Shown in pieces: positions 1 to 64,000 of a stretch of DNA of 64,000 bases; the stretch's first letter is position 1; the number at the start of each line of letters is the position of its first letter. The notes beneath the pieces are model-generated. The model worked only from the letters and a program-made list of their open reading frames with translations, ran no database searches and was not told the origin of the DNA. Source of the stretch: Actinomycetota bacterium (GTDB lineage Bacteria; Actinomycetota; Acidimicrobiia; Acidimicrobiales; Ilumatobacteraceae). A program made the translations under genes and the position numbers. The DNA lies in the NCBI GenBank assembly GCA_016870865.1, contig VGAC01000006.1, positions 1-64,000 of the forward strand, in the 5' to 3' direction.

Positions 1-436
1 ACTCGGTGAGTCCCGATCTCAGGTACTGCTCGAAACAGTCGACGACCAGCAAATCACGTGGGTAGGTGAGGCGCTTGCGCACCTCGTTGGGTGACAACCA
101 CTCGACGTCATCGACCTCGATGTTGGGGGAGTGCGCACCGCTGACCACCGTCATCGTCCAGTAACGCACGCGCTTGGGGCGGCCCTTGCGGTCGATGTAC
201 GAGACACGGGCGATCTCGTGGCCGAGTCGGCAGTGCAGGCCGGTCTCTTCGAACACTTCGCGAAGGGCGCAATCGTCCTCGCTCGAGTCGGCATCGTCGC
301 GCTTGCCCTTTGGAAAGGTCCAGTCGTTGTAGCCCTCGCCGGGGCGGTGAACCAGCAGTATTTCGGCTTTCGTGTTGCTGTTCCCGGCCCAGCGCCACAC
401 GACACCACCGGCCGCGCGAATGATTTTGTCCGTCAT
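1..436 (-). CDS. Nudix hydrolase, MutT-like (C-terminus cut by the window edge)
   Basis: The reading frame opens with ATG at 436 and runs off the left edge, giving 145 visible codons. The N-terminus has the beta-strand pattern of Nudix proteins (RAAGGVVWR near residue 7), then FPKGK at 41-45 and a REVFEETGL block at 59-67. This matches the Nudix box except that the acidic residue after PKG is Asp50 and the spacing is one residue longer than the textbook motif. The family hydrolyses nucleoside diphosphates linked to another group; the FPKGK form resembles actinobacterial MutT1-type sanitising enzymes (8-oxo-dGTP or dinucleoside polyphosphates). The substrate cannot be told from sequence. A C-terminal phosphatase domain, as in MutT1, would lie outside the window. 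Confidence 0.85.
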   Translation of the reverse strand, partial: MTDKIIRAAGGVVWRWAGNSNTKAEILLVHRPGEGYNDWTFPKGKRDDADSSEDDCALREVFEETGLHCRLGHEIARVSYIDRKGRPKRVRYWTMTVVSGAHSPNIEVDDVEWLSPNEVRKRLTYPRDLLVVDCFEQYLRSGLTE

Positions 437-894
437 TGCGCTACATGCTGGCAGAGACGAACGCTTTGCGGCGAACCCGTGGGCCCGCCGACGCGACCGT
501 CGTCAAGGGCCAGCGGAGGTCGCCGATGCGACTTCTCGTCTCGCCCACCCTGGCGAATGCATCATCGAGCACACCGGCGATGAGTCGACGTATGCACAGC
601 TGGTCGACTTCCTGGCACGAATCTCCCCGACGAGGCCGATGGCCGCGTTGAAGACGACCACAACGAGGATGACAAGAACCTTCTTTCATTCATCCGACAC
701 CGTCATGCACACCGGCCCCGCGACGATCGGCAAGACGATCCGCATCCTCGCGGTCCAAACGAGAAATCTCTTGCAGGCGGGTGGCGTCTGGGCGGCGGGA
801 GTGAGGTCCGCGCCGGCCTGTTCGGGCAGGCGCACGGCTCGAGTTGTGGAGTGACCGGTGCGCAGGTTGGTCGGGGTTGTACCCGGGGGATCGT
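437..894. other. 458-bp gap without a convincing intact gene
   Basis: No frame here has both a credible start and an intact product. On the minus strand a frame from ATG at 745 reads about 19 codons, meets an in-frame TGA at 688-686, then continues in the same frame to 503 with a strongly hydrophobic stretch (VLVILVVVFNAAIGLVGE followed by IRARK). The plus strand holds a GDESTYA-containing stretch near 579-600. Both vaguely recall P-type ATPase segments, so this may be decayed coding DNA. See findings. Confidence 0.4.
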
Positions 895-1773
895 TCAAAA
901 GGTCATCGCGCGAAGACGTGCAATGCGCTCGTCGGTGTCGGGGTGGGTGGAGAACAGGCGGGCGATGTTGGGTCCGCCCGAGCGCTTCTTCTGGAACTCG
1001 GCGAGCGGATTGTGGATGTAGGCCTGCGCCTGGGCAGGTGCGACCTGCATCGGAATCTGGCGTGCGTGGACCTCGATGCGTTCGAGTGCATTCGCCAAGG
1101 GAAGGCCCGTGCCCAACAGTTCGGCCGCCGAACGGTCGGCTTCGAATTCGCGTGAACGCGACACCGCCATCTGTATGAGCGATGCCGCGATGGGGGCGAG
1201 CATCGACACCAGGATCAAGGCGAACGGATTGGGACGGTCGTCGTCGTTGTTGCCGCGACCGCCGAACATTGCGGCCCACATCGCCATGTTCGCGATGAAC
1301 GAAATCGCCGTGGCAATCGCCGCGGCAACAGAGCCGATGAGGATGTCGCGGTTGCGTACGTGCATCAACTCATGTGCCATTACGCCGCGCAGCTCGTCTT
1401 GAGGCATCGTGCGCAGCAGGCCTTCGGTGGCGCACACGACCGCGTTGCGCGGGCCACGTCCGGTGGCGAAGGCATTCGGCTGCTCGTTGGGGGAGATGGC
1501 GACCTTGGGCATCGGCATGTTGGCGCGGGTGGCGAGTTCTTCGATCATTCCGTAGAACATCGGCGCCTCGGCCTGGGTGATGACACGGGCCTTCGCGGCC
1601 TTGAGGGCCAACTTGTCGCTGAACCAATACGACCCACCGACCATCACAAAGGCAAACAGCAGACCGATGGTGAGTGAGCCGCTGCTGCCGCCGCCGAGAA
1701 CACCGGCAATGGTCACGATCAGGCCGCCCAGCGCAGCCAGGAGAACTGCTGTTTTGGCTGTGTTCTTGAACAT
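895..1773 (-). CDS. htpX: HtpX-type membrane zinc metalloprotease (M48)
   Basis: This 292-residue protein matches HtpX in length and layout. It has two N-terminal hydrophobic helices (about 8-28 and 34-50), the catalytic zinc motif HELMH at about 134-138, two further membrane helices after it, and the downstream EFEAD motif (SREFEADRSAAELLG) that supplies the third zinc ligand. HtpX degrades damaged membrane proteins from the cytoplasmic side. The ATG at 1773 is chosen because AAGGGAG lies about seven bases upstream and the first helix begins right after it; longer in-frame extensions into the GC-rich upstream region have no protein character. It is divergently placed to the alcohol dehydrogenase, with about 205 bp between. 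Confidence 0.93.
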   Translation of the reverse strand: MFKNTAKTAVLLAALGGLIVTIAGVLGGGSSGSLTIGLLFAFVMVGGSYWFSDKLALKAAKARVITQAEAPMFYGMIEELATRANMPMPKVAISPNEQPNAFATGRGPRNAVVCATEGLLRTMPQDELRGVMAHELMHVRNRDILIGSVAAAIATAISFIANMAMWAAMFGGRGNNDDDRPNPFALILVSMLAPIAASLIQMAVSRSREFEADRSAAELLGTGLPLANALERIEVHARQIPMQVAPAQAQAYIHNPLAEFQKKRSGGPNIARLFSTHPDTDERIARLRAMTF

Positions 1774-1792
1774 TCGGGTCTCCCTTCGACTG

Positions 1793-1806
1793 GTCCCCGT
1801 GGGGAC
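1793..1806. promoter_or_regulatory. Inverted repeat in the htpX leader
   Basis: GTCCCC and GGGGAC are perfect six-base arms separated by GT, 20 bases before the htpX start codon. The element could be an operator or an RNA hairpin in the htpX 5' leader. A second small hairpin (GCCCG, four A, CGGGC) lies at 1831-1844. No regulator can be named. Confidence 0.35.
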
Positions 1807-1978
1807 ATTCCTGCGTCGAAGGTCTCTCCCGCCCGAAAACGGGCCCACGGTGCCGGGTCCCGCTTGGGCGGGCCCGTGATGACGACACCGGAGTCGAGGG
1901 ATACTCCCCTTCGGACCAAATCCTACGAGATCGTGGGCGATCTTGCCAACAACTAGACGACAAGGAGAAGATGCGGGA

Positions 1979-3076
1979 GTGAAGATTCTCGCTGCGGTGC
2001 TGCCGTCACACGATGCGCCCTTTGAGATCCGTGAACTTGAAATTGCCGACCCACGACCGGGCGAGGTGCTGGTGCGCATCGTCGGGGTGGGTATGTGTCA
2101 CACCGACCTTCTCGCTCGCATTCCGGGGGTGCCCTTCGCATCGCCGATCGTTCTCGGCCACGAGGGCTCGGGCATCGTCGAGCGCGTGGGTGAGGGCGTG
2201 ACGAAAGTGGCGCCCGGCGACAAGGTCGTCTTGTCCTATGCGAGTTGCGGCAAGTGCATGCACTGTGAAACCGGTCTGCCGCAGTACTGCGAACTCTTCG
2301 GCGCACTGAACTTCATGGGCTCACGCCTCGACGGTTCGGCCCCGCTGTCGGGATGTGACGGGTCGCCGATGGGCTGCTGCTGGTTCGGCCAGTCGAGCTT
2401 CGCAACGCACGCCATGGCAACCGAACGCAATGTCGTCAAAGTGATGGCCGACGACGTGAGGCTGGAGATTCTCGGACCACTCGGCTGCGGATTTCAAACC
2501 GGCGCGGGCGCGGTCGTCAATTCACTCGGAGCCCGACCGGGAACCTCGATCGTCATCTACGGCGCCGGAGCCGTGGGTCTCGCGGGCCTGATGGCAGCGA
2601 AAATCGTCGGCTGTGGCACCGTTGTCGCCGTTGACCTGCACGAGAACCGTCTCTCACTGGCGAAAGAACTCGGTGCGACGCACACGATCAACGCGAAGAC
2701 TACGCCCGACGTCACCGCCGAAGTGCGCGCGATCACCGGTGGCGGGACACAATACGCACTCGACACGACCGGTGTTCCCGCGGTTTTGCGCGGTGCGGTC
2801 GATGCGCTGCGTCCGACCGGAACACTCGCTGTCGTGGGCGTCGTGATGGGTGACATCTCATTCTCGTCGTCGGGTTTCCTCGACGGCAAGACCATCAAGG
2901 GCGTCATCGAAGGAGATGCGTATCCAGCCGAGTTCATTCCGAAAATGATCGAGTGGCACCGACGCGGTACGTTCCCAATCGAGAGGCTGGTGAAGACGTA
3001 CCGTCTCGACGAGATCAACCAGGCGCAGCACGACAGCGAATCCGGCGTCACCATCAAACCAGTCTTCGTTTTGTAG
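1979..3076 (+). CDS. Zinc-dependent alcohol dehydrogenase (medium-chain MDR family)
   Basis: The 365-residue protein has the catalytic zinc region (GMCHTDLL, about 37-43), the GHEGSG motif, a four-cysteine structural zinc loop ([15 protein letters not shown], about 87-101) and a Rossmann fold (GAGAVGLAG) followed by AVDLHEN, whose Asp favours NAD over NADP. The overall pattern is closest to aryl/benzyl alcohol dehydrogenases and class III-like MDR enzymes that oxidise primary alcohols to aldehydes. The GTG start at 1979 is preceded by AAGGAG (1962-1967) at a normal distance, while the nearer ATG at 1971 runs into a stop after three codons. It stands alone; the substrate is not determinable. 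Confidence 0.88.
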
Positions 3077-3116
3077 CCGACGCAAAGCGCCGATGTGCGG
3101 ACGTTGCGGCAGCCAG

Positions 3117-3147
3117 CCGGCCCCGGGTGTGGTTCGCGCCGGGCCGG
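3117..3147. terminator. GC-only stem-loop between convergent genes
   Basis: CCGGCCC (3117-3123) pairs with GGGCCGG (3141-3147) around a 17-base loop, in the 75-bp gap between two converging genes (stops at 3076 and 3152). No T-run follows on either strand, so it would be a non-canonical bidirectional terminator at best. Confidence 0.35.
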
Positions 3148-3151
3148 GTGG

Positions 3152-3820
3152 TTACCCGCCACCCATTCCTTTGCGCCATTCCTTGGGGTCACGGCCGAGT
3201 TTGGTGTAGCGGTCTTCGATCCAGATCGGCAGGCCGATGTCGCCGCCGTCGGCGACCACGCGGGCCTGCTCGCCGTTCTCGTCCCAGATGTGGCAGGTGT
3301 TGAGGTTGAAGCTCATGCGGGAGAGTCGTTCTTCGCGTGTCTTTGGTTCGGGTTCGGGCTGCATCGTGCCCGCAGCAACGTTGAGCGCCCGCATCGACCA
3401 GACACTCTGGATCGCGACGGGTGCCATGGCCTGGAGTAGCGCGGTGGTGTGCGTGCAGCCACGCGGCCCACCAAAGAGTTCGCGCACCTTGTGGGTGAAA
3501 CCGCGCGCGATGCTGAGGCCGACGAGTTTCTCGTAGTGCGACGTGATGGCGGGGCAACCACCGTGCGGATACACCTCGAACTCGACGCGCGCATCGGTGA
3601 TGGTCATTTCGGGGATCGCGACCGTGAGCACGACGATCATGTGGTGCAGCGGCAGCGGCTCGGGGTCGTCGGGAATGTAGAGACCGGCGGGTTTTTCGTC
3701 GCGGACGGCGCCGCGCAGCACGACCGTGCGGTCGTCCTTCCTGTACGACTTCACGACGTAACTGCGATCGTGAATTTCCTCGAGGCTGGTGTCGAGCGGC
3801 GGGGGGAGAATGTCGGTCAC
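3152..3820 (-). CDS. DUF2889 family protein
   Basis: This 222-residue protein has the DUF2889 look: an N-terminal region ending in a YVVKSYRKDDRTVVLRGAV-type strand, then a conserved GFTHKVRELFGG/RGCTHTTALL block (about 108-128) and a SFNLNTCHIW segment. The function of the family is unknown. The GTG start at 3820 overlaps the stop of the upstream phosphotransferase by four bases (GTGA) and has AAGGAC just upstream, so the two are probably translationally coupled. The pairing suggests a shared pathway, but nothing in the sequence shows which. Confidence 0.75.
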   Translation of the reverse strand: MTDILPPPLDTSLEEIHDRSYVVKSYRKDDRTVVLRGAVRDEKPAGLYIPDDPEPLPLHHMIVVLTVAIPEMTITDARVEFEVYPHGGCPAITSHYEKLVGLSIARGFTHKVRELFGGPRGCTHTTALLQAMAPVAIQSVWSMRALNVAAGTMQPEPEPKTREERLSRMSFNLNTCHIWDENGEQARVVADGGDIGLPIWIEDRYTKLGRDPKEWRKGMGGG

Positions 3821-4920
3821 TTGATGTCCTTTACTATCTCGCCCACGTTGTGATCCATGGCGGCGATGAGGGGTCGCATGTGCAGTTCCTCGAGCAGTTC
3901 GTCTCCGCGCTCGTTGCCACCCCGCAGATTTGACGTGATGACCTGTGCAACACCCTGTTGAAGAAGTGCGGCGCGGTAGTCGTACCACAGGCGGTCGAGC
4001 GAGTAACCCTTGAAGCCGGGCTGGTCGGCGGCAAGTTCGCTGACCACCTTGAAGTAGTGGTTGATGAGGTGGTCTTCGTGCTCACGGCGCATTTCTGGTG
4101 TTAGCGATGCGGCCAGAAGGTTGCACACGTCCCATGTGCCGACGTGGCGGGTGCTCAATTGGAAGTCGATCATCGTGATGGTGTCTGCACCCGCGCTGCC
4201 ACCGAAGAGATAGTTCTCGGCGCGACAGTCCGTGTGGGTGAAGGTTTGGTGACCCTGCTTGACCCACCAATCAAGCATGTCGGGGTAGAGGTGGCACGCC
4301 TTGTGCAGGGCGTCGAGCATCGTGCCATCGAGTCGCGGGCCGAAGTGTTCTTTGAAGTGTGGCCACTGCGCCTCGGCCATCGCCTTACCCGCCTTGTAGA
4401 GCGGATTGTTCATCGGCGGCAACCACGTCAGTTCGTAGAGCTCCTTTGTTTCCCAGAAAGCGGCGTGCAGGCGGGCGGCAGTTTCCAGGATGCGTTCGGC
4501 CTCGTTCAGGGTGAGGCCGGTGATCTGGTCGGGACAGTGCGCGTCGGTGATTTCCTCGATGAGAATCACGAACGGCAAACCATCGGCGCCGCAGTCTGCG
4601 TAGTACGGCTTGGGGACGCGGATCGACAGGCGCCCTGCGACACCCCGGTAGAAGTTGACCTCGCGCAGGTAGAAGCCCATGGCTTGTGCGAGGAACTGGT
4701 TTTCGGGTGCCGGGGACTGGCACTTGGCAACGATGGTTTTCGGGCCGGCACCCGGCCCGTCGGCATAGTCGAGCGTCAGACGAGCAAGTTCGCCGAGAAT
4801 GCCGACACCGGCACCGAAACGCTCAACGTCGAAACCCTTGAGGCGACCGAAGTCGGCGGGCAGAACCTGGTTCAGCCAGTCGACGGAAATATCGGCAATT
4901 TGTGCAGGTATCTGTGGCAT
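3817..4920 (-). CDS. Phosphotransferase-family protein (APH / ecdysteroid-kinase-like fold)
   Basis: The 367 residues carry the small-molecule kinase signature HTDCRAEN (an HxDxxxxN catalytic loop, about 240) followed by MIDFQ, the metal-binding Asp motif. The N-terminal lobe includes a LPFVILIEEI strand typical of this clan. Members phosphorylate small alcohols or antibiotics; in actinobacteria many lie near acyl-CoA or sterol catabolism genes, and the substrate of this one is unknown. The ATG at 4920 has a GGGGGA stretch upstream. It sits at the end of the suf gene run, 37 bases after sufU, so it may be co-transcribed with it by position only. Confidence 0.8.
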   Translation of the reverse strand: MPQIPAQIADISVDWLNQVLPADFGRLKGFDVERFGAGVGILGELARLTLDYADGPGAGPKTIVAKCQSPAPENQFLAQAMGFYLREVNFYRGVAGRLSIRVPKPYYADCGADGLPFVILIEEITDAHCPDQITGLTLNEAERILETAARLHAAFWETKELYELTWLPPMNNPLYKAGKAMAEAQWPHFKEHFGPRLDGTMLDALHKACHLYPDMLDWWVKQGHQTFTHTDCRAENYLFGGSAGADTITMIDFQLSTRHVGTWDVCNLLAASLTPEMRREHEDHLINHYFKVVSELAADQPGFKGYSLDRLWYDYRAALLQQGVAQVITSNLRGGNERGDELLEELHMRPLIAAMDHNVGEIVKDIK

Positions 4921-4957
4921 GCGAGTCCCCCGGTCGCAGTTGCGGAGAGTCTGTGTG

Positions 4958-5407
4958 TCAGATCGACTGGTCCAGGCCGTCGAGCAAAGTGTTCCATGCA
5001 AGGGTGGCGCACTTGATGCGCACCGGGAATTTGACGACACCGCGCAACGCCTCGAGGTCGCCGAGAGGCTTCGACTCGTCGAGTGGCGGGGTGCTTTCGT
5101 CGTCTTCCTCGATCGACATCATGTTCTTGAAACGACGCACGAGGTTGCGGATTTCCGCGATCGGTTTGCCCTTCACCGCGGCCGACATCATCGAGGCGGA
5201 ACTCTGGCTGATCGAGCAGCCCTGGCCACCGATCTTGATGTCGGTGACAATGCCGTCCTTCACGTCCAGATAGACCTGGATTTCGTCGCCGCACAGCGGG
5301 TTGTGACCCTCGGCGCGAACGGCCGGTGGAGCCAGCTCACCACGGTTACGGGGGGAACGATAGTGGTCGAGAATGATCTCGCGGTAGAGGTCTTCCAATC
5401 CTGGCAT
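4958..5407 (-). CDS. sufU: SufU, iron-sulfur assembly sulfur-relay/scaffold protein
   Basis: The 149-residue protein begins LEDLYREIILDHYRSPRN, typical of SufU/IscU, and has the three zinc or cluster cysteines in order: LCGDE, GCSIS and KCATLAW. The insertion between the second and third cysteines (EEDDESTPPLDES region) is the mark of SufU rather than IscU. SufU accepts persulfide sulfur from SufS through its zinc site. It lies 46 bases downstream of sufS on the same strand with a GGAG site before the ATG at 5407, consistent with a sufC-sufS-sufU operon. Confidence 0.93.
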   Translation of the reverse strand: MPGLEDLYREIILDHYRSPRNRGELAPPAVRAEGHNPLCGDEIQVYLDVKDGIVTDIKIGGQGCSISQSSASMMSAAVKGKPIAEIRNLVRRFKNMMSIEEDDESTPPLDESKPLGDLEALRGVVKFPVRIKCATLAWNTLLDGLDQSI

Positions 5408-5453
5408 CGGTGCTCCGGTCGTGGTCTCTTGCTTGGGGTCCAGAAAGCGTCGT

Positions 5454-6686
5454 CTAGAAGCCGAACAGATCTCCGGCGTTCGCCAGCGCGTCGGCAAGTG
5501 CGTCGGCGTCGGCCGTCGAGTTGTAAATATAGAAACTTGCGCGGGCGGTGGCGTTGGCACCCAGCAGTTTCATGAGGGGCTTGGCGCAATGGTGGCCGGC
5601 GCGGACGCAGACGTTGGATTGGTCGAGAACCTGTGAGACGTCATGCGGATGCACGTCCTTGAACTTGAACGACAACGTGGCTCCACGCACGGCGGGGTCG
5701 ACGGGGCCGTGAATGGTGATGTCGTCGCCGTAGCGGGTTTTCAACTTGTCGATTGCGTACGTCGTGACTTCCACCTCGTGTGCACGTACGTTGTCCATGC
5801 CGAGTGACGAGAGGTAGGAAATTGCGGCGTGCATACCGACTGCTTCGGTGATGGCCGGTGTTCCGGCCTCGAATTTGGCCGGCAGTTCGGCGCAGCTGAA
5901 ACCGTCCAGTCGCACGTCGGCGATCATGTTGCCGCCGCCGAGAAAGGGTGGCATCTCCTCGAGCAAGGTTTCGCGGCCCCACAAGACACCTATTCCCGAC
6001 GGGCCACAGAGTTTGTGTGACGAGAAGGCAACGAAGTCGGCACCCCACGCCTGAACGTCGGTGGGGTTGTGCGGCACGTACTGACAGCCGTCGACGATGG
6101 CGATGGCGCCGGCCGCATGTGCGGCATCGACAAGTTGTCGGACGGGCGTCAACGTGCCCAGGACGTTGCTCATCGCGGTGAACGAGAAGATCTTGGCGCC
6201 GTCGAGCAGCGTCGGCAGGTTGGTGAGATCGAGCAGGCCGTCGGCGGTCAGCGGCACCCAACGCAGTTCGACGCCACGTTCAGCGGCCAGCATGTGCCAC
6301 GGAACGATGTTGGCGTGGTGCTCCATGTGGGTGAGCAGGATGGCGTCGCCGGCGCGAAGATTAGCCACACCCCAGGACTGCGCCACCAGATTCAACGCTT
6401 CGGTGGCATTCTTCGTGAAGATCACTTCTTGCACCTTCGGAGCGTTGATGAACCGTCGCACCGCGGCGCGTGCAGCTTCGAACGCATCAGTGGACTCGGC
6501 GGCCAACTGATAGGCACTGCGGTTGATCGGCGCATAGGAAGTCTCCGTGAAGCGCGACATCGCATCTATGACCTGGCGAGGTTTTTGTGAAGTGTTCGCC
6601 GAATCCAGATAAACGATGGACCGTCCGTTGATTTCGCGCTCGAGGAGGGGAAAGTCCTTCTTGACGACGATGGGATCGAAGCTCAT
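5454..6686 (-). CDS. sufS: SufS cysteine desulfurase
   Basis: This 410-residue, PLP-dependent class V aminotransferase fold enzyme takes sulfur from cysteine. The PLP lysine lies in SSHKLCGPSGIGVLWG, and the catalytic cysteine is in RAGHHCAKPLMKLL near residue 360, the group-II (SufS) arrangement. Start ATG at 6686 gives the usual DFPLLEREINGRSIVYLDSANTSQKP opening. It is 16 bases downstream of sufC and upstream of sufU. The N-terminal extension that remains open upstream has no conserved character. Confidence 0.95.
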   Translation of the reverse strand: MSFDPIVVKKDFPLLEREINGRSIVYLDSANTSQKPRQVIDAMSRFTETSYAPINRSAYQLAAESTDAFEAARAAVRRFINAPKVQEVIFTKNATEALNLVAQSWGVANLRAGDAILLTHMEHHANIVPWHMLAAERGVELRWVPLTADGLLDLTNLPTLLDGAKIFSFTAMSNVLGTLTPVRQLVDAAHAAGAIAIVDGCQYVPHNPTDVQAWGADFVAFSSHKLCGPSGIGVLWGRETLLEEMPPFLGGGNMIADVRLDGFSCAELPAKFEAGTPAITEAVGMHAAISYLSSLGMDNVRAHEVEVTTYAIDKLKTRYGDDITIHGPVDPAVRGATLSFKFKDVHPHDVSQVLDQSNVCVRAGHHCAKPLMKLLGANATARASFYIYNSTADADALADALANAGDLFGF

Positions 6687-6702
6687 CGCGAGTTGCCGGC
6701 CT

Positions 6703-7467
6703 TCAGCGGTACGCCTCGTAGCCCGACTTCTCGAGCTCGGCGGCAATTTCCATGCCACCCGACTTCACGATGCGACCGTCGACCATGATGTGGACGAAAT
6801 CGGGCTGCAGTTCGTCGAGCAGACGCTGATAATGGGTGATGAGGACGATGCCGAGGTTCGGCCGGTCGGCGCGCACCTCGCGAATGCCCTTGGCAACGAT
6901 GCGCAGCGCATCGATATCGAGGCCGGAGTCGGTTTCGTCGAGAATCGCAAGATCAGGTTCGAGGATCGCCATCTGCATGATCTCGTTGCGCTTCTTCTCG
7001 CCACCCGAGAATCCTTCATTCAGGTATCGGTCGACGAAGGACGAGTCCATGCCGAGGCGTTCCATCCAGCCCATGACGGACAAACGCAGTTCGAGCACCG
7101 ACAGGTCGATGCCTTTGCGTGCTGAGAGCGCCTGACGGAGAAACTGGATGACCGACACGCCGGCAATTTCCTGCGGATACTGGAAGGCGAGGAAGATCCC
7201 GGCCTTGGCGCGCACCTCGGTTGACCAGTCGGTGATGTCTTCGCCCTTGTAGATGAGACGGCCTCCGGTGACCTCATATTCGGGGCAGGCGAGAAGCGTG
7301 GAAGCAAGTGTGGACTTGCCGCAACCGTTCGGGCCCATGATGGCGTGGATCTGACCCTCGTCGACGCTCAGGTCGACGCCGCGCAGAATCCCTTTCGGGG
7401 CGACGCCGTCGTCTTCGTCGGTGACGGGTGCGGCGTGGAGGGACTCGACGCGAAAAAGATTCCTCAC
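6703..7467 (-). CDS. sufC: SufC, ATPase of the SUF iron-sulfur assembly complex
   Basis: The 254-residue ABC-type ATPase has Walker A GPNGCGKST, the SufC-specific signature FSGGEKKRNEI and Walker B LAILDETDSGLDID. SufC powers the SufBCD scaffold. The start is the GTG at 7467: it has no Shine-Dalgarno site but sits seven bases after a TAGACT hexamer, suggesting a leaderless message. Residues 12-22 (TDEDDGVAPKG) form a short acidic loop within the first beta strands. The gene leads a sufC-sufS-sufU run. SufB and SufD, its obligate partners, are absent from this cluster, which departs from the common sufB-sufD-sufC-sufS-sufU order. Confidence 0.93.
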   Translation of the reverse strand: MRNLFRVESLHAAPVTDEDDGVAPKGILRGVDLSVDEGQIHAIMGPNGCGKSTLASTLLACPEYEVTGGRLIYKGEDITDWSTEVRAKAGIFLAFQYPQEIAGVSVIQFLRQALSARKGIDLSVLELRLSVMGWMERLGMDSSFVDRYLNEGFSGGEKKRNEIMQMAILEPDLAILDETDSGLDIDALRIVAKGIREVRADRPNLGIVLITHYQRLLDELQPDFVHIMVDGRIVKSGGMEIAAELEKSGYEAYR

Positions 7468-7474
7468 AAAGCCA

Positions 7475-7480
7475 AGTCTA
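7475..7480 (-). promoter_or_regulatory. -10 element of sufC (leaderless type)
   Basis: TAGACT on the minus strand ends seven bases before the sufC GTG. Transcription from it would begin at the start codon itself. An identical hexamer precedes pepA. Confidence 0.6.
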
Positions 7481-7500
7481 AGAGCCTCCCCGGGGGTTTT

Positions 7501-7516
7501 CACTACGCAGGTAGTG
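7501..7516. promoter_or_regulatory. Palindrome upstream of the sufC promoter (operator candidate)
   Basis: CACTAC-GCAG-GTAGTG has perfect six-base arms and lies at about -34 to -49 relative to the predicted sufC start site, overlapping where a -35 box would be. A repressor or iron/redox regulator could bind here. The named regulator is unknown and no sufR-type gene is in the window. Confidence 0.4.
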
Positions 7517-7954
7517 GTAATTCCGCACCACCTCACGGGGTCCGCCAGGGGCGCGGGAACCGGGCGATTTCTCGCCCCCGGGGAGACGTGGCCGGGGGTG
7601 GGCGGCACTGCAACCACGGTCGTCGGCAGCGAGGGGGGATGCGCGAACCGACGCCTGCAGATCGCGTGGGTTCCCGGATGCCGCCGAGTGCCTGATGTCA
7701 TACCGCCGCTGTCGGCGATCGAGCGCGGACGTTCGTCGAACCGCGACTTGGTCGAACTCGGCCGCAACCCGAACCGTGGGCGGAGGCCCGAGGCGCCGTT
7801 CACGGCTCCTGCATCGAGCATCGCGATCCGGATCGACCGGACTTTGGTTGTTCGCGGCGCACTCTTTCGTCGGATGTCCGCAGGCGTGCGGGTGTCACGG
7901 GGTGGTTTGCATCGAGCGGAGACGTGCCCTCGGGAGCCAATTATCGGCCACAGT

Positions 7955-7960
7955 TACACT
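7955..7960 (+). promoter_or_regulatory. -10 element of the pyruvyl transferase gene (leaderless type)
   Basis: TACACT ends exactly six bases before the GTG at 7967, so the predicted first transcribed base is the G of the start codon. Confidence 0.6.
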
Positions 7961-7966
7961 CGGCGC

Positions 7967-9205
7967 GTGGGTGAGGGGCGGGTTCGTCACGTGCTGGTCG
8001 TGAACCAACACGGCGACAACCGTGGCGATGAGGCGGCTCTGCACGGAATGCTGTCGGGCATCACCCGCGCGAACGACGGCCCGCTGCGCTTCACCGTCAT
8101 CCACCAGTTTGCCGACGACCGTTCGGCACGGAAACTTGCTGCATCGTCTGGCTTCGACGTCGAGTGGATGTCGCTCAAGTTGTCCCCCATCGAAGGGTTG
8201 CGGCTCGTCCTGCATCTGTTGACCCGAATCAGCGCCGTCCTCGGCCGGGCCGGCGCGGCCACCATCGCGGCGTACCGCAGCGCCGACGTGGTGGTGTCCG
8301 CCCCCGGCGGGCCCTACTTCGGTGACAACTACATCGGTCACGAACCCGTGCATTGGTTGTACGTCTGGATGGCGCGCATCCACCGCAAACCTGCCGTGCT
8401 GTACGCCACTTCCGCCGGGCCGTTCGACCGCACGTGGGCGAACCCCTTCCGGCGCTTCACGTACCGCTGTTTCGACGCGGTGATCGTGCGCGAAGAGATT
8501 TCAGCCGCGCATATCCGCGCGCTGTTCGGCACGCGGCGACGCAACGTCGACGTTCGTGTCACCGTCGATGCGGCGATGCAGGTCTCGGTGCCGCCGGTCC
8601 TGCGCGACCCCGCACTGCGACGCGTGGTCGTATCGGCGATTGACTGGAAATACGACGGTACCGCCTCACCCGAGGCGCGTCGGGCGAACTACGACGCCGC
8701 GGTGTCGGCCGCGGTCAAAGAGTTGTGCGCGGGTGTGGCTTGTGAGGTGGTCCTGGTGCCCCAGCTCCACGGCACTGCTCACCGTGATGCGCCGTATCTC
8801 GAGCGGTTGGCGTCGTCGATTCGTGATGCGGTGGACAACGACGTGATGGTGAGTGTGTACGACGAGTCGCAGGAGATGTTGGCCCAGCGTGCACTCTTCG
8901 CATCGGCGGATTTCGTCGTTGCGGGCCGGTACCACCCAGCGGTGTTCGCCCTTTCGGCCGGGGTGCCGCAGATATGCATTCCCTATGAACACAAGGCCAC
9001 CGGTGTTTTGCAGCTCGCCGGTCTGTCCGATGTCGTGGTGCCGATCGACATGGTGACGACACAGCGTCTGGTCGATGTTGCGCGCACCGTGCGCGAACAC
9101 GCCGATGACGTGCGGGAGCGCTCGCGGGCCGCGGCGACGCGGCTTGCCGAGCTATCGGCGCAGACTTCTCGCGCGGTCATCGACATCATGGATGGCGCGC
9201 TGTGA
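7967..9205 (+). CDS. Polysaccharide pyruvyl transferase family protein
   Basis: The 412-residue protein fits the pyruvyl-transferase fold (PF04230): GDNRGDEAALHGM near the N-terminus, VSAPGGPYFGDNYIGH at about 105-120, and the C-terminal nucleotide-binding part with GRYHPAVFALSAGVPQICIPYEHKATG. Such enzymes transfer pyruvate from phosphoenolpyruvate to sugars of exported or cell-wall polymers, and some relatives have other donors. The start is set at GTG 7967 by the TACACT box six bases upstream; a second GTG eight codons later is possible. It overlaps the next gene by four bases (GTGA), so the two products very probably act on the same glycan. Confidence 0.85.
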   Translation: MGEGRVRHVLVVNQHGDNRGDEAALHGMLSGITRANDGPLRFTVIHQFADDRSARKLAASSGFDVEWMSLKLSPIEGLRLVLHLLTRISAVLGRAGAATIAAYRSADVVVSAPGGPYFGDNYIGHEPVHWLYVWMARIHRKPAVLYATSAGPFDRTWANPFRRFTYRCFDAVIVREEISAAHIRALFGTRRRNVDVRVTVDAAMQVSVPPVLRDPALRRVVVSAIDWKYDGTASPEARRANYDAAVSAAVKELCAGVACEVVLVPQLHGTAHRDAPYLERLASSIRDAVDNDVMVSVYDESQEMLAQRALFASADFVVAGRYHPAVFALSAGVPQICIPYEHKATGVLQLAGLSDVVVPIDMVTTQRLVDVARTVREHADDVRERSRAAATRLAELSAQTSRAVIDIMDGAL

Positions 9206-11082
9206 AGACACGCCGCATGCTGATGATCGGCACGTTCGACCCCACGTTCGGACGCAATCGGCAACTGGTGCGCCTGGCCACGATGCTCGGTTGGCAGGTG
9301 TCGGTGCGCAGTCTCGGCGCATGGGGTGACGACAAGGTCGCCGCCGCTTCGCGCGGTCGTGCGTTGACCGCGTTGCGAGTCGGTGTCGCCTACGTGCGTC
9401 TCGTGGGGGTCTTGCTCGCGGCTGCGGTTCCGGGCCGCAGGCCGCACGTCGTCGTCGTGCCCCACCCCTCGCAGATCGACGCCGTCGTCGTCGGGCCGCT
9501 GTGCAAGGTCCTGCGTTTGACGCTGGTCGTCGATTTCTTCGTCTCCTTGCACGAGACGGTGGTGACCGATCGCGGTCTGGTCAGCGAACGTTCGCCCATT
9601 GCCGGCCTGTTGCGCCGTTGCGACACATGGGCAGCACGCCTTGCCGAGGCGGTGATCACCGACACGCCCGAGGACGCCGAGGCTTTCTCCGCTGCAACCA
9701 ACACGCCGCGCGCGAAGTGGCACGTGGTGTGGGTCGGGGCGGACCCGGCGATCTTCACCGAACGACCCGATGTCGCCGTCGAGCCACGGTCGGTGTTGTT
9801 CTACGGCACGTACATCCCGTTGCAGGGCATCGAGCACATCGTGCGCGCATCGTTGCTGATGCCCCGCGACTGGCGTGTTCGTTTGGTCGGTGGTGGTCAG
9901 GTGCGCCCCGACATCGATCATCTGATCCAAGAAACCGGTGCGCGGGTCGAAATGGTCGACCAGGTCCCTGAGTCGCAGCTGCCGGTCTTGATCGCATCAT
10001 CGACGGTGTGTCTCGGAGTGTTCGGCTCGCGCGACAAGACGCGCCGTGTGATTCCGAACAAGGTCTTCCAGTGCATGGCCGTGGGTCGTCCCGTCGTCAC
10101 GGGTGATACGCCTGCGGTCGCGGCACTTGGTGCCGGTGTCGAACGTGTTCCGCTCGGCGACCCCGCCGCAATCGCCGCCGCCGTGCAGAAGCTGATGGAC
10201 GACCCCGTGCGCCGTGAGGCCGTCGCGCGTCGCGCGCGGCAGATCTTCGTCGACCGCTTCGACGACGTCGCGCTTTCGCCGTTGCTCGATCGGGCCCTCG
10301 GGGTCTGTGATGCGCCGTCAATCACACTGCCTCCTCTGACGACGATGGCGCGCCTGCGTCAGCCGTTCATCGATGCGGCGGTCCGCAGGGTACGCCCAGG
10401 CTCGATTCTCGAAGTCGGCGCGGGCCAGGGCGCAACAGGTGCACGGCTCGCGGCACATGCGCCGTACGTTGGGGTCGAACCCGACATGTCCTCCGCGGCC
10501 GTTGCTGCCTCACGCATGGCGCGCATCGGCAATGCCGAGTTCCGCATGGGTGGCATGGAGCGCGTGGGCAACGACGAGTATTTCGACTTGCTGTGCGCAT
10601 TCGAGGTGTTGGAGCACATCGACGACGACGCCGGTGCCCTGCGCGGCTGGATGGCACATCTCGGCCCCGAGGGGCACGTGCTGTTGAGTGTGCCCGCGCA
10701 TGCCCGGCGATTCGGGCCATCCGATGAGGCCGTTGGTCATTTCCGTCGCTATGACGCGGTCGACATCGAACGACTGTGCGCATCGGCGGGTCTCGAGATC
10801 CTCGAGCGACGCGCATACGGTGCAATCGGTGGTCATGCGCTCGAGTTGGCACGCAATGTCGTCATAGGCCGCGGCGGCGGCAACGTGTCGGCCGTTGCGG
10901 CACCCGAGACCAAGTCGGCTGGCAGCGGCCGTTTGTTCCAACCCACCACGCGCGCGGCAGGCATCCTGACCGCCTTGCTTGCCGCACCGATGCGGGTCGT
11001 ACAACGCCCGTTTGCCGCTGGTCAGTTCGGCGTGGGTTGGGTCGTTCTCGCCCGCCGTAGGCGCGGCACCGTGTATGCGTAA
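9202..11082 (+). CDS. Fused GT4 glycosyltransferase and SAM-dependent methyltransferase
   Basis: The 626-residue protein joins two enzymes. Residues about 1-375 are a GT-B, GT4-type glycosyltransferase with the donor-site segment IPNKVFQCMAVGRPVVTGD, where Gln stands at the position usually held by a Glu. Residues about 395-626 are a class I methyltransferase: motif I ILEVGAGQGATGARLA, then LLCAFEVLEHIDDD, the usual post-II block. The join suggests that a sugar is added and then methylated, or that a methyl cap regulates chain length. GTG 9202 overlaps the previous stop (GTGA). The 3' end runs 61 bp into the convergent membrane-protein gene. I see no stop or frameshift at the domain junction. 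Confidence 0.87.
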   Translation: MKTRRMLMIGTFDPTFGRNRQLVRLATMLGWQVSVRSLGAWGDDKVAAASRGRALTALRVGVAYVRLVGVLLAAAVPGRRPHVVVVPHPSQIDAVVVGPLCKVLRLTLVVDFFVSLHETVVTDRGLVSERSPIAGLLRRCDTWAARLAEAVITDTPEDAEAFSAATNTPRAKWHVVWVGADPAIFTERPDVAVEPRSVLFYGTYIPLQGIEHIVRASLLMPRDWRVRLVGGGQVRPDIDHLIQETGARVEMVDQVPESQLPVLIASSTVCLGVFGSRDKTRRVIPNKVFQCMAVGRPVVTGDTPAVAALGAGVERVPLGDPAAIAAAVQKLMDDPVRREAVARRARQIFVDRFDDVALSPLLDRALGVCDAPSITLPPLTTMARLRQPFIDAAVRRVRPGSILEVGAGQGATGARLAAHAPYVGVEPDMSSAAVAASRMARIGNAEFRMGGMERVGNDEYFDLLCAFEVLEHIDDDAGALRGWMAHLGPEGHVLLSVPAHARRFGPSDEAVGHFRRYDAVDIERLCASAGLEILERRAYGAIGGHALELARNVVIGRGGGNVSAVAAPETKSAGSGRLFQPTTRAAGILTALLAAPMRVVQRPFAAGQFGVGWVVLARRRRGTVYA

Positions 11083-11963
11083 CCGGCCACACCCAGCACC
11101 ACGGCCGAGGCCAGCATCACGCCACGGTCGGCCGTCGCTGCGAGCAGGCCGTCGTCGAAGCTCGAGCCCATGCCGACGGCGGCGGTGGTGACGAAGAGTT
11201 CGCGGAATCCGAGTGCGCCGGGCGTGAAGGCGATGATGCCTGCGATGGCGGCGGCCGGTGCGACGACGAGGAAGAACCAGAACGATTCGTGTACCCCCAG
11301 CAGACCGAAGGCCAACTGAAAGCGCCAGGCCGTGAGTGCATACTTCACCACGTCGATGACGACGACCCGAATCGACGTGCTCGGCGTGCGTTGGATCTCG
11401 CGCCAGCCCTCGTTGAACGACGCAGCGAACCGCGCGGGCTTGCCGCGCAGCACCGACCAGTTGGGCAGAGGAAAACGCAGAAGCACCACGCACGCCGCAC
11501 CGATGGCGACCAACACTGCGAAGACGACCCAGGCGAATTCGCCGCCGCCCGCGGCGTACGCAACGACACCGACAATGCCGACGATGGCGGACGAGCCGAG
11601 GCTGATGACGAGGTTGGCACCGTAGTTGCTGCCGCTCTTCGCGTAGGACGTACCGTGGACCGCATTCATGTAGCGGAACTTGTAGACAGTGCCGACCTGC
11701 CCCGGCAGCAGGTTGCCGAGGAGACCCGCGGTGAACACCATCCAGTTCTCGATGAATCCGACACGCACGTCCGTTGCGCGGTAGACGACCCAGAACTCCG
11801 ACGAATTGAGAAAGTGGCCAGCGACGACGAGCACCGCGATGAGTGCGAGATCCCAGGACGGGTCTTCCCACAGCGGTCGCAGATCCTCTCTGCGCTGCCA
11901 CACGAGTACCAGGAGCACCGCGACGACGGCGATTGTCAGCGGCCAGCGGAGCAGGTTCTTCAC
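11022..11963 (-). CDS. Lysylphosphatidylglycerol synthase TM-region family membrane protein
   Basis: About eight hydrophobic segments fill 313 residues, with the family-typical loop LLPGQVGTVYKFRYMN (about 90-106) and a C-terminal GALGFRELFV motif. This is the flippase-like transmembrane domain (PF03706) without the aminoacyl-transferase part; such stand-alone proteins often sit in glycosyltransferase clusters, where a role in moving lipid-linked intermediates is proposed. GTG 11963 overlaps the stop of the asparagine-synthetase-like gene (GTGA). It is the last gene of the minus-strand glycan operon, and its last 20 codons overlap the end of the plus-strand fusion gene. Confidence 0.8.
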   Translation of the reverse strand: MKNLLRWPLTIAVVAVLLVLVWQRREDLRPLWEDPSWDLALIAVLVVAGHFLNSSEFWVVYRATDVRVGFIENWMVFTAGLLGNLLPGQVGTVYKFRYMNAVHGTSYAKSGSNYGANLVISLGSSAIVGIVGVVAYAAGGGEFAWVVFAVLVAIGAACVVLLRFPLPNWSVLRGKPARFAASFNEGWREIQRTPSTSIRVVVIDVVKYALTAWRFQLAFGLLGVHESFWFFLVVAPAAAIAGIIAFTPGALGFRELFVTTAAVGMGSSFDDGLLAATADRGVMLASAVVLGVAGYAYTVPRLRRARTTQPTPN

Positions 11964-13726
11964 GTGCCCGGGTTCCTGTTGAACGACGCATAGGAGGAGA
12001 GAAGACCGATTACCTGCATCGTGTGGTGACTGAGCGACACCTTGTTGCGGTACCACGCTTCGGCTGCCTTAGGTGCGAGCAGGTCTTCGACGTAACGCTC
12101 GTTCCACCCGAACGGAAGGTCACCCAACTGGTCGAGGATCTCCGTGCGCAGTTCGTTCATGTACCAGCCGTCGACCGGTGAATCACTTGGTGACTGCTTG
12201 GGTTGGTCGATGATGACGTCGGGCAGAAGGCCGTGACGCCGCACCATGTCGACGAGAATCTCCTTGCCGGCCGAGGAGGCCGACGAGCCCGCCGAGCGCA
12301 GGTATTCGAAGGGAATACCCGAGACGAACGTGCGTAGGCGGGCGTGCATGAACGGACTCGCCTGGGCCACGCCCGTCGCCGCAACGGCACCGTCGACCTT
12401 GACCTTGCTCTGACCGTTCAGGCCGTTGCCGTTGAAGGCCAACTGCGTGCGGTTCAGGTGCTCGAGACCCGTGGCCAAACGTGTGCGAATGGCAAGCACC
12501 GTCTCGGCCTGGGCGGGTCCGATGGATGTTCGCAGACGACCCAGAGCGGCGGCGTCGAACACTTGTGTCGGGAGGTGCGCGCCGACGGTTTCGCCGAGAA
12601 GCCTGTTGCGCAGCGTGCCGCGCGCCATGCGTGCCACGTGACCCAGACGCCGCTCGACAATGCCCGTCGAGAGGGTCCCCACGGCAAGTCGGGTGAGCGC
12701 CGACGGCATGCGTTTGGTTGCTGCTGCGATGGCGGCACGACGACTCACCGTCGGATAACCGAGAAAGATCGCGTCACAACCGTCGCCGGTGAAGATGTGA
12801 TTGTGTCCGTCGGCTGCGATCTGTCGCGCAGCGTGCAGCGTATGGATTTGGTAGTGCGGCTGCGCCCCGGGCTGGGTGAAGACCGCGGCGAATCCACGGA
12901 GATTTGATGCGATGACCGACGAATCGAAGTCGACCCAGTGGTGACGTATGCCAAGGTGGTCGGTGAGCATGTCGACGTTGCGTTGGACGTACGTGGGATC
13001 GGCGAAGCGAAACGTGTAGGTCTCGACCTCGTGGCCAAGGCCGACGAGCACCGCGGCAACGAGCGCCGAGTCGAATCCACCGAGGAGCACGGCATGCCGA
13101 CGTTGGTTGCCGGCTTGATCGGCGATCGTACCGATCAGGGCCTCGTGCAGCGAGTCGATGATCTCGTTGCGATCGCAGGAGGCGTTGGCTGCGTACGTCA
13201 AGGCGGTCACGTTCGCGCTGGTGCCCGTGTGGGTACGCGTTCCGGGCTTCATTACCTCGACACGCTGATACATCGAATGTGGTTCGGGCACGAAGCCGAA
13301 TCCGAGGAGAAAATCCTCGTACGTGCGATCGAGCGTGAGCCCCGGTGCAACACGACGTAGTACGTGAAGTGAACTCGCAATCCATGTGGCACCATTCGCG
13401 GTGCGGTGGACGAAGAGACGATGACTGCCCCGGCCCGCGGCGGCGACGAGTTCACCATCGGCACCAAAGCCGACTGCAACGACGTCGTCGGGGCCGGCAT
13501 CGAGCAGCGAGGTTGGGTTCGACGTGCAACCTTGCGCAGCGGAGCCGAAGAAGGCCGCCGCCGAGCCGTTGGTGGCGGCCAGTTTGGTCGTGTTCCCGGA
13601 GCCGAGGGTGGCGACGATCGTGCGGCTGTTGTGCGACACGGCCACGTTCAATGCAGGGGTGAGGGTCTCGATGGTGCGACGTGCTGCATCCGGGTCGGGG
13701 CCCGAATAGGCGACCAGGCCGTGCAC
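11960..13726 (-). CDS. Asparagine-synthetase-like protein lacking the glutaminase cysteine
   Basis: The 588-residue protein has the two-part plan of AsnB. The N-terminal half resembles a class II glutamine amidotransferase but starts VHGLVAYSG where AsnB starts MCGIAG, so the nucleophile Cys2 is replaced by His. The C-terminal half has the ATP-pyrophosphatase loop AVLLGGFDSALVA (usually SGGxDS) and a HIFTGDGCDAIFLGY block. It may use free ammonia or amidate another acid, as related proteins in glycan and natural-product clusters do. GTG 13726 aligns with the conserved start; a TTG at 13741, overlapping the upstream stop as TTGA, would add five residues. Overlaps on both sides place it in the glycan operon. 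Confidence 0.8.
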   Translation of the reverse strand: MHGLVAYSGPDPDAARRTIETLTPALNVAVSHNSRTIVATLGSGNTTKLAATNGSAAAFFGSAAQGCTSNPTSLLDAGPDDVVAVGFGADGELVAAAGRGSHRLFVHRTANGATWIASSLHVLRRVAPGLTLDRTYEDFLLGFGFVPEPHSMYQRVEVMKPGTRTHTGTSANVTALTYAANASCDRNEIIDSLHEALIGTIADQAGNQRRHAVLLGGFDSALVAAVLVGLGHEVETYTFRFADPTYVQRNVDMLTDHLGIRHHWVDFDSSVIASNLRGFAAVFTQPGAQPHYQIHTLHAARQIAADGHNHIFTGDGCDAIFLGYPTVSRRAAIAAATKRMPSALTRLAVGTLSTGIVERRLGHVARMARGTLRNRLLGETVGAHLPTQVFDAAALGRLRTSIGPAQAETVLAIRTRLATGLEHLNRTQLAFNGNGLNGQSKVKVDGAVAATGVAQASPFMHARLRTFVSGIPFEYLRSAGSSASSAGKEILVDMVRRHGLLPDVIIDQPKQSPSDSPVDGWYMNELRTEILDQLGDLPFGWNERYVEDLLAPKAAEAWYRNKVSLSHHTMQVIGLLSSYASFNRNPGT

Positions 13727-13737
13727 AGTCGCCGCCG

Positions 13738-14640
13738 TCAAACGGGATCGACGTCTAGGCGTCGGCGCGTGGCGCGCACGACCAGGTCGGCGAGAAGACC
13801 GAGGGTCGTCACCTGCAGTGCGGCAAAGAAAATGAGAAGAGTGTTCGTGGACAGGCGGAAGTCGCGACTCGACCAGTCGAAGCCCAATTTCACGACTGCG
13901 AGCGCGAAGAGCAGACCTCCGAGGGGGAGGAACACCTTGAGCGGGTTGTACGACAGCGTCATGCGGATGACCTGCAGGACGTATCGCTTGGTGTCGCGCC
14001 ACCAGTGGAACTTCGAGCGGCCCGCACGCGGGAAGTAATCGATCGGCACGAAGCCGACGCTGTAGCCGTTGGCGAGGAACGACATCGTCAGTGTGGTGAC
14101 GCAGGAAAACCCATTCGGCAGGTGGTGGGTGTACTGCACCGCGACGTCACGTCGGAAGGCCCGTAGTCCCGAGTTGAGATCCCTGATGTCGGTTTCCGTG
14201 AGGTAGCTGGCGAGTTTGCGGATGAACCACTTGGCCGGCCTGCGGAAGAGCTTGAGCGTTCCCGCTTCGGTGCGGCGCGCGCCGACAACATGGTCGTAGC
14301 CCTGCATCTGGTCGACGAGCCACGGGATCTCGTCGTTGGGGTAGGTCATGTCGACGTCGGTCCACACGACCACGCGGCCGACCGCGGCATTCGTGCCGGT
14401 GCGACGCGCCGCACCCGAGCCACGGTTCGAAGGGTGGCGGATGAGGCGGATCCCGTCGATCGATTCCAGGTCGCGCTCGGACCCGTCATCGGACCCGTCG
14501 TCGATGACGATGATTTCGTAGGAGTACTTCGAGTCATCGAGAGCCTTCTGGATGCGGGTGATCTCCTCGCGCAGGTGTCCCCGTTCGTTGTAGATGGGGA
14601 GGACCACGCTGACATCGCAGAGGTTCTCGGAGGGACTCAT
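13738..14640 (-). CDS. Polyisoprenyl-phosphate GT2 glycosyltransferase with two C-terminal membrane helices
   Basis: Residues 1-230 are a GT-A domain: DVSVVLPIYNERGHLREEI, then IVIDDGSDDGS (donor binding) and VWTDVDMTYP, a DxD-type metal site. Two hydrophobic helices follow (about 235-258 and 268-288). This matches dolichyl/polyprenyl-phosphate sugar synthases of the DPM1/GtrB kind, which charge a lipid carrier with a sugar at the cytoplasmic face. The neighbouring polytopic protein, one base upstream, could be the membrane transferase that uses the charged lipid. The stop is shared with the start region of the asparagine-synthetase-like gene. Confidence 0.87.
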   Translation of the reverse strand: MSPSENLCDVSVVLPIYNERGHLREEITRIQKALDDSKYSYEIIVIDDGSDDGSERDLESIDGIRLIRHPSNRGSGAARRTGTNAAVGRVVVWTDVDMTYPNDEIPWLVDQMQGYDHVVGARRTEAGTLKLFRRPAKWFIRKLASYLTETDIRDLNSGLRAFRRDVAVQYTHHLPNGFSCVTTLTMSFLANGYSVGFVPIDYFPRAGRSKFHWWRDTKRYVLQVIRMTLSYNPLKVFLPLGGLLFALAVVKLGFDWSSRDFRLSTNTLLIFFAALQVTTLGLLADLVVRATRRRLDVDPV

Positions 14641-14641
14641 G

Positions 14642-16384
14642 TCAGCACGAATCTACTCCCGAGCGCATCCAGAGAACGATGTTTCCTCGCTCCTGCCTGC
14701 CGCGTGACGCGGCGTCATTCTCTTGTGCAACGATCATCCAACCCGAATCCTCGGGCGGTCGATCGACGGCGCCGATGACGCAGTGCAGGGGTTTCCGGTC
14801 GATCCAGCGCACGTCGGCGCGTGACACCTGGGTCGGATGAAGAAGGTATCTGTAGTCAAAGAAGGTTTGACCGCCGAGTCCGCCGGAGTCGAAGGTGATC
14901 GTCGTCCCACGTTTCTCTCCACCAACTCGTTCGCGCACGTCGTCGTCGAGTGTCATTTGATCGAAGTAGTCGCGATAGGGAACCACCGTACGAGCGGCGG
15001 TGAATGTGGTGAAGAAGAGAGAAATGACCGCGAGGACGACGAGAAAGACCGACACACTCCTCCGGGCCATCACGAACAGCGCGAGCGCGAGCACGACGAA
15101 AGCGACCGTGAGCGACAAGTAGCCTGCGGGTTTCGTCAACTTGAGCGCCCAGTCGAGTGCGACCGCGTTGGGGATTGCAAAGAAGTTTTTCTCCGACGTC
15201 ATGGCACGAAGCTCGTCACGTCCCGCGGCAGCCGCGAGGGCTGCCGCACAAGCGACGACACCGACGATGCCGACTGCCCAGGCTCGACGCGCAACATTCG
15301 ACCCGCCAGTCACCGCACTGAGGCCAATCAGCACGAACACCGGAGTCACGGCTTCGAGGTAGCGACCGTAGACGAGGTGGTCGGGGCGTATGACGTTGAG
15401 TACCTGCAGAGCAGAGGCAAGTGCGACGCTTCCCGCAGACAAAGTAAGGAAAGCGGGTGCCAACCATTGCAGATTTCCTGCACGACGCAGACCGAGCAGT
15501 ACCGAGCGCACGTTCATGGCAAGGCCAACGGCGGCAAGACCGAACGAGGTTGCGAGCACGTACCACAGCTGTCCGACGGCTGATCGTCCGAGGCTCGGCA
15601 GGTTGGACGGTGTCGTCAACCTGTCGATCATGCGGCCCTCCTTGCCGTCGGCCGCGGGGTACAAATCCCGACGCAGGGACACGTTGATGCGGGTGAACAC
15701 CCACCACGACACGACTGCGGCAACGCCGCCACCGAGGGTGACGGCGAGCAACCGGCGCGGGGCGCGCGTTGCGACGACGACCAACAGAAGGATGGCAAGA
15801 GCGGGAAGCAGCGTGAAGCGACCGTGCACGATGACCGCGAATGACGATGCGGTACCAATCGACAGGGATGTCGACCATCGCGGACGCATGACGTGTTCGT
15901 GGGCCAGCAAGACGACTGCGACAAAAACAAAGCGATTCAGTGTCTCGGACCACGCGAACAGGGAATTTGCCGCCACGGCCGGTGCGAGTGCAACGACGAT
16001 TCCGAGTGCGCGCGCCGTGTTGCGCGCGACGGCAAGGTGGCGAAAGGCGAGTCGTGCAAGAGCAGCGCAAGTGGCGACGACGAGGGCGAGGTTCACCAGC
16101 AGCGACAGTCGGTACTGCGCGTCGATCCCCCGGCCGACGACGGCCGCTGCTGCGGTGACGAATCCGTATCCGGCCGTGTAGAACGGGCGGAATTCGGCCC
16201 CGAAGAACGTCTCATGGTGACCGGTCAGGACCCAGCCGTTGAGAAGAAAGCCGAGTTCGTCGGGTCGTACCGATGCGCCGCGTGATGCGAACGTCGCCCA
16301 GATCAAAACGCCGAGGCAAGCGATCCCGAGACCGTGAATGCATCGATGAAATGTTCGGACCTGCATCGACCGAGGCGTGCTCAC
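14642..16384 (-). CDS. Polytopic membrane protein, GT-C-glycosyltransferase-like
   Basis: The 580-residue protein has roughly eleven hydrophobic helices and a soluble C-terminal stretch of about 100 residues. The first extracytoplasmic loop contains RPDELGFLLNGWVL; an acidic pair (DE) in this loop is characteristic of GT-C enzymes that use polyprenyl-phosphate sugars. The identity is inferred from topology and from the adjacent polyprenyl-phosphate synthase-like GT2, because no family motif is decisive. GTG 16384 overlaps the MBL-protein stop (GTGA); an ATG at 16366 is the alternative. Confidence 0.7.
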   Translation of the reverse strand: MSTPRSMQVRTFHRCIHGLGIACLGVLIWATFASRGASVRPDELGFLLNGWVLTGHHETFFGAEFRPFYTAGYGFVTAAAAVVGRGIDAQYRLSLLVNLALVVATCAALARLAFRHLAVARNTARALGIVVALAPAVAANSLFAWSETLNRFVFVAVVLLAHEHVMRPRWSTSLSIGTASSFAVIVHGRFTLLPALAILLLVVVATRAPRRLLAVTLGGGVAAVVSWWVFTRINVSLRRDLYPAADGKEGRMIDRLTTPSNLPSLGRSAVGQLWYVLATSFGLAAVGLAMNVRSVLLGLRRAGNLQWLAPAFLTLSAGSVALASALQVLNVIRPDHLVYGRYLEAVTPVFVLIGLSAVTGGSNVARRAWAVGIVGVVACAAALAAAAGRDELRAMTSEKNFFAIPNAVALDWALKLTKPAGYLSLTVAFVVLALALFVMARRSVSVFLVVLAVISLFFTTFTAARTVVPYRDYFDQMTLDDDVRERVGGEKRGTTITFDSGGLGGQTFFDYRYLLHPTQVSRADVRWIDRKPLHCVIGAVDRPPEDSGWMIVAQENDAASRGRQERGNIVLWMRSGVDSC

Positions 16385-17001
16385 CAGCCGCGCTCGACCC
16401 ACTCGGCGAGGCGCGGTCGCTCCGTGCCGATGGTCGTGTCGAGACCGTGTCCCGGCAGGACGATCGTGTCGACGGGGAACGTGAACAGCTTCGTGTCGAT
16501 CGATTCAATGATCGTGCCGAAGTCGCCGCCCTCGAAAGTCGTGTTGCCGGGCCCACCCGGAAACAAGGTGTCACCCGTGAAGAGAAGGGGCGTGTCGGCG
16601 ACCTTGAAGGAGATCGAGCCCTCGGTGTGTCCGGGGTTGTGGATCGTGTGCAGGCGCAGCCGGCCCACTTCGATCACTTCCCTGTCGTCGATGAAGACGT
16701 CGTAACCCACGTCCACCAGGCGCGGTGCATCGAGCGATGACACGCCGACTTCGTAGCCCGCTTCGCGCATCGCGGGTACGGCCTGGATGTGGTCCCAGTG
16801 GCCGTGTGTTTCCAGAACGCGGCGCACACCGAGTGACCGGCACATGTCGAGAAGCATCTCGTGCTCGTTTGCCGCGTCGATGAGGACGGCATCACCCGTT
16901 GTCCGGCAGCGCACGACGAACACGTTGTTGTCGTAGGGACCCACGACGGTCTTGTGCACTTCGACATCGGCGTTCGACCAGTGCAGCACAGGGGTCTTCA
17001 T
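16381..17001 (-). CDS. MBL-fold metallo-hydrolase, glyoxalase II-like
   Basis: The 206-residue protein has the complete metal site: THGHWDH (about 65-71), NPGHTEGS, FTGDTLFPGGPG and LPGHG. This arrangement is typical of glyoxalase II and its broad relatives, which cleave thioesters such as lactoylglutathione or lactoyl-mycothiol/bacillithiol adducts. The substrate is unknown. It is the first gene of the minus-strand glycan operon by position, and its start ATG 17001 is six bases after a TGC-GAGAAT element, the same nine bases that precede aceE. Confidence 0.85.
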   Translation of the reverse strand: MKTPVLHWSNADVEVHKTVVGPYDNNVFVVRCRTTGDAVLIDAANEHEMLLDMCRSLGVRRVLETHGHWDHIQAVPAMREAGYEVGVSSLDAPRLVDVGYDVFIDDREVIEVGRLRLHTIHNPGHTEGSISFKVADTPLLFTGDTLFPGGPGNTTFEGGDFGTIIESIDTKLFTFPVDTIVLPGHGLDTTIGTERPRLAEWVERGW

Positions 17002-17007
17002 GCCCTC

Positions 17008-17016
17008 ATTCTCGCA
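17008..17016 (-). promoter_or_regulatory. Extended -10 (TGC-GAGAAT) of the MBL gene
   Basis: TGCGAGAAT ends six bases before ATG 17001. The identical nine-base string at the identical distance precedes aceE at 26313. The first base of the hexamer is G rather than T, but the TGC in front supplies an extended -10. Confidence 0.5.
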
Positions 17017-17023
17017 CGGCGCT

Positions 17024-17443
17024 TCACGACGAGATGATGTTCACGCTTTGGCCATCGGCCTGCAACCCGAGTGCGACGGTGATCTGCCCGGGGTCGAAAG
17101 TAACGAGCGATACCGGCCCGGGCAGGCGCTGCACGGCAGCCAGATGCAGCGCCGACCCGAGCGTCACGGGCTGGGCACGCGAAATGAGGGATGCCTCGTC
17201 AATCGACCGTTGGTCGACGGGCACGACGTGGATGTAGTCCCACGTGCGACGCAACGAATCCTCCAGTTCTTCGCGGAGAACCGGTTCTTCGGTCATTCGG
17301 TCGATGCCGGCGAGACACTCGGCGAGGGCCATAGCCGAAGCGCACCACGTGCTGTCGGCGTTCATCGCATCGACGACGATTTGGCGCTGTGCACACGACA
17401 CGTGAAGGGCGAGCAACGCCGTCGTGTCGAGAACGATCGTCAT
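17024..17443 (-). CDS. PIN-domain toxin-like ribonuclease
   Basis: The 139 residues begin MTIVLDTTALLAL, the standard PIN start with the first acidic residue, then ALAECLAG (second) and a final TFDPG (fourth). The usual third acid in the TLDALHLA block is replaced: the sequence reads TLGSALHLAAVQR, with Ser in place of Asp. The protein would be the RNA-cleaving toxin of a VapBC-like pair. ATG 17443 overlaps the antitoxin stop by four bases (ATGA), the usual coupling in such pairs. Loss of one metal ligand may weaken activity. Confidence 0.83.
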   Translation of the reverse strand: MTIVLDTTALLALHVSCAQRQIVVDAMNADSTWCASAMALAECLAGIDRMTEEPVLREELEDSLRRTWDYIHVVPVDQRSIDEASLISRAQPVTLGSALHLAAVQRLPGPVSLVTFDPGQITVALGLQADGQSVNIISS

Positions 17444-17724
17444 CGGAGATCCCGCACGATGTGGTCGAAGCGCATTCCGCTGTGGATGTCGATCGCCGGG
17501 GGAAGCGGGTTGGCGTGTGTGCGTGCGGCGCGTCGGGGCGGCACGACCAGGCCGCGGGCCACGAGCTCCTCCATCGTCGTACCGGCGGGCGCGTCGACAG
17601 GGCCCAACTGGGCGATGGGGCGCCCCGATTCGGTGACGATGACCCGTTCCCCGGCAGCCGCACGCCGCAGGGTGGTGGCCAGGTTGGCCCGTAATTCGCG
17701 GGTTCCGACCTTCGCGCGCGCCAT
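17440..17724 (-). CDS. Phd/YefM-type antitoxin
   Basis: The 94-residue protein opens with AKVGTRELRANLATTLRRAAAGERVIVTESGRPIAQLGPV, a clear Phd/YefM DNA-binding fold, and ends with a basic and hydrophobic tail that should wrap the PIN toxin. It is expected to repress its own promoter and neutralise the downstream toxin. ATG 17724 lies seven bases after TATCCT, so the message is predicted leaderless. The short downstream overlap keeps toxin and antitoxin translation linked. Confidence 0.87.
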   Translation of the reverse strand: MARAKVGTRELRANLATTLRRAAAGERVIVTESGRPIAQLGPVDAPAGTTMEELVARGLVVPPRRAARTHANPLPPAIDIHSGMRFDHIVRDLR

Positions 17725-17731
17725 GTCGGGC

Positions 17732-17737
17732 AGGATA
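17732..17737 (-). promoter_or_regulatory. -10 element of the antitoxin-toxin operon (leaderless type)
   Basis: TATCCT ends seven bases before the antitoxin ATG. No Shine-Dalgarno sequence lies in between. Confidence 0.55.
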
Positions 17738-17818
17738 GCCGCCGAGCCGACCAAGTGTGTACACACCAGTACACACACGCCGTTGCATGCCTTGCTCTCC
17801 CTGCGGCAGGCTTTGCCC

Positions 17819-18934
17819 ATGAACTTTGCATTCAGCGAGGAGCAAGAAGAGCTCCGCAAAACCGTCCGGGCCTTTCTTGAGGCCAAGTCCGCCGAAGAGG
17901 CCGTGCGCCATCAAATGGAAACCGACCAGGGCTACGACGCCGCAGTCTGGAGCCAGATGGGTGAGCAGATGGGTCTACAGGGTCTGCACATTCCCGAGGA
18001 GTACGGCGGTTCGGGTTACTCGTATGTCGAGCTTGGAGTCGTCCTCGAAGAAATGGGCCGCGCGCTTTTGTGTGCACCGTATTTCTCGACGGTTGTCCTC
18101 GCCGCCAACACTCTGCTCCACAGCGGTGATGAGGCAGCCAAGAAGGCGCACCTTCCTGGCATTGCCGCCGGCACAACGATCGCCACGGTTGCAACGGCCG
18201 AGCCGTCCGGCAAGTGGGACGAAGCAGGTATCCAGATGTCGGCCTCGGGTTCGGGTTCCGACTGGAAGTTGTCGGGCACCAAATCGTTCGTCATCGACGG
18301 CCACGTCGCATCGCTCATCATCGTTGCGGCGCGCACCGGCAAGGGTGTGAGCTTGTTCGCAGTCGACGGCGGGGCGGCGGGTCTCACGCGTACGCAACTC
18401 TCGACGATGGACCAGACACGCAAGCAAGCAAAGCTCGACTTCAACAACACGCCGGCCACGCTGATCGGCGAGGAGGGCAAGGGTTGGAACATCTTGTCGA
18501 AGGTGTTGGATCTCGTGTCCATCGGCCTTGCAGCCGAGCAGGTGGGTGGCGCGCAGAAGGTTCTCGAGATGGCCGTCGAGTACGCCAAGGTTCGTGTGCA
18601 GTTCGGTCGTCCGATCGGTTCGTTCCAGGCAATCAAGCACAAGTGCGCCGACATGCTGCTCGAGGTCGAGTCGGCAAAGTCGGCCGCGTACTACGGCATG
18701 TGGTGCGCAGCGGAGATGAATGACGAACTCCCGTCGGTGGCCTCGCTCGCCAAGGCCTACTGCTCGGAGGCGTACTTCCATGCAACCGCCGAGAACATTC
18801 AGATCCACGGCGGCATTGGCTTCACCTGGGAACATCCGGCGCACCTGTACTTCAAGCGCGCGAAGTCCAGCGAGCTGATGTTCGGTGACCCGACCTACCA
18901 CCGCGAGATCTTGGCCCAGCGGATCGGAATTTGA
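17819..18934 (+). CDS. Acyl-CoA dehydrogenase
   Basis: The 371-residue protein has the acyl-CoA dehydrogenase fold: helical N-terminus FSEEQEELRKTVRAFLE, then IPEEYGGSG, the middle beta domain, and a C-terminal helical domain with VQFGRPIGSFQAIKHKCADM and IHGGIGFTWEHPAHLYFKRA. The FTWEHPAH form is typical of actinobacterial FadE enzymes acting on unusual chains such as sterol side chains; several of these are heteromeric. No Glu is evident at the medium-chain catalytic position near the C-terminus. ATG 17819 follows CAGGCT by six bases, a near match to the window's -10. The stop overlaps the next start (TTGA). Confidence 0.88.
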   Translation: MNFAFSEEQEELRKTVRAFLEAKSAEEAVRHQMETDQGYDAAVWSQMGEQMGLQGLHIPEEYGGSGYSYVELGVVLEEMGRALLCAPYFSTVVLAANTLLHSGDEAAKKAHLPGIAAGTTIATVATAEPSGKWDEAGIQMSASGSGSDWKLSGTKSFVIDGHVASLIIVAARTGKGVSLFAVDGGAAGLTRTQLSTMDQTRKQAKLDFNNTPATLIGEEGKGWNILSKVLDLVSIGLAAEQVGGAQKVLEMAVEYAKVRVQFGRPIGSFQAIKHKCADMLLEVESAKSAAYYGMWCAAEMNDELPSVASLAKAYCSEAYFHATAENIQIHGGIGFTWEHPAHLYFKRAKSSELMFGDPTYHREILAQRIGI

Positions 18935-19383
18935 CCACCGGCGTCTTCATCGCCGCGGCGGCGGTTTGCGTTTTTGCAATCGCCGCAATCGTCATTGGTC
19001 GCGAGGCGCGACGGCTCGATGCCGTTGCGCCTCGTGCCGTTTACAACCTCGACCAAGCCTCCGACTTCGTCGCCGATCGGCTTCCCGGGGTCACCCAGGC
19101 GCGACTCACGCCCGAAGAACTGCAGGCCATGCTCTCGCTGCACTTGCGCTGGTTGCATGCACGGGGCCTGCAACCCGACCGAGCCGTCGACAAGCGCCAG
19201 GACATCGCCGAACTGTTGCTGATCTCGGAAGACCAGTTGTCCGCCTACCTGTTGTCGGAGGCGGAGAAGTCGGGTGTCGAACTTCTCGACGACATCGACG
19301 TCGTGCACGTGGTGCGTGCGCACCTCGCCTATTTCGACGCGATCGGAGCAGTGGGCCCGACGGCCTCGTCGACCGACCTCTGA
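18931..19383 (+). CDS. Hypothetical protein with an N-terminal membrane anchor
   Basis: The 150-residue protein is unrecognised. Residues 3-22 form a hydrophobic helix (Ala/Val/Ile-rich), so it is probably anchored with the rest in the cytoplasm. The soluble part is largely helical, with LTPEELQAMLSLHLRWL and a AYLLSEAEKSGVELLDDIDVVHVV segment. The start is TTG 18931, overlapping the acyl-CoA dehydrogenase stop as TTGA, so the two are likely translated together. The last 55 bp lie opposite the end of the converging GT2 gene. Confidence 0.65.
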   Translation: MTTGVFIAAAAVCVFAIAAIVIGREARRLDAVAPRAVYNLDQASDFVADRLPGVTQARLTPEELQAMLSLHLRWLHARGLQPDRAVDKRQDIAELLLISEDQLSAYLLSEAEKSGVELLDDIDVVHVVRAHLAYFDAIGAVGPTASSTDL

Positions 19384-20699
19384 CCGGGACGGTTCGACTT
19401 CCACACGAACTGGTAGCGCTGCAGCGCGGGATGCCCGTACGGATCGCGCTCGAGCATGTCGCGCCAACGCGCACCGAGCTCGGCAACATCGGCGGGCTTC
19501 ATGACCGGTTCACGGGTCTTGGACTCGAAGTGGTGGCAGGCGGCCAGTGGTGTCCAGATCGTGCGCTTGCCGACCATGCGCAACTTCAACGCGTAGTCGA
19601 TGTCGTTGTAGTTGCCCGGGAATTTGGTGCACAGCCCGCCGACCTTTTCGAAGAGCAAGCGGGGCGTGAGTGCACATGCAGCGATCACCGATGACACCTC
19701 GCGTGCGACGCGCAACATGTTCGACGCACCGGGAATGTCGGCGGAGTGACCGCGGTAATAGTCGTAGGGGACGGGGTTGAAGAAGTGCCCCGCGCTTTGG
19801 ATGGTCCCGTCTTCGTAGAGAAGGGTCGGACCCACGAGACCCACGTCCCGGTCCTCGAAGTACGAAAGCAGGGTTTCGACTATGTCGGGGGAGACGATCT
19901 CCGTGTCGTCGTTGAGCAGCAAGAGGTAATCGGCGTCGGTGTGCAGCGCCGCGATGTTGACCTTCTCCGCGAAGTTGAAGGGTCTGTCGTAGTCGATGCA
20001 GGTGAGTGCTGCACCGCCCGCGGCTTCGATCTCGCGCCGCGCGTCGGCGGGTGTGTCGTGGTCGAGCACGGCGATGAACTCGAGATGCGGATAGGTGCTC
20101 GTTGCGCGCAGCGATGCAATGGCACCGGCTGCGAGAATCCGATCCCTGCCCCACACCTGGGCGTGGGTGCCGCGTGTCGGAACGATGACCGCGACGCGGG
20201 GTCGGGTCGTGAGCGTGCGCCGCACCCGGACCGCAGAAGCACCGTCGACTTCGCACGCCCCGGTGATACCAAGGCGCAGGCAGTGCTCGCGCACCGCAAC
20301 AACGTCGGCCCCCGGGGACGCATGTCGCCAGTCGGCGACGTACAGAAAACGCGCCATGCGTTCATGCCGCTGTGCGCGTTCGGAGAGTCTCAGGGACCGA
20401 TCGTGGGCCGACAGGGCAGAGAGAAACTCCGCACCACCGGCGGCCGCGACGACTTCCTCGGTGGCAAAAACGACATCGCCCACGTAGTTGTGACCACGCA
20501 GTCGTTCGGGCGACCAGCCGGGCCGCAACACCTGCATCGGTTCCTCGTAACGGTCGTCGGTGGTGTGCAGTGAGTCGCCGTAGACGAAGTCGGCACGCGT
20601 CCTTGCGGCGAACTTCGCCACGGTGCGCCGCATACCGCGCCGCAGGTCGCAATGCTCGGGTACGAAGCCGACGAGGCCACCGGTCCATGCAATTTTCAT
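19329..20699 (-). CDS. GT2 family glycosyltransferase with an extra N-terminal domain
   Basis: The 456 residues contain a GT-A domain from about 165: VAVIVPTRGTHAQVWGRDRI, a LLLLNDDTEIVSPD metal/donor segment, and GTIQSAGHFF, typical of rhamnosyl-type GT2 enzymes of surface polysaccharides. The first 160 residues (DFVYGDSLHTTDDRYEEP and RGHNYVGDVVFA) resemble a second, partial GT2 unit as seen in two-domain transferases. ATG 20699 overlaps the small upstream gene by four bases (ATGA). Its 3' end overlaps the converging membrane-anchored gene by 55 bp. Confidence 0.83.
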   Translation of the reverse strand: MKIAWTGGLVGFVPEHCDLRRGMRRTVAKFAARTRADFVYGDSLHTTDDRYEEPMQVLRPGWSPERLRGHNYVGDVVFATEEVVAAAGGAEFLSALSAHDRSLRLSERAQRHERMARFLYVADWRHASPGADVVAVREHCLRLGITGACEVDGASAVRVRRTLTTRPRVAVIVPTRGTHAQVWGRDRILAAGAIASLRATSTYPHLEFIAVLDHDTPADARREIEAAGGAALTCIDYDRPFNFAEKVNIAALHTDADYLLLLNDDTEIVSPDIVETLLSYFEDRDVGLVGPTLLYEDGTIQSAGHFFNPVPYDYYRGHSADIPGASNMLRVAREVSSVIAACALTPRLLFEKVGGLCTKFPGNYNDIDYALKLRMVGKRTIWTPLAACHHFESKTREPVMKPADVAELGARWRDMLERDPYGHPALQRYQFVWKSNRPGQRSVDEAVGPTAPIASK

Positions 20700-20959
20700 G
20701 TCGCAATCCGTTTGATGCGCGACCTGATGCCGATGGGCAGGTGACGGTAGAAGAAGCGAAGAGGCCACACCCACCACTTGTGTACCCAGACCTTTTTCTC
20801 CTCCGCCGAGCGGTAGGTCGGGAATGCGTAGGGCTCATCGGAGATGCCGTGCTCGGCGCGGTAACGGGCGGCATTGGCCTTTGCGCGATCGGCGAGCCGC
20901 GCATCGACTGCGGCAAGTTCGGCGAGACGTGCGTCGATCTCGCTGCGGCGCAGACCCAT
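20696..20959 (-). CDS. Small basic hypothetical protein preceding a glycosyltransferase
   Basis: The 87-residue protein is helical and charged. Residues 3-35 form a likely coiled coil (RRSEIDARLAELAAVDARLA), and the C-terminus is rich in Trp, Arg and Lys (WVHKWWVWPLRFFYRHLP), suggesting a peripheral membrane contact. It is coupled to the downstream GT2 by an ATGA overlap, so it may be an accessory subunit. No family is recognised. The ATG at 20959 lies seven bases after TAGGCT, consistent with a leaderless message. Confidence 0.68.
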   Translation of the reverse strand: MGLRRSEIDARLAELAAVDARLADRAKANAARYRAEHGISDEPYAFPTYRSAEEKKVWVHKWWVWPLRFFYRHLPIGIRSRIKRIAT

Positions 20960-20966
20960 GTGCGCG

Positions 20967-20972
20967 AGCCTA
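20967..20972 (-). promoter_or_regulatory. -10 element of the small-protein/GT2 operon
   Basis: TAGGCT on the minus strand ends seven bases before ATG 20959. It lies back to back with the plus-strand -10 at 20980-20985 inside a 33-bp divergent gap. Confidence 0.6.
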
Positions 20973-20979
20973 CTGCCGC

Positions 20980-20985
20980 TACTCT
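20980..20985 (+). promoter_or_regulatory. -10 element of the 74-residue protein gene
   Basis: TACTCT ends seven bases before ATG 20993. Confidence 0.55.
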
Positions 20986-20992
20986 TGGCCGC

Positions 20993-21217
20993 ATGGAGCG
21001 CCCCGGACGTTTCGAGCACACTCGCTTCCTCGGTGACAAGAGAACCCAGCTCGTCTACGACCTCGATTCGTGGACCGACGAGTCGGTCATCGACGACATC
21101 GTTGCCAATGAAGTTGGACTTTGTTTCGGTCCCGACACGCTTGCCGAGGCACGCAACCGCGGCTACACGCTGGCCACACCCGGTGCGTCGCGTCGGCATC
21201 ACAAGCCCCGCGCCTGA
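20993..21217 (+). CDS. Small hypothetical protein (74 residues)
   Basis: The protein begins MERPGRFEHTRFLGDKRTQLVYDLDSW and ends in a basic tail (RRHHKPRA). The middle, CFGPDTLAEARNRGYT, looks conserved but matches no family I can name. The frame is supported by its leaderless-type promoter and by the next gene starting two bases after its stop. It may be expressed with the hydrolase-fold protein downstream. Confidence 0.6.
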   Translation: MERPGRFEHTRFLGDKRTQLVYDLDSWTDESVIDDIVANEVGLCFGPDTLAEARNRGYTLATPGASRRHHKPRA

Positions 21218-21219
21218 TC

Positions 21220-22011
21220 ATGGTCACCGGGGAGGACGCTCCCGTCTCGACGATGGTGAGCAACGACTCGTTCCTGTCGGCTGGACTTCGTCTTGCCAGT
21301 TACTACGCGCGACCAAACGGCGTACTCGGACCGTTGCGAGGATTGATTCTCTGTCACGGCTTTCCGATTGGCCCCCTCGATGCGCGACAGTCAGCGGGGA
21401 CCTTTCCGCAGTTGATCGACCGCGTCGCGAACGAAGTCGGCTACGCGTCGCTCACCTTCACGTTCCGTGGATGCGGCGCGAGCGAGGGCGACTTCTCGCT
21501 GCAGGGCTGGGTTGACGACCTGCGCGCAGCGGTCGATCATCTCGTCGAAGTGGGAAATGTCGACGGCGTGTGGCTGGTCGGTACCAACACCGGTGCGTCA
21601 ATCGCTCTGTGTGTCGCCGTCGACGACCCCCGCGTGGCCGGTTGCGCGTCACTCAGCGGTCGCGCCGACTTCGACGACTGGGCAGAACAGCCCCGGCGCT
21701 TCTTGGAACACGCGCGCGAGATCGGGGCCATTCGTCGGGTGGGTTTCCCTCCGAACTTCGACGAGTGGACGCGTGAACTGCGCCGCTTCCGCCCGATTGA
21801 TGCCGTGCGACGTTTCGCCCCGCGACCCTTGCTGGTCCTGCATGGCGATGAAGACGAAAGTGTCCCCGCGGCCGACGCACGCGTGTTGGCGCAGGCCCAC
21901 GGCGCGGCCGAACTCAGGGTGATTCCCGGTGCGGGTCATCGTCTGCGTCACGACCCGCGCGCGCTGGCAGTTCTTCTCGGCTGGCTCGACCGTCAGCGCA
22001 CCGGGTACTGA
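21220..22011 (+). CDS. Alpha/beta-hydrolase-fold protein with a substituted nucleophile
   Basis: The 263-residue protein has the hydrolase fold: GLILCHGFPIGP (oxyanion region), FTFRGCGASEGDF, then the nucleophile-elbow strand WLVGTNTGASIALCVA, a LLVLHGDEDESVP acid region and GAGHRLRHD with the histidine. The elbow reads GTNTG where GxSxG is expected, so Asn occupies the catalytic serine position. It may be non-hydrolytic or use another mechanism. ATG 21220 follows the preceding stop by two bases; an ATG at 21253 would remove 11 residues. The substrate is unknown. Confidence 0.8.
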   Translation: MVTGEDAPVSTMVSNDSFLSAGLRLASYYARPNGVLGPLRGLILCHGFPIGPLDARQSAGTFPQLIDRVANEVGYASLTFTFRGCGASEGDFSLQGWVDDLRAAVDHLVEVGNVDGVWLVGTNTGASIALCVAVDDPRVAGCASLSGRADFDDWAEQPRRFLEHAREIGAIRRVGFPPNFDEWTRELRRFRPIDAVRRFAPRPLLVLHGDEDESVPAADARVLAQAHGAAELRVIPGAGHRLRHDPRALAVLLGWLDRQRTGY

Positions 22012-22015
22012 ATCG

Positions 22016-22993
22016 TCAGTAGCCGTCGACGTGCGTGCTGTGCCATGTCCAGGCCGTCTGGAGGATCTCTTCGATGCCGTAGCGGGCCCTCCAGCCAAGT
22101 TCGCGTTCCGCGAGTGACGGATCGGCGAACACGACGGCAGGGTCCCCCGCGCGGCGTGCAGAAAACACATGCGGCACTCCGCAGCCGGAAATGCGCTCGG
22201 TTGCCGACAGTACCTCGAGAACGGTGCTGCCCTTGCCGGTACCGAGATTGCACGTGAGCGACGGCTTGCCCACATCGAGGTAGTCGAGTGCCTTGACGTG
22301 GCCTTCGGCGAGGTCGACGACATGGATGTAGTCGCGTTCACCCGTGCCATCGCGAGTGGGGTAGTCGCTGCCGAACACCTCGAGGGGAGGCCGCTTGCCG
22401 AGCGTCGCCTTCATCACGATCGGTACGAGGTTCGTCGTGACCGACCAGTCTTCACCGATGGCCGAGTCGAAAGAGGCACCTGCCGCGTTGAAATAGCGCA
22501 GACACACGCTGCGCAGACCACGTGTTTCACCGATCCATGACAGCACGCGTTCGACCATCCATTTCGTTTCGGCATAGACGCTTTCGGGTCGCGGCAGGAG
22601 GTCTTCGGTGACGGGTACCCGCGCGGGGCTCCCGTACACGGCGGCCGACGAAGAGAAGACGAACTGTTCGACACCCGCGGCGACTGCGGCATCGATCAGT
22701 GCAGTCGAACCCCCGACATTGTTCGAGAAATACCGCAACGGGTGCGACATCGACTCACCAACGCTTTTGTACGCGGCAAAGTGGACGATGCTCCTCACGT
22801 TGCGCTCGCGGCAGAGCTTCGTCACGAGATCGAAGTCGGCGATTTCACCCACGACGAGGTCCGCTCCGAGGAGGGCCTCGCTGTGGCCCGTCTCGAGTGA
22901 GTCGAGAACCACGACTTCGCGACCCGATTCGCCCAGCGAACGCACGGTGTGCGAACCGATGTAGCCGGCTCCACCGGTGACAAGGACCGTCAC
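22016..22993 (-). CDS. galE: UDP-glucose 4-epimerase
   Basis: The 325-residue extended SDR starts with the NAD-binding GGAGYIGSH motif and has a FSSSAAVYG strand, the catalytic YAETK (Tyr-xxx-Lys, about 148-152), RYFNAAGA and GTGERDYIHVVDLAEGH, a pattern specific for GalE. It interconverts UDP-glucose and UDP-galactose. In this genome the product can feed the Glf/GlfT2 genes at the right edge. GTG 22993 follows the stop of the HhH-GPD gene by two bases, so the two are probably co-transcribed. It converges with the hydrolase gene over a four-base gap with no terminator. Confidence 0.93.
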   Translation of the reverse strand: MTVLVTGGAGYIGSHTVRSLGESGREVVVLDSLETGHSEALLGADLVVGEIADFDLVTKLCRERNVRSIVHFAAYKSVGESMSHPLRYFSNNVGGSTALIDAAVAAGVEQFVFSSSAAVYGSPARVPVTEDLLPRPESVYAETKWMVERVLSWIGETRGLRSVCLRYFNAAGASFDSAIGEDWSVTTNLVPIVMKATLGKRPPLEVFGSDYPTRDGTGERDYIHVVDLAEGHVKALDYLDVGKPSLTCNLGTGKGSTVLEVLSATERISGCGVPHVFSARRAGDPAVVFADPSLAERELGWRARYGIEEILQTAWTWHSTHVDGY

Positions 22994-22995
22994 GA

Positions 22996-23583
22996 CTACT
23001 TCTTCAGCGGTCGCGATTGCTTGTCGCGCTCGGCGGCTTTTTCCGCCTTTTTCCAGCTGCGCACGAGCAGCAACGTCTCGGGTGAGGTGATATCGGCGAC
23101 GGTGCGCGGGTTCGCGTCACTGAACACTCCGGCTTCGGCTTTCCAGTTGCGCGGCTTGACACCCATGCGCTTGCCGAGGAGCGCAATGAAGATCTGCGCC
23201 TTCTCCTCGCCGAATCCGGGCAGGACCCGCAGACGTGCGGTGAGTTCCCGCGCGTCGGTGATGCCCGCCCAGAGGTTTTCGCCCTTGTTTTTGTATTGCG
23301 CGGCGATGATGCCGCAGAGTCCGTGGATGCGACGACCCATTGCGGCGGGGAAACGGTGAACGGCGGGCTTCTCGCAACAAACGGCCACGAAGTCATCGAC
23401 GCCCATGGCTGCGATCCTCTTCGGATCGAGGTGACCCAGTCGCTTTTTCAGCGTGGCCGGTCCGTTGAACGCCCACTCCATCGGGACCTGCTGGTCGAGA
23501 AGCATGCCGATCAGCAACGCCGTGCCGCTCGCATTGAGCAGTTTGTCGGCGGAGGTGTCGCCCGTGATGTAGAGGGTGCCCAT
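22996..23583 (-). CDS. HhH-GPD-type base-excision-repair-like protein
   Basis: The 195-residue protein has the helix-hairpin-helix glycosylase layout: a LLIGMLLDQQVPMEWAF N-terminal helix, then the hairpin LRVLPGFGEEKAQIFIALLGKRMG (about 122-145). The catalytic Asp that normally follows the hairpin in a VDTHV-type motif is not visible, and no four-cysteine cluster loop is present. This short form is common in actinobacteria and annotated as a repair protein, but enzyme activity is uncertain. ATG 23583 is eight bases from a TAGATT hexamer. Confidence 0.75.
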   Translation of the reverse strand: MGTLYITGDTSADKLLNASGTALLIGMLLDQQVPMEWAFNGPATLKKRLGHLDPKRIAAMGVDDFVAVCCEKPAVHRFPAAMGRRIHGLCGIIAAQYKNKGENLWAGITDARELTARLRVLPGFGEEKAQIFIALLGKRMGVKPRNWKAEAGVFSDANPRTVADITSPETLLLVRSWKKAEKAAERDKQSRPLKK

Positions 23584-23598
23584 CAGCGATGAATCTAC

Positions 23599-26313
23599 TC
23601 AGTGTTCGAAGAACGGGGCCGGTGTGCCCGGCGACAGTTGGTACATGGCGAGTGCCTTGCTGACGGTTTCTACGGGCACGAGACCGTCCTGGCACAGTGA
23701 ATGCAGCACGGTGACCACGATGTTCGCGGTGTCGATTTCGAAATGTCGGCGCAACGCCGCGCGCGTGTCGCTACGGCCCATGCCGTCGGTACCGAGTGGG
23801 GTGAACCGACGTGCGGTGACGAAGCGCGCAACTTGTTCGGGGACGATGCGCATGAAATCACTGACCGCAACGATCGGCCCCGCGGCGTTGTCGAGCAGCC
23901 GCGACACGAGTGGTGTTGCCGGCGGGTGGTCGGGGTTCAGGCGAGCGATGCGTTCGCATTCGAGGGCCTCTTCGCGCAGCGCCTTGTACGACGTCGCGGA
24001 CCACAATTCGACACCCACACCGAAGTGCGTCAGCAGGTCGTCGGCTGCCGCCCGCGCGGCCGAATGTGCCGAACCCGAGAACACGATCACCGCCTTGGTC
24101 TTTGCCTCAGCGGGTGCCTCGGCGAACTTGTAGAGACCACGCGTGATGTCGTCGCTGGTGACATGGGCGGGCATCGCCGGCATCACGTAGTTCTCGTTGT
24201 AGAGGGTGATGTAATAAAAAATGTCCTCGGGGTTCGCCCCGTACATCCGATTGATGCCGTCTTCGACGATTGCCGCCATCTCGTAGGCAAATGCCGGGTC
24301 GTATGCTTGGCACGGCGGCACGGTGCTGGCCAGCACGAGGCTGTGGCCGTCCTGGTGCTGCAGGCCTTCGCCGAGCAACGTCGTGCGTCCGGCGGTCGCG
24401 CCCATGAGGAATCCGCGCGTGCGAGCGTCGGCCGCCTGCCAGATGAGGTCGCCGACGCGCTGGAACCCGAACATCGAATAGAAGCTGTAGAACGGCACCA
24501 TCGGAACGCCGCGCGTCGAATAACTGGTGCCCGCCGCGATGAACGACGACATCGAACCGGCTTCGGTGATGCCCTCTTCGAGGATCTGCCCGTCCGACGA
24601 CTCGGCGTACGACATCAACAGGGCATGGTCGACCGGTTCGTATTTCTGGCCTTGGCTTGCGTAGATGCGCAGTTCACGGAAGAGCGAGTCCATGCCGAAC
24701 GTGCGTGCCTCGTCGGGAACGATGGGAACCACGCGCGGGCCGAAGTTGTCGTCGCGTGCGAGGCTGCGCAAAAGTCGGGTGAAACCCATGGTCGTGCTGA
24801 CCGCCTGTTCGCCACTGCCGGCCTTTAGTTCGGTGAAGGAGTCGGCGGACGGCAAGGTCAGCGGCCTGCGGTTGACGACGACGCGCTTTGGAATCGCTCC
24901 GCCGAGCGCGCGGCGGCGTTCCATCATGTACTGGTATTCGACGCTTTGTTCCGAGGGTCGGTAGTACGGGGGCTCGTCGGCTTCGAGTGCGCTGTCGGGA
25001 ATTTCGTCCTCGAGGTGCAGGCGCTCGCGCAGCGTGCGCAACTGATCGGTCGTCATCTTCTTGATCTGGTGCGTCGCGTTGCGACCCTCGAAGCCGGGTC
25101 CGAGTGTCCAGCCCTTGATGGTCTTGCACAGGATTGCGGTGGGCCGACCCGAGCCAAGGTTCTCCTGCGCCGCGCGGAAGGCCGCATACAACTTGCGGTA
25201 GTCGTGTCCGCCGCGCGGGAGGTTGAGCAGATCATCGTCGGAAAGATGGGCCACCATCTGGCGCAACCGCGAGTCGGGTCCGAAGAAGTTCTCGCGAATG
25301 TACGCACCACCCTCGACCGAGTACCGCTGGTATTCACCATCGACGGTGTCGTTCATCTTGTTCAACAGCACCCCATCAACGTCGCGGGCCAGCAAATCGT
25401 CCCATTTCGAACCCCAGATGACCTTGATGACGTTCCATCCAGCACCGCGGAACGATGCCTCCAACTCCTGGATGACCTTGCCGTTGCCGCGCACCGGCCC
25501 GTCGAGGCGCTGTAGGTTGCAGTTGACGACGAAAATCAGGTTGTCGAGGTGTTCGCGTGACGCCAGGGACAGGGCGCCGAGTGTTTCCGGTTCGTCACAT
25601 TCGCCATCGCCGATGAATGCCCAGACGCGGCTGTTCGAGGTGTCGTCGAGCTTGCGGTTCAGCAGATAACGGTTGAAGCGCGCGTGGTAGAGCGCGGTGA
25701 TCGGGCCGAGACCCATCGAAACGGTCGGGAACTCCCAGAAGTCGGGCATCAGGCGCGGGTGTGGATAACTCGACAGTCCACGACCGCCACGGCCGATCTC
25801 GCGACGGAAGTGATCGAGGTCGTCGGCGCTGAGCCGACCCTCGAGGAACGCGCGCGCGTACACGCCCGGTGCCGCGTGGCCCTGGAAGTAGATGTGGTCG
25901 CCGGCCTGCCCGTCGTCCTTGCCACGGAAGAAATGGTTGAAGCCGATCTCGTACAGCGATGCCGATGACGCGAACGTCGAGAGGTGACCACCGATTCCCT
26001 CGGCACGGCTGTTCGCCCGGATCACCATGACCGCCGCGTTCCAGCGGATGCAGGCACGGATGCGACGCTCGAGGTAATCGTCGCCTGGGAACCACGGCTC
26101 CTGCTCGCGCGGGATCGTGTTGACGTACGGTGTCGACACCGTGGCGGGAAAGCTGACTTGGTTTGCGCGGGCGCGCTCGAGCAGTCGCGACAAGAGGTAG
26201 CGGGCGCGCGTCTTGCCCTGTGCGTCGATCACTGCATCGAGGGACTCCATCCACTCCTGCGTCTCTACCGGGTCGGTGTCGGGCAGCTGGTGGACGGAAC
26301 CGTCGAAGATCAT
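23599..26313 (-). CDS. aceE: Pyruvate dehydrogenase E1 component, homodimeric type
   Basis: The 904-residue protein is full length for AceE. It shows the thiamine-diphosphate motif GDGECDEPETLGALSLASREHLDNL ending NCNLQRLDGP (about 235-270), the GHAAPGVYARAFLEGRL loop, and the C-terminal transketolase-like half with GITEAGSMSSFIAAGT and DFMRIVPEQVARFV. It decarboxylates pyruvate and hands acetyl groups to the lipoyl domain of E2. The ATG at 26313 gives the usual N-terminus (DPVETQEWMESLDAVI) and sits six bases after TGC-GAGAAT. The E2 and E3 genes are about 7 kb away on the other strand. Confidence 0.96.
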   Translation of the reverse strand: MIFDGSVHQLPDTDPVETQEWMESLDAVIDAQGKTRARYLLSRLLERARANQVSFPATVSTPYVNTIPREQEPWFPGDDYLERRIRACIRWNAAVMVIRANSRAEGIGGHLSTFASSASLYEIGFNHFFRGKDDGQAGDHIYFQGHAAPGVYARAFLEGRLSADDLDHFRREIGRGGRGLSSYPHPRLMPDFWEFPTVSMGLGPITALYHARFNRYLLNRKLDDTSNSRVWAFIGDGECDEPETLGALSLASREHLDNLIFVVNCNLQRLDGPVRGNGKVIQELEASFRGAGWNVIKVIWGSKWDDLLARDVDGVLLNKMNDTVDGEYQRYSVEGGAYIRENFFGPDSRLRQMVAHLSDDDLLNLPRGGHDYRKLYAAFRAAQENLGSGRPTAILCKTIKGWTLGPGFEGRNATHQIKKMTTDQLRTLRERLHLEDEIPDSALEADEPPYYRPSEQSVEYQYMMERRRALGGAIPKRVVVNRRPLTLPSADSFTELKAGSGEQAVSTTMGFTRLLRSLARDDNFGPRVVPIVPDEARTFGMDSLFRELRIYASQGQKYEPVDHALLMSYAESSDGQILEEGITEAGSMSSFIAAGTSYSTRGVPMVPFYSFYSMFGFQRVGDLIWQAADARTRGFLMGATAGRTTLLGEGLQHQDGHSLVLASTVPPCQAYDPAFAYEMAAIVEDGINRMYGANPEDIFYYITLYNENYVMPAMPAHVTSDDITRGLYKFAEAPAEAKTKAVIVFSGSAHSAARAAADDLLTHFGVGVELWSATSYKALREEALECERIARLNPDHPPATPLVSRLLDNAAGPIVAVSDFMRIVPEQVARFVTARRFTPLGTDGMGRSDTRAALRRHFEIDTANIVVTVLHSLCQDGLVPVETVSKALAMYQLSPGTPAPFFEH

Positions 26314-26319
26314 GGTGGC

Positions 26320-26328
26320 ATTCTCGCA
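26320..26328 (-). promoter_or_regulatory. Extended -10 (TGC-GAGAAT) of aceE
   Basis: TGCGAGAAT ends six bases before the aceE ATG, exactly as for the MBL gene at 17001. Confidence 0.5.
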
Positions 26329-26369
26329 GGAACCGGGGGTGTCCGCGCATCGATGCACGATCAACAAAG

Positions 26370-26936
26370 ATGGAAAGGCCCATGGAACTTCCCTTTGATG
26401 ACCTGCCGCCCGCGTCGAAACCGGCCGATTCGCGCAACCTTGAAAAAAGGCTGCTGTATGAACTGCGCGCGATGCAATGGCCCGACCGCGCCCCACGCAC
26501 GGCAAGGCGCGTGTACACCGACGGCGCGTGCTCGGGAAACCCCGGTCCTGGAGGCTGGGCGTGGGCGGTCGCGCCGGAGGGCGAGCCGAACGGGTCGGGC
26601 GGCGAGCGGTCGAGCACCAACCAGCGCATGGAAGTCCGCGCAGTCATCGAGGCCTTGCGCGCGCACCGCAACCACGGCGAACCACTCGTCATCGTCTCCG
26701 ACAGCACCTACGTGGTGAATTGTTTCCGCCAGCGGTGGTGGGAGGGATGGTTGTCGCGCGGCTGGAAGAACAGTCAACGCCAGCCCGTCGCAAATCGCGA
26801 ACTCTGGGAGGACCTGTTCGACGAGCTCGTGGCACGCGGCAGCGGAAAGACGGTTTTCGAGTGGGTCAAGGGCCACTCCGGAGATCCGATGAACGACCTG
26901 GTGGACATTTTGGCGGTGCAAGCGACCGGGGCATAG
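26370..26936 (+). CDS. rnhA: Ribonuclease HI
   Basis: The 188-residue protein has the RNase H core from about residue 47: YTDGACSGNPGPGGWAW (first Asp), NQRMEVRAVIEAL (Glu), VSDSTYVVN (second Asp), WKNSQRQPVANRELWEDL, and KGHSGDPMNDLVD with the last Asp. All four catalytic acids are present. The first 45 residues are an extension without a conserved motif. It removes RNA from RNA-DNA hybrids. ATG 26370 gives the longest credible product; ATG 26382 is the alternative, with GGAAAGG rather close upstream. Confidence 0.92.
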   Translation: MERPMELPFDDLPPASKPADSRNLEKRLLYELRAMQWPDRAPRTARRVYTDGACSGNPGPGGWAWAVAPEGEPNGSGGERSSTNQRMEVRAVIEALRAHRNHGEPLVIVSDSTYVVNCFRQRWWEGWLSRGWKNSQRQPVANRELWEDLFDELVARGSGKTVFEWVKGHSGDPMNDLVDILAVQATGA

Positions 26937-26939
26937 CCT
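26934..26939 (+). promoter_or_regulatory. -10 element of the SDR gene
   Basis: TAGCCT, whose first three bases are the rnhA stop codon, ends seven bases before ATG 26947. Confidence 0.5.
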
Positions 26940-26946
26940 CACCCGC

Positions 26947-27723
26947 ATGGACATCTCAGGTGCAAGTGCAATCGTCACGGGTGGAGCCTCGGGAATCGGT
27001 GCGGCCTCGGCCCGCCTGCTCGCCAAGCGTGGCGCAAAGGTAGTGGTCGCCGATCTCCAGGCCGACAAGGGCGAGGCCCTGGCCAAGGAAATCGGTGGGG
27101 CGTTCTGCAAGGTCGACGTGACCAACACCGACGACATCATCAACGCCGTCGAGATGGCCAAGTCGATGGGTCCGGTGCGCGTGCTCGTCAACTCGGCCGG
27201 CATCGGTTGGGCACAGCGCACGGTCGGTAAGGACGGCTCGTACGACTCGGCCGCCAATCTCGACGCCTTCAAGAAGGTCATCGCGATCAACCTCATCGGT
27301 TCGTTCGACTGCATCCGCATCGCCGCAACCGCAATGAGCACGACCGAGCCCCTCGCCAACGGTGAGCGCGGCGCAATCGTCAACATCGCGTCCGTCGCGG
27401 CATTCGACGGCCAAATCGGCCAGGCCTCGTACTCCGCATCAAAGGGCGGTGTCGTCGGCATGACCCTGCCGGTCGCACGTGACCTCGCCGCCATCGGCGT
27501 GCGCGTCAACACCGTCGCACCCGGCCTCATCGACACGCCGATCTACGGCGAAGGCGACAACAGTGAGGCTTTCAAGGCCAATCTTCAGAAGGGCGTTCTC
27601 TTTCCCCAGCGGCTCGGTACCGCCGAAGAACTTGCATCGATGGTCGTCGAGTGCATCACGAACAGTTACATGAACGCCGAAAGTATCCGTGTCGACGGCG
27701 GCATTCGTATGCAGCCCAAGTGA
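26947..27723 (+). CDS. SDR-family dehydrogenase, 3-hydroxyacyl-CoA dehydrogenase type II-like
   Basis: The 258-residue classical SDR has TGGASGIGAAS (cofactor loop), VVADLQADKGE, where the Asp favours NAD, LVNSAGIG, NIASVAAFDGQIGQASYSASKGG (catalytic Ser, Tyr and Lys) and VNTVAPGLIDTP. The FDGQIGQASYSASKGG pattern and the TAMSTTEPLANGERG stretch are characteristic of type II 3-hydroxyacyl-CoA dehydrogenases (HSD17B10-like), acting in beta-oxidation of straight or branched acyl-CoAs. It stands as a single gene with its own -10. Confidence 0.9.
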   Translation: MDISGASAIVTGGASGIGAASARLLAKRGAKVVVADLQADKGEALAKEIGGAFCKVDVTNTDDIINAVEMAKSMGPVRVLVNSAGIGWAQRTVGKDGSYDSAANLDAFKKVIAINLIGSFDCIRIAATAMSTTEPLANGERGAIVNIASVAAFDGQIGQASYSASKGGVVGMTLPVARDLAAIGVRVNTVAPGLIDTPIYGEGDNSEAFKANLQKGVLFPQRLGTAEELASMVVECITNSYMNAESIRVDGGIRMQPK

Positions 27724-27724
27724 C

Positions 27725-27740
27725 GCACTGACGTCACTGC
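27725..27740. promoter_or_regulatory. 16-bp near-perfect palindrome (operator candidate)
   Basis: GCACTGACGTCACTGC is symmetric about TGACGTCA with one mismatched pair. It lies 27 bases before the DUF3445 gene and directly precedes TTGACA (27742-27747), a -35-like hexamer. It looks like a dimeric-regulator site (GntR or TetR size), but no regulator gene is nearby. Confidence 0.4.
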
Positions 27741-27767
27741 GTTGACAAACCGCTTCATACAAACAAA

Positions 27768-28499
27768 GTGTTGAACGTCCCCCGCGAGGATCTCCTTCCG
27801 AGACCGACCGGGGGACGTCTCGTTGTCGGGGCAAGACCGATCACTGAAGAGGAGTGGTTGCCACCTGATGCGGCGATGCTGCGCGAGCGCACCATGGTCC
27901 GCTCGGCGCACCCGGCGGAGGTCTTTGCTTGCATGGATGGCTGGGGAGCAACGGTTGCCGCGGTGTTCGATGCGTTGCCGCTCGCCACCCCCGACGACAT
28001 CTGCATTCTCGGAAAAGTGAACGACCGTTGGGTTCTCGTTGGCGGTGAGCTGTGCTTTCCCAATCGCTGGGTTCTGCACGAAAAGATCGGTCTGCCCGTT
28101 CTCGACATCCATGGTCCGGTTCCCACCTATGCCGCGCAGGTCGGTGCCGGGGTCGACTCTTTGATCGATCGACTCGCCGACGGCCGCATCGTCGAGCGCG
28201 CCAACTGGAGCATCTCTGACTCGGGCAACTTCTTCGAGCCCCGCACGCCACCGCCGATTCCCGACATCGACCCGGCGCAACTGTTGTTGCGAGTCGAACG
28301 TCAGACGTTGCGTCGGTTGGGCGAGGTCGTCGTGTTCAGCATCCGCACCTACATGGAACCGATGCCCACGTTCGTCACGCGTCCCCGCGAACGGGTCGAC
28401 GCGTTCGTGCAGGTGCTCCGCGAGACGCCCGCCGAGGTTCGCGCATACAAATCGATCACGACCTACGTCGACCCACTCTGCGCCTATCTGACGCGGTGA
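27768..28499 (+). CDS. DUF3445 protein, heme-dependent oxidative N-demethylase alpha-like
   Basis: The 243-residue protein carries the family core: WLPPDAAMLRER, DDICILGKVNDRWVLVGGELCFPNRW, and the C-terminal ERQTLRRLGEVVVFSIRTYMEPM block. DUF3445 proteins include the heme-binding alpha subunit of an oxidative N-demethylase that removes methyl groups from amines. The other subunits are not in the window, so this copy may act alone or with partners elsewhere. GTG 27768 is used; there is no clear Shine-Dalgarno site. A palindrome upstream may control it. Confidence 0.78.
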   Translation: MLNVPREDLLPRPTGGRLVVGARPITEEEWLPPDAAMLRERTMVRSAHPAEVFACMDGWGATVAAVFDALPLATPDDICILGKVNDRWVLVGGELCFPNRWVLHEKIGLPVLDIHGPVPTYAAQVGAGVDSLIDRLADGRIVERANWSISDSGNFFEPRTPPPIPDIDPAQLLLRVERQTLRRLGEVVVFSIRTYMEPMPTFVTRPRERVDAFVQVLRETPAEVRAYKSITTYVDPLCAYLTR

Positions 28500-28501
28500 A
28501 G

Positions 28502-28507
28502 TAGTTT
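28502..28507 (+). promoter_or_regulatory. -10 element of the VOC gene
   Basis: TAGTTT ends exactly six bases before ATG 28514. Confidence 0.55.
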
Positions 28508-28513
28508 CGGGTC

Positions 28514-28900
28514 ATGCCGAGCATCCGTGAAATTGTCATCGACTGCAATCACGCCGATTCGCTTGCCGAGTTTTGGGCGGCAGCGTTGGGCTTCGAGTTG
28601 CTTGGTGCAGCGGGCGCGTACAGGGCGCTGAAGGATCCGGCCGGTGGACCGATGTTGATCATTCAGGAAGTGGCCGAGGAAAAGACGATCAAGAACCGCG
28701 TGCACTTCGACCTCGAGGCGCAAGACATTCGCGCGGAGGCACGTCGGCTGGAGGGGCTGGGTGCGGTGCTGTTGAACGACCGTCGTCCTATTCGAGAACA
28801 CAAGACGCAGTGGATGGTGCTTGCCGACCCCGAAGGGAACGAGTTCTGCATTTGTCAGATCGGCAAGATTCCCGAGGGTGACGACGGGTATCCCGCGTAG
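28514..28900 (+). CDS. VOC-superfamily (glyoxalase/dioxygenase fold) protein
   Basis: The 128-residue protein has a repeated beta-alpha-beta-beta-beta layout: IREIVIDCNHADSLAEFWAAALGFEL at the start, NRVHFDLEAQDIRAEARRLEGLGA in the middle, and MVLADPEGNEFCICQ at the end. The paired modules and the GNEFC strand mark a vicinal-oxygen-chelate fold; such small members are metal-dependent lyases, isomerases or resistance proteins. The reaction here is unknown. It converges with argJ across a seven-base gap. Confidence 0.83.
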   Translation: MPSIREIVIDCNHADSLAEFWAAALGFELLGAAGAYRALKDPAGGPMLIIQEVAEEKTIKNRVHFDLEAQDIRAEARRLEGLGAVLLNDRRPIREHKTQWMVLADPEGNEFCICQIGKIPEGDDGYPA

Positions 28901-28907
28901 GCGGGGC

Positions 28908-30065
28908 TTACGTCGTGTAGTCGGCGTTGATGCGGACGTAGCCGTCGGTGAGGTCGCAACCCCACACGGTGGCCGATGCATTGCCGTTGTTCAGCGACAC
29001 ATGGATGACAACGTCGTCGCCGCGCATGTAGGCAGAGAGTCTTTCAAGGCCGGCTGCGTCGACCTGGCGCGGGTACACCTCTTGTTCGCCGAAACGAATG
29101 ACGACCTTGCTCTGGTCGATGTCGGTGTCGTTGCACTTGCCGACGGCCATCGCGACACGGCCCCAGTTGGGGTCGGCGCCATGCACGGCGGTCTTGACGA
29201 GGGGTGAGTTGACGATCGACTTGGCGACTCGTTTGGCCTGTTCGCCGTCGCGTGCCATGTCGACGGTGACTTCGATGAGCGTCTCGGCACCTTCCCCGTC
29301 GCGGGCGACCTGTTTGGTGAGTGAGAGCGCGACATCGTGCAGTGCGGCCTCGAACGCCGCCCCGTCGACGTTGCCGGCGGCGCCGCTGGCGAGAATGACC
29401 GCCGTGTCGCTGGTGGAGGTGTCGGTGTCGATCGAGACACAGTTGAACGTGAGGTCCATGACGCGACGGAAGATGGAGTCGAGCTCCGCCGGTTCGATTT
29501 TCGCGTCGGTGAACATCATGGTGATGAGTGTCGCCATGTTGGGTTCGATCATGCCGACACCCTTGGCGACGCCGACGATGCGTGCAGTGGACCCGGTGAC
29601 GGTGGCTTGCGCAATCTTGTGAATCGTGTCGGTGGTCATGATGCCGCGCGCGATTGCTTCGGCGTCGGTGCCGACGATGGACTTCGGAATCGTGGCCAGC
29701 CCGGCGCGAATGCGGTCCATCGGGTAGGGCCGGCCGATCACGCCCGTCGACGCGATGAGAACGTCGTTCGGCTTGCAGCCGATCGCAGCGGCGATGCCTT
29801 CGACGACCTCATGGGCGTCGGCGAGGCCCTGCGGGCCGTTGGCAACGTTTGCGTTCTTTGAGATGACGACCAGCGCGCGCGCCGTGCCGTCGCTGAGATG
29901 TGCGCGGGATACCACGACGCTGGGTCCCGCGAAGCGACTTTGTGTGAAGACACCGGCCGCGGCACACTTTGTGTCGGCCACGACGAGGGTGAAGTCGTCG
30001 GTCGAGTCCTTCATGCCGATGTTCGCGACGTGCGAACGAAAGCCGCGGGGAAGCGAGGTGGCCAC
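28908..30065 (-). CDS. argJ: Bifunctional ornithine acetyltransferase / N-acetylglutamate synthase
   Basis: The 385-residue protein has the N-terminal nucleophile hydrolase-like ArgJ pattern: GFRSHVANIGMK, IASTGVIGRPYPMDRI, the self-cleavage region GVGMIEPNMATLITMMFTDA (cleavage before the Thr of MATL), DTDTSTSDTAVILASGAAGN, and AVHGADPNWGRVAMAVGK. ArgJ recycles acetyl groups between N-acetylornithine and glutamate in arginine synthesis. No other arg gene is present here, so it is separated from the usual argCJBD operon. GTG 30065 follows TAACCT by six bases; the spacer GAAGGG could also serve as a ribosome site. Confidence 0.94.
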   Translation of the reverse strand: MATSLPRGFRSHVANIGMKDSTDDFTLVVADTKCAAAGVFTQSRFAGPSVVVSRAHLSDGTARALVVISKNANVANGPQGLADAHEVVEGIAAAIGCKPNDVLIASTGVIGRPYPMDRIRAGLATIPKSIVGTDAEAIARGIMTTDTIHKIAQATVTGSTARIVGVAKGVGMIEPNMATLITMMFTDAKIEPAELDSIFRRVMDLTFNCVSIDTDTSTSDTAVILASGAAGNVDGAAFEAALHDVALSLTKQVARDGEGAETLIEVTVDMARDGEQAKRVAKSIVNSPLVKTAVHGADPNWGRVAMAVGKCNDTDIDQSKVVIRFGEQEVYPRQVDAAGLERLSAYMRGDDVVIHVSLNNGNASATVWGCDLTDGYVRINADYTT

Positions 30066-30071
30066 CCCTTC

Positions 30072-30077
30072 AGGTTA
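30072..30077 (-). promoter_or_regulatory. -10 element of argJ
   Basis: TAACCT, starting with the TAA stop of the upstream SRPBCC gene, ends six bases before the argJ GTG. This gives argJ its own start inside the gene run. Confidence 0.45.
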
Positions 30078-30551
30078 TTTGTTCGCGAAGTGGTCGCGCA
30101 TGCGAATAAGCGTTTGCTCCATCGACTTGTGATTCTTCGAGAAGGCGTTGATGACCTTCAACATCAGCTTCGAGCGGTTCTTCTTCCAGTCGAACTCCTC
30201 GGTCACCTTGGTGCCGCCATCGGCCTGCGGCTCGAGGATGTAGCGCCAGATGTGGCCCCCGAAGTGGCGCCAAGCGATACGCGCGTTCTCGTCGAACTCG
30301 ACGACCTCGTTGGTGATCTTGTAGGGGACGCCCATCTTCATGTCCATGCCGAACTTGGTGCCGAGAGAAAGTCGATCCGGGGCTGCTGACTGAGGTGAGC
30401 GCACGGTGCCCGAACCATCGATGACGGTGTGACCGGCGGGACTGGCAAGAAGATCAAAGATGTCCTTTGCGGCAGCCGGCACGACGAGCGACACGCGGAT
30501 CACCTCGTTCTTCGAATCGATGCTGCTCTCGAGGAACGGTGAAGTTGTCAT
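30075..30551 (-). CDS. SRPBCC (START-like) family protein
   Basis: The 158-residue protein fits the polyketide-cyclase/dehydrase START-like fold: [31 protein letters not shown] at the start, an internal [17 protein letters not shown] strand pair and a long C-terminal helix. These proteins bind hydrophobic ligands in a deep cavity; many have no known enzyme role. The ATG at 30551 overlaps the FAD oxidoreductase stop by four bases (ATGA), so the two are probably translationally coupled. Confidence 0.8.
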
Positions 30552-31807
30552 GCCAGGTATTCGAGCACAGCCGCGGCGCAGCGTCTACCCGAGTACATCG
30601 CGCCCTGAGTCGAGCCCGTGTCGCGGTGGTCTCCGGTCACGAACAGGCCGTCGCCCAGCGACACGGCCTTCTTCGGAGAAAACGGCGGGGTTTGGTCGGG
30701 CTGGCCGTGGGCGATGTTGTACGTGCGCAGGTGCCGCCACTGCGCGACGTCCTTGCCCCACCACCAGCGCAACTGTGCCAGCACGGTGTCACGTAGGCCG
30801 GGGTGCGTGTCCTCGGTTGCACCGGGACACGCTGCAGCGATGAGGTGCTGGCCGACGGGCGCGTACTCGGGGGCGACGTTGCTCATCACCGCGAGGTTCA
30901 GCACGGGACCACCCGAATAGCCGTCGAGGGCGATGAGTTTGTGGGGCGTCGGCGGCTTCGGTGCGGCGAAGTAGAAGCAACTGACAGGTCGTGAGCCGGG
31001 CTCGGGGATGCCGGTCAGTTTCGCGGCAGCGGGTCCTTCTGTTGCGACGACGACCGCGCGCGACTCGATGCGTGTTCCGTCGCTCGTAACGACGCCGTTG
31101 GCGTCGACGCCGGCGACGGGGGAGTTGAGTCGCACGACCGACGGGTGCAGGTGCGCGGCGAGCTGTTCCGACAGTGCACCCATTCCCAGCGCGGGAACGC
31201 CGGTTTCGCCGTTGGAGAGTGATTGGAAGATGACGTCAAACATTCGCCGTGACGTGGCGAGGTGTGGGTCGAGTTGGATGCCCCCGACGAGTGGTTTGAA
31301 GAAGGTGTCGACGATGCGCTTCGAGAATCCGGCCTCCGCCAGTGCCTCGGCAGTGGCGACGTCCCGGCCGCGCAACAACGTGCGGGCGGGAGTGCGTTGC
31401 ATGCGCAGACGAAACAGCGCAATGCGGGCCTTGTCGGCGATGTTGCCGATCGGCGCGAATGCGGTCGACGCGAGATGTGCGGGATCGCGAAAGGGATCGG
31501 CTACGACGTGGTTCTTTTCCCTTGTGCGCACAAGTGCGCCGGGGGAGAAGTAGCGCATCGACAACTTCACCAGGTCGACGTCACTGCGCACTTCGGGATA
31601 GGCGGTGAGAAGCACCTGGAAACCACGGTCGAGACGGAAACCATCCACGGTGTCGGTACGCACGCGACCACCGACACCGTCACTTGCCTCGAGAACCCTC
31701 ACGCGGCGACCCGCGCGTTGCAGGTGACGGGCACAGGAAAGCCCCGCAAGGCCCGCGCCCACGACTACGACGTCGTAGGTTTCGCTCTTGCCTTGTGCCG
31801 GGGGCAT
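30548..31807 (-). CDS. FAD-dependent oxidoreductase (amine oxidase/phytoene desaturase-like)
   Basis: The 419-residue flavoprotein begins with a dinucleotide motif [17 protein letters not shown], then [18 protein letters not shown], the second FAD contact of the protoporphyrinogen oxidase/amine oxidase/phytoene desaturase group, and ends [26 protein letters not shown], the C-terminal FAD loop. The substrate cannot be read from sequence; relatives desaturate isoprenoids or oxidise amines. Its ATG comes directly after the stop of the epimerase (TAA-ATG), and the SRPBCC gene follows, making a three-gene set with argJ further down. Confidence 0.85.
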
Positions 31808-32704
31808 TTACTTACGGAGAAGATCGCGCAGTGCCGCTTCGAGGGTCGGGTGCGTGAACACGTAACCATCGGCGAGCAGGGCCTTTGGCACCACGCGCTG
31901 ACCGGTGAACAACAGCGCCTCGGCCAGTTCCGAGCCGAGCAAAGCCCTGGGTCCGAACCCGGGGATCGGCAACACGGCGGGACGCTTCATGACGGAGGCA
32001 AGCACCGCGGTGAACTCGGCGTTGGTGACCGGGTTGGGGGCGGTGAGGTTGGCCGCCCCGCTTAAGTTGCTCGACAGCAAGTGCGAGATCGCACGCACCT
32101 CGTCGGTGATCGAGATCCAACTTTGCCACTGCCGGCCGGTTCCGAACTTGCCGCCGAGGCCGAGCTTGAAGAGGGGGAGCTGCTTCTTCAACGCACCACC
32201 CGCGGTCGACAAAACGATGCCGGTGCGCAGATGGACAGTGCGGATACCCGCAGCCTGCGCGGGACCCGTGGCGCGTTCCCACCGCTCACAAACATCGGCG
32301 AGAAAGCCGGTCCCGTGCGAACCCGCCTCGTTCAGTTCCTCGTCACCGCGGGCTCCGTAGACGCCGATCGCCGAACCCGAGAGGAAAACCGTCGGGCGCT
32401 TCTCGGCCTCGGTCATGCGCTGTGCCAGGAGTTCGGTGCTGCGCGTGCGACTTTCGAGAATCTCTCGTTTGTATGACTCGCTCCAGCGTTTGTCGCCGAT
32501 GCCCGCACCGGCGAGGTGGACGACGGCATCGACGCCCTCGAGGTCATGGGCGTTCAACTTTCCGTTGGCCGGATCCCAGGTGATTTCGGCGGGGGACGCG
32601 GCGGGGCGACGAACGACCGAGATCGTTTCGTGGCCGTCGCCGCGCAGATGGGAGGTCAGCGCCGTGCCGATGAGACCCGACGCGCCGGTGATGGCGATGC
32701 GCAT
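31808..32704 (-). CDS. TIGR01777-family NAD-dependent epimerase-like protein
   Basis: The 298-residue atypical SDR starts ITGASGLIGTALTSHL and has VVHLAGAGIGDKRWSESYKREILESR, the hallmark of the YfcH/TIGR01777 family, followed by VFLSGSAIGVYG and RTGIVLSTAGGALKK. The family is widespread, sometimes fused to a START-like domain. It is notable that a START-like (SRPBCC) gene lies two genes downstream. The reaction is unknown. ATG 32704 is seven bases after TACCCT in a 38-bp divergent gap. Confidence 0.86.
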   Translation of the reverse strand: MRIAITGASGLIGTALTSHLRGDGHETISVVRRPAASPAEITWDPANGKLNAHDLEGVDAVVHLAGAGIGDKRWSESYKREILESRTRSTELLAQRMTEAEKRPTVFLSGSAIGVYGARGDEELNEAGSHGTGFLADVCERWERATGPAQAAGIRTVHLRTGIVLSTAGGALKKQLPLFKLGLGGKFGTGRQWQSWISITDEVRAISHLLSSNLSGAANLTAPNPVTNAEFTAVLASVMKRPAVLPIPGFGPRALLGSELAEALLFTGQRVVPKALLADGYVFTHPTLEAALRDLLRK

Positions 32705-32711
32705 GCCGAAA

Positions 32712-32717
32712 AGGGTA
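32712..32717 (-). promoter_or_regulatory. -10 element of the TIGR01777 operon
   Basis: TACCCT on the minus strand ends seven bases before ATG 32704. A plus-strand TAGGCT (32727-32732) lies ten bases before the divergent gene. Confidence 0.55.
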
Positions 32718-32742
32718 TGGCCTTCGTAGGCTGGTTGTCCCG

Positions 32743-33171
32743 ATGAGCACACGAAAACTGATACTCACTGCCCTCATCTGCGGCCTTGCGATTCTCGTCG
32801 CGGGCGGTCTCAAGCTGATTCAGGTCGCCAACGACGAAACCGAGGTTCAGGTGCTGGTGTTGGGCGACGCTGCGACTCTCGGCGACATGACCGTGTCGGT
32901 GCTCGACATCGACCGACGCTCCGAGGCGACATTGGTCACGGTGACGATGAGTGGAGTCGACCTTGACGCGGGGGCTGCCGACGGGTGGCGCGTGCTCGCC
33001 GACGGCCGGGTTCATGAGCCACTCGATTCCGATGACCCTGGTGGTTGCCGCACGGTTGCCGCCGGTGAGTCGACGCAATGCACGGTCCGTTTCGATTCGG
33101 TCGAATCGGCCCCGACAGTTGCCTACGTGCGTGCAGGTGAGCAGCGCCAGTGGGCGTCTGGAACTCCGTAG
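32743..33171 (+). CDS. Hypothetical exported or membrane-anchored protein
   Basis: The 142-residue protein has a signal-anchor helix at about 6-26 (LILTALICGLAILVAGGL), then an extended beta-rich domain with two cysteines (GGCRTVAAG and TQCTVRF) that could form a disulfide outside the membrane. The pattern resembles small immunoglobulin-like DUF4352-type exported proteins, but I cannot assign a family. It precedes lpd by 20 bases; TAGGGT overlaps the gap, so lpd may also have its own promoter. Confidence 0.65.
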   Translation: MSTRKLILTALICGLAILVAGGLKLIQVANDETEVQVLVLGDAATLGDMTVSVLDIDRRSEATLVTVTMSGVDLDAGAADGWRVLADGRVHEPLDSDDPGGCRTVAAGESTQCTVRFDSVESAPTVAYVRAGEQRQWASGTP

Positions 33172-33191
33172 CCATTAGGGTTGAGGGCGTT

Positions 33192-34592
33192 ATGGCAGAC
33201 CTGTACGACCTGGTGGTTATCGGCGGCGGTCCGGGTGGTTATGCGGCGGCCTTTTATGGCGCGTCGGCCGGCCTGTCCGTGGCCCTCATAGAAAGGGACA
33301 CCATCGGCGGTACCTGCCTGAACCGCGGTTGCATCCCCGCCAAGGCGTTCCTCGAAACCGCGGCGGTCGCCCGCCACGTGACGCATTCGGCCGAGTTCGG
33401 TGTCAACTCGACAGCGAACGGTGTCGACTTCTCCGTCACGCAGGCACGCAAGCAGAAGATCGTGGAGGGTTTGGTGAAGGGCCTCACCGGTCTCACCAAG
33501 TCGAAAAAAGTGACCTACCTGCTCGGCACTGGTTCGCTCGGGACGGGCAAGACCGTCACGGTCACCGCAGCCGATGGCTCGACGCAACAGGTGCAGGGCA
33601 AGAACCTCATCCTCGCCGCCGGCTCGGTGCCGCGCACCATCCCGGGTTTCGAAGTCGGTGGCCCGATCATGACCTCCGACGAGGTGCTGATGCTGGACCG
33701 GCTGCCGGCACGTGTCGCCGTCATCGGTGGTGGTGCAATCGGTTGTGAGTTCGCCTCGACGTTCGCCGACCTCGGGTCGCAGGTCACCATTCTCGAGGGT
33801 CTGCCCAAAATTCTCCCCGGTCTTGACGTCGACGTTGCCAATGTCGTGGTGAAAAGTTTCAAGAAGAAGAACATCGACATCAAAACCGGGGTCTCGGTCA
33901 AGGGCCACACGCCGAACGGCAGAGGTGGCACCGTCATCGCCTTCGGCGAAGGGGAGAGCCTCGAGGTTGATGCGGTCGTTGTGTCGGTCGGGCGTCGGCC
34001 GTTCGCCGACCTGCTCGGTTTGCAGGGCAGGGCCGTGAAAGTCACCGAGCGCGGATTCATCGAAGTCAACGAGTACTGCGAAACCGCCGAAGCGGGCGTT
34101 TACGCGATCGGCGACCTGATCAACACCCCGCAGCTCGCGCACGTCGGCTATGCCGAGGCGATCGTTGCGGTCAAGCGCGTGTTGGGTGAACCCGTCACGC
34201 CCGTTGCCTACGACCGCGTGCCCTGGGCCATCTACTGCCACCCCGAAGTGGCATGGGCCGGTCACAGCGAGGAAAGTGCGAAGGCCGCCGGTTACGACGT
34301 CGTCGTCGGCAAGCACCAGTTCCGCGCCAACAGCCGTGCAATGATCCTCGGTGAGACCGACGGCCTGGTCAAGGTCATTGCAAAGAAGAACGCCGATGGC
34401 ACCGCCGGACAGGTGCTCGGCGTGCAGATGGTCGGCCCGTGGGTGACCGAGCAGTTGTCGGGTGGCTATCTCGCCGTCAACTGGGAAGCCACGGTTGCCG
34501 AGGTTGCCGAGTTCATCCAGCCTCACCCCAGCCTGTCGGAACTCTTCGGCGAGACGATGTTGTCGATGACCGGCCGTTCGATCAACGCCTAA
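33192..34592 (+). CDS. lpd: Dihydrolipoyl dehydrogenase (E3)
   Basis: The 466-residue flavoprotein has the FAD motif VVIGGGPGGYAAAF, the redox disulfide GGTCLNRGCIPAK (about 40-52), an NAD motif VAVIGGGAIGCEF, and the C-terminal HPHPSL-type active-site element reading IQPHPSLSE with the catalytic His. It reoxidises dihydrolipoyl groups on E2. It is followed 20 bases later by the E2 gene and then the lipB-lipA fusion, so this operon carries most of the lipoate-dependent machinery. TAGGGT lies ten bases before the ATG. Confidence 0.95.
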   Translation: MADLYDLVVIGGGPGGYAAAFYGASAGLSVALIERDTIGGTCLNRGCIPAKAFLETAAVARHVTHSAEFGVNSTANGVDFSVTQARKQKIVEGLVKGLTGLTKSKKVTYLLGTGSLGTGKTVTVTAADGSTQQVQGKNLILAAGSVPRTIPGFEVGGPIMTSDEVLMLDRLPARVAVIGGGAIGCEFASTFADLGSQVTILEGLPKILPGLDVDVANVVVKSFKKKNIDIKTGVSVKGHTPNGRGGTVIAFGEGESLEVDAVVVSVGRRPFADLLGLQGRAVKVTERGFIEVNEYCETAEAGVYAIGDLINTPQLAHVGYAEAIVAVKRVLGEPVTPVAYDRVPWAIYCHPEVAWAGHSEESAKAAGYDVVVGKHQFRANSRAMILGETDGLVKVIAKKNADGTAGQVLGVQMVGPWVTEQLSGGYLAVNWEATVAEVAEFIQPHPSLSELFGETMLSMTGRSINA

Positions 34593-34612
34593 ACACAAAA
34601 CAGGACGCAGAC

Positions 34613-35953
34613 ATGGCAAACGTAACCCTCCCCCAACTCGGTGAAACCGTCACCGAAGGCACGATCACGAAGTGGTTCAAGAGGGTCGGCGATGCGGTCG
34701 CCGCCGACGAACCTCTCTTTGAGGTTTCCACCGACAAGGTGGACACCGAAGTGCCCTCTCCCGTCGCGGGTGTCCTCACCGAGATCAAGGCGAACGAAGG
34801 CGACACGGTTCCCGTCGGTGCGGTGATTGCCGTTGTCGGCGATGTCGGTGCACCGCCCGCCCCCGCACCCGCTGCGGCGCCGTCTTCGGCGCCCGCTCCC
34901 GAACCGGCATCGGCCCCCACGCCCGCTCCGGCAGCGATCCCCACGGCCGCACCGCCAGCGGCCCCCGCACCGACACCGGCACCCAGCGTTGGCGGCGCAC
35001 CGCTGCTGTCGCCCGTCGTGCGTCGTCTCATCGCCGAGAACAATCTCGACGCCGCGGTGATCAAGGGCACGGGCCCCGCCGGACGCATCACACGCGAAGA
35101 CGTTCTTGCCGTCATCGACGCCCAGCGGGGCAGAGTCGCGGCCACACCGGCCCCGGCTCCCGCTGTCGCATCCACGGCGGCGGCACCCGCCAGTGCCAAA
35201 CCCGCCCCGAAAAAAGAAGTGGGCACGGTCTCCGAGGACGGTCGCGAAAAGCGGATCAAGTTGTCGAAGATCCGCAAGCTCACCGGCGAACACATGGTCA
35301 TGTCGAAGTCGGTCAGCCCGCACACGTTCAGCGTCGTCGAAGTCGATTACGCCAACGTCGATCGCGCCCGCGGCAAGGTGAAGGACGAATTCAAACAAGC
35401 CGAAGGATTCAGCCTCACCTACCTGCCGTTCATCTCGCGCGCCGTCATCGATGCAATCACCGAGTTCCCGCACATGAACGCCTCGGTCGACGGCAACGAG
35501 CTTGTGGTGCACAACTACGTCGACCTCGGCATCGCGGTGGACCTCGACTACCAGGGACTCTTGGTTCCGGTCGTGCGTGATGCCGAGACGAAGCGTCTGC
35601 GTGCACTTGCCCGCGAAATCAGTGACCTTGGCGCGCGTGCCAAGAACCGCAAGCTGACGCCCGACGAAATCCAGGGCGGCACGTTCACGCTTTCGAACAA
35701 CGGCTCAGCGGGCTCGGTGCTCACCATGGCGGTCATCAACCAACCGCAGGTGGCGATCATCTCCACCGATGCGATCGTCCGCAAGCCCGTCGTGGTGAAC
35801 ACGCCCGAGAACGGCGAGTCGATTGCCGTCCACCCGGTTGGCAACCTTGCGATGAGTTGGGACCATCGCGCGTTCGACGGAGCCTATGCCGCCAACTTCC
35901 TCTCGAGGATCAAGTCGATTCTCGAGACCCGCGACTGGATCGCCGAGTTCTGA
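34613..35953 (+). CDS. sucB: Dihydrolipoamide acyltransferase (E2) of a 2-oxoacid dehydrogenase
   Basis: The 446-residue protein has one lipoyl domain (residues 1-78, lipoylated Lys in FEVSTDKVDTEVPSP), an Ala/Pro-rich linker of about 50 residues, a peripheral-subunit-binding domain (LLSPVVRRLIAENNLDAAVIKG), a second linker, and the catalytic domain ending with DHRAFDGAYAA, the HxxxDG active site. Actinobacterial E2 proteins of this type serve pyruvate and sometimes 2-oxoglutarate complexes; partner E1 is probably AceE of this window. ATG 34613 follows CAGGACGCAG. The linker gives the region a low-complexity sequence. Confidence 0.9.
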   Translation: MANVTLPQLGETVTEGTITKWFKRVGDAVAADEPLFEVSTDKVDTEVPSPVAGVLTEIKANEGDTVPVGAVIAVVGDVGAPPAPAPAAAPSSAPAPEPASAPTPAPAAIPTAAPPAAPAPTPAPSVGGAPLLSPVVRRLIAENNLDAAVIKGTGPAGRITREDVLAVIDAQRGRVAATPAPAPAVASTAAAPASAKPAPKKEVGTVSEDGREKRIKLSKIRKLTGEHMVMSKSVSPHTFSVVEVDYANVDRARGKVKDEFKQAEGFSLTYLPFISRAVIDAITEFPHMNASVDGNELVVHNYVDLGIAVDLDYQGLLVPVVRDAETKRLRALAREISDLGARAKNRKLTPDEIQGGTFTLSNNGSAGSVLTMAVINQPQVAIISTDAIVRKPVVVNTPENGESIAVHPVGNLAMSWDHRAFDGAYAANFLSRIKSILETRDWIAEF

Positions 35954-35960
35954 AACGCAC

Positions 35961-37625
35961 ATGTCCGCACCGTTGAACGTCCGCTGGTTGGGACGCGTTC
36001 CTTACCGTGAGGCGTTCGCACTCCAAGACGCGCTTTTTTCGAACACCGACCGTCAGTATCTCCTCCTCCTCGAGCACCCGCACGTCTTTACCCACGGACC
36101 GAGTGCCGAACTCGACCGCAACCTGAAGTGTGTACCAGAGCAGGTGGGTGCGGAGTTGGTGAAGGTGAACCGCGGCGGTGACATCACATACCACGGTCCG
36201 GGCCAACTTGTCGGCTACCCGATTCTCTCGCTGGAACCCAAGCACGGCGGCAAGGCCGGCCCCGCCGACACGACCGCCTACCTGCACGGCATCGAACAGG
36301 TGGTCATCGATTCACTCACCGAACTCGGCGTCACGAACGCCTCGCGCTTCGACGGCTATCCCGGTGTGTGGCTGGGCGTCGCCGAAGGTCGCCCCCGAAA
36401 GATTTGTGCCATCGGCGTGCGCCTGACGCGTGGACGTACGATGCACGGCTTCGCACTCAACGTCGAAACCGACCTCACCTACATGCGCGAGCACATCGTG
36501 CCGTGCGGCATTGCCGAACACCCGGTCACTTCGTTGCGCGAGGAGGGCGTTCGTGTGACGATGCGCGAGGTTGCCGATGTTCTTGCGCGACACGTCGCCG
36601 CACGATTCTCGAACGGTACGGTCGACCGTCGCGACGTTGCATGGCTGCACCGTCCCGAAGACCTCTCGCCGTTTTCGCGTGGCGCAGGCGCGGGTGAAAA
36701 GGTGCGTCTCTCCGGCCGCCTTGCACAAGCCGGTGTCACGGGTGGTGTCGCCATCGAGGAACGCAAACCCGAGTGGTTGCGCCCCAGGATGAAGCACGGT
36801 CCGGAGGTTCTGGAGACGAAAAAGGTCGTCCGTGAGCTCGGCCTCGTGACGGTCTGTGAAGAGGCGGGATGTCCGAACCTGTCGGAATGCTGGTCCGACC
36901 GCACCGCCACGTTCATGGTGCTGGGCGAGCGCTGCACACGCGCCTGTGGTTTCTGTCTCGTCGACACCCGCAAGCCGCTCGACCCGGAAACCGACGAACC
37001 AGCCCGCGTCGCGGAGGCGGTTGCGCGCATGGGCCTGATGCACGCCGTGCTCACCATGGTCGCGCGCGACGACCTGGCCGACGGGGGAATGGCGCACGTC
37101 GCTGACTGCGTGCGCGCGATCCGTCGCCGGTCACCACTCACTCGGGTCGAAACACTCATCTCCGATGTCAAGGGAACCGGGTCACTCGACGTGTTGACCG
37201 CGGCCAAGCCCGATGTACTGAACCACAACATCGAAACCGTCGCGCGACTTCAGCGCGCGGTGCGTCCGAGCGCGGGTTACGCCCGCAGCCTGGCGGTGCT
37301 CGCCCGCGGCAAAGCTGCCGATCTCACCACCAAGTCGGGCATCATTGTCGGCATGGGTGAAACCATCGACGAGGTCGAGGCAACCTTGGTCGACCTCGCC
37401 AGTGTCGGCGTCGACATCGTCACGATCGGCCAGTACCTGCGCCCGACCACGAACCATCTTCCCGTCGCACGCTGGGTCGAGCCCGCCGAGTTCGACCATC
37501 TCAAGTCGTTCGGTGAAACACTCGGCATCGGCCACGTGGAATCGAGCCCGCTCACACGCTCGAGCTACCACGCCCGTGAATCCGCAGAGTCGGCCGGTGT
37601 CGCGGTTCCGGTGGTGATCTCGTGA
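35961..37625 (+). CDS. lipB-lipA: LipB-LipA fusion: octanoyltransferase joined to lipoyl synthase
   Basis: One uninterrupted 554-residue frame contains two normally separate enzymes. Residues about 1-215 are LipB: RGGDITYHGPGQLVGYPI, the catalytic Lys in RKICAIGV (about 147) and Cys in VPCGIAEHPVTSL (about 182). Residues about 250-554 are LipA, a radical-SAM enzyme with the auxiliary cluster cysteines CEEAGCPNLSEC (299, 304, 310) and the SAM cluster CTRACGFC (325, 329, 332), and the C-terminal RSSY motif (TRSSYHA). The joined enzyme could hand an octanoyl-E2 directly to sulfur insertion. It starts eight bases after the E2 stop and its own stop overlaps the next start (GTGA). Confidence 0.93.
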   Translation: MSAPLNVRWLGRVPYREAFALQDALFSNTDRQYLLLLEHPHVFTHGPSAELDRNLKCVPEQVGAELVKVNRGGDITYHGPGQLVGYPILSLEPKHGGKAGPADTTAYLHGIEQVVIDSLTELGVTNASRFDGYPGVWLGVAEGRPRKICAIGVRLTRGRTMHGFALNVETDLTYMREHIVPCGIAEHPVTSLREEGVRVTMREVADVLARHVAARFSNGTVDRRDVAWLHRPEDLSPFSRGAGAGEKVRLSGRLAQAGVTGGVAIEERKPEWLRPRMKHGPEVLETKKVVRELGLVTVCEEAGCPNLSECWSDRTATFMVLGERCTRACGFCLVDTRKPLDPETDEPARVAEAVARMGLMHAVLTMVARDDLADGGMAHVADCVRAIRRRSPLTRVETLISDVKGTGSLDVLTAAKPDVLNHNIETVARLQRAVRPSAGYARSLAVLARGKAADLTTKSGIIVGMGETIDEVEATLVDLASVGVDIVTIGQYLRPTTNHLPVARWVEPAEFDHLKSFGETLGIGHVESSPLTRSSYHARESAESAGVAVPVVIS

Positions 37626-38746
37626 ATTCGCGCGGAGGTTCGGGTTTGCCGTCCTGGGTCTTCGAAGAGCGTCTCGTACGTGTGCAGCAGACGATGGCCG
37701 AGCGCGACGTCGACATCGTCATGCTGTCGGTCGGCCACGACCTGCCGTACCTCACCGGCTACCACGCCATGCCCCTCGAGCGGCTCACGATGCTCGTCGT
37801 GCCGCGTGAAGGAACAGCGACGCTCGTCATCCCGCGCCTCGAAGAGCCACGTGTGACGCCCCACCCCACGGTTTTCGCGACGGTGCCGTGGAACGAAACC
37901 GACGACCCCATAGCACTCACCGCGAAGCTTGCCAAAGGCGCCCGTCGTGTCGCCCTCGGTGATCAGTCCTGGGCGCGGTTCCTCGTCGAACTGCTCCCGC
38001 TCATGCCGAACGTCGAGTGGGTCCGCGCGGTCGACGTAGTGGGTCCGTTGCGTCGGGTGAAAACCGCCGACGAAGTCGCCGCGTTGCAGCGTGCCGGCGC
38101 CGCGGCCGATCGGGTGGCCGCACAACTGCACGCCGGAGCCATCCCACTCATCGGCCGTACCGAAGCCCAGGTCTCGGCAGACATCTCGCAGCGTCTGTTG
38201 GACGAAGGCCACGACGTCGTCAACTTCGCCATCGTCGCCGCGGGCGACAATGCCGCAAGCCCGCACCACCATCCGGGCGACCGCGTCATCCGCGCGGGGG
38301 AAATCGTTCTCTGCGACTTCGGTGGCACGATGGCCGACTACTGCAGCGACATCACGCGCTGTGTGTACCTGGGCGAACCCGCCCCCGAGGTGCGCGACGC
38401 CTACGCCGTTCTCAAAGAGGCACAGGCGGCGTCGGTGGCCTCTGCCGTCATCGGCGCCACCTGCGAATCGGTCGACGCCACCGCACGCGACATCATCGCC
38501 GCGGCGGGCTACGGCGAATACTTCGTGCACCGCACCGGCCACGGCATCGGCATGGAGGCCCACGAGGACCCGTACATCGTGTCGGGCAACACCGAACGCC
38601 TCGTGGCCGGGCATGCCTTTTCCATCGAGCCCGGCATCTACATCCCCGGCAAGTTCGGCATGCGCCTCGAAGACATCGTCGTCGCCACGACCAACGGCCC
38701 CCTGCCAATGACGGCCGTGTCGCACGACCTGTTCGTCCTGGCCTAA
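37622..38746 (+). CDS. M24 metallopeptidase, Xaa-Pro aminopeptidase-like
   Basis: The 374-residue protein has a creatinase-type N-terminal domain and a pita-bread C-terminal domain with the five metal ligands in order: LCDFGG (Asp), YCSDITR (Asp), HRTGHGIG (His), FSIEPGIY (Glu) and RLEDIV (Glu). The HHHPGDRVI loop supplies a further conserved His. It cleaves the N-terminal residue from peptides with proline second, or a related bond. GTG 37622 overlaps the lipB-lipA stop (GTGA), tying it to the lipoate operon; this is probably positional rather than functional. Confidence 0.88.
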   Translation: MNSRGGSGLPSWVFEERLVRVQQTMAERDVDIVMLSVGHDLPYLTGYHAMPLERLTMLVVPREGTATLVIPRLEEPRVTPHPTVFATVPWNETDDPIALTAKLAKGARRVALGDQSWARFLVELLPLMPNVEWVRAVDVVGPLRRVKTADEVAALQRAGAAADRVAAQLHAGAIPLIGRTEAQVSADISQRLLDEGHDVVNFAIVAAGDNAASPHHHPGDRVIRAGEIVLCDFGGTMADYCSDITRCVYLGEPAPEVRDAYAVLKEAQAASVASAVIGATCESVDATARDIIAAAGYGEYFVHRTGHGIGMEAHEDPYIVSGNTERLVAGHAFSIEPGIYIPGKFGMRLEDIVVATTNGPLPMTAVSHDLFVLA

Positions 38747-38788
38747 GTTCTCTCCCGTAGTTCGCTCAATCGAACCGGGGGAATCGCA

Positions 38789-40501
38789 ATGTTGGACGTG
38801 CTCATTCGTGGTGGGGAAGTCGTCGACGGGACGGGTGCGCCGCGTCGACGTGCCGACGTGGGTATCGCCGCCGGCAAGGTCGTCGCCGTGGGCAAGGTCG
38901 ACGACGAGGCTCGAAAGGTCATCGACGCCACCGGCAAGTTGGTGACGCCGGGGTTCATCGATCTGCACACGCACTACGACGCCCAGGCCTTCTGGGACAC
39001 GTCGCTCAGCCCGTCGCCGCTGCACGGTGTCACCACCGTGATGGCCGGCAACTGCGGTTTCACCATCGCACCCTTGACGCCCCAGGACGGCGACTATCTG
39101 ATGCGCATGTTGGCGCGCGTCGAGGGCATGCCGCTCGAGAGCCTGCAGGAAGGTGTGCCGTGGAACTGGAGCACCACGGGTGAGTTCCTCGACGCGATCG
39201 ACGGCAAGTTGATGCCGAACGCCGGCTTCCTCGTCGGCCACAGCGCACTGCGTCGAGTCGTCATGCACGATGACGCAACGCGTCGCGAGGCAACCCCCGA
39301 GGAGATCGACGCGATGTGCGAACTGCTGCGGCAGGGTCTGCGCGCGGGTGGTATGGGCTTTTCCTCGACGTGGTCGACGAGCCACAACGACCACACGGGC
39401 GTACCCGTGCCTTCACGACATGGTTCGCGCGAAGAACTGATCGCATTGTGTTCGGTCGTGGCCGAGTTCCCCGGTACGACACTCGAGTTCATCCCCGCCG
39501 TCGGTCGCTTCGAGCGCGAGACGTTCGAACTGATGGCCGACATGAGTGCGGCGGCGAACCGTCCCTTGAACTGGAACCTGTTGCAGGTCTACGCCCAGAA
39601 CTGGGATTTCGTACAGCACCAACTCGAGGGCTACGACATCGCCAAAGAGCGCGGTGGGAAGGTGCTCGCACTCACGTTGCCCGACACTTTCCGGACGCGG
39701 CTGAACCTGCGCAGCGGTTTCATCCTCGACATCTTGAACGGCTGGGACGAGTTGATGGCGCTCCCGCCCGAAGAGAAGTTGGCGATGTTGCGCGACCCGA
39801 AGGGCCGCCGGGAAATGAACGACAAGGCTCAGTCGACCGTCGGCCCGACACGTTCGATCGGCAACTGGGCGGCATACATGTTGCTCGAAACCTTCAGCGA
39901 GCAGTGGAAGCCCTACGAGGGTCGCCTGATCGGCGACATCGCCAAGGAACTCGGCAAGGAACCCTGGGACGCGCTCGCCGACATCGTGATCGACGACAAC
40001 CTGAACACCGTGATCACGGTGCCCGACAAGGGCCAGGGCGACGACACGTGGGCCAAGCGCGTCGAGGTGTGGCGCGACGACCGTGCGATCGTCGGTGCAA
40101 GCGACGCGGGTGCGCACCTCGACATGATCGACTCGTTTTCGTTCTCCACCACGCTGCTCGCCCGTGCGGTGCGCGAACGCAACCTGATGTCGTTCGAGGA
40201 GGCGGTCACCCACCTCACCGATCGTCCGGCCCGTCTCTACGGCTTGCGTCACCGTGGGCGTCTGCAAGAGGGTTACTTCGCAGACGTCGTGGTGCTCGAC
40301 CCCGACACCGTTGCTCCCGGCGAGGTGTACATGAAGTTCGACCTTCCCGGTGGCGCGGGCCGTGTGTACGGCGAGGCCGTCGGCATCGAACACGTCATCG
40401 TGAACGGTGTGCATGCGGTCGAACACGGTGAACTTCTCGATGCCCGGCCCGGCACGCTCATCCGCTCGGGACGCGACACCGACACCGTCACCGCCCGCTG
40501 A
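38789..40501 (+). CDS. N-acyl-D-amino-acid deacylase-family amidohydrolase
   Basis: The 570-residue metal-dependent amidohydrolase starts DVLIRGGEVVDGTGAPRRRADVGI, has the metal motif GFIDLHTHYDAQAFW (about 55-69), MAGNCGFTIAP, SDAGAHLDMID near the C-terminus (final Asp) and a terminal beta sandwich with FADVVVLDP. This matches D-aminoacylase-type enzymes that deacylate N-acyl-D-amino acids, though actinobacterial members are numerous and of uncertain substrate. A GGGGGA Shine-Dalgarno site precedes ATG 38789. The last 30 residues are divergent. Confidence 0.87.
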   Translation: MLDVLIRGGEVVDGTGAPRRRADVGIAAGKVVAVGKVDDEARKVIDATGKLVTPGFIDLHTHYDAQAFWDTSLSPSPLHGVTTVMAGNCGFTIAPLTPQDGDYLMRMLARVEGMPLESLQEGVPWNWSTTGEFLDAIDGKLMPNAGFLVGHSALRRVVMHDDATRREATPEEIDAMCELLRQGLRAGGMGFSSTWSTSHNDHTGVPVPSRHGSREELIALCSVVAEFPGTTLEFIPAVGRFERETFELMADMSAAANRPLNWNLLQVYAQNWDFVQHQLEGYDIAKERGGKVLALTLPDTFRTRLNLRSGFILDILNGWDELMALPPEEKLAMLRDPKGRREMNDKAQSTVGPTRSIGNWAAYMLLETFSEQWKPYEGRLIGDIAKELGKEPWDALADIVIDDNLNTVITVPDKGQGDDTWAKRVEVWRDDRAIVGASDAGAHLDMIDSFSFSTTLLARAVRERNLMSFEEAVTHLTDRPARLYGLRHRGRLQEGYFADVVVLDPDTVAPGEVYMKFDLPGGAGRVYGEAVGIEHVIVNGVHAVEHGELLDARPGTLIRSGRDTDTVTAR

Positions 40502-40527
40502 ACCACCTGCGACGGCTCACCGTCGCC

Positions 40528-40533
40528 TAACTT
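40528..40533 (+). promoter_or_regulatory. -10 element of the membrane-protein gene at 40541
   Basis: TAACTT ends seven bases before GTG 40541. Confidence 0.5.
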
Positions 40534-40540
40534 TCAAACT

Positions 40541-41278
40541 GTGATTCGCCTCGACGCGTCGACCGTTCTTCTGCAGTGGGCGAGTGGTGGTCTGCTGTTC
40601 TGCTGGCTGACGGTGCGCAACAGCGAGATCGGCCGCGGCTACACGTGGCTGCTGCACGGTGTCTACGCCGCGATGGCGGCGGGTGCATTTGCTGCGGGTC
40701 TGGCGCTCGGTGCAGTACCCGTGCGCGAGGCCGCCGCGCTGATCGTCGTGGTGCTCGCTCTCCTGACCCTGCGCAAAACACCGCCGCACAGGTTGCTCCT
40801 CGCACCGTTGATCGGCGGTGTCGGTGTGGTGGCCGGCGCGCTCGATGCGTCGTCGGGCACGTGGGACTCGCTGTTGGCCTCGTACCGCGTGGTCATCGGT
40901 GCGATGTTCCTCGGTGCGATCACCGATGCGATGCTTCTTGGTCACTGGTACCTGGTGCAGCCGGGCATGCAGCGCAAGTTGCTGAAGGACCTCGTCGAGG
41001 TCATGTACTGGGCACTGCCGCTCGAGGTCCTTGCGATGCTGTTGCCCACGGGCATGCTCAGCGTCCTCACCGGTTCGGTCGACGACGGCTGGAACGGCAT
41101 GTTGGGCTGGTTCTGGGTTGGCTGCGTCGTGATGACCGCCATCCTCGTCGTCGTGACGAAGGCGGCGTTGCGCGAGCGCAGCTATTCAGCGGTGATGGCG
41201 GCGACGGGCCTTCTCTATCTCGCCATTCTCACGTCGTTCGGCACCGACCTGGTGGCCCGCGCGACGCTTGCCGGATAG
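40541..41278 (+). CDS. Polytopic membrane protein of unknown family
   Basis: The 245-residue protein has about seven hydrophobic helices and short loops. Conserved-looking features are RGYTWLLHG after the first helix, and GAITDAMLLGHWYLVQPGMQRKLL in the middle, where a His-Trp-Tyr cluster near the membrane could bind a metal or heme. I cannot assign a family or function. GTG 40541 is set by the TAACTT box seven bases upstream. It stands alone between the amidohydrolase and the acyl-CoA dehydrogenase. Confidence 0.65.
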   Translation: MIRLDASTVLLQWASGGLLFCWLTVRNSEIGRGYTWLLHGVYAAMAAGAFAAGLALGAVPVREAAALIVVVLALLTLRKTPPHRLLLAPLIGGVGVVAGALDASSGTWDSLLASYRVVIGAMFLGAITDAMLLGHWYLVQPGMQRKLLKDLVEVMYWALPLEVLAMLLPTGMLSVLTGSVDDGWNGMLGWFWVGCVVMTAILVVVTKAALRERSYSAVMAATGLLYLAILTSFGTDLVARATLAG

Positions 41279-41326
41279 CCCGCACGTTTGGGGCCGTTTT
41301 CCGACGGCGGTCTAGATTCAGGTGCA

Positions 41327-42484
41327 ATGGAAGCCTTCCCGCGCACGATCTTCGACGAGACCCACGACCAGTTCCGCTCAGCCTTCCGCGGTTGGCTCGA
41401 CGACCGCGTGGTGCCGAACCACGAGGAATGGGAGAACGAGGGCATCACGCCGCGCGACCTGTGGGTGGATGCCGGCAAGCAGGGCTTCCTTGGTCTCACG
41501 GTTCCCGAGTCGTACGGCGGTGGCGGAACGAACGACTACCGGTTCGCGGCGATCATGACCGAGGAAATCGGCACGACCGGTGTCATCGGTAGCGGCAACG
41601 GCATCACACTGCACAACGACATCGTCCTGCCGTACTACCTCGAGCTTGCCAACGAAGAACAAAAGAAACGCTGGCTGCCCGGGATGTGCACCGGCGAGTT
41701 CGTCGGTGCACTTGGCATCACAGAGCCCAACACCGGATCCGACGTCGCGGGTGTGCGCACCACGGGCGTGAAGAAGGGTGGTGTCTTCGTCGTCAACGGC
41801 GCCAAGACCTTCATTTCGAACGGCATCAACAGCGACCTCGTCATCACTGTCGCCAAGACCGACCCCGAAAAGGGCCACCGTGGTTTTTCGTTGCTGATCG
41901 TCGAGCGTGGCATGAAGGGTTTCGAGCGCGGGCGCAACCTCGACAAACTGGGCATGCACGCGCAGGACACCGCCGAGTTGTTCTTCAATGACGTCGAGGT
42001 ACCCGCCGAGAACCTGCTCGGTGAAGAGGGGATGGGTTTCGTCTATCTGATGACGAATCTCGCCCAGGAGCGTCTCGGTATAGCCGTCGGCGCGATTGCG
42101 GTTGCCGACGCCGCGGTGAAGTGGACGCTCGACTACACCAAGGAACGCAAGGCCTTCGGTCAGTCGATTTCACAGTTCCAGAACTCGAAGTTCCTGCTCG
42201 CCGAACTGGCCACCGAAGTGCAGATCGCCCAGGTCTACGTCGACCGCTGCGTCGAGCTGCACTGCGAGGCGAAGTTGAGCGCCGAGCAGGCGGCGGCCGC
42301 CAAGTACTGGTGCACCGAGCTGCAGAACAAGGTCGTCGACCGTTGTCTGCAGTTGCACGGTGGCTACGGCTACATGCGCGAGTATCCCATTGCGCGCGCG
42401 TGGGCCGACAGCCGCATCCAGACGATCTACGGCGGCACGACCGAGATCATGAAAGAGATCGTCGGCCGTTCGCTGACGCGCTGA
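41327..42484 (+). CDS. Acyl-CoA dehydrogenase
   Basis: The 385-residue protein has all features of a catalytic member: LTVPESYGGGG, ALGITEPNTGSDVAGVRT, VVNGAKTFISNG, RKAFGQSISQFQNSKFLLAELAT, LHGGYGYMREYPIARAWAD and YGGTTEIMKEIVGR, in which the Glu after GGTT is the usual position of the catalytic base of short/medium-chain enzymes. It likely removes two hydrogens from an acyl-CoA. TAGATT lies eight bases before ATG 41327. It converges with the CoA-transferase gene over a four-base gap, and both belong to an acyl-CoA-metabolism stretch. Confidence 0.93.
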   Translation: MEAFPRTIFDETHDQFRSAFRGWLDDRVVPNHEEWENEGITPRDLWVDAGKQGFLGLTVPESYGGGGTNDYRFAAIMTEEIGTTGVIGSGNGITLHNDIVLPYYLELANEEQKKRWLPGMCTGEFVGALGITEPNTGSDVAGVRTTGVKKGGVFVVNGAKTFISNGINSDLVITVAKTDPEKGHRGFSLLIVERGMKGFERGRNLDKLGMHAQDTAELFFNDVEVPAENLLGEEGMGFVYLMTNLAQERLGIAVGAIAVADAAVKWTLDYTKERKAFGQSISQFQNSKFLLAELATEVQIAQVYVDRCVELHCEAKLSAEQAAAAKYWCTELQNKVVDRCLQLHGGYGYMREYPIARAWADSRIQTIYGGTTEIMKEIVGRSLTR

Positions 42485-42488
42485 TCAT

Positions 42489-43676
42489 CTAGAAGATGGC
42501 GCCTGCTTCGCGCAGGGCGGCCGGGTCGAAGCCGATTTCGCGCGCGATGTCGTCGGAGTGTTCGCCGCGCATCGGCGCGGGTGCACTCACGCGGAGTTGC
42601 GTGTCGCTGAAGCGTGCTGCGGGCCGCACCTCGCGCACCTTGCCCATCACGGGGTGAGTGCGCTCGACGAAGACCCGGTTGTTCTTGATCTGCGCGTCGT
42701 TCGGCAGATCCGCAATCGAGTTGACCGGTGAGGCGGGTAGGTCGTACTGCTCGGCAACACGCAGGAAGTCGGCAAGCTTGGTCTTCGACGACAGGTCCTT
42801 CATCGTCTGGACGAGTTCACCCGCATTCTGCGAACGAGCGGCGGCGGTTGAAAAGCGCGGGTCGTCGGCAAGCTCGGGACGGCCGAGTGCGGCCCACAGA
42901 CCCTTGAACTCCACGTCGCTGACAGCGGCACTTGCGCAGTACCCGTCTTGGAGAACCGTGACGTTGTAGTTCGCACCGAGCGTGGGCATGCGCACGGCAT
43001 CGTCGTCGAGGACGGTTGCGTCCATGCCGGCGTCGGGCCACAGGAACGACACCGCCGCGTCGAGCATGGCGAGCACGATGTGCTGGCCCTGTGCCGTGCC
43101 GCGCTCGCGCGCGAAGAGTGCCGCACAGATCGACTGCATCGCTGTGTACGACGTCACCTTGTCGCAGGCAAGATTGCGCAGCATCTGCGGCTTGCCGGTG
43201 CCCGGGTCGGACTGCACCGATGCGACTCCGCTGGCAGCCTGAATGACGTTGTCGTACACGCGACGGTGGCTGTTCGGACCGTCTGGGCCGTAGCCGCTGA
43301 TCGACACGTAGATGATGCCCGGGTTGAACTTCTTCACGTCCTCGAAGCCGAGGCCGAGACGTTCGAGCGCACCCGGCCGGTAGTTCTGCACGAACACATC
43401 GGCCTCAGAGATGAGCTTGGTGAGGATCTCGAGGCCTTCCTTCGATTTCACGTTGAGGCCGATCGAACGCTTGCCGCGGTTGTTGAGATGGAACAGGCCC
43501 GTGAGGCCGTTCTTTTGCGTGCCGAGATATCGCATCAAGTCGCCCTGGCCGGGTGACTCGATCTTGATGACGTCGGCGCCGTAGTCGGCGAGCATCATCG
43601 CGGTGAGCGGTCCGGAAATCATCGTCGACATGTCGACGACCTTGATTCCCGTCAACGGCGGCTGGTTCGTGGTCAT
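42489..43676 (-). CDS. CaiB/BaiF family (type III) CoA-transferase
   Basis: The 395-residue protein is a full-length type III CoA transferase: TGIKVVDMSTMISGPLTAMMLADYGADVIKIESPGQGD with the catalytic Asp of the family near residue 170 (NLACDKVTSYTAMQS), NNRGKRSIGLNVKSKEG and GRPELADDPRF. It swaps CoA between two acids, such as carnitine, oxalate, bile acid or 2-methylacyl derivatives. The acceptor is unknown. A run of G residues (GGGGGGAA) precedes ATG 43676. It is 47 bases downstream of the amidase gene on the same strand. Confidence 0.9.
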   Translation of the reverse strand: MTTNQPPLTGIKVVDMSTMISGPLTAMMLADYGADVIKIESPGQGDLMRYLGTQKNGLTGLFHLNNRGKRSIGLNVKSKEGLEILTKLISEADVFVQNYRPGALERLGLGFEDVKKFNPGIIYVSISGYGPDGPNSHRRVYDNVIQAASGVASVQSDPGTGKPQMLRNLACDKVTSYTAMQSICAALFARERGTAQGQHIVLAMLDAAVSFLWPDAGMDATVLDDDAVRMPTLGANYNVTVLQDGYCASAAVSDVEFKGLWAALGRPELADDPRFSTAAARSQNAGELVQTMKDLSSKTKLADFLRVAEQYDLPASPVNSIADLPNDAQIKNNRVFVERTHPVMGKVREVRPAARFSDTQLRVSAPAPMRGEHSDDIAREIGFDPAALREAGAIF

Positions 43677-43723
43677 TGGTTCCCCCCGGAACGTCGTCGT
43701 GTGTTGGGGGAGATGTTGCCAGA

Positions 43724-45130
43724 TCAACGGGCGAGGGGCGCAACGCAGGGCCACGGCCGGCCGCGTTCCATTGCAAGGCCGATCTCGAGGAGCACCTGTT
43801 CCTGGAAGTGTTTGCCGACGATCTGCAGGCCGACGGGCAGACCCTCGACCTCGCCGGCAGGAACCGAGAGAGCCGGATTGCCGTGCAGGTTTGCGGGGAA
43901 CGTGAGGCGGCCGTTGTTGTTGGCTCCTGCAACGATGCCCCCGAACGTGTCGGGAAGAGGACCTTGTGCATCGAAGGCCACGTCGGGGTTGCTGGCCGTC
44001 ATCACGATGTCGACGTTGCGGAAGATCTCGGCCATGCGCTCGTTGAGCGCACCACGGCGCGTTTCGATCTTGTGGCGTGCGGTCGATCCGTAGAGGCCTT
44101 CGGTGAGGCGCAATCCCATCCGAATCTCGGGAGTCAGGTCCTCTTCGCACCCCGGCCACAGGTCACCGATCTCCTCGCGGATCGAGATCATTCCCGAGAT
44201 CGACCACGCCGCACCCATGTTGGGCAGGGTCGTGTCGGTGTCGACACGACGCATCGACGTAGTGCGAATGAGCCAGTCGGCGGCATCCTCGAGCACGCTC
44301 CACATCGCCGGTGACACCGTCGCCCCACCCCAGTCGGGGACCACACTCACACGCAATCCGCGGAGGTCGATGCTGCCGAGTTCGTCCTCCCATCCCGACA
44401 CGCGGGGTAGCGACAGTGGGTCGCGTGCATCGTGGCCGTTCGCGACGTCGAACCAGCGAGCCGTATCGCGGATGCTGCGCGACACGCAACCCGTCGACAC
44501 GGTGAGATTGCCCAGGTAGTGCATCGGTGCACGGGGAATGCGTCCGTAGGTCGACTTGAGACCAACCAGACCGCAGAATCCCGCCGGTATGCGAATCGAT
44601 CCGCCTCCGTCGCCCGCGGTTGCGATGGTGCACAGGCCACCCGCAACGGCGGCCGCGCTGCCGCCCGACGAACCACCGGGTGTGCGACCGTGCTGCCACG
44701 GGTTGTGTGTTGCGCCGTTCAACAGGGTTCGCGTCACGTTGACGCCGCCGAACTCGCTCGCCGTCGTCATCGCGTAGGGAACCATCCCACCCTCGGTCGT
44801 GAGGCGTTCGACCTGAAGCGAAGTGTGCTTGCCACGACGGTTCGCGAATACGACGCTGGCATCGGTGTCGGGCCAACCGACGACCGGTTCGAGTTCCTTC
44901 ACGGCAAGGGGTACGCCCCCGAAGGGCAGGTTGACATCCGCACGCGCGGCGGCAGCCAGCGCACGCTCGGGGTCGACGAAACTGAACGCGTTGAGGCCGG
45001 TCCTCTTGTTCGCCTCGGCCGCAGCGATCGACGCGGTCATCTCCTCGACCGGGTTGCGGCGGCCCGCACGAAACTCCTCGACCAGTCCGCAGGCATCGCC
45101 CTGGTACGTGTCGGATGCCGCATTTGTCAT
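43724..45130 (-). CDS. Amidase-signature family enzyme
   Basis: The 468-residue protein contains the AS catalytic triad: Lys in PLAVKELEPV, the cis-Ser in GGGSIRIPA, and the nucleophile Ser in the GGSSGGSAAAVAGG loop (about 150-165). The middle and C-terminal parts follow the fold (GLPVGLQIVGKHFQEQVLLEIG). The enzyme hydrolyses an amide bond; the substrate could be an aryl or acyl amide, fitting the neighbouring CoA-ester genes. ATG 45130 lies six bases after TAGTTT in the 48-bp gap shared with the thioesterase gene on the other strand. Confidence 0.9.
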   Translation of the reverse strand: MTNAASDTYQGDACGLVEEFRAGRRNPVEEMTASIAAAEANKRTGLNAFSFVDPERALAAAARADVNLPFGGVPLAVKELEPVVGWPDTDASVVFANRRGKHTSLQVERLTTEGGMVPYAMTTASEFGGVNVTRTLLNGATHNPWQHGRTPGGSSGGSAAAVAGGLCTIATAGDGGGSIRIPAGFCGLVGLKSTYGRIPRAPMHYLGNLTVSTGCVSRSIRDTARWFDVANGHDARDPLSLPRVSGWEDELGSIDLRGLRVSVVPDWGGATVSPAMWSVLEDAADWLIRTTSMRRVDTDTTLPNMGAAWSISGMISIREEIGDLWPGCEEDLTPEIRMGLRLTEGLYGSTARHKIETRRGALNERMAEIFRNVDIVMTASNPDVAFDAQGPLPDTFGGIVAGANNNGRLTFPANLHGNPALSVPAGEVEGLPVGLQIVGKHFQEQVLLEIGLAMERGRPWPCVAPLAR

Positions 45131-45136
45131 GTACCG

Positions 45137-45142
45137 AAACTA
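45137..45142 (-). promoter_or_regulatory. -10 element of the amidase gene
   Basis: TAGTTT on the minus strand ends six bases before ATG 45130. The plus-strand TAGCGT at 45164-45169 lies nine bases before the divergent thioesterase ATG, so the promoters are back to back. Confidence 0.55.
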
Positions 45143-45178
45143 CTGGAGTTCGGCTCGTAGCGTTAGCGTGTCGTCGTC

Positions 45179-45976
45179 ATGGATACGCGGGCTTTCCTCG
45201 GTCTCGAGCACAGTCACAATCCGTTCCGCTGGCACATGCAAGTCACGCAACGCGTGTCCACGTCGGGCAGCTTTCTCTTCGGTGGCTGTGGTCTCGGTGC
45301 AGCGATTTCGGCGATGGAGGGCACGACCGGCCGCAACACGATCTGGGCGACGTCGCAGTACCTCGCGTACGCAAAGCCCGGCCAGGTTCTCGACATCGAC
45401 GTCACGGTCGCCGTCGCCGGCCACCAAATCACCCAGGCTCGCGCGGTGTGCCACGTGGGATCGCGGGAAATCCTCACCGTCAACGCCGCATTGGGCGACC
45501 GCCCGATGGACGTGTTCGGTCAGTTCGAGGTGATGCCCGAGGTTCCTGCGCCGCTTGATTGTCCGCCACGCGAACACCGCCTCGTCGCCGACGGGTCGAT
45601 CAACGACACGTTGGAACAGCGCATGGCCAAGGGGCGGGCGATCGACTCATTGGATGGCACGTTGGGTGACGGTCGCAGCTTGATGTGGGCCCGAATCCCG
45701 CAGGTCATCGATGGTATCGATGCCGGCGCACTCGCGGTTCTCGGTGACTTCGTGCCGATGGCCATCAGTCACGCGATGGGCGTTCGCGGTGGTGGCAACA
45801 GCATCGACAACACTCTGCGTGTGGTGAAACTTGTGCCCACCGAATGGGTGCTCCTCGACATCCGCATCCATGCCGTCGAGCGGGGTTTCGGCCACGGTCT
45901 GGTGCACATGTTCGCCCAGGACGGAACACTCCTCGCCACGGCCAGCCAGAGCGTCATCTTCCGTTACTGGCCTTGA
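45179..45976 (+). CDS. Acyl-CoA thioesterase, TesB-like double hot-dog protein
   Basis: The 265-residue protein has two hot-dog modules. The N-terminal one has GGCGLGAAISAME and WATSQYLAYAKPGQVLDIDV; the C-terminal one has LGDFVPMAISHAMG and the strand LVPTEWVLLDIRIHAVERGFGHGLVHMFAQDGTLLAT, the typical acyl-CoA thioesterase end. It should hydrolyse acyl-CoA to free acid and CoA. The usual catalytic Asp/Gln/Thr positions need alignment. It begins a plus-strand run followed by the F420-type gene. Confidence 0.84.
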   Translation: MDTRAFLGLEHSHNPFRWHMQVTQRVSTSGSFLFGGCGLGAAISAMEGTTGRNTIWATSQYLAYAKPGQVLDIDVTVAVAGHQITQARAVCHVGSREILTVNAALGDRPMDVFGQFEVMPEVPAPLDCPPREHRLVADGSINDTLEQRMAKGRAIDSLDGTLGDGRSLMWARIPQVIDGIDAGALAVLGDFVPMAISHAMGVRGGGNSIDNTLRVVKLVPTEWVLLDIRIHAVERGFGHGLVHMFAQDGTLLATASQSVIFRYWP

Positions 45977-46001
45977 TTGCACTTTCTGGAAAGATGACGC
46001 C

Positions 46002-46994
46002 ATGACGGGTGCAGCACCACCGAGACGCAACGGCATGACGGTTCCCCTGCCGGGCCATCTGCACACCCACCGGGACGGTCTCGCGAAACTCGCCGACCTC
46101 GGCTACAGCGACATCTGGTCGGCCGAGTCCGACGGTGCCGACGGTTTCACGCCCTTGGCGATGGCGGCCGCGTGGGAACCGCGTCTGCGTCTCGGTACCG
46201 CCATCATCCCCGCGTTCACTCGTTCGCCCGCGGCGTTCGCGCAGTGTGTCGCATCGTTGGCCGACCTGGCGCCCGGCCGCTTCGCCATTGGAATCGGCTC
46301 TTCGTCGAATGTGATCGTGGAGAAGTGGAACGGTGTGCCGTTCGTCGAGCCCTACCGGAAGGTGCGCGACATGGTGCGTTTCCTCCACGACGCCCTGGCC
46401 GGTGAGAAAATCGCAAAGAAGTACGACACCTTCGAGGTGAACGGTTTCCGGCTCGGCGTGCGGCCCGAGGTGAAACCGCAGATTCTGATCGCCGCGTTGC
46501 GAGAGGGAATGTTGAGGCTCGCCGCCCGCGAAGCCGACGGCACCATCATCAACTGGTTGTCCCCACAGGACACGAAAAAGGTCGCGGCGGTCGTCAACGA
46601 AGCGTCGGGCGGCCAGCCGAAGGAAATCGTGTGCCGCATCTTTTGCTGCCCCAGTGAAAACACCGAGGTCGTGCGCCAGGCTGCGAAGTTCGCAATCGCC
46701 GCGTATTTGAACGTTCCGGTCTACGCGGCGTTCCACGAATGGCTGGGTCGCGGTCCGCAGCTGCAGGGCATGTGGGATGCATGGAAAGCCGGCGACCGCA
46801 AGGCTGCGCTCACCGCGATTCCCGACGAGGTCGTCGACGACTTGATCGTGCACGGCTCACCGGCCGAGTGCCGCAAGAGGATTGACGCGTATTTTGCCAA
46901 CGGTGTGACGACAAGCTCGATCGCGATCATGGCTCTCGACCCGGAACTGAACTATTGGCAGGCAGTCGACGAACTCAGCCCCGCCCGCGGCTGA
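46002..46994 (+). CDS. LLM-class (F420-dependent) flavin oxidoreductase
   Basis: The 330-residue TIM-barrel protein follows the bacterial-luciferase-like pattern: LADLGYSDIWSAESDGADGFTPLAMAAAW near the start, LRLGTAIIPAFTRSPAAFAQ, FAIGIGSSSNVIVEKWNG, and a C-terminal VHGSPAECRKRIDAYFANGV segment. Members with this arrangement in actinobacteria commonly use coenzyme F420 to reduce or oxidise small molecules. A GGAAAG Shine-Dalgarno site lies before ATG 46002, 25 bases after the thioesterase stop. The substrate is unknown. Confidence 0.85.
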   Translation: MTGAAPPRRNGMTVPLPGHLHTHRDGLAKLADLGYSDIWSAESDGADGFTPLAMAAAWEPRLRLGTAIIPAFTRSPAAFAQCVASLADLAPGRFAIGIGSSSNVIVEKWNGVPFVEPYRKVRDMVRFLHDALAGEKIAKKYDTFEVNGFRLGVRPEVKPQILIAALREGMLRLAAREADGTIINWLSPQDTKKVAAVVNEASGGQPKEIVCRIFCCPSENTEVVRQAAKFAIAAYLNVPVYAAFHEWLGRGPQLQGMWDAWKAGDRKAALTAIPDEVVDDLIVHGSPAECRKRIDAYFANGVTTSSIAIMALDPELNYWQAVDELSPARG

Positions 46995-47021
46995 AGACCA
47001 CCTCCGGTGGGAGGAGTCTTC
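46993..47021. terminator. Bidirectional stem-loop between convergent genes
   Basis: GAAGAC (46993-46998) pairs with GTCTTC (47016-47021), and CCTCC (47001-47005) with GGAGG (47010-47014), around a GGTG loop. This eleven-pair hairpin, interrupted by a small internal loop, sits exactly between two converging stops (46994 and 47034). No T-run follows on either side. Confidence 0.5.
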
Positions 47022-47033
47022 ACCGCACCGAAA

Positions 47034-47198
47034 CTAACGCTCGGCGCGTGCCGCCGCCTGCTGGGCGAGCTGCTGGCGAATGAGGGCGATGTGCTTGAGA
47101 CCCAACTTGCGGGTGCGCTCGGACAGACGCAACTGCAACGGCGGCTCGTAGCCGTCGAGGGCCAACGCGGGCTGTTCAGGGGCGCGGTTCCGTGTCAC
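47034..47198 (-). CDS. Small hypothetical protein (54 residues)
   Basis: The protein starts at GTG 47198 and reads VTRNRAPEQPALALDGYEP then PLQLRLSERTRKLGLKHIAL, ending in an Ala/Gln-rich helix. It is basic and looks like a conserved small actinobacterial protein, but no function is known. Frame support comes from the promoter: TGC-AATGCT ends six bases before the GTG, which is the extended-10 version of the window's leaderless pattern. The long antisense extension upstream is not part of it. Confidence 0.6.
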   Translation of the reverse strand: MTRNRAPEQPALALDGYEPPLQLRLSERTRKLGLKHIALIRQQLAQQAAARAER

Positions 47199-47204
47199 GA
47201 CGTC

Positions 47205-47213
47205 AGCATTGCA
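47205..47213 (-). promoter_or_regulatory. Extended -10 (TGC-AATGCT) of the 54-residue protein gene
   Basis: TGC directly precedes AATGCT, which ends six bases before GTG 47198. Confidence 0.45.
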
Positions 47214-47251
47214 AAGGGGTGTCACGCGATGGCGAGGTACGGTTGGCGGCG

Positions 47252-49042
47252 ATGTCGACCGCGAGCCCCTACGACGACCTGAACGTGGGTCGCCGCGGCT
47301 GGCGGCTTCTCGGCGAAACGTTGCGTGAACAGCGGCGCGGCCTCGCCGTGGGTGTGGCCGTCGGCATCGTGTGGAGCGTCGCAAAGGTGTCGGTGCCCAG
47401 CCTCTTCCGCCTCGGAATCGACCGGAGTGTCGAGCGCAACGGTTCACTCCTTTTCTGGACGCTGCTCATCGCCATCGCGGGCGTGGTGACGGGTGTCTTC
47501 ACGGCCTTTCGTCGCTGGATCGCCTTCCGCGAAAGTCGCACCACGGAAACGTCGTTGCGTGAACGCCTTTTTACCCACCTGCAGGGCCTACACATCGGTT
47601 ATCACGACGTGGCCCAGACCGGGCAGTTGATGAGCCGCGCGTCGAGCGACCTCGGCCTGGTTCAGGCGTTCGTCGTGATGATTCCTCTCACGCTGTCGAA
47701 CGTGATGCAGATTCTCTTCGTCGTCGTCATCCTTGCAATCAGTCAGCCCATGCTCGCACTGGTTGCCCTCTTGCCGTTGCCCTTCGTCAACCTGTTGGCG
47801 CGGCGATTCAGCAATGCCATCCACCCGGCCGTGTTGGCGGTGCAGGCCGAGCAGGCAGAACTCGCCAGCGTGGTCGAAGAGTCGGTCTCGGGCATCCGTG
47901 TCGTCAAGGGATTCGGTGCCGAAGGTGCGCAGATGGCGAAGCTGCGGAAAGAAGCCGACGACATTCGCGCGGTGTCGTTGGGCGCGGCGAAGATCCGCAG
48001 CCGTTTCCTGCCGGGTATCGATCTCTTGCCCTCGCTTGGTCTCATCGCGGTTCTCGGCCTCGGCGGTCACCGCGTCATCGATGGCCGCATGACGGTGGGT
48101 GAGCTCGTCGCGTTCAACAGTTACCTGATCATGCTCATCTGGCCGCTGCGCAACATCGGCATGACGATCGCCTTCGGCCAGCGCGCGGCAGCGGCACTGA
48201 TTCGCGTGAACGAGGTGTTGGCCACCGAGCCCGCCGTTGCCGACCCGCCCAAGCCGCAGCGGCTGCCCGAGCGTTCGAGTTCGGCCTTCACGGGTGCGGT
48301 TCGCTTCGCAGGCGTGCACTTTGCCTATCCGAACGGCTCCGATGTGCTGCGAGGGTTCGATCTCGACGTGCGACCCGGCGAATCGATCGCGATCGTCGGC
48401 GCAACGGCGAGTGGCAAGAGTACGGTCGCGCGACTGTTGCTGCGCTTCTACGACGCCCAGCAGGGCAGTGTGTCGCTCGACGGAATCGACGTGCGCAGTC
48501 TGCGGCTCGCCGACCTCCGCAAGTCGGTTGCCGTCGTCTTCGAGGACACGTTGCTGTTCAACGACTCGGTTGCCGCGAACATCGCCTTCGCCGATCCGAA
48601 CACGCCCCAAGACCGCATCGAAGAAGCCGCGCGCCTGGCCGGCGCCCACGACTTCATTCTCGAACTGCCCGACGGGTATGACACGGTGCTTGGCGAGCGC
48701 GGCTACTCGCTGTCGGGTGGTCAGCGTCAACGCGTTGCGATCGCCCGCGCCATCGTGGCCGACCCGCGGGTGCTGGTGCTCGACGACGCCACGTCGGCGG
48801 TTGATCCCTCGAAGGAACACGAGATCCGCGCAGCCATGGCGACGGTGATGCGCGGGCGCACGACGCTCGTCATCGCGCACCGTCCCGCAACCATCGCGCT
48901 CGCAGAGCGCGTCGCGCTGCTCGACGACGGCCGGGTTGCCGCGTTCGGTACCCACGAGGAACTGTTGCGCACCAGCCCCCGTTACGCCGACGTGTTGGCC
49001 GCCCAGGAACGCCGCGAGGCCGAGCTGAAGGCGGCGAACTGA
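47252..49042 (+). CDS. ABC exporter half-transporter with degenerate ATPase site
   Basis: The 596-residue protein has six membrane helices (about 30-320) and a C-terminal ATPase domain: Walker A GATASGKST, signature YSLSGGQRQR and Walker B VLVLDDATSAVD. The residue after the Walker-B Asp is Asp rather than the catalytic Glu, the mark of the degenerate half of heterodimeric exporters such as TM287/288 or BmrCD. It should pair with the next gene, with which it overlaps by one base (TGATG). A TACGGT hexamer precedes ATG 47252 by eight bases. The export substrate is unknown; drug or lipid export is usual. Confidence 0.93.
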   Translation: MSTASPYDDLNVGRRGWRLLGETLREQRRGLAVGVAVGIVWSVAKVSVPSLFRLGIDRSVERNGSLLFWTLLIAIAGVVTGVFTAFRRWIAFRESRTTETSLRERLFTHLQGLHIGYHDVAQTGQLMSRASSDLGLVQAFVVMIPLTLSNVMQILFVVVILAISQPMLALVALLPLPFVNLLARRFSNAIHPAVLAVQAEQAELASVVEESVSGIRVVKGFGAEGAQMAKLRKEADDIRAVSLGAAKIRSRFLPGIDLLPSLGLIAVLGLGGHRVIDGRMTVGELVAFNSYLIMLIWPLRNIGMTIAFGQRAAAALIRVNEVLATEPAVADPPKPQRLPERSSSAFTGAVRFAGVHFAYPNGSDVLRGFDLDVRPGESIAIVGATASGKSTVARLLLRFYDAQQGSVSLDGIDVRSLRLADLRKSVAVVFEDTLLFNDSVAANIAFADPNTPQDRIEEAARLAGAHDFILELPDGYDTVLGERGYSLSGGQRQRVAIARAIVADPRVLVLDDATSAVDPSKEHEIRAAMATVMRGRTTLVIAHRPATIALAERVALLDDGRVAAFGTHEELLRTSPRYADVLAAQERREAELKAAN

Positions 49043-50838
49043 TGGCGTGGCGCACGGGGGTCGGCCTCACCGAAGAGGAACGCGTCAGTCGCGACGAAGC
49101 AAAGAGTTTGTTGTTGCGCACGCTGCAGTTGGCGTCACCCTTCCGCCGCACCATCTATTTTGCCCTCACGTGCGTGATCACGGTGACCTTGTGTTCGCTG
49201 GCCGGGCCGGTCGTCATCAGGCACGGCATCGACGCCGGAATACGCAAGGCCGACGAAGGCGCACTCAACCTTGCGGTCGTGATGTACGTCGGCGTCGTCA
49301 TCGTGTCGTACTGGGTGGGGCGTCTGCAGTACCTCCTCATCAACAACGCGGGCGAGAATTTCCTGCGCTTGTTGCGGATCAAGGTGTTCGCCCAAATGCA
49401 GCGCCAGTCGATGAGTTTCTTCGACCGCGAAAAGGCCGGCGTGCTGGTGGCCCGCATGACCGCCGACATCGAGAGCATGGCGGAAATCGTGCAGTGGGGT
49501 CTGTTGCAGTTCGTCGCCTCCGCGATTCTCTTCGTTCTTGCCGTGATTCTCCTCTTCGTTCTCTCGTGGGAGTTGACGATCGTCGCCCTGTTGGTGATGC
49601 CCTACATCTGGTTCGCCACGACGAAGTTCCAGCGCGACTCGAACAAGGCCTACCTCGCTGTGCGCGAACGCGTCGGCACGAACCTGTCGGCGTTGCAGGA
49701 AAGCATCGCCGCGGTGCGCGTGATCCAGGCGTACTCACGCGAGGAAGAACAGATCCGGCGCTTTCGCGCATCGAACAGGGCGCTATACCGCAGCCACATG
49801 AAGAGCGTGAAGGTCAGTACCTGGTACTTCGGGCTGATCGAGTTCTCGGGTGTGCTCGCCTCGGCCCTCATCGTGGGCGTGGGCGGCTGGCTGGTGCACC
49901 GTGGCTCGGTGTCGGTCGGCACCGTGGTCGCCTTCGTTCTGTTGTTGTCGAACCTGTTCGACCCCGTGCAGCAACTCTCGCAGTTGTACAACACCATGCA
50001 GTCGGCCGGTGCGGCGCTGAAAAAGCTGTTCGCAATTCTCGACACCCAGCCTGAAATCGACGAACGACCCGGCGCCGTCGACCTGCCCGAGCGCGGTGAC
50101 CTGCGCGTCGTCGACGTGACCTTCACGTATTTCGGCGGTGCGCAACCCGCCATCTCGCAGGCATCGTTGGTGCTGCCCGCGGGACAGCGTCTGGCACTGG
50201 TTGGCCCGACGGGTGCGGGCAAGTCGACGTTGGCGAAGTTGATGGCGCGGCTCTACGAGCCGACGTCGGGCTCGATTTCTTTCGGGGGCGTGGATCTGCG
50301 CGACGCCACCATGGATTCGCTGCGCCAGCGCATCGTCGTGGTGCCCCAAGAGGGATTCCTCTTCAACGGAACCATCCGCGACAACCTGCGCATCGCCAAG
50401 CCGAACGCAACCGACAACGAAATCGCTGCTGCATTGCGGGCGCTTGGGGTGTTCGAGCGCTTCGCCGAATTGCCCGAGGGTCTCGACACCGAGGTGCGTG
50501 AACGCGGTTCACGGTTCTCGGCGGGTGAACGCCAGTTGGTTTCGCTCGCTCGGGCGGCGTTGGTCGACCCGGCAGTGCTGGTTCTCGACGAGGCAACCTC
50601 GAACCTCGACCCCGGCACCGAGAAAGACGTCGAAGCGGCCTTGGATGCGTTGATGCGCGGTCGTTCGGTGATCGTCGTCGCGCACCGTCTCACCACGGTG
50701 CAACGTGCCGACCGCATCGCGGTCGTCGACCACGCAACGATCGTCGAACAGGGAAGCCACGACGAACTGATGTCGTTGGCCGGTTCCTACGCACGACTCG
50801 TCAATGCATGGAACTCTGCGCAGCCGATGCGCGGCTGA
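49042..50838 (+). CDS. ABC exporter half-transporter with canonical ATPase site
   Basis: The 598-residue partner has six membrane helices and an ATPase domain with Walker A GPTGAGKST and a Walker B VLVLDEATSNLD that keeps the catalytic Glu. Its signature reads RFSAGERQ rather than LSGGQ. With its neighbour, the complete site would use this Walker A/B plus the neighbour's LSGGQ, while the opposite site combines the Asp-substituted Walker B and this weak signature, as expected for one active and one regulatory site. The two genes are translationally coupled. Confidence 0.93.
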   Translation: MAWRTGVGLTEEERVSRDEAKSLLLRTLQLASPFRRTIYFALTCVITVTLCSLAGPVVIRHGIDAGIRKADEGALNLAVVMYVGVVIVSYWVGRLQYLLINNAGENFLRLLRIKVFAQMQRQSMSFFDREKAGVLVARMTADIESMAEIVQWGLLQFVASAILFVLAVILLFVLSWELTIVALLVMPYIWFATTKFQRDSNKAYLAVRERVGTNLSALQESIAAVRVIQAYSREEEQIRRFRASNRALYRSHMKSVKVSTWYFGLIEFSGVLASALIVGVGGWLVHRGSVSVGTVVAFVLLLSNLFDPVQQLSQLYNTMQSAGAALKKLFAILDTQPEIDERPGAVDLPERGDLRVVDVTFTYFGGAQPAISQASLVLPAGQRLALVGPTGAGKSTLAKLMARLYEPTSGSISFGGVDLRDATMDSLRQRIVVVPQEGFLFNGTIRDNLRIAKPNATDNEIAAALRALGVFERFAELPEGLDTEVRERGSRFSAGERQLVSLARAALVDPAVLVLDEATSNLDPGTEKDVEAALDALMRGRSVIVVAHRLTTVQRADRIAVVDHATIVEQGSHDELMSLAGSYARLVNAWNSAQPMRG

Positions 50839-50846
50839 AGTATCGC

Positions 50847-51188
50847 CTAGAGCGTGGTCGGCGGTGGGGGAGGCCCGAAGCGGTTCTCGCCGTCGGTGCC
50901 CTGTTGTGCCCAGAACACGAGGTTCACGATGGGCAACAAAAGCCACCAACCGCGGCGGTTGGTGTCATGCAAACGACGGATGCCGAACATCACATGCGGT
51001 ACGACGGTGACGAGCGTAAAAAGGCCGGCGATGCCGCTCGAGATTGCGCTCAGGATCAATTCACCGGCGATGATGAAGAGAAACCACCACCAGAAATCGG
51101 CGCGACGGGCGCGGGTACGAAAGTTGAGGTAGTTGACGAGGCCGGTTTTTATGGCGTTGACGATCGGCACGAACCCAACCGTATCCAT
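50847..51188 (-). CDS. DUF805 family membrane protein
   Basis: The 113-residue protein has the DUF805 features: NFRTRARRADFWWWFLF, a first helix at about 35-58, the FGIRRLHDTNRRGWW motif (about 68-82) between helices, and a last helix ending NLVFWAQQGTDGENRFGP. It is a small inner-membrane protein of unknown function. ATG 51188 directly follows the metH stop (TAG-ATG), so it is probably co-translated with metH; it converges with the ABC exporter gene over an eight-base gap. Confidence 0.87.
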   Translation of the reverse strand: MDTVGFVPIVNAIKTGLVNYLNFRTRARRADFWWWFLFIIAGELILSAISSGIAGLFTLVTVVPHVMFGIRRLHDTNRRGWWLLLPIVNLVFWAQQGTDGENRFGPPPPPTTL

Positions 51189-54100
51189 CTACTGACGGGC
51201 GACGAAGTATTTGGCACGTGGGTGATGGCAGATGATTGCCGAGGTGGTTTGCTCGGGTTGGTACTGCCAACCGGTTTCCTCGTTGACGAGGATGCCGAGG
51301 CGGCCTGCTTCGAGAAGTTCGGCGACGGTGGCGTTGTCCTCGAGGTCGGGGCATGCGGGGTAGCCCCACGAGTAGCGCCCGCCGCGGTACTGCTGGCGGA
51401 AGAGGCCGTGCAGGCTGGCTCCGTCTTGGTCGACGAAACCCCACTCGGTGCGGATTCGGTGGTGCCAGTACTCGGCAAGAGCCTCGGCCATTTCGACGCC
51501 GAGGCCGTGGAGCACGAGGTAATCCTGGTACTTGTTCGCGGCGAACAGTTCGGCGGCGCGGTCGCTGACTGATCGACCCATCGTCACGATGTGGAACGCG
51601 GCATAGTCGGCCTCGCCGGATTCGACGCTGCGGAAGAAGTCGGCGATGCAGAGGAACGGCTCCTCCTGCTGGCGCGGGTACCCGAAGCGCACGCGTTCCT
51701 TGGTGCGTGATTCGTCGGTCCACACGACGAGGTCGTTGCCGTCGCTGTTCACGGGGAAGTAGCCGTAGACGACCTGTGGCACGAGAACGCCGGTGGCCTT
51801 CGCGGAGGCGAGTTGTTCGCGCAGGATCGGCCTGATGCGGGCCTTGAAGTCGTCGTCGGATTCGCCGGCTTCGGGGCGGAACTGCCATTGGTTGCGGAAC
51901 AGCGCAGTTTCGTTGATGTAGGCGGCGATCTCGTCGATGCCGATGCCCTTCACAACCTTCGAGCCGATGAACGGAGGTGCAAAGACGTGGTTGTCGACCG
52001 TGACCTCGGGCGAGCGTTTCGGCAGGTCGACCCGGATGCGTTCGGCCTTGGACCGCTCGGGCAACACGCGGCCGCTGGGCGTGCGACCGAATTCGCTGTC
52101 TTCGACGCCGCTGCGTTTGATCTCCATCAACTTGTCGAGGGTGTTCAGGCCCTCGAAGGCGTCACGTCCGTAGAACACGCGGCCCCGATACACCTCGCGC
52201 AGGTCCTTTTCGACGTACGTGCGGGTGAGGGCGGCTCCGCCGAGCAGAACCGGGAGATCGGCCATGCCGACGTTGTTCAACTCCTCGAGGTTCTCGCGCA
52301 TGATGAGCGTGCTCTTCACGAGAAGGCCGCTCATGCCCAGTGCATCGGCGTTGACTTCCCTCACCTTGGCGATCATGTCGGCGATGGCAACCTTGATGCC
52401 GATGTTGTAGACCTCGTAGCCGTTGTTGGTGCAGATGATGTCGACCAGGTTCTTGCCGATGTCGTGCACATCGCCCTTGACCGTGGCGAGGACGAGGCGT
52501 CCCTTCGAGGTCTGCCCCTCGACCTTTTCCATGTGCGGCTCGAGGTGCGCCACGGCGGTCTTCATGGTTTCGGCGCTCTGGAGAACGAAGGGCAGTTGCA
52601 TCTGGCCCGAACCGAAGAGTTCGCCGACGACCTTCATGCCGTCGAGGAGAATGTCGTTGATGATGGTGAGCGGCGCAATGCCCTGCGTCATCGCGGCATC
52701 GAGGTCGACGGTGAGGCCGTCGCGTTCGGCGTCGATGATGCGCTGCTTCAAGCGGCGGTCGAGGGGCCAGCCACTGCGGTCTTCCTTCACCGCTGCAACC
52801 GACTGCACGTCTTGGAACATGGTGAGGAGCACGGTGAGGGCATCCTGCCCCTCGTGGGGCCGGTCCCAGATGAGCGCGCGGCACGCGGCCTTTTGGTCGT
52901 CGGGAATGCGCGAGAGCGGGAGGATCTTGCTCGCATGCACGATCGCTGAGTCGAGGCCGGCCGCGACGCATTCGGCAAGGAAGACGGAGTTGAGGACCTG
53001 GCGCAGTGCGGGCTTGAGACCAAAGCTGACGTTGCTGACGCCGAGTGTGGTGAATGCGCCCGGGATTTCGCTCTTGATGCGGCGAATGGCCTCGATCGTT
53101 GCCATGCCGTCGCGACGCAGGTCGGCGTCGCCGGTGCCAAGCGGGAACGTGAGCGCATCGAAGATGAGGTCGCTGGCCCGCAGGTCGTAACGTTCGGTTG
53201 CGATCTTGTGCAGTCGGTGGGCGACTTCCATCTTCCATTCGACGTCACGCGCCTGGCCACGCTCGTCGATGAGGAGACAGATCGCAGCGCAACCAAAATC
53301 ACGAGCGAGGCTGAACACGCGGTCGAGACGGCTGCCCGGTTCCTCACCGTCCTCGAGGTTCGCCGAGTTCAGAACGGCACGACCACCGTTGTGGCGCAAT
53401 GCGGCCTCCATCACCTCGGGCTCGGTGGAGTCGAGAACCAACGGCACGCTGACCCGCGACGCGAAGCGACTCGCGATCTTGTCCATGTCCATGGCGCCAT
53501 CGCGGCCGACGTAGTCGACGCAGACGTCGATGACATGCGCGCCTTCGTGCACTTGCTCGCTACCCATCACCGTGCAGGCATCCCAATCGCCGGCGAGCAT
53601 GAGGTCGCGGAAAGCCCTCGATCCGTTGGTGTTGGTGCGCTCACCGATGATGAGGAATGAGTTGTCCTGCTGAATCGGCACGGGGGAATAAAGCGACGTG
53701 AGTGACGGCTCGAGCACCGGCGTGCGCTTGGCCGGTGTCACGTTGCGCAGTGCCTCAACGGTCTGACGCAGGTGCTCGGGCGTGGTGCCACAGCAGCCCC
53801 CCACGACCGTGATGCCAAGATCCTCCACGTGATGGCGGTGGAACGACGCGAGTTCCGCGGGCGTGAGGTCGTAGTGAGTTCGACCGTCGACGACGCTGGG
53901 CATGCCGGCGTTCGGCAGAACCGAGATCGGGATGGGTGAGTGCCGGGAGAGGTGACGCAGGTGCTCCTGCATCTCGGCAGGACCGGTGGCGCAGTTGATG
54001 CCTATGACGTTGGGGCGCATCGCTTCGAGGGCGACGAGTGCTGCGCCGATCTCCGTGCCGACGAGCATGCGACCGGTGGTTTCCATCGTGACCTGCACCT

Positions 54101-54668
54101 GAATGGGCACTTCGCGGCCGACGATTTTCATTGCTTTGCGGCAGGCCTGCATCGCCGCCTTGATCTGCAGCAGGTCCATGCAGGTTTCGATGATGAACAG
54201 GTCGCTTCCGCCGTCGAGGAGACCGCGTGCCTGTTCGACGTACGAGTCGTGCAGTTCGTTGAAGCCGATGTGGCCGAGGCTCGGCAGTTTTGTGCCGGGT
54301 CCGATCGAACCCGCGACGAAGCGACTGCGGCCGTCGGTCTCGAAGCCGCTTGCAACCTCGCGGGCGAGACGCGTCGCAGAGAGATTGAGTTCGTAGGCCC
54401 GCTCGGGGATGCCGTATTCGGTGAGCACCGTCGAGAACGACCCGAACGATGCGGTCTGGATCGCGTCGACACCAACGGAGAGAAACGCCTCGTGCATCGA
54501 GCGAATGACATCGGGCCGTGTGAGGCAGAGCATTTCGTTGCAACCCTCGAGTGCCGGACCACCGAAGTCGTCTGGCCCGAGGTCGAGCGCCTGAACGAAG
54601 GTTCCAAAGGCACCATCGAAGACGATGACACGCTCGTTGAGAGCTTCGAGGTATGTCTGACGAGCCAT
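51189..54668 (-). CDS. metH: Cobalamin-dependent methionine synthase
   Basis: The 1159-residue protein is a full-length MetH. In order it has the homocysteine domain (zinc ligands in GINCATGPAEM and GGCCGTTPEH), the pterin domain (LIIGERTNTNGSRAFRDLM), the cobalamin-binding region with GDVHDIGKNLVDII (Asp-x-His-xx-Gly ligand), and a C-terminal activation domain (RIRPILREQL, VVYGYFPVNSDGNDL). It transfers a methyl group from methyltetrahydrofolate to homocysteine. A GAAGG site lies upstream of ATG 54668, as does TAACTT. It is divergent to a cobalamin adenosyltransferase gene, 66 bp away. Confidence 0.96.
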   Translation of the reverse strand: MARQTYLEALNERVIVFDGAFGTFVQALDLGPDDFGGPALEGCNEMLCLTRPDVIRSMHEAFLSVGVDAIQTASFGSFSTVLTEYGIPERAYELNLSATRLAREVASGFETDGRSRFVAGSIGPGTKLPSLGHIGFNELHDSYVEQARGLLDGGSDLFIIETCMDLLQIKAAMQACRKAMKIVGREVPIQVQVTMETTGRMLVGTEIGAALVALEAMRPNVIGINCATGPAEMQEHLRHLSRHSPIPISVLPNAGMPSVVDGRTHYDLTPAELASFHRHHVEDLGITVVGGCCGTTPEHLRQTVEALRNVTPAKRTPVLEPSLTSLYSPVPIQQDNSFLIIGERTNTNGSRAFRDLMLAGDWDACTVMGSEQVHEGAHVIDVCVDYVGRDGAMDMDKIASRFASRVSVPLVLDSTEPEVMEAALRHNGGRAVLNSANLEDGEEPGSRLDRVFSLARDFGCAAICLLIDERGQARDVEWKMEVAHRLHKIATERYDLRASDLIFDALTFPLGTGDADLRRDGMATIEAIRRIKSEIPGAFTTLGVSNVSFGLKPALRQVLNSVFLAECVAAGLDSAIVHASKILPLSRIPDDQKAACRALIWDRPHEGQDALTVLLTMFQDVQSVAAVKEDRSGWPLDRRLKQRIIDAERDGLTVDLDAAMTQGIAPLTIINDILLDGMKVVGELFGSGQMQLPFVLQSAETMKTAVAHLEPHMEKVEGQTSKGRLVLATVKGDVHDIGKNLVDIICTNNGYEVYNIGIKVAIADMIAKVREVNADALGMSGLLVKSTLIMRENLEELNNVGMADLPVLLGGAALTRTYVEKDLREVYRGRVFYGRDAFEGLNTLDKLMEIKRSGVEDSEFGRTPSGRVLPERSKAERIRVDLPKRSPEVTVDNHVFAPPFIGSKVVKGIGIDEIAAYINETALFRNQWQFRPEAGESDDDFKARIRPILREQLASAKATGVLVPQVVYGYFPVNSDGNDLVVWTDESRTKERVRFGYPRQQEEPFLCIADFFRSVESGEADYAAFHIVTMGRSVSDRAAELFAANKYQDYLVLHGLGVEMAEALAEYWHHRIRTEWGFVDQDGASLHGLFRQQYRGGRYSWGYPACPDLEDNATVAELLEAGRLGILVNEETGWQYQPEQTTSAIICHHPRAKYFVARQ

Positions 54669-54734
54669 GACGCCTTCAAGTTATCCGCACACGATCGGGT
54701 CTGACCGTGTTTTGCGAACTAACGTTCATGTCAC

Positions 54735-55301
54735 ATGGCACGCCAACCGATTTACACGCGAGACGGAGATGACGGAACGACCGGTCTCTTCTACGGCGGT
54801 CGTGTACCGAAGGATTCCGAACTGCCCCGCGCGTACGGGGCGGTCGACGAAGCCCAGGCCGTTCTTGGTCTTGCGCGAAGTGCCGCCGCCAACAACACGG
54901 GTGATGACCGTTCGGCCGAAGTCGTGAAGATGCTCGAGCCTTTCATGCGCGATCTCTGGGTCTTGATGGCCGAACTCGCCACACTGCCCGACAACCGCCA
55001 CAAACTCGTTCCCGGACAGTCGAGCGTCGCGTCGGACATGGTCGATCGCATGGAGCGTCTCATCGACCACCTCGACACCCAGTTCGAACCACCGACCGAG
55101 TTCGTCGTGCCGGGCGAGCACCCCGTGTCGGCCTGGCTCGATCTTGCTCGCACGGTCGTGCGCCGGGCCGAGCGGCATTCCGTGGCCGCCGCGCCCGCGC
55201 CGTCCTACGTTGTGCCGTACTTGAACCGCCTGTCCGATCTGTTGTGGACGATGGCACGTTGGCAAGAGGGCAAGAGCAAGCCCGTGCGCACCGTCTCGTA
55301 G
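54735..55301 (+). CDS. PduO-type cob(I)yrinic acid a,c-diamide adenosyltransferase
   Basis: The 188-residue protein matches PduO: YTRDGDDGTTGLFYGGRVPKDS at the start (ATP-binding TRxGDxGxT), AYGAVDEAQAVLGLAR, FVVPGEHPVSAWLDLARTVVRRAER and PYLNRLSDLLWTMAR. It adds the adenosyl group to cobalamin, which MetH-type enzymes do not need but adenosylcobalamin mutases do. It may serve corrinoid salvage in the cell that also makes MetH. ATG 54735 is nine bases after TAACGT; the 66-bp divergent gap leaves no room for a cobalamin riboswitch. Confidence 0.9.
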   Translation: MARQPIYTRDGDDGTTGLFYGGRVPKDSELPRAYGAVDEAQAVLGLARSAAANNTGDDRSAEVVKMLEPFMRDLWVLMAELATLPDNRHKLVPGQSSVASDMVDRMERLIDHLDTQFEPPTEFVVPGEHPVSAWLDLARTVVRRAERHSVAAAPAPSYVVPYLNRLSDLLWTMARWQEGKSKPVRTVS

Positions 55302-55314
55302 TTCGAGGGTTTCC

Positions 55315-55320
55315 TAGACT
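55315..55320 (+). promoter_or_regulatory. -10 element of pepA
   Basis: TAGACT ends exactly six bases before GTG 55327; the same hexamer precedes sufC. Confidence 0.6.
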
Positions 55321-55326
55321 GTCCAC

Positions 55327-56799
55327 GTGAGCATCTCCTTTGGGGTTTCCCGTTCGTCGTCCACCACCGAGGCCCTCGGTGTCGTCGTCGCATCCGATGG
55401 CGCTGTTCCATCCGAGCTCGGCCTCAACCGCAAGCAGTTGTTTGCCCGTGGTTTCGAAGCCAAGGTCGGCCAGACGCTGGTGCTCCATGGTCTGCGCGGT
55501 TCGCGCACCATCGTCGCGGTCGGTATCGGCGACCCACGCAGGTTCGGCCCCACGGAGGCGCGCAACACCGCGGCCGCACTTGCCCGCGCGGTTTCGAAGT
55601 CGTCGTCGGTGTCGACGGGTCTTGCCGATGCGGGCACGGGCAACCGCGCACAGATCGCACAGGCGGTGGTCGAGGGTTTTCGCCTCTCGACGCACCGCTA
55701 CACGGACCTCAAGAACGACAAGTCGTCGGGGTCGAAGATCGAGTCGGTGGTTCTCACCGTCTCGGCGAAGTCGGCTGCCGCCGTGCGCAACGGCATCGCG
55801 CGCGGTGCCACGGTCGCCGACGCTGTCTGCATGGCACGCGATCTCGCCAACATGCCGCCCGCGTATCTCACCGCACGCATGATGGCCGACCGTGCCGTGG
55901 CCGTCGCCGAGGCGACGGGCCTGGGCGTGAGCGTGTACGACCGCGATCAGTTGGCCAACATGGGGTGCGGTGGCATCATCGGCGTGAACCAGGGAAGCAC
56001 CGAACCACCACGCATGGTCAAGCTCGTCTACACCCCGAAATCGGGTGCGAAAACGATCAAGGGCCGCAAAGGGCACGTCGTTCTCGTCGGCAAGGGGGTC
56101 ATGTACGACTCGGGTGGCATCTCGCTGAAGCCTTCCGACCCCTCGCATGCGGTGATGAAGATGGATATGTCGGGTGCAGCCGCGGTTCTCGCCACCATGA
56201 GCACACTTGCGTCACTCAACTGCAGGGTGCAGGTGACGGCATACCTCATGTGCACCGACAACATGCCGTCGGGCTCGGCGCTGAAACTGGGCGACGTTCT
56301 CACGATGCGCAACGGCAAGACGGTCGAGATCCACAACACCGATGCCGAAGGCCGTCTCATCCTTGCTGACGGCCTGTCATTGGCAACCGAGGCAAAGCCG
56401 CACGCCATCATCGACATAGCGACACTCACCGGTGCCTGCATCGTTGCCCTCGGCGAGAAGGTTGCCGGCGTGATGGGCAACAACGATGGTTTGGTCGAGC
56501 AGTTGCGCAGGGCGTCGTCGCGCGTTGACGAGCCGATTTGGCCTCTGCCGTTGGTGAAGGACTATCGCCGGCTTCTCGACTCGACGGTGGCCGACATGCG
56601 CAACATCGGCGGCCCGTACGGCGGCTCGATCACCGCAGGTCTTTTTCTCAGTGAATTCGTCGGTGACACGCCCTGGGCGCACCTCGACATTGCGGGCCCG
56701 ATGAAGGTCGACGGGGATGACGGCTGGATGCAAAAGGGTGCAACCGCGTTCGGCACGCGCCTTCTCATCGACACCGTCTGCAACTTCGGGGCGTTCTAG
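55327..56799 (+). CDS. pepA: Leucyl aminopeptidase (M17)
   Basis: The 490-residue protein has the M17 metal and catalytic motifs: GKGVMYDSGGISLKP, VMKMDMSGAAAVL, CTDNMPSGSALKLGDVL and the NTDAEGRLILAD signature (Asp, Glu, Arg) followed by IDIATLTGACIVALGEKVAG. It removes N-terminal residues from peptides and is normally a cytosolic hexamer with two zinc or manganese ions. The GTG at 55327 follows TAGACT by six bases and there is no Shine-Dalgarno site. The stop codon TAG shares CTAG with the stop of the convergent gene. Confidence 0.94.
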   Translation: MSISFGVSRSSSTTEALGVVVASDGAVPSELGLNRKQLFARGFEAKVGQTLVLHGLRGSRTIVAVGIGDPRRFGPTEARNTAAALARAVSKSSSVSTGLADAGTGNRAQIAQAVVEGFRLSTHRYTDLKNDKSSGSKIESVVLTVSAKSAAAVRNGIARGATVADAVCMARDLANMPPAYLTARMMADRAVAVAEATGLGVSVYDRDQLANMGCGGIIGVNQGSTEPPRMVKLVYTPKSGAKTIKGRKGHVVLVGKGVMYDSGGISLKPSDPSHAVMKMDMSGAAAVLATMSTLASLNCRVQVTAYLMCTDNMPSGSALKLGDVLTMRNGKTVEIHNTDAEGRLILADGLSLATEAKPHAIIDIATLTGACIVALGEKVAGVMGNNDGLVEQLRRASSRVDEPIWPLPLVKDYRRLLDSTVADMRNIGGPYGGSITAGLFLSEFVGDTPWAHLDIAGPMKVDGDDGWMQKGATAFGTRLLIDTVCNFGAF

Positions 56800-57212
56800 A
56801 TCTCGTAGCCCGCATGGGCGTCACGTAGGTGGCGCGGCAGGCGGGGCAGGTACCGATCGGGAACAAGTGGCACGTGTGTGCGCACCGCGAGACCGTCGGC
56901 ATATTTCTGGGCGAGGCCAAAAATCGACAGGCGTTCGATTGCGCGGGTGAAGGGTGATTCATGGCCCGGCCGGTACGTGGTTCCGAGTGCTTGTGCGGTC
57001 TCCACGAGGTCCAACTCGAATCCCTCGGGGTAGTGGTCGAAGCCGCTCGCGAGACGACGCAACAACCAGGTGGCGGTGGGGCCGAGTATCCCCAGCCAGA
57101 ACTCCTCGACGTAGTCGCTGCGGGCGGGGAAACCCGATGAGTCGAAGATCGGGTCGACCCACGGGTAGATGGCCAGGGTCGCGTTGGTTGTCGTCTGTGC
57201 GGAGAGTGCCAT
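56796..57212 (-). CDS. Hypothetical protein (138 residues)
   Basis: The protein has no family I recognise. It starts ALSAQTTTNATLAIYPWVDPIFDSSGF, has the segment SDYVEEFWLGILGPTATWLLRRLASGF (helical), a SPFTRAIERLSIFGLAQ helix-turn-helix-like stretch and a conserved-looking PLVPDRYLPRLPRHLR end. It may be a winged-helix type protein. Its last four bases are shared with the pepA stop (CTAG read on both strands). The start ATG 57212 has GGGGTC just before it. Confidence 0.62.
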   Translation of the reverse strand: MALSAQTTTNATLAIYPWVDPIFDSSGFPARSDYVEEFWLGILGPTATWLLRRLASGFDHYPEGFELDLVETAQALGTTYRPGHESPFTRAIERLSIFGLAQKYADGLAVRTHVPLVPDRYLPRLPRHLRDAHAGYEI

Positions 57213-57266
57213 GACCCCATGTGTGCGTTGAACCCCCGCTTGGCGGCAGCCTTATCATTGGCGGCG

Positions 57267-59714
57267 ATGGCGAGCACACGTGTCGAAGCCCTCGTCGCAG
57301 AGTTGACACTCGAGGAAGCCGTGTCGCTGCTCGCGGGTCACGACATCTGGCACACAATGCCGATCCAGCGACTGGGTATCCCACGCATGCGTGTCAGCGA
57401 CGGCCCAGCCGGAGTACGCGGCACCCGTTTCGGGGGTGTGCCTTCGCTGAACGTTCCGTGTGGTTCATCCCTCGCCGCGACATGGGACACCGAAATTGTG
57501 CGGTCGATCGGCGAACTGCTGGGCCGCGAACTTCACCACAAGGGGGCGCGGATACACCTTGCCCCGACGGTCAACCTGCACCGCACGCCGGTCGGCGGCC
57601 GCAATTTCGAATCGTTGGGGGAGGATCCGTTCCTCACGGCCGAGATGGCGGTGGCGTACGTGCGCGGCGTGCAGTCACAGGGTGTGGCAAGTTGCATCAA
57701 GCACTTCGTGTGCAACGACACCGAATTCGAACGCATGTCGATCGACTCACAGGTCGACGAGCGCACGATGCGCGAGCTGTACCTCGTTCCCTTTGAGCGG
57801 GCGGTTCGTGACGCGGGCGTGCTGTCGGTGATGACGGCCTACAACAAAGTCAACGGCCTGCATGCCGCGGACCATGGTTGGCTCGTCGGTGACATCTTGC
57901 GCGGTGAGTGGGGTTTCGAGGGTGTGGTGATCAGTGACTGGCACGGCCTGCACTCGACGGTCGAAGGTGTCGCTGCCGGTACGGATCTCGAAATGCCCGG
58001 ACCCACCCGTCACCGCGGTGAACAACTCGTTGCAGCGGTGCGTGAGAACCGCATCGACGAGGCGGTCGTTCGTCGCGCGGTGGCGAACCTGTTGGGTGTG
58101 ATGGAGCGTGTCGGCGCACTCGACGCCGAGCCGGGGTCCGAGACCACCAACGACGCGCCTGCAGATCGCGCCCTGATTCGTAGGGCCTCGGCCCGGGGAA
58201 TGGTGTTGTTGAGGAATGCGGGTGCTTCGCCCGTGTTGCCTCTGCTTCCCGGGCAGGGCCTGCGGGTGGCTGTTGTCGGGCCCAACGCCGAACATTGTCG
58301 AGTCCTGGGCGGCGGCAGCGCGCACGTCACGCCGACGAGGGTCTCGCATCCGCTTGCCGCATTGCGCGCACGGCTCGAACCATTCGGTGCGGTGGTCGTC
58401 CACGAACCGGGGTGTGACATTGCCAAGCGACTCCCCGAACCGGACCCGTCGATGGTCGCGAACATCACGCTGGAGGTCTTTGCGACGCCCGAGGACCTCG
58501 ATGATCCAACGGCGGCGCCAATCCGCACGTCCCACCCGTCGGGCCTGCGCATTCTCTGGTCGCGTGATCCGGGCCGTCGAGCGGGGGTGGGCCTCGCATT
58601 CGGTGCGCGCTTGTCCTTCGACTTCACACCGAATGCGAGTGTGGCTTGGGACATCGGCTTGGAAACGGTCGGTCCCGCGATCCTGAGCGTCGACGGAAAC
58701 GTTGTCATCGACAATTCGTCGGCGCCGAGCGGCGGATCGTTCTTCGGCACCGGTCGGGTCGAGGTGAAGGGTTCACGTGAACTCACCGCGGGCAGGCCGC
58801 ACCGCGTGATGGTCGAGGTTCGTCGACGTGCCGATACATCGAGCCTCGGCGGAATCAATGTCGGCATACGGGCACCGATATCCACCGACATGGTGGGTGA
58901 CGCAGTCGCACTTGCGGCCCGCAGCGATGTATCGATCGTCGTCGTCGGCACCAACGAGGACTGGGAATCGGAAGGCTGGGACCGCACCGATGTCACCCTC
59001 CCCGGCGAACAGGACAGGTTGATCACCGAGGTTGCGCGGGTCAGCCCCTCGACGATCGTGGTGGTCAACGCCGGGTCGCCCGTTGCGATGCCGTGGCTGA
59101 GCGAGGTCGATGCGGTGCTGTTCACGTGGTTCGGTGGGCAGGAGATGGGCGACGCCTTGGTCGACGTGCTGACGGGCGCGACAGAGCCGCAGGGCCGTCT
59201 GCCCGTGACGTTTCCGCGACACATCGGCGACACTCCCGCAGCGGACGTACATCCCGGTCGTGGCGGCGTGGCGCCGTACCGTGAAGGCCGACTCGTCGGC
59301 TACCGACACTTCGACACCGCGGGCCTTGAGCCGCTGTTTCCGTTCGGCTTCGGTCTGGGTTATGCCGATGTCGTGATTGCTGACGCACGACTCGTTGACG
59401 ACCACACCGTGAGCGTGACATTGCGCAACGACCATGATCGTGACGGTGTGCAGGTCGTGCAGGTTTATGCCCATGTCGTGGACCGTCGGGGTTTCGACCG
59501 TGACGAACCCGACCAGAAGTTGGTGGGCTTCGCGCGCGTCGCGGTTCCCGCAAAGTCAACGGTCGGTGCAGTTGTGGCACTCGACGTTGACGCGTACAGG
59601 TTTTGGGACGTCCAGGCAGGGGGATGGGGCCGCCGCGCCGGCGACGTGGAACTTCGTGTCGGTAGCTCATCGCGGGACATCGCGCGTCGACTCTCGAGAC
59701 GGGGCAGGAATTGA
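57267..59714 (+). CDS. Glycoside hydrolase family 3, beta-glucosidase-like
   Basis: The 815-residue protein has the full GH3 plan: a TIM barrel with the nucleophile Asp in GVVISDWHG (about 230), KHFVCNDTEFER, a sandwich domain with the likely acid/base Glu in NEDWESEGWDR, an inserted PA14-like beta domain (about 415-545) and a C-terminal fibronectin III-like domain (VSVTLRNDHDRDGVQVVQVYAH). PA14-containing GH3 enzymes act on beta-glucosides and related plant or microbial oligosaccharides. No signal peptide is visible, so it appears cytoplasmic. TATCAT lies eight bases before ATG 57267; the stop overlaps the sirtuin start (TTGA). Confidence 0.9.
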   Translation: MASTRVEALVAELTLEEAVSLLAGHDIWHTMPIQRLGIPRMRVSDGPAGVRGTRFGGVPSLNVPCGSSLAATWDTEIVRSIGELLGRELHHKGARIHLAPTVNLHRTPVGGRNFESLGEDPFLTAEMAVAYVRGVQSQGVASCIKHFVCNDTEFERMSIDSQVDERTMRELYLVPFERAVRDAGVLSVMTAYNKVNGLHAADHGWLVGDILRGEWGFEGVVISDWHGLHSTVEGVAAGTDLEMPGPTRHRGEQLVAAVRENRIDEAVVRRAVANLLGVMERVGALDAEPGSETTNDAPADRALIRRASARGMVLLRNAGASPVLPLLPGQGLRVAVVGPNAEHCRVLGGGSAHVTPTRVSHPLAALRARLEPFGAVVVHEPGCDIAKRLPEPDPSMVANITLEVFATPEDLDDPTAAPIRTSHPSGLRILWSRDPGRRAGVGLAFGARLSFDFTPNASVAWDIGLETVGPAILSVDGNVVIDNSSAPSGGSFFGTGRVEVKGSRELTAGRPHRVMVEVRRRADTSSLGGINVGIRAPISTDMVGDAVALAARSDVSIVVVGTNEDWESEGWDRTDVTLPGEQDRLITEVARVSPSTIVVVNAGSPVAMPWLSEVDAVLFTWFGGQEMGDALVDVLTGATEPQGRLPVTFPRHIGDTPAADVHPGRGGVAPYREGRLVGYRHFDTAGLEPLFPFGFGLGYADVVIADARLVDDHTVSVTLRNDHDRDGVQVVQVYAHVVDRRGFDRDEPDQKLVGFARVAVPAKSTVGAVVALDVDAYRFWDVQAGGWGRRAGDVELRVGSSSRDIARRLSRRGRN

Positions 59715-60472
59715 GCGACACCGACGTGGCGAGAGCGCATGCGCTGGTGGCGGCGGCGTGTCGCATCACCGTCCTCACCGGCGCGGGCATTTCGACGAGT
59801 TCGGGGATTCCCGATTTTCGCGGTCCGAACGGTCTTTGGACCAAGAACCCGAAGGCTGAGAAGATGGCGACGCTGCAGCACTACCTGGCCGATGCCGAGG
59901 TGCGGGAGTTGGCGTGGCAGAACCGCCTCCACTCGCCGGCTTGGAACGCCCGGCCCAACGACGGCCACCTCGCACTGGTGGAGTTGGAGCGTCAGGGGCG
60001 TCTGCACGCGCTCGTGACCCAGAACATCGACGAACTGCACCAACGCGCGGGCAACGACCCTGATCGAGTGATCGAGGTGCACGGCACGATGTTCCGCAGC
60101 GTCTGCTGGTCGTGTGGCGACAAGTTGCCGATGGCCGAGACGCTCGAGCGCGTGCGCGCGGGTGAGACCGACCCACCGTGTCGCAGGTGCGGCGGGATTC
60201 TCAAGAGTGACACCATTTCTTTCGGTCAGGCATTGATACCCGAGGTGATCGCCCGCGCGATGGCCGCGGCCGAGACGTGCGATCTGTTTCTGGCGATCGG
60301 TTCGACCTTGTCGGTCTTCCCGGCAGCGAATGCGGTCCCGCGGGCCAAGGCGGCGGGCGCAAAGGTGGTCATCGTCAACGGCGGACCGACCGAAATGGAC
60401 CGGTTCGCCGATGCACTGGTGGTGGGGGACATCAGCGAGATACTGCCCGGCCTGGTGCACCTGGCCGACTGA
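59711..60472 (+). CDS. cobB: Sirtuin-type NAD-dependent protein deacylase
   Basis: The 253-residue protein has the class II/III sirtuin pattern: TGAGISTSSGIPDFRGPNGLW, TQNIDELHQRAGNDPDRVIEVHGTM (catalytic His), zinc cysteines CWSC and CRRC, ILKSDTISFGQ, LAIGSTLSVFPAAN and IVNGG. It removes acyl groups from lysines with NAD, often controlling acyl-CoA synthetases. TTG 59711 overlaps the GH3 stop (TTGA), so they are co-translated. A carbohydrate-metabolism link is possible but not shown. Confidence 0.92.
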   Translation: MSDTDVARAHALVAAACRITVLTGAGISTSSGIPDFRGPNGLWTKNPKAEKMATLQHYLADAEVRELAWQNRLHSPAWNARPNDGHLALVELERQGRLHALVTQNIDELHQRAGNDPDRVIEVHGTMFRSVCWSCGDKLPMAETLERVRAGETDPPCRRCGGILKSDTISFGQALIPEVIARAMAAAETCDLFLAIGSTLSVFPAANAVPRAKAAGAKVVIVNGGPTEMDRFADALVVGDISEILPGLVHLAD

Positions 60473-60498
60473 CGCGGGGGAATTCCCGACCCGATAGG

Positions 60499-60504
60499 TA
60501 GGCT
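60499..60504 (+). promoter_or_regulatory. -10 element of the rhodanese-ThiF gene
   Basis: TAGGCT ends exactly six bases before ATG 60511; the same hexamer at the same distance precedes glf. Confidence 0.6.
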
Positions 60505-60510
60505 TTTCCC

Positions 60511-61677
60511 ATGGCCAGTTTTCGTGACCTTTTGTCCCAGGCAAAGGCGTCCATCACCGAAGTGGACACCAACGAAGCGCAACGCCGCATCGCCGCCGGG
60601 GGTGTGGTGGTTCTCGACGTGCGCGAGCCCGACGAGTTCGAACAGGGCGCGCTGGCAGATGTGTTGCACATCCCGCGCGGCCACCTCGAGGCACAGATCG
60701 AAGGCCGCATCAACGACAAGTCGGCACCCGTCATCGTGTATTGCGCAGGCGGTGTGCGCAGCGCCTTCGCGGCCAAGACGCTCGCCGAACTGGGGTACAC
60801 CGACGTGGTGTCGATGGACGGTGGCTTTGGTCGATGGAAGGACGAGGGCAAGCCGTGGAAGAGACCGGTCTCCCTGACCCAAGAGCAGAAGAACCGCTAC
60901 CAAAGGCACGTCTTGTTGCCCGAGGTCGGGGTCGAGGGCCAGGCCAAGTTGCTCGATTCAAAGGTGTTGATGCTCGGTGCCGGCGGTCTTGGTTCGCCCG
61001 CGGCGCTGTATCTCGCTGCGGCGGGCGTGGGCACGATCGGCATCGTCGACATGGACGTCGTCGACGCGTCGAACCTGCAGCGTCAGATCCTCCACAACCT
61101 CGACCGCGTGGGTGACCGCAAGGTTGATTCGGCCAAGAAGACATTGACGCTCATCAACCCCGACGTCAACGTGGTCACCTACGACACGCGTCTCGATGCG
61201 AGCAACATCATGGACATCATCGCCGGCTACGACGTGATCGTCGATGGTGCCGACAACTTCCCCAGCCGTTACCTGTTGAACGACGCGAGCGTGAAGCTCG
61301 GCATTCCCGTCGTGCACGGTTCCATCTTCCGCTTCGAGGGAATGGTCAGCGTGTTCCACCCGTTGCGCGGGCCGACGTACCGCGACATGGTGCCCGAACC
61401 GCCCCCGGCCGAGCTGGCGCCTTCATGTGCCGAAGCGGGTGTGCTCGGTGTGCTGCCCGGCATCGTGGGCTCGATCCAGGCGCTCGAGACGATCAAGTTG
61501 TTGCTCGACCTCGGTGATTCGCTGATCGGTCGCGTGCTCGCCGTCGACACGACCGACATGGTCTTCCGCACGTTCAAGTTGCGCACCGACCCGAGCAACC
61601 CGGTGACTCATGTGAACCGCGATCGCATTCAAGTGAGGGACCTCGAGGGCCTCTGCGGCCCCGAGTTGTCGCATTAG
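60511..61677 (+). CDS. Rhodanese-ThiF/MoeB fusion (sulfur-carrier-protein adenylyltransferase)
   Basis: The 388-residue protein joins an N-terminal rhodanese (about 1-115; VVVLDVREPDEFEQGALADV and the persulfide Cys in VYCAGGVRSA) to an E1-like adenylyltransferase (about 125-388; MLGAGGLGSPAALYLAAAGVG, DVVDASNLQRQILH, DNFPSRYLLND and SCAEAGVLGV). In mycobacterial MoeZ the rhodanese is at the C-terminus; here the order is reversed. The ThiF part lacks the usual paired zinc cysteines near the C-terminus. It would activate and thiocarboxylate a ThiS/MoaD-like carrier for molybdopterin, thiamine or cysteine synthesis. No carrier gene is nearby. Confidence 0.9.
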   Translation: MASFRDLLSQAKASITEVDTNEAQRRIAAGGVVVLDVREPDEFEQGALADVLHIPRGHLEAQIEGRINDKSAPVIVYCAGGVRSAFAAKTLAELGYTDVVSMDGGFGRWKDEGKPWKRPVSLTQEQKNRYQRHVLLPEVGVEGQAKLLDSKVLMLGAGGLGSPAALYLAAAGVGTIGIVDMDVVDASNLQRQILHNLDRVGDRKVDSAKKTLTLINPDVNVVTYDTRLDASNIMDIIAGYDVIVDGADNFPSRYLLNDASVKLGIPVVHGSIFRFEGMVSVFHPLRGPTYRDMVPEPPPAELAPSCAEAGVLGVLPGIVGSIQALETIKLLLDLGDSLIGRVLAVDTTDMVFRTFKLRTDPSNPVTHVNRDRIQVRDLEGLCGPELSH

Positions 61678-61702
61678 TCGGGCCCATTCGGGCAGGCTCA
61701 TT

Positions 61703-61708
61703 TAGGCT
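61703..61708 (+). promoter_or_regulatory. -10 element of glf
   Basis: TAGGCT ends exactly six bases before GTG 61715. Confidence 0.6.
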
Positions 61709-61714
61709 GGCTTC

Positions 61715-62872
61715 GTGCCCCATGCCCCCCGTCATGTCGCCGTGGTCGGCGCCGGTTTCTCCGGTGCGGTGATGGCCCGCGAACTCGCCGAGGCGGGTCA
61801 TCGTGTCGAGGTGTTCGACTCGCGCGCGCACGTCGCGGGCAACTGCCACACCGAGCGCCAAGAAGGCGACGTGATGGTGCATGTGTACGGCCCGCACATC
61901 TTTCACACGGCGCATGAGCACGTGTGGCAGTACATCAACCGCTTCGGTGAGATGCTGCCCTACCGCCACAGGGTCAAGGCCACGACGCAGGGGAGGGTGT
62001 TCTCGCTGCCGGTCAACCTGTTGACGATCAATCAGTTCTTTGGCACCACGCTCACGCCGGCCGAAGCCGAGGCGTTCATCTCGTCGAAAGCCGACACCTC
62101 GATCACCGACCCCCGGACGTTTCGCGAGCAGGGTCTGCGGTTCGTGGGACCCGAACTGTACGCGGCCTTTTTCGATGGTTACACACGCAAACAATGGGGT
62201 GTGGATCCCGATGAACTGCCCGCCTCGATCCTCGCGCGCCTGCCGATGCGCTTCAGTTACGAGGACTCGTACTTCAATCATCCCTACCAGGCGATTCCGC
62301 GTGATGGTTACACGCCGATCGTCGCGAACATCCTCGACCATCGGTCGATTTCGGTGACGCTCGGTGTTTCGAAGTCGCGTGCAGATCTGGCCGGATTCGA
62401 CCATGTCGTGTGGAGCGGGCCGATCGATGCCTACTTCGATTTCGAACATGGTCGCCTCGGATACCGCACGTTGGATTTCCGCAAGGCGGTGCACGAGGGC
62501 GACTACCAGGGTTGCCCGGTCATGAACTATTGCGACCCCGACGTTCCCTACACACGTATCACGGAGCACAAGCATTTTGCGCCGTGGGAATCACACGACC
62601 GCACGGTGACCTACCACGAGTACAGCCGCCTCTGCGGCGAGGACGACATTCCGTACTATCCGATTCGTCTGGTGAAGGAAAAGGACCAGCTTCGTGACTA
62701 CGTCGGCCTGGTCTCAGCGCTGCGCAACGTCACTTTCGTGGGTCGCCTCGGCACGTATCGTTATCTCGACATGGACGTCACGATCCACGAGGCGCTCGGT
62801 GCGGCGCGCGCGCTTCTCGAAGCCTGGAGTGCCGGTCGCGACGCTGCACCTTTCTCGGTGGACCCGCTGTGA
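61715..62872 (+). CDS. glf: UDP-galactopyranose mutase
   Basis: The 385-residue flavoprotein starts VAVVGAGFSGAVMARELAEAGH and continues with RAHVAGNCHT, YGPHIFHTAHEHVWQYI, FFDGYTRKQWG, RLPMRFSYEDSYFNHPYQAIPRDGYT and LGTYRYLDMDVTI, all standard Glf features including the conserved residues that hold FAD and the UDP-sugar. It converts UDP-galactopyranose to UDP-galactofuranose. The GTG start at 61715 is six bases after TAGGCT. It overlaps the GlfT2-like gene by four bases (GTGA), so the donor is made beside its user. Confidence 0.95.
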   Translation: MPHAPRHVAVVGAGFSGAVMARELAEAGHRVEVFDSRAHVAGNCHTERQEGDVMVHVYGPHIFHTAHEHVWQYINRFGEMLPYRHRVKATTQGRVFSLPVNLLTINQFFGTTLTPAEAEAFISSKADTSITDPRTFREQGLRFVGPELYAAFFDGYTRKQWGVDPDELPASILARLPMRFSYEDSYFNHPYQAIPRDGYTPIVANILDHRSISVTLGVSKSRADLAGFDHVVWSGPIDAYFDFEHGRLGYRTLDFRKAVHEGDYQGCPVMNYCDPDVPYTRITEHKHFAPWESHDRTVTYHEYSRLCGEDDIPYYPIRLVKEKDQLRDYVGLVSALRNVTFVGRLGTYRYLDMDVTIHEALGAARALLEAWSAGRDAAPFSVDPL

Positions 62873-64000
62873 CCTGGACGCCACCTTTCCGTGAATCTCA
62901 GTTGCTGCAGCGCATCCTGCCTGTGGGCCCCGACGTTCTCGAGCCGCCGTTGTACGTGCGCACCGGCGAGGGGAGCGAGTCCTACGACACGTACTTCGGT
63001 GTCTTCCACGCCGCGCGTTGGCGCCGCAGGACGTCGGTGGGTGAACTTCACGTCGCCGTCGAGGTGGACGGAGCGGCAGATGTCGAGGTCATCGCCGTCA
63101 GGCGAATGAGTGAAAAGGTCGTCGAGTCGGCGCGGGCCTCGGCGGCCGGCACGGTGTCGATTCGATTGGTGGAACTCGCCGATACGAACGTCGACTCGTA
63201 CTACGTGAGGGTGCGCGGTGCGCGTCTCGTGCGAGGTGGTTGGTACGCGGCGAACGCCCCTCTGCGCGAGGTGCACCTCAACGCATGCATCACCACTTTC
63301 AATCGCCAACCCTACGTCACGGCCAATGTCGAGCGCTTGCGTCGACTCTCGCGCGAGGTTCCGTCGGTCACCGAGGCCTTCCGGGTGACGATCGTCGACA
63401 ACGGACGCAACCTCGAGCTTCCCCCCGGCGACGGTCTCCCGGTACGCGTCGTATCGAACCCGAACCTCGGTGGAGCGGGCGGCTTTGCCCGCGGTCTGAT
63501 GCACGCCCGCAACGACGGCTGGACCACGCACGTCCTCTTCATGGACGATGACGTCACGATGGAAGTCGAGTCCGTCGTACGGGCGATCGCATTGTTCCGC
63601 TACGCCACTGATCCGCGCCTGTGCGTCCACGGCGCGATGATCTCCGAGGAGACTCCGTGGATGCAGTTCGAGGCGGGCTCGCACTACGCGTGGCGTTATA
63701 CGTATCCCCTGCGTGCGGTCGGCCGTGAGGACGACCTGCGAGACCGCATCACGGTGCTCGCCGACGAACCCGAGTCGCATTTCGAATACACGGCGTGGTG
63801 GTTCACCGCCTTCCCGATTGCGGTCGGCAAGGACAATCCGTTGCCGGTGTTCGTTCGCGGTGACGACGTCGCTTTCGGTCTCATGCACACCGGTGAACAC
63901 ACGATAACGATGAAGGGTGTGGCCGTGTGGCACGCCGACTTCGCGTTGAAGAACGGGCCGATGACGCTCTACTACGAGACGCGCAACATGCTGCTGATTG
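62869..64000 (+). CDS. glfT2: GlfT2-like galactofuranosyltransferase (C-terminus cut by the window edge)
   Basis: The frame begins GTG 62869 (GTGA overlap with glf) and runs off the right edge with 377 codons visible. Residues 1-120 are a beta-rich N-terminal domain, followed by a GT-A domain: HLNACITTFNR, NLGGAGGFARGLMHARNDGW, FMDDDVTMEVESVVRAIALFR (Asp-rich metal site), AWWFTAFPIAVGKDNPLPVFVRGDDVAFGL and AVWHADF. The two-module layout and the NPLPVFVRGDD block are those of GlfT2, the processive galactan polymerase of mycobacteria. It should extend a galactofuran chain from UDP-Galf. The remaining C-terminal helices lie outside. Confidence 0.88.
   Translation, partial: MTWTPPFRESQLLQRILPVGPDVLEPPLYVRTGEGSESYDTYFGVFHAARWRRRTSVGELHVAVEVDGAADVEVIAVRRMSEKVVESARASAAGTVSIRLVELADTNVDSYYVRVRGARLVRGGWYAANAPLREVHLNACITTFNRQPYVTANVERLRRLSREVPSVTEAFRVTIVDNGRNLELPPGDGLPVRVVSNPNLGGAGGFARGLMHARNDGWTTHVLFMDDDVTMEVESVVRAIALFRYATDPRLCVHGAMISEETPWMQFEAGSHYAWRYTYPLRAVGREDDLRDRITVLADEPESHFEYTAWWFTAFPIAVGKDNPLPVFVRGDDVAFGLMHTGEHTITMKGVAVWHADFALKNGPMTLYYETRNMLLI

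Follow-up and report, generated by a model that had tools for sequence, protein, structure and literature searches.

The hexamer TAnnnT lies about 10 bp upstream of gene starts in GC-rich Actinobacteria and in Deinococcus-Thermus; around 20% of genes are TA-led in 86 of 89 Actinobacteria, and in Deinococcus radiodurans the share reaches 46.1% (Zheng et al. 2011, PMC3160421). In Mycobacterium tuberculosis, TANNNT is centred 7–12 bp before the transcription start site, with no −35 motif, a C at −1 and a T at +2; 22–26% of its genes are leaderless, as are most toxin-antitoxin pairs (Cortes et al. 2013, PMC3898074). Mycobacteria translate a leaderless mRNA if, and only if, its 5′ end is ATG or GTG (Shell et al. 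2015, PMC4633059). Corynebacterium glutamicum likewise uses TAnnnT and has about 33% leaderless mRNAs, whose starts are AUG (about 79%) or GUG (about 21%) (PMC3890552). In the part of the literature covered here, we found no report of leaderless starts in Acidimicrobiia, and the portion of one source that treats this class gives only its anti-Shine-Dalgarno sequence.

Sample and Definitions

The source is a freshwater actinobacterium with a genome of 1.95 Mb. Genes were sampled from the window, meaning the whole 64-kb stretch of DNA analysed here, and from 20 stretches of 20 kb each (464 kb and 444 genes in all), with gene starts called blind to the motif. The gap is the number of bases between the end of TANNNT and the start codon, and genes less than 15 bp behind an upstream gene are termed tight (n = 148). 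Statistics on the −1 base and the start codon (236 boxed genes, gaps 6–7) cover our own genome and 12 genomes of its class; because the pool used for the gap profile shares the pepA locus, conclusions on these two features were taken from the stretches alone. How far gap 6 outnumbers gap 4 genome-wide was tabulated for 80 genomes. G013 (28 kb), in which 1 of 4 divergent genes carries a box, was placed outside the density comparison. In G062 (9.2 Mb) the gene calls are unreliable (Shine-Dalgarno sites are rarer than in its control, and none of 24 divergent genes has a box); it was kept in the "other phylum" pool of the density comparison and excluded from the gene-pair tests, and its whole-genome count at gap 6 versus gap 4 is 363 to 79.

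Position and Abundance of the Box

An earlier note on this DNA listed 14 TA-N3-T hexamers before start codons, and all are present with the 6- or 7-base gaps it gave. RTG codons that open ORFs of at least 60 codons in the window carry the box in 15 cases at gaps 6–7, versus 9 cases across gaps 3–5 and 10–12 together (Poisson p about 7e-7). The spacing was said to be exactly 6–7 bases, and here the larger sample corrects the note: the range is really 6–9, with counts at gaps 3 to 12 of 0, 0, 0, 48, 39, 19, 23, 2, 4 and 1 among the 444 genes. Under the strict consensus TANNNT, 129 of the 444 genes (29%) have a box at gaps 6–9, and the background of 0.14–0.43% per gap, depending on gene class (464 kb), agrees with the earlier estimate of well under one in a hundred at a fixed place. 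Across the whole genome TANNNT-N6-ATG occurs 185 times and TANNNT-N4-ATG 39 times. De novo expectation maximization (EM) on the 296 non-tight genes recovered T-A-(G)-N-N-T at gaps 6–9 with a fitted share of 45% and a gain of 210 (60 restarts), versus 33–40 in three shuffles (20 restarts each); a motif search on the 148 tight genes alone recovered neither the box nor a Shine-Dalgarno site.

The earlier note had singled out shifted positions and internal operon genes as the places to look for an equally frequent hexamer. Neither overturned its leaderless reading: shifted positions are nearly empty (0/444 at gaps 3–5), and the box precedes 23 of 148 tight genes versus 68 of 142 divergent ones (48%); among co-directional genes spaced by at least 40 bp it is found in 14 of 89. 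The density had been called unusual. It is high, yet common to the family, with 38–42% of divergent genes boxed in three genus genomes and 37–45% in four family genomes, and it is no more than the high end of the phylum. In G056 and G034, gap 6 barely exceeds gap 4 genome-wide; the sampled stretches of G034 have 7 of 18 divergent genes boxed.

Boxes in the Window

The 14 listed genes had been placed at the head of transcription units. This is visible for half of them, five with a divergent upstream neighbour and two pointing away from each other, whereas the other half lie behind a co-directional gene. In the divergent group, TAGACT (7475–7480, minus strand) stands at gap 7 before GTG 7467 of an ABC ATPase (sufC according to the earlier note); a box at gap 6 or 7 before GTG is seen in our own row and in each of the 12 rows listed for the genus and family, and of nine order rows one is without a box and the rest have one at 6–10, with varying starts. 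TACACT (7955–7960, plus, gap 6) precedes GTG 7967 of a polysaccharide pyruvyl transferase (PF04230), a gene whose coding-score start is 7991 and which has no orthologs among the stretches compared. TATCCT (17732–17737, minus, gap 7) precedes ATG 17724 of a Phd/YefM-like antitoxin (PF02604 below cut-off); a box is found in 10 of 11 relatives' rows, again with varying starts. The remaining two genes with divergent neighbours are an epimerase/DUF1731 gene (TACCCT, 32712–32717, minus, gap 7, ATG 32704) and an amidase (PF01425; TAGTTT, 45137–45142, minus, gap 6, ATG 45130; 5/5 orthologs at 6–9). Back to back stand TAGGCT (20967–20972, minus, gap 7, ATG 20959) and TACTCT (20980–20985, plus, gap 7, ATG 20993), which lead genes for an 87-aa and a 74-aa protein overlooked by the gene finder and conserved in relatives; gap 7 is kept in 10/10 genus orthologs listed for the former and in 11/11 orthologs with loci for the latter.

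Behind co-directional genes, at the distances given, are the boxes of an SDR gene (TAGCCT, 26934–26939, plus, gap 7, ATG 26947; 10 bp), fused to the upstream stop here and in the genus genome G012; a glyoxalase-like gene (TAGTTT, 28502–28507, plus, gap 6, ATG 28514; 14 bp); and argJ (PF01960; TAACCT, 30072–30077, minus, gap 6, GTG 30065; 9 bp), whose box in G012 is apart from the stop (distance 24). At longer distances follow a gene without a Pfam match, a membrane protein according to the earlier note (TAACTT, 40528–40533, plus, gap 7, GTG 40541; 39 bp; 3/4 orthologs at gap 7); pepA (TAGACT, 55315–55320, plus, gap 6, GTG 55327; 25 bp; 13/24 orthologs at 6–9); a rhodanese-ThiF gene (TAGGCT, 60499–60504, plus, gap 6, ATG 60511; 38 bp; 9/9 orthologs at gap 6); and glf (TAGGCT, 61703–61708, plus, gap 6, GTG 61715; 37 bp; 7/8 orthologs at gap 6), fused in G005 and G012.

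A further gap-7 box, absent from the earlier list, is TACGGT (51178–51183, minus) before GTG 51170; orthologs have a box at 6–9 in 6/6 cases, and the box is fused in G005 and G012. Four genes reported as one base longer do have gap 8: an acyl-CoA dehydrogenase (TAGATT, 41313–41318, plus, ATG 41327; 3/3 orthologs at 6–9), an HhH-GPD-like gene below the Pfam cut-off (TAGATT, 23592–23597, minus, ATG 23583), an ABC exporter (TACGGT, 47238–47243, plus, ATG 47252; 5/6 orthologs at 6–9) and GH3 (TATCAT, 57253–57258, plus, ATG 57267; 2/2 orthologs at 6–9). Gap 9 is found before ATG 14640 (TAGATT, 14650–14655, minus; no orthologs among the stretches compared), an acyl-CoA thioesterase (TAGCGT, 45164–45169, plus, ATG 45179; 6/7 orthologs at 6–9), the B12-dependent methionine synthase (TAACTT, 54678–54683, minus, ATG 54668; 10/11 at 6–9) and a cobalamin adenosyltransferase (TAACGT, 54720–54725, plus, ATG 54735; 15/16 at 6–9).

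Taken together, orthologs of boxed window genes carry a box at 6–9 in 87 of 104 cases and at the same gap in 55 of 104. For unboxed window genes, a box at 6–9 is found in 3 of 67 orthologs. At gaps 12–15, which served as control, the counts for the two groups were 0/104 and 1/67, respectively. The box aids start calling from DNA alone in metagenome-assembled genomes, and at five window genes it indicates a start that differs from that of the gene finder. The starts at 20959 and 20993 are backed by the conserved small proteins and those at 17724 and 51170 by ortholog boxes; GTG 51170 is possibly the true start rather than 51188. The start at 7967 has no ortholog or conservation backing.

Features of the Start Site

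That most boxed genes are without a Shine-Dalgarno site, as the earlier note held, is borne out: such sites precede 0–14% of our boxed genes, depending on class, which is about the level of the control window (10–14%), and 24–42% of unboxed genes. Ten relatives gave 5–20% for boxed genes, 14–18% for the control window and 24–45% for unboxed genes. The anti-Shine-Dalgarno sequence of the organism's own 16S rRNA is intact. Boxed genes have a pyrimidine at −1 more often than unboxed ones (175 of 236 versus 493 of 995; p 5e-12), and TTG starts number 0/236 versus 33/995 (p 0.001), the boxed starts being 159 ATG and 77 GTG. A rule that a gap-8 box needs ATG was rejected, since our own genome has 19/19 ATG but the relatives have 23 ATG and 7 GTG. 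The consensus TA(G)NNT is flanked by C or T, and in 281 boxed genes no informative column that could mark a −35 consensus was seen upstream of the extended −10 region.

Fusion of Stop Codon and Putative −10 Box

In co-directional pairs 9–12 bp apart, the upstream TAA or TAG often doubles as the TA(A/G) of the putative −10 box of the next gene. Pairs at distances of 3–60 were tested, with one pair per protein cluster; distances 0–2 are unfused by construction. TA stops end the upstream gene in 38 of 50 pairs at 9–12 bp versus 93 of 286 at other distances (p 1e-8), and the sixth base of the hexamer that a TA stop begins is T in 26 of 38 versus 13 of 93 (p 2e-9). Over 200 random choices of representatives the worst p values were 4e-6 for TA stops and 5e-8 for the sixth-base T. 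In our own genome, 14 of the 18 TA stops at distance 9–12 form the box, and 14 of the 23 boxed tight genes borrow the upstream stop as part of it. The fusion, like the gap position, the conservation, the lack of Shine-Dalgarno sites and the initiator-like base, can be read directly from the sequence. In the small sample from outside the class no fusion was seen, either in five other genomes (2/6 TA stops at 9–12 bp versus 9/29 at other distances) or in E. coli (1/4 versus 4/9; 16 pairs in all).

At the pepA loci of relatives, a box at 6–8 is found in 48 of 95, with 12 fused to the upstream stop, and 47 of 95 are unboxed; the fusion at this locus probably arose more than once. Shine-Dalgarno sites precede 1 of 48 boxed pepA starts, and an in-frame start with such a site is present at 28 of 47 unboxed loci, an uneven comparison in that boxed loci were checked at one start and unboxed loci at any start within a set range. 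Of the pepA loci with neither signal, 16 of 19 have a box one letter off, a figure without a control.

Proposed Mechanism and Alternatives

We consider it very probable that the TANNNT hexamers are −10 boxes yielding leaderless mRNAs. From the sequence features we infer the place of the transcription start, the sigma factor used and the mode of translation initiation. The hexamer would be the −10 element of the housekeeping sigma factor, RNA polymerase would begin at the first base of the start codon, A or G, or 0–3 bases away, and ribosomes would take the leaderless mRNA by its 5′-terminal AUG or GUG, with no Shine-Dalgarno site needed. Upstream intergenic DNA may then shrink until the preceding TAA or TAG supplies the first three bases of the box, at a distance of 9–12 bp; such shrinkage would be possible because box and start codon form a rigid module of 15–18 bp. 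Counted against the leaderless reading are the boxes before 23/148 tight genes and the failure of the motif search on tight genes to recover the box, the 14/89 boxed at a spacing of at least 40 bp, the 47/95 boxless pepA loci, the near-lack of a gap-6 surplus in G056 and G034, and the missing −35 motif, which M. tuberculosis shares.

RNA polymerase selects start sites over a few positions, and gaps of 7–9 may give leaders of 1–3 bases. It is conceivable, if rather unlikely, that the same promoters start 1–3 bases upstream of the codon at these gaps and that many of the mRNAs are near-leaderless: gaps 7–9 account for 81 of 129 boxed genes, and the exact gap drifts among orthologs as described above. 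However, a pyrimidine at −1 is still common at gap 7 (28/39 versus 151/309 unboxed), which fits the start codon as initiator. A very improbable alternative is that TANNNT is no promoter but a translational signal, either a ribosome contact or a device for stop-linked reinitiation. The boxes before tight genes and those formed by TA stops at 9–12 bp would suit it, but the box is most frequent among divergent genes, where there is no preceding stop from which to reinitiate, and its sequence, with C or T adjoining, matches the −10 consensus.

The fusion could in turn be one of stop codon and Shine-Dalgarno site, as stop choice adapts to that site at short distances elsewhere (PMC2784483). We regard this as quite improbable: 35 of 62 pairs at 9–12 bp carry TA(A/G)NNT, and an SD-like tetramer lies across or after the stop in only 3 of the other 27. 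Composition can be dismissed almost entirely as a source of the signal. Unboxed upstream regions are slightly A-richer at about −14 to −10, and AT-rich spots could inflate TANNNT; the gap profile refutes this, the peak being limited to four gaps with gaps 3–5 empty, and shuffled upstream regions fall far short of the EM gain of the real ones. If the stop/−10 fusion is true, seemingly tight operon pairs would hold internal promoters, distance-based operon prediction would mislead for such pairs, and promoter selection would act on stop codon choice.

Comparison with Known Systems

The 29% of genes boxed here, under a strict consensus, compares with the around 20% in the actinobacterial set of Zheng et al. 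(2011). No −35 motif was found in M. tuberculosis or here; starts were measured in the former and are deduced from sequence in our genome (PMC3898074). As under the mycobacterial rule, the box precedes only ATG and GTG, with TTG absent, translation here being predicted (PMC4633059); GTG, with 77 starts to 159 ATG at gaps 6–7, can be set beside the AUG and GUG shares of C. glutamicum (PMC3890552). The leaderless boxes themselves are already known, and the stop/−10 fusion is the new point: the abstract and section 7 of Zheng et al. (2011) make no mention of it, and the term "stop codon" has zero occurrences in the main text of Cortes et al. (2013). Its closest counterpart is the overlap of stop codon and Shine-Dalgarno site described in PMC2784483. 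That effect is seen at 5–8 bp and involves TGA, whereas the fusion reported here involves the −10 box, a distance of 9–12 bp and TAG or TAA; in both, the choice of stop codon appears to adapt to the initiation signal of the next gene.

Genome and gene calling

The genome that carries the window, positions 1–64000 of its contig C6, comprises 1.95 Mb in 42 contigs and is 96% complete. Among the best 80 of 521 relatives, the window pepA is closest to metagenome assemblies whose labels read Actinomycetota, Ilumatobacteraceae, Acidimicrobiales or "acIV", several of them bearing lake names, and from these labels we infer a freshwater member of the Ilumatobacteraceae. A single 16S rRNA gene was detected, with an intact anti-Shine-Dalgarno tail. 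Upstream regions were counted in the window plus 20 further 20-kb stretches, 464 kb in all, with 465 genes, of which 444 lie off the edges. All start positions in the counts depend on a home-made gene finder that uses only a codon score and a start-codon prior, so that starts were chosen without reference to any motif.

Position of the box before start codons

All 14 TANNNT hexamers that the earlier note had listed at six or seven bases before window genes were recovered in the sequence, each with the gap (bases between hexamer and start codon) assigned to it. Across the 444 genes, this putative -10 box occurs at gaps 6, 7, 8 and 9 in 48, 39, 19 and 23 genes, against a background of 0.14–0.43% per gap. 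The claimed spacing of exactly 6–7 bases is too narrow: gaps 8 and 9 are also used. At shifted positions the hexamer is absent (gaps 3, 4 and 5, 0/444 genes) or confined to 2, 4 and 1 genes (gaps 10, 11 and 12). A prior-free motif search of 296 genes, tightly spaced ones excluded, returned T-A-(G)-N-N-T, which in the fit accounts for 45% of the genes, and placed 31% of its sites at gap 6, 21% at gap 7, 9% at gap 8 and 11% at gap 9. When the 464 kb were scanned for TANNNT-N6/7-RTG, 117 of 163 matches coincided with a called start or with a codon in its frame at most 90 bases away.

The gap-8 boxes of this genome all precede ATG (19/19), whereas gaps 6–7 precede 51 ATG and 36 GTG codons; an ATG-only rule for gap 8 is not repeated in relatives (23 ATG, 7 GTG).

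In the same sample, a box at gaps 6–9 precedes 68/142 divergent genes, 24/65 co-directional genes with 15–39 bp spacing and 23/148 of those spaced by less than 15 bp. At co-directional spacings of at least 40 bp, where promoters are expected, the box is found in just 14/89 genes, rarer than at 15–39 bp; leadered promoters or missed small genes are perhaps responsible.

Signs of leaderless initiation

The 14 listed genes had been described as mostly devoid of Shine-Dalgarno sites, and in this genome such sites are no more frequent in boxed genes (0–14% by class) than in a control window (10–14%), while unboxed genes have them in 24–42% of cases. In stretches from this genome and 12 class genomes, a pyrimidine occupies position -1 in 175/236 boxed genes (gaps 6–7) versus 493/995 unboxed genes, and TTG starts number 0/236 versus 33/995. 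Both features are consistent with a transcription initiator located on the start codon, since they match the mapped starts of M. tuberculosis, where TANNNT is accompanied by C at -1 and by T at +2 (PMC3898074), and the mycobacterial reporter rule that ATG or GTG alone is accepted as a 5'-terminal codon (PMC4633059). At gaps 7–9, the predicted leaders may be 1–3 bases long.

Conservation in orthologs

A set of 57 window genes was compared with fetched stretches of relatives, which yielded at least one ortholog for 15/21 boxed and 16/36 unboxed genes, nearly all past the 26-kb mark of the window. Among 104 orthologs of boxed genes, to which pepA contributes 24, a box is present at gaps 6–9 in 87/104, at an identical gap in 55/104 and at control gaps 12–15 in 0/104. 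The corresponding values for orthologs of unboxed genes are 3/67 at gaps 6–9 and 1/67 at control gaps. Below 85% identity, the box is present in 46/63 orthologs of boxed versus 3/51 of unboxed genes. Two genes missed by the gene finder, encoding a 74-aa protein at 20993(+) and an 87-aa protein at 20959(-), are present in 20/24 and 11/24 relatives searched, and each has a box at gap 7 in 10/10 genus orthologs with an available locus sequence.

The divergent start codons of this pair lie 33 bp apart, which places two predicted leaderless promoters back to back. All six orthologs of the gene at 51170-51188(-) have a box; this gene may start at GTG 51170 (box gap 7) rather than at ATG 51188, which adjoins the methionine synthase stop.

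Two upstream regions contain further elements. By eye, a GTAGTG(n)(t/a)AA-like element lies upstream of the sufC-like gene (window 7475-7510(-); relatives' loci L256-L276) in many relatives, and in some it forms an AGTG..CACT inverted repeat that spans the -10 box; this is a possible operator for an iron-sulphur regulator. The antitoxin promoter (window 17725-17765(-); L280-L287) has GTGTACAC-type palindromes, seen in several genus relatives, which may be the operator through which a toxin-antitoxin pair regulates itself.

The stop codon as part of the box

At argJ (start 30065), the first three bases of the box are the TAA stop codon of the preceding gene; at the SDR gene (start 26947) they are an upstream TAG stop. 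TAA and TAG are recognized by the same release factor. Judged from sequence statistics, this fusion of stop codon and -10 box is general in the class. Among co-directional pairs 3–60 bp apart in this genome, TA stops (TAA or TAG) make up 18/22 at 9–12 bp versus 39/124 at other distances, and the sixth base of TA stops is T in 14/18 versus 6/39. In 12 class relatives, the figures are 30/40 versus 79/204 and 21/30 versus 9/79. When each cluster of downstream proteins is represented by a single pair, a correction that accounts only in part for the common ancestry of the genus genomes, they are 38/50 versus 93/286 (p 1e-8) and 26/38 versus 13/93 (p 2e-9). At distances 3–8, where the box would be too near the start, the sixth base is T in 0/19 TA stops (one per cluster). 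A Shine-Dalgarno-like site is found in only 3/27 unfused pairs at 9–12 bp. No fusion effect was seen in five other actinobacterial genomes (10 pairs at 9–12 bp) or in E. coli (4 pairs). The glf gene follows a 37-bp intergenic region in the window versus a fused 9 bp in the relatives' genomes G005 and G012.

The pepA series comprised 109 loci, of which 95 were kept once identical copies and loci truncated close to the start had been removed. A box is present in 48/95 loci (gaps 6, 7 and 8 in 30, 13 and 5), with control-gap matches in 3/95. A Shine-Dalgarno site precedes an in-frame start in 28/47 unboxed loci, taking any start within a stretch, versus 1/48 boxed loci, taking one start each. Fusion to the upstream stop is found in 12/47 boxed loci with a cobalamin adenosyltransferase gene upstream, at distances of 9 bp (nine loci), 10 bp (one) and 11 bp (two). 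These fused loci fall into three groups, which share about 72%, 91% and 65% identity with the query, and the closest relatives of the 91% group have distances of 25–27; this suggests that fusion arose separately at pepA at least twice, probably three times.

Distribution and comparison with known systems

A box at gaps 6–9 precedes 48% of divergent genes in this genome, 38–42% in 3 genus, 37–45% in 4 family, 21–43% in 3 order and 18–19% in 2 further class genomes; six other actinobacterial genomes, one a gene-finder failure, gave 0–23%, and E. coli 1/28 (samples beyond this genome, 10–44 genes each). In the whole genome, TANNNT-N6-ATG occurs 185 times versus 39 for TANNNT-N4-ATG, an excess of 75 per Mb that ranks 10 in a set of 80. 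Within the family (26 genomes) this excess lies between 34 and 92 per Mb, and in the remaining 54 genomes between -131 and 79; the value of 79 belongs to G071, which looks AT-rich and whose ratio is just 1.1, and the runner-up outside the family reaches 64. From both measures, the density noted earlier as unusual is high, but it is common to the family rather than peculiar to this genome.

Leaderless TANNNT genes are already established in Actinobacteria. In the open-licence literature, we found no report of leaderless genes in Ilumatobacter or freshwater actinobacteria, and for Acidimicrobiia its accessible text yielded solely an anti-Shine-Dalgarno mention. Nor was the stop/-10 fusion reported in the accessible portions of that literature, including PMC3890552, PMC6448022, PMC10653884, PMC4633059, PMC2784483 and PMC5397173; an analogous overlap of stop codon and Shine-Dalgarno site is described in the portion available of PMC2784483. 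Allowing for different counting methods, the leaderless-box density of this genome is comparable to the leaderless shares given in the accessible parts of the reports on C. glutamicum (33%; PMC3890552) and Deinococcus (up to 46%; PMC3160421).

Follow-up and report, generated by a model that had tools for sequence, protein, structure and literature searches.

Does a single gene in a member of the Acidimicrobiia encode both the octanoyltransferase LipB and the lipoyl synthase LipA, and, if so, might joining the two do more than place them on one chain? LipB, LipA, and the pathway in which they act are textbook biochemistry. E. coli and M. tuberculosis have this pair of domains as well, with the same catalytic residues and the same lipB-lipA operon order, but in those organisms the two are separate proteins, whereas the protein considered here is one chain with a linker that spans 22 to 88 aa in the fusions compared. 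The gene lies within the window, which is the whole 64,000-nucleotide stretch of DNA that was analyzed. The features that matter for the argument are the following:

33150..34592, + strand, E3 dihydrolipoyl dehydrogenase (TIGR01350 above cut-off)
34496..35953, + strand, E2, actinobacterial SucB-like dihydrolipoamide acyltransferase (TIGR02927; one Biotin_lipoyl domain)
35961..37625, + strand, fused LipB-LipA gene, stop codon included (554 aa; single open frame)
36000..36596, + strand, LipB octanoyltransferase domain, residues 14-212 (Pfam PF21948; TIGR00214; alignment to 1w66, M. tuberculosis LipB)
36600..36755, + strand, linker and LipA N-terminal extension, residues about 214-265 (variable, poorly conserved; 239-248 predicted disordered)
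36759..37583, + strand, LipA radical-SAM lipoyl synthase domain, residues 267-541 (Pfam Radical_SAM; TIGR00510; likeness to 5exk)

Translation of positions 35961-37625 yields 554 residues, and the only stop is the terminal one. The stop codon of the E2 gene ends at 35953, and 7 nt separate it from the start of the fusion. A second in-frame ATG is found upstream, at 35886 within E2; alignment of homologues supports a start at about 35961 over this alternative. Promoter and terminator scans gave no signal above chance. The same protein exceeded the NCBIfam cut-offs for both enzymes, with 132 bits for lipB (TIGR00214, cut-off 83.55) and 346 bits for lipA (TIGR00510, cut-off 310.25). Pfam matches were LplA-B_cat at residues 14-212, Radical_SAM at 320-476, and LIAS_N at 267-304, the last of these below its cut-off.

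Alignment with solved structures paired residues 4-216 with M. tuberculosis LipB and residues 253-544 with M. tuberculosis LipA. Lys147 and Cys182 align with the Lys/Cys dyad of M. tuberculosis LipB (1w66), which we take to be Lys142/Cys176 in literature numbering. The LipA half has the CX4CX5C cysteines of the auxiliary cluster (C299, C304, and C310) and the CX3CX2C radical-SAM cysteines (C325, C329, and C332). The dyad and all six cysteines were invariant in 78/78 fusion proteins, which, as far as conserved residues can indicate, rules out a degenerate half. The C-terminal R-S-S-Y motif of LipA is also present, with R533 conserved in 76/77, S534 in 75/77, and S535 in 76/77 fusions.

The two Pfam matches lie 54 residues apart; roughly 30 of these make up the actual linker, and the others belong to the C-terminal helix of LipB and the N-terminal extension of LipA. 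Across the 78 fusions the linker (equivalents of residues 219-267) varied from 22 to 88 aa and was the least conserved part of the protein, with a mean entropy of 2.17 bits for residues 213-266 versus 1.31 bits for LipB and 1.07 bits for LipA. A D-L-x-x-F-S-R-G stretch nevertheless recurs in the linker of many fusions. The first-pass annotation of this DNA had described one intact frame directly behind the E2 gene, retention of the LipB Lys/Cys pair and the six LipA cluster cysteines, and a linker of 30-40 residues. The frame, its position, and the catalytic residues were all as described, and the linker estimate was about right. The alignment with single-domain LipB and LipA that the annotation had proposed is the one reported above, in which both halves matched the M. 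tuberculosis enzymes with their catalytic residues aligned.

An AlphaFold2 model built with 61 fusion sequences had a mean pLDDT of 89.4 and a pTM of 0.91. Segments of at least three residues with pLDDT below 50 were limited to residues 239-248 and the C-terminus. The best Foldseek matches were M. tuberculosis LipA (5exk; 50% identity, TM 0.93 by target) for the LipA part and M. tuberculosis LipB (1w66; 43% identity, TM 0.83) for the LipB part. The model predicts that both domains are well formed and in a confidently predicted relative orientation, the latter because a pTM of 0.91 would imply it for a protein whose domains have about 220 and 290 residues.

The first-pass annotation had also called for a search for the fusion in other Acidimicrobiia, and that search found it in abundance. 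A survey of genomes of the same class gave a match in 363 of 395, and about 288 Acidimicrobiia genomes, by hand count of inspected genomes only, have both domains in one frame. This count comprises 147 genomes from the class survey, 10 from the phylum survey, and 55 and 76 from further search rounds; 41 of the 55 were full-length and 14 were in two or three pieces of one open frame, and 71 of the 76 were full-length and 5 were in pieces of one open frame. Two genomes within the count (G107 and G354) have one reported in-frame stop or frame slip each. Carriers include single-contig assemblies, for example G002, G027, and G157, and the named records matched by the fusion query include Acidimicrobiales, Ilumatobacteraceae, Acidimicrobiaceae, Microthrix, Ferrithrix, and Acidiferrimicrobium.

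Among the matches listed in the phylum survey, each of the 37 matching class members had the two domains fused in one frame, and the single-frame fusion was found in none of the 285 LipA-bearing genomes of other classes. Ten of those 285 genomes, again among the matches listed, carry lipB and lipA in tandem in the same frame with one or two stop codons between them (G579, G501, G750, G744, G675, G552, G710, G571, G551, and G619); their alignments span both domains or reach well into LipB, and nine of the ten junctions were read. Even the weakest full-length fusions scored above 500 bits against the fusion profile. Therefore, an overlooked fusion outside the class would be expected near the top of the list, although strongly diverged ones may escape. 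No fusion was present among the best matches listed for plasmid records, where the eight places with more than 80% coverage were two pieces each. The joined gene is present in nearly every sampled member of the Acidimicrobiia, and the sampled relatives outside the class have two separate genes. The fusion seems to be a molecular marker for the class.

There was no clear LipA or LipB match in 12 re-searched class genomes, and in G376, also re-searched, there was just a weak match to part of the radical-SAM region. The lack of a match in 10 of 268 high-quality class genomes agrees with incompleteness. In one genome (G052, contig C83, locus L135), lipB and lipA occupy two different frames that overlap. 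The L135 pair falls outside the fusion clade in both the LipA and the LipB tree, and the same genome has a normal fusion (L136), so the unfused pair probably reflects contamination or gene transfer. Three other candidates for the unfused state were set aside: the different or broken LipB and LipA frames in G215 (L139) and G208 (L137) look like frameshifts, and the locus in G200 is interrupted by a contig edge.

Phylogeny points to one origin. The LipA tree (support 0.997) and the LipB tree (support 0.909) each gathered all sampled fusions in a single clade without any standalone sequence. Such monophyly would be expected if a lipB-lipA operon had given rise to the fusion just once, in the class ancestor or earlier. 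The tandem arrangement in the ten genomes of other classes is a plausible precursor state. Adjacent lipB and lipA in an E3-E2-lipB-lipA operon would have been joined in frame a single time, at the base of the Acidimicrobiia or close to it, and the fused gene would then have been kept as the only route of lipoate synthesis.

We consider it very likely that the product is a bifunctional octanoyltransferase/lipoyl synthase responsible for both steps of de novo lipoylation, that it descends from a one-time fusion at the base of the class, and that it is the only route of lipoate synthesis. The two activities, their substrates, and their chemistry are those that knowledge of the families would predict. 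The LipB half would take octanoate from octanoyl-ACP as a thioester on Cys182, with Lys147 as its partner, and would then pass the octanoate on to a lipoyl-domain lysine. Sulfur insertion at C6 and C8 would fall to the LipA half, which would use its radical-SAM cluster (C325/C329/C332) together with an auxiliary cluster (C299/C304/C310) that is sacrificed.

A sequencing or assembly error that joined two neighboring genes was considered, as the assembly behind the window is a draft of 42 contigs. However, about 288 class genomes from many families, some of them single-contig assemblies, carry the single-frame fusion, which effectively rules out such an artefact. Another possibility is that an internal start before the LipA domain yields free LipA alongside the fused chain. 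All 76 fusion genes that were compared have an in-frame ATG, GTG, or TTG near the junction, and in 47 of the 76 a Shine-Dalgarno-like stretch precedes one of these starts. However, such start codons are frequently expected by chance, the GTG, TTG, and ATG at the junction in the window have no Shine-Dalgarno-like stretch, and the best-conserved start position is within the LipA domain. The positions are too inconsistent to support a separate LipA product, which we regard as improbable.

The remaining question is how the halves work together, and here the alternatives refine the bifunctional reading rather than dispute the two activities. There is about an even chance that the halves are two independent enzymes that share one chain, gaining 1:1 synthesis and colocalization while the octanoylated carrier is released and rebound. 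The variable, least conserved linker and the predicted disorder in its middle favor this arrangement, but the pTM of 0.91 implies one confident domain orientation, and the sampled class includes no clear split of the fusion. It is also conceivable, though rather doubtful, that the docking of the two domains lets a lipoyl domain, or just its lysine arm with the octanoyl group, move from one active site (LipB) to the other (LipA) while it stays bound. The first-pass annotation had suggested that a bound lipoyl domain could be modified without release, and the predicted fixed arrangement of the domains makes this possible. Kinetic coupling between the LipB and LipA halves we infer only weakly. 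If a hand-over without dissociation does take place, the fusion would be a naturally occurring single enzyme for the whole of lipoylation, kept across an entire bacterial class.

The nearest described fusions differ in their parts. Of related fusions, NCBIfam lists only an LplA-LipA one (NF053790, LplA_LipA_fuse, bifunctional lipoate--protein ligase/lipoyl synthase), as an exception family. Its lipoyl/octanoyl-attaching domain precedes LipA as in the window protein, but its N-terminal half is an LplA ligase rather than LipB. The window protein scored 329.9 bits against this model, below the cut-off of 800, and matched only profile positions 330-605, which is the LipA part. Within the lipoate-assembly machinery, Lpl(AB)/LplAB proteins are fusions of lipoate ligase domains (PMC10332631); they join two domains of one ligase and lack a lipoyl synthase, in contrast to the LipB-LipA fusion. 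The main text of that broad 2023 survey of lipoate assembly describes only the ligase-domain fusions (PMC10332631). The literature searched yielded no paper on a LipB-LipA fusion; it covered few subscription reviews, so that an earlier mention is possible. Both halves may already be named by automated annotation. The fusion joins consecutive pathway enzymes, extends across the class, and probably defines this clade. As a single-chain system it could show if there is physical coupling between octanoyl transfer and sulfur insertion, and how both enzymes recognize one lipoyl domain. It is also a warning for any genome annotation in which such proteins are named after only one half.

The gene order E3-E2-LipBA is the usual one: where the flank is long enough, most loci have an E2 gene that ends no more than about 170 nt upstream of the fusion. 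Loci from a marine subset of the class (L087, L088, L094, L105, L107, and L113) instead have E3 directly upstream of the fusion, and E2 does not adjoin it. The best match of the E2 in the window was TIGR02927 (SucB_Actino), at 408.8 bits, just below the cut-off of 423. The first-pass annotation had named this E2 as the substrate. With its one lipoyl domain it probably is one, but it would not be the sole acceptor because the source genome also encodes a GcvH-like protein (the glycine-cleavage H protein) and a free lipoyl-domain protein. Most likely three carriers are served, the adjacent E2, GcvH, and the free lipoyl-domain protein, as judged from the gene content.

That genome is a 1.95-Mb, 42-contig draft assembly. 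A search of it at 96% completeness gave no further LipA or LipB, which argues against separate lipA and lipB elsewhere as the main copies, although separate genes may lie in the missing part. Contig C3 encodes an LplA/LipM-like protein of 244 aa (L002:1363-2097, - strand) that matches PF21948 with 48.6 bits and the NCBIfam lipoate ligases with only about 25 bits. It could contribute to lipoylation, which counts against the fusion as the sole route. The short, free-standing lipoyl-domain protein on contig C2 (L145:1492-1821, - strand) has a domain of about 80 residues with an ETDKVEND motif and adjoins an E1-beta-like gene. This pair suggests a dehydrogenase complex that has its lipoyl domain on a protein of its own and not within an E2. 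Two further frames, with 625 and 650 residues, also matched Biotin_lipoyl and are by their size probably biotin carriers.
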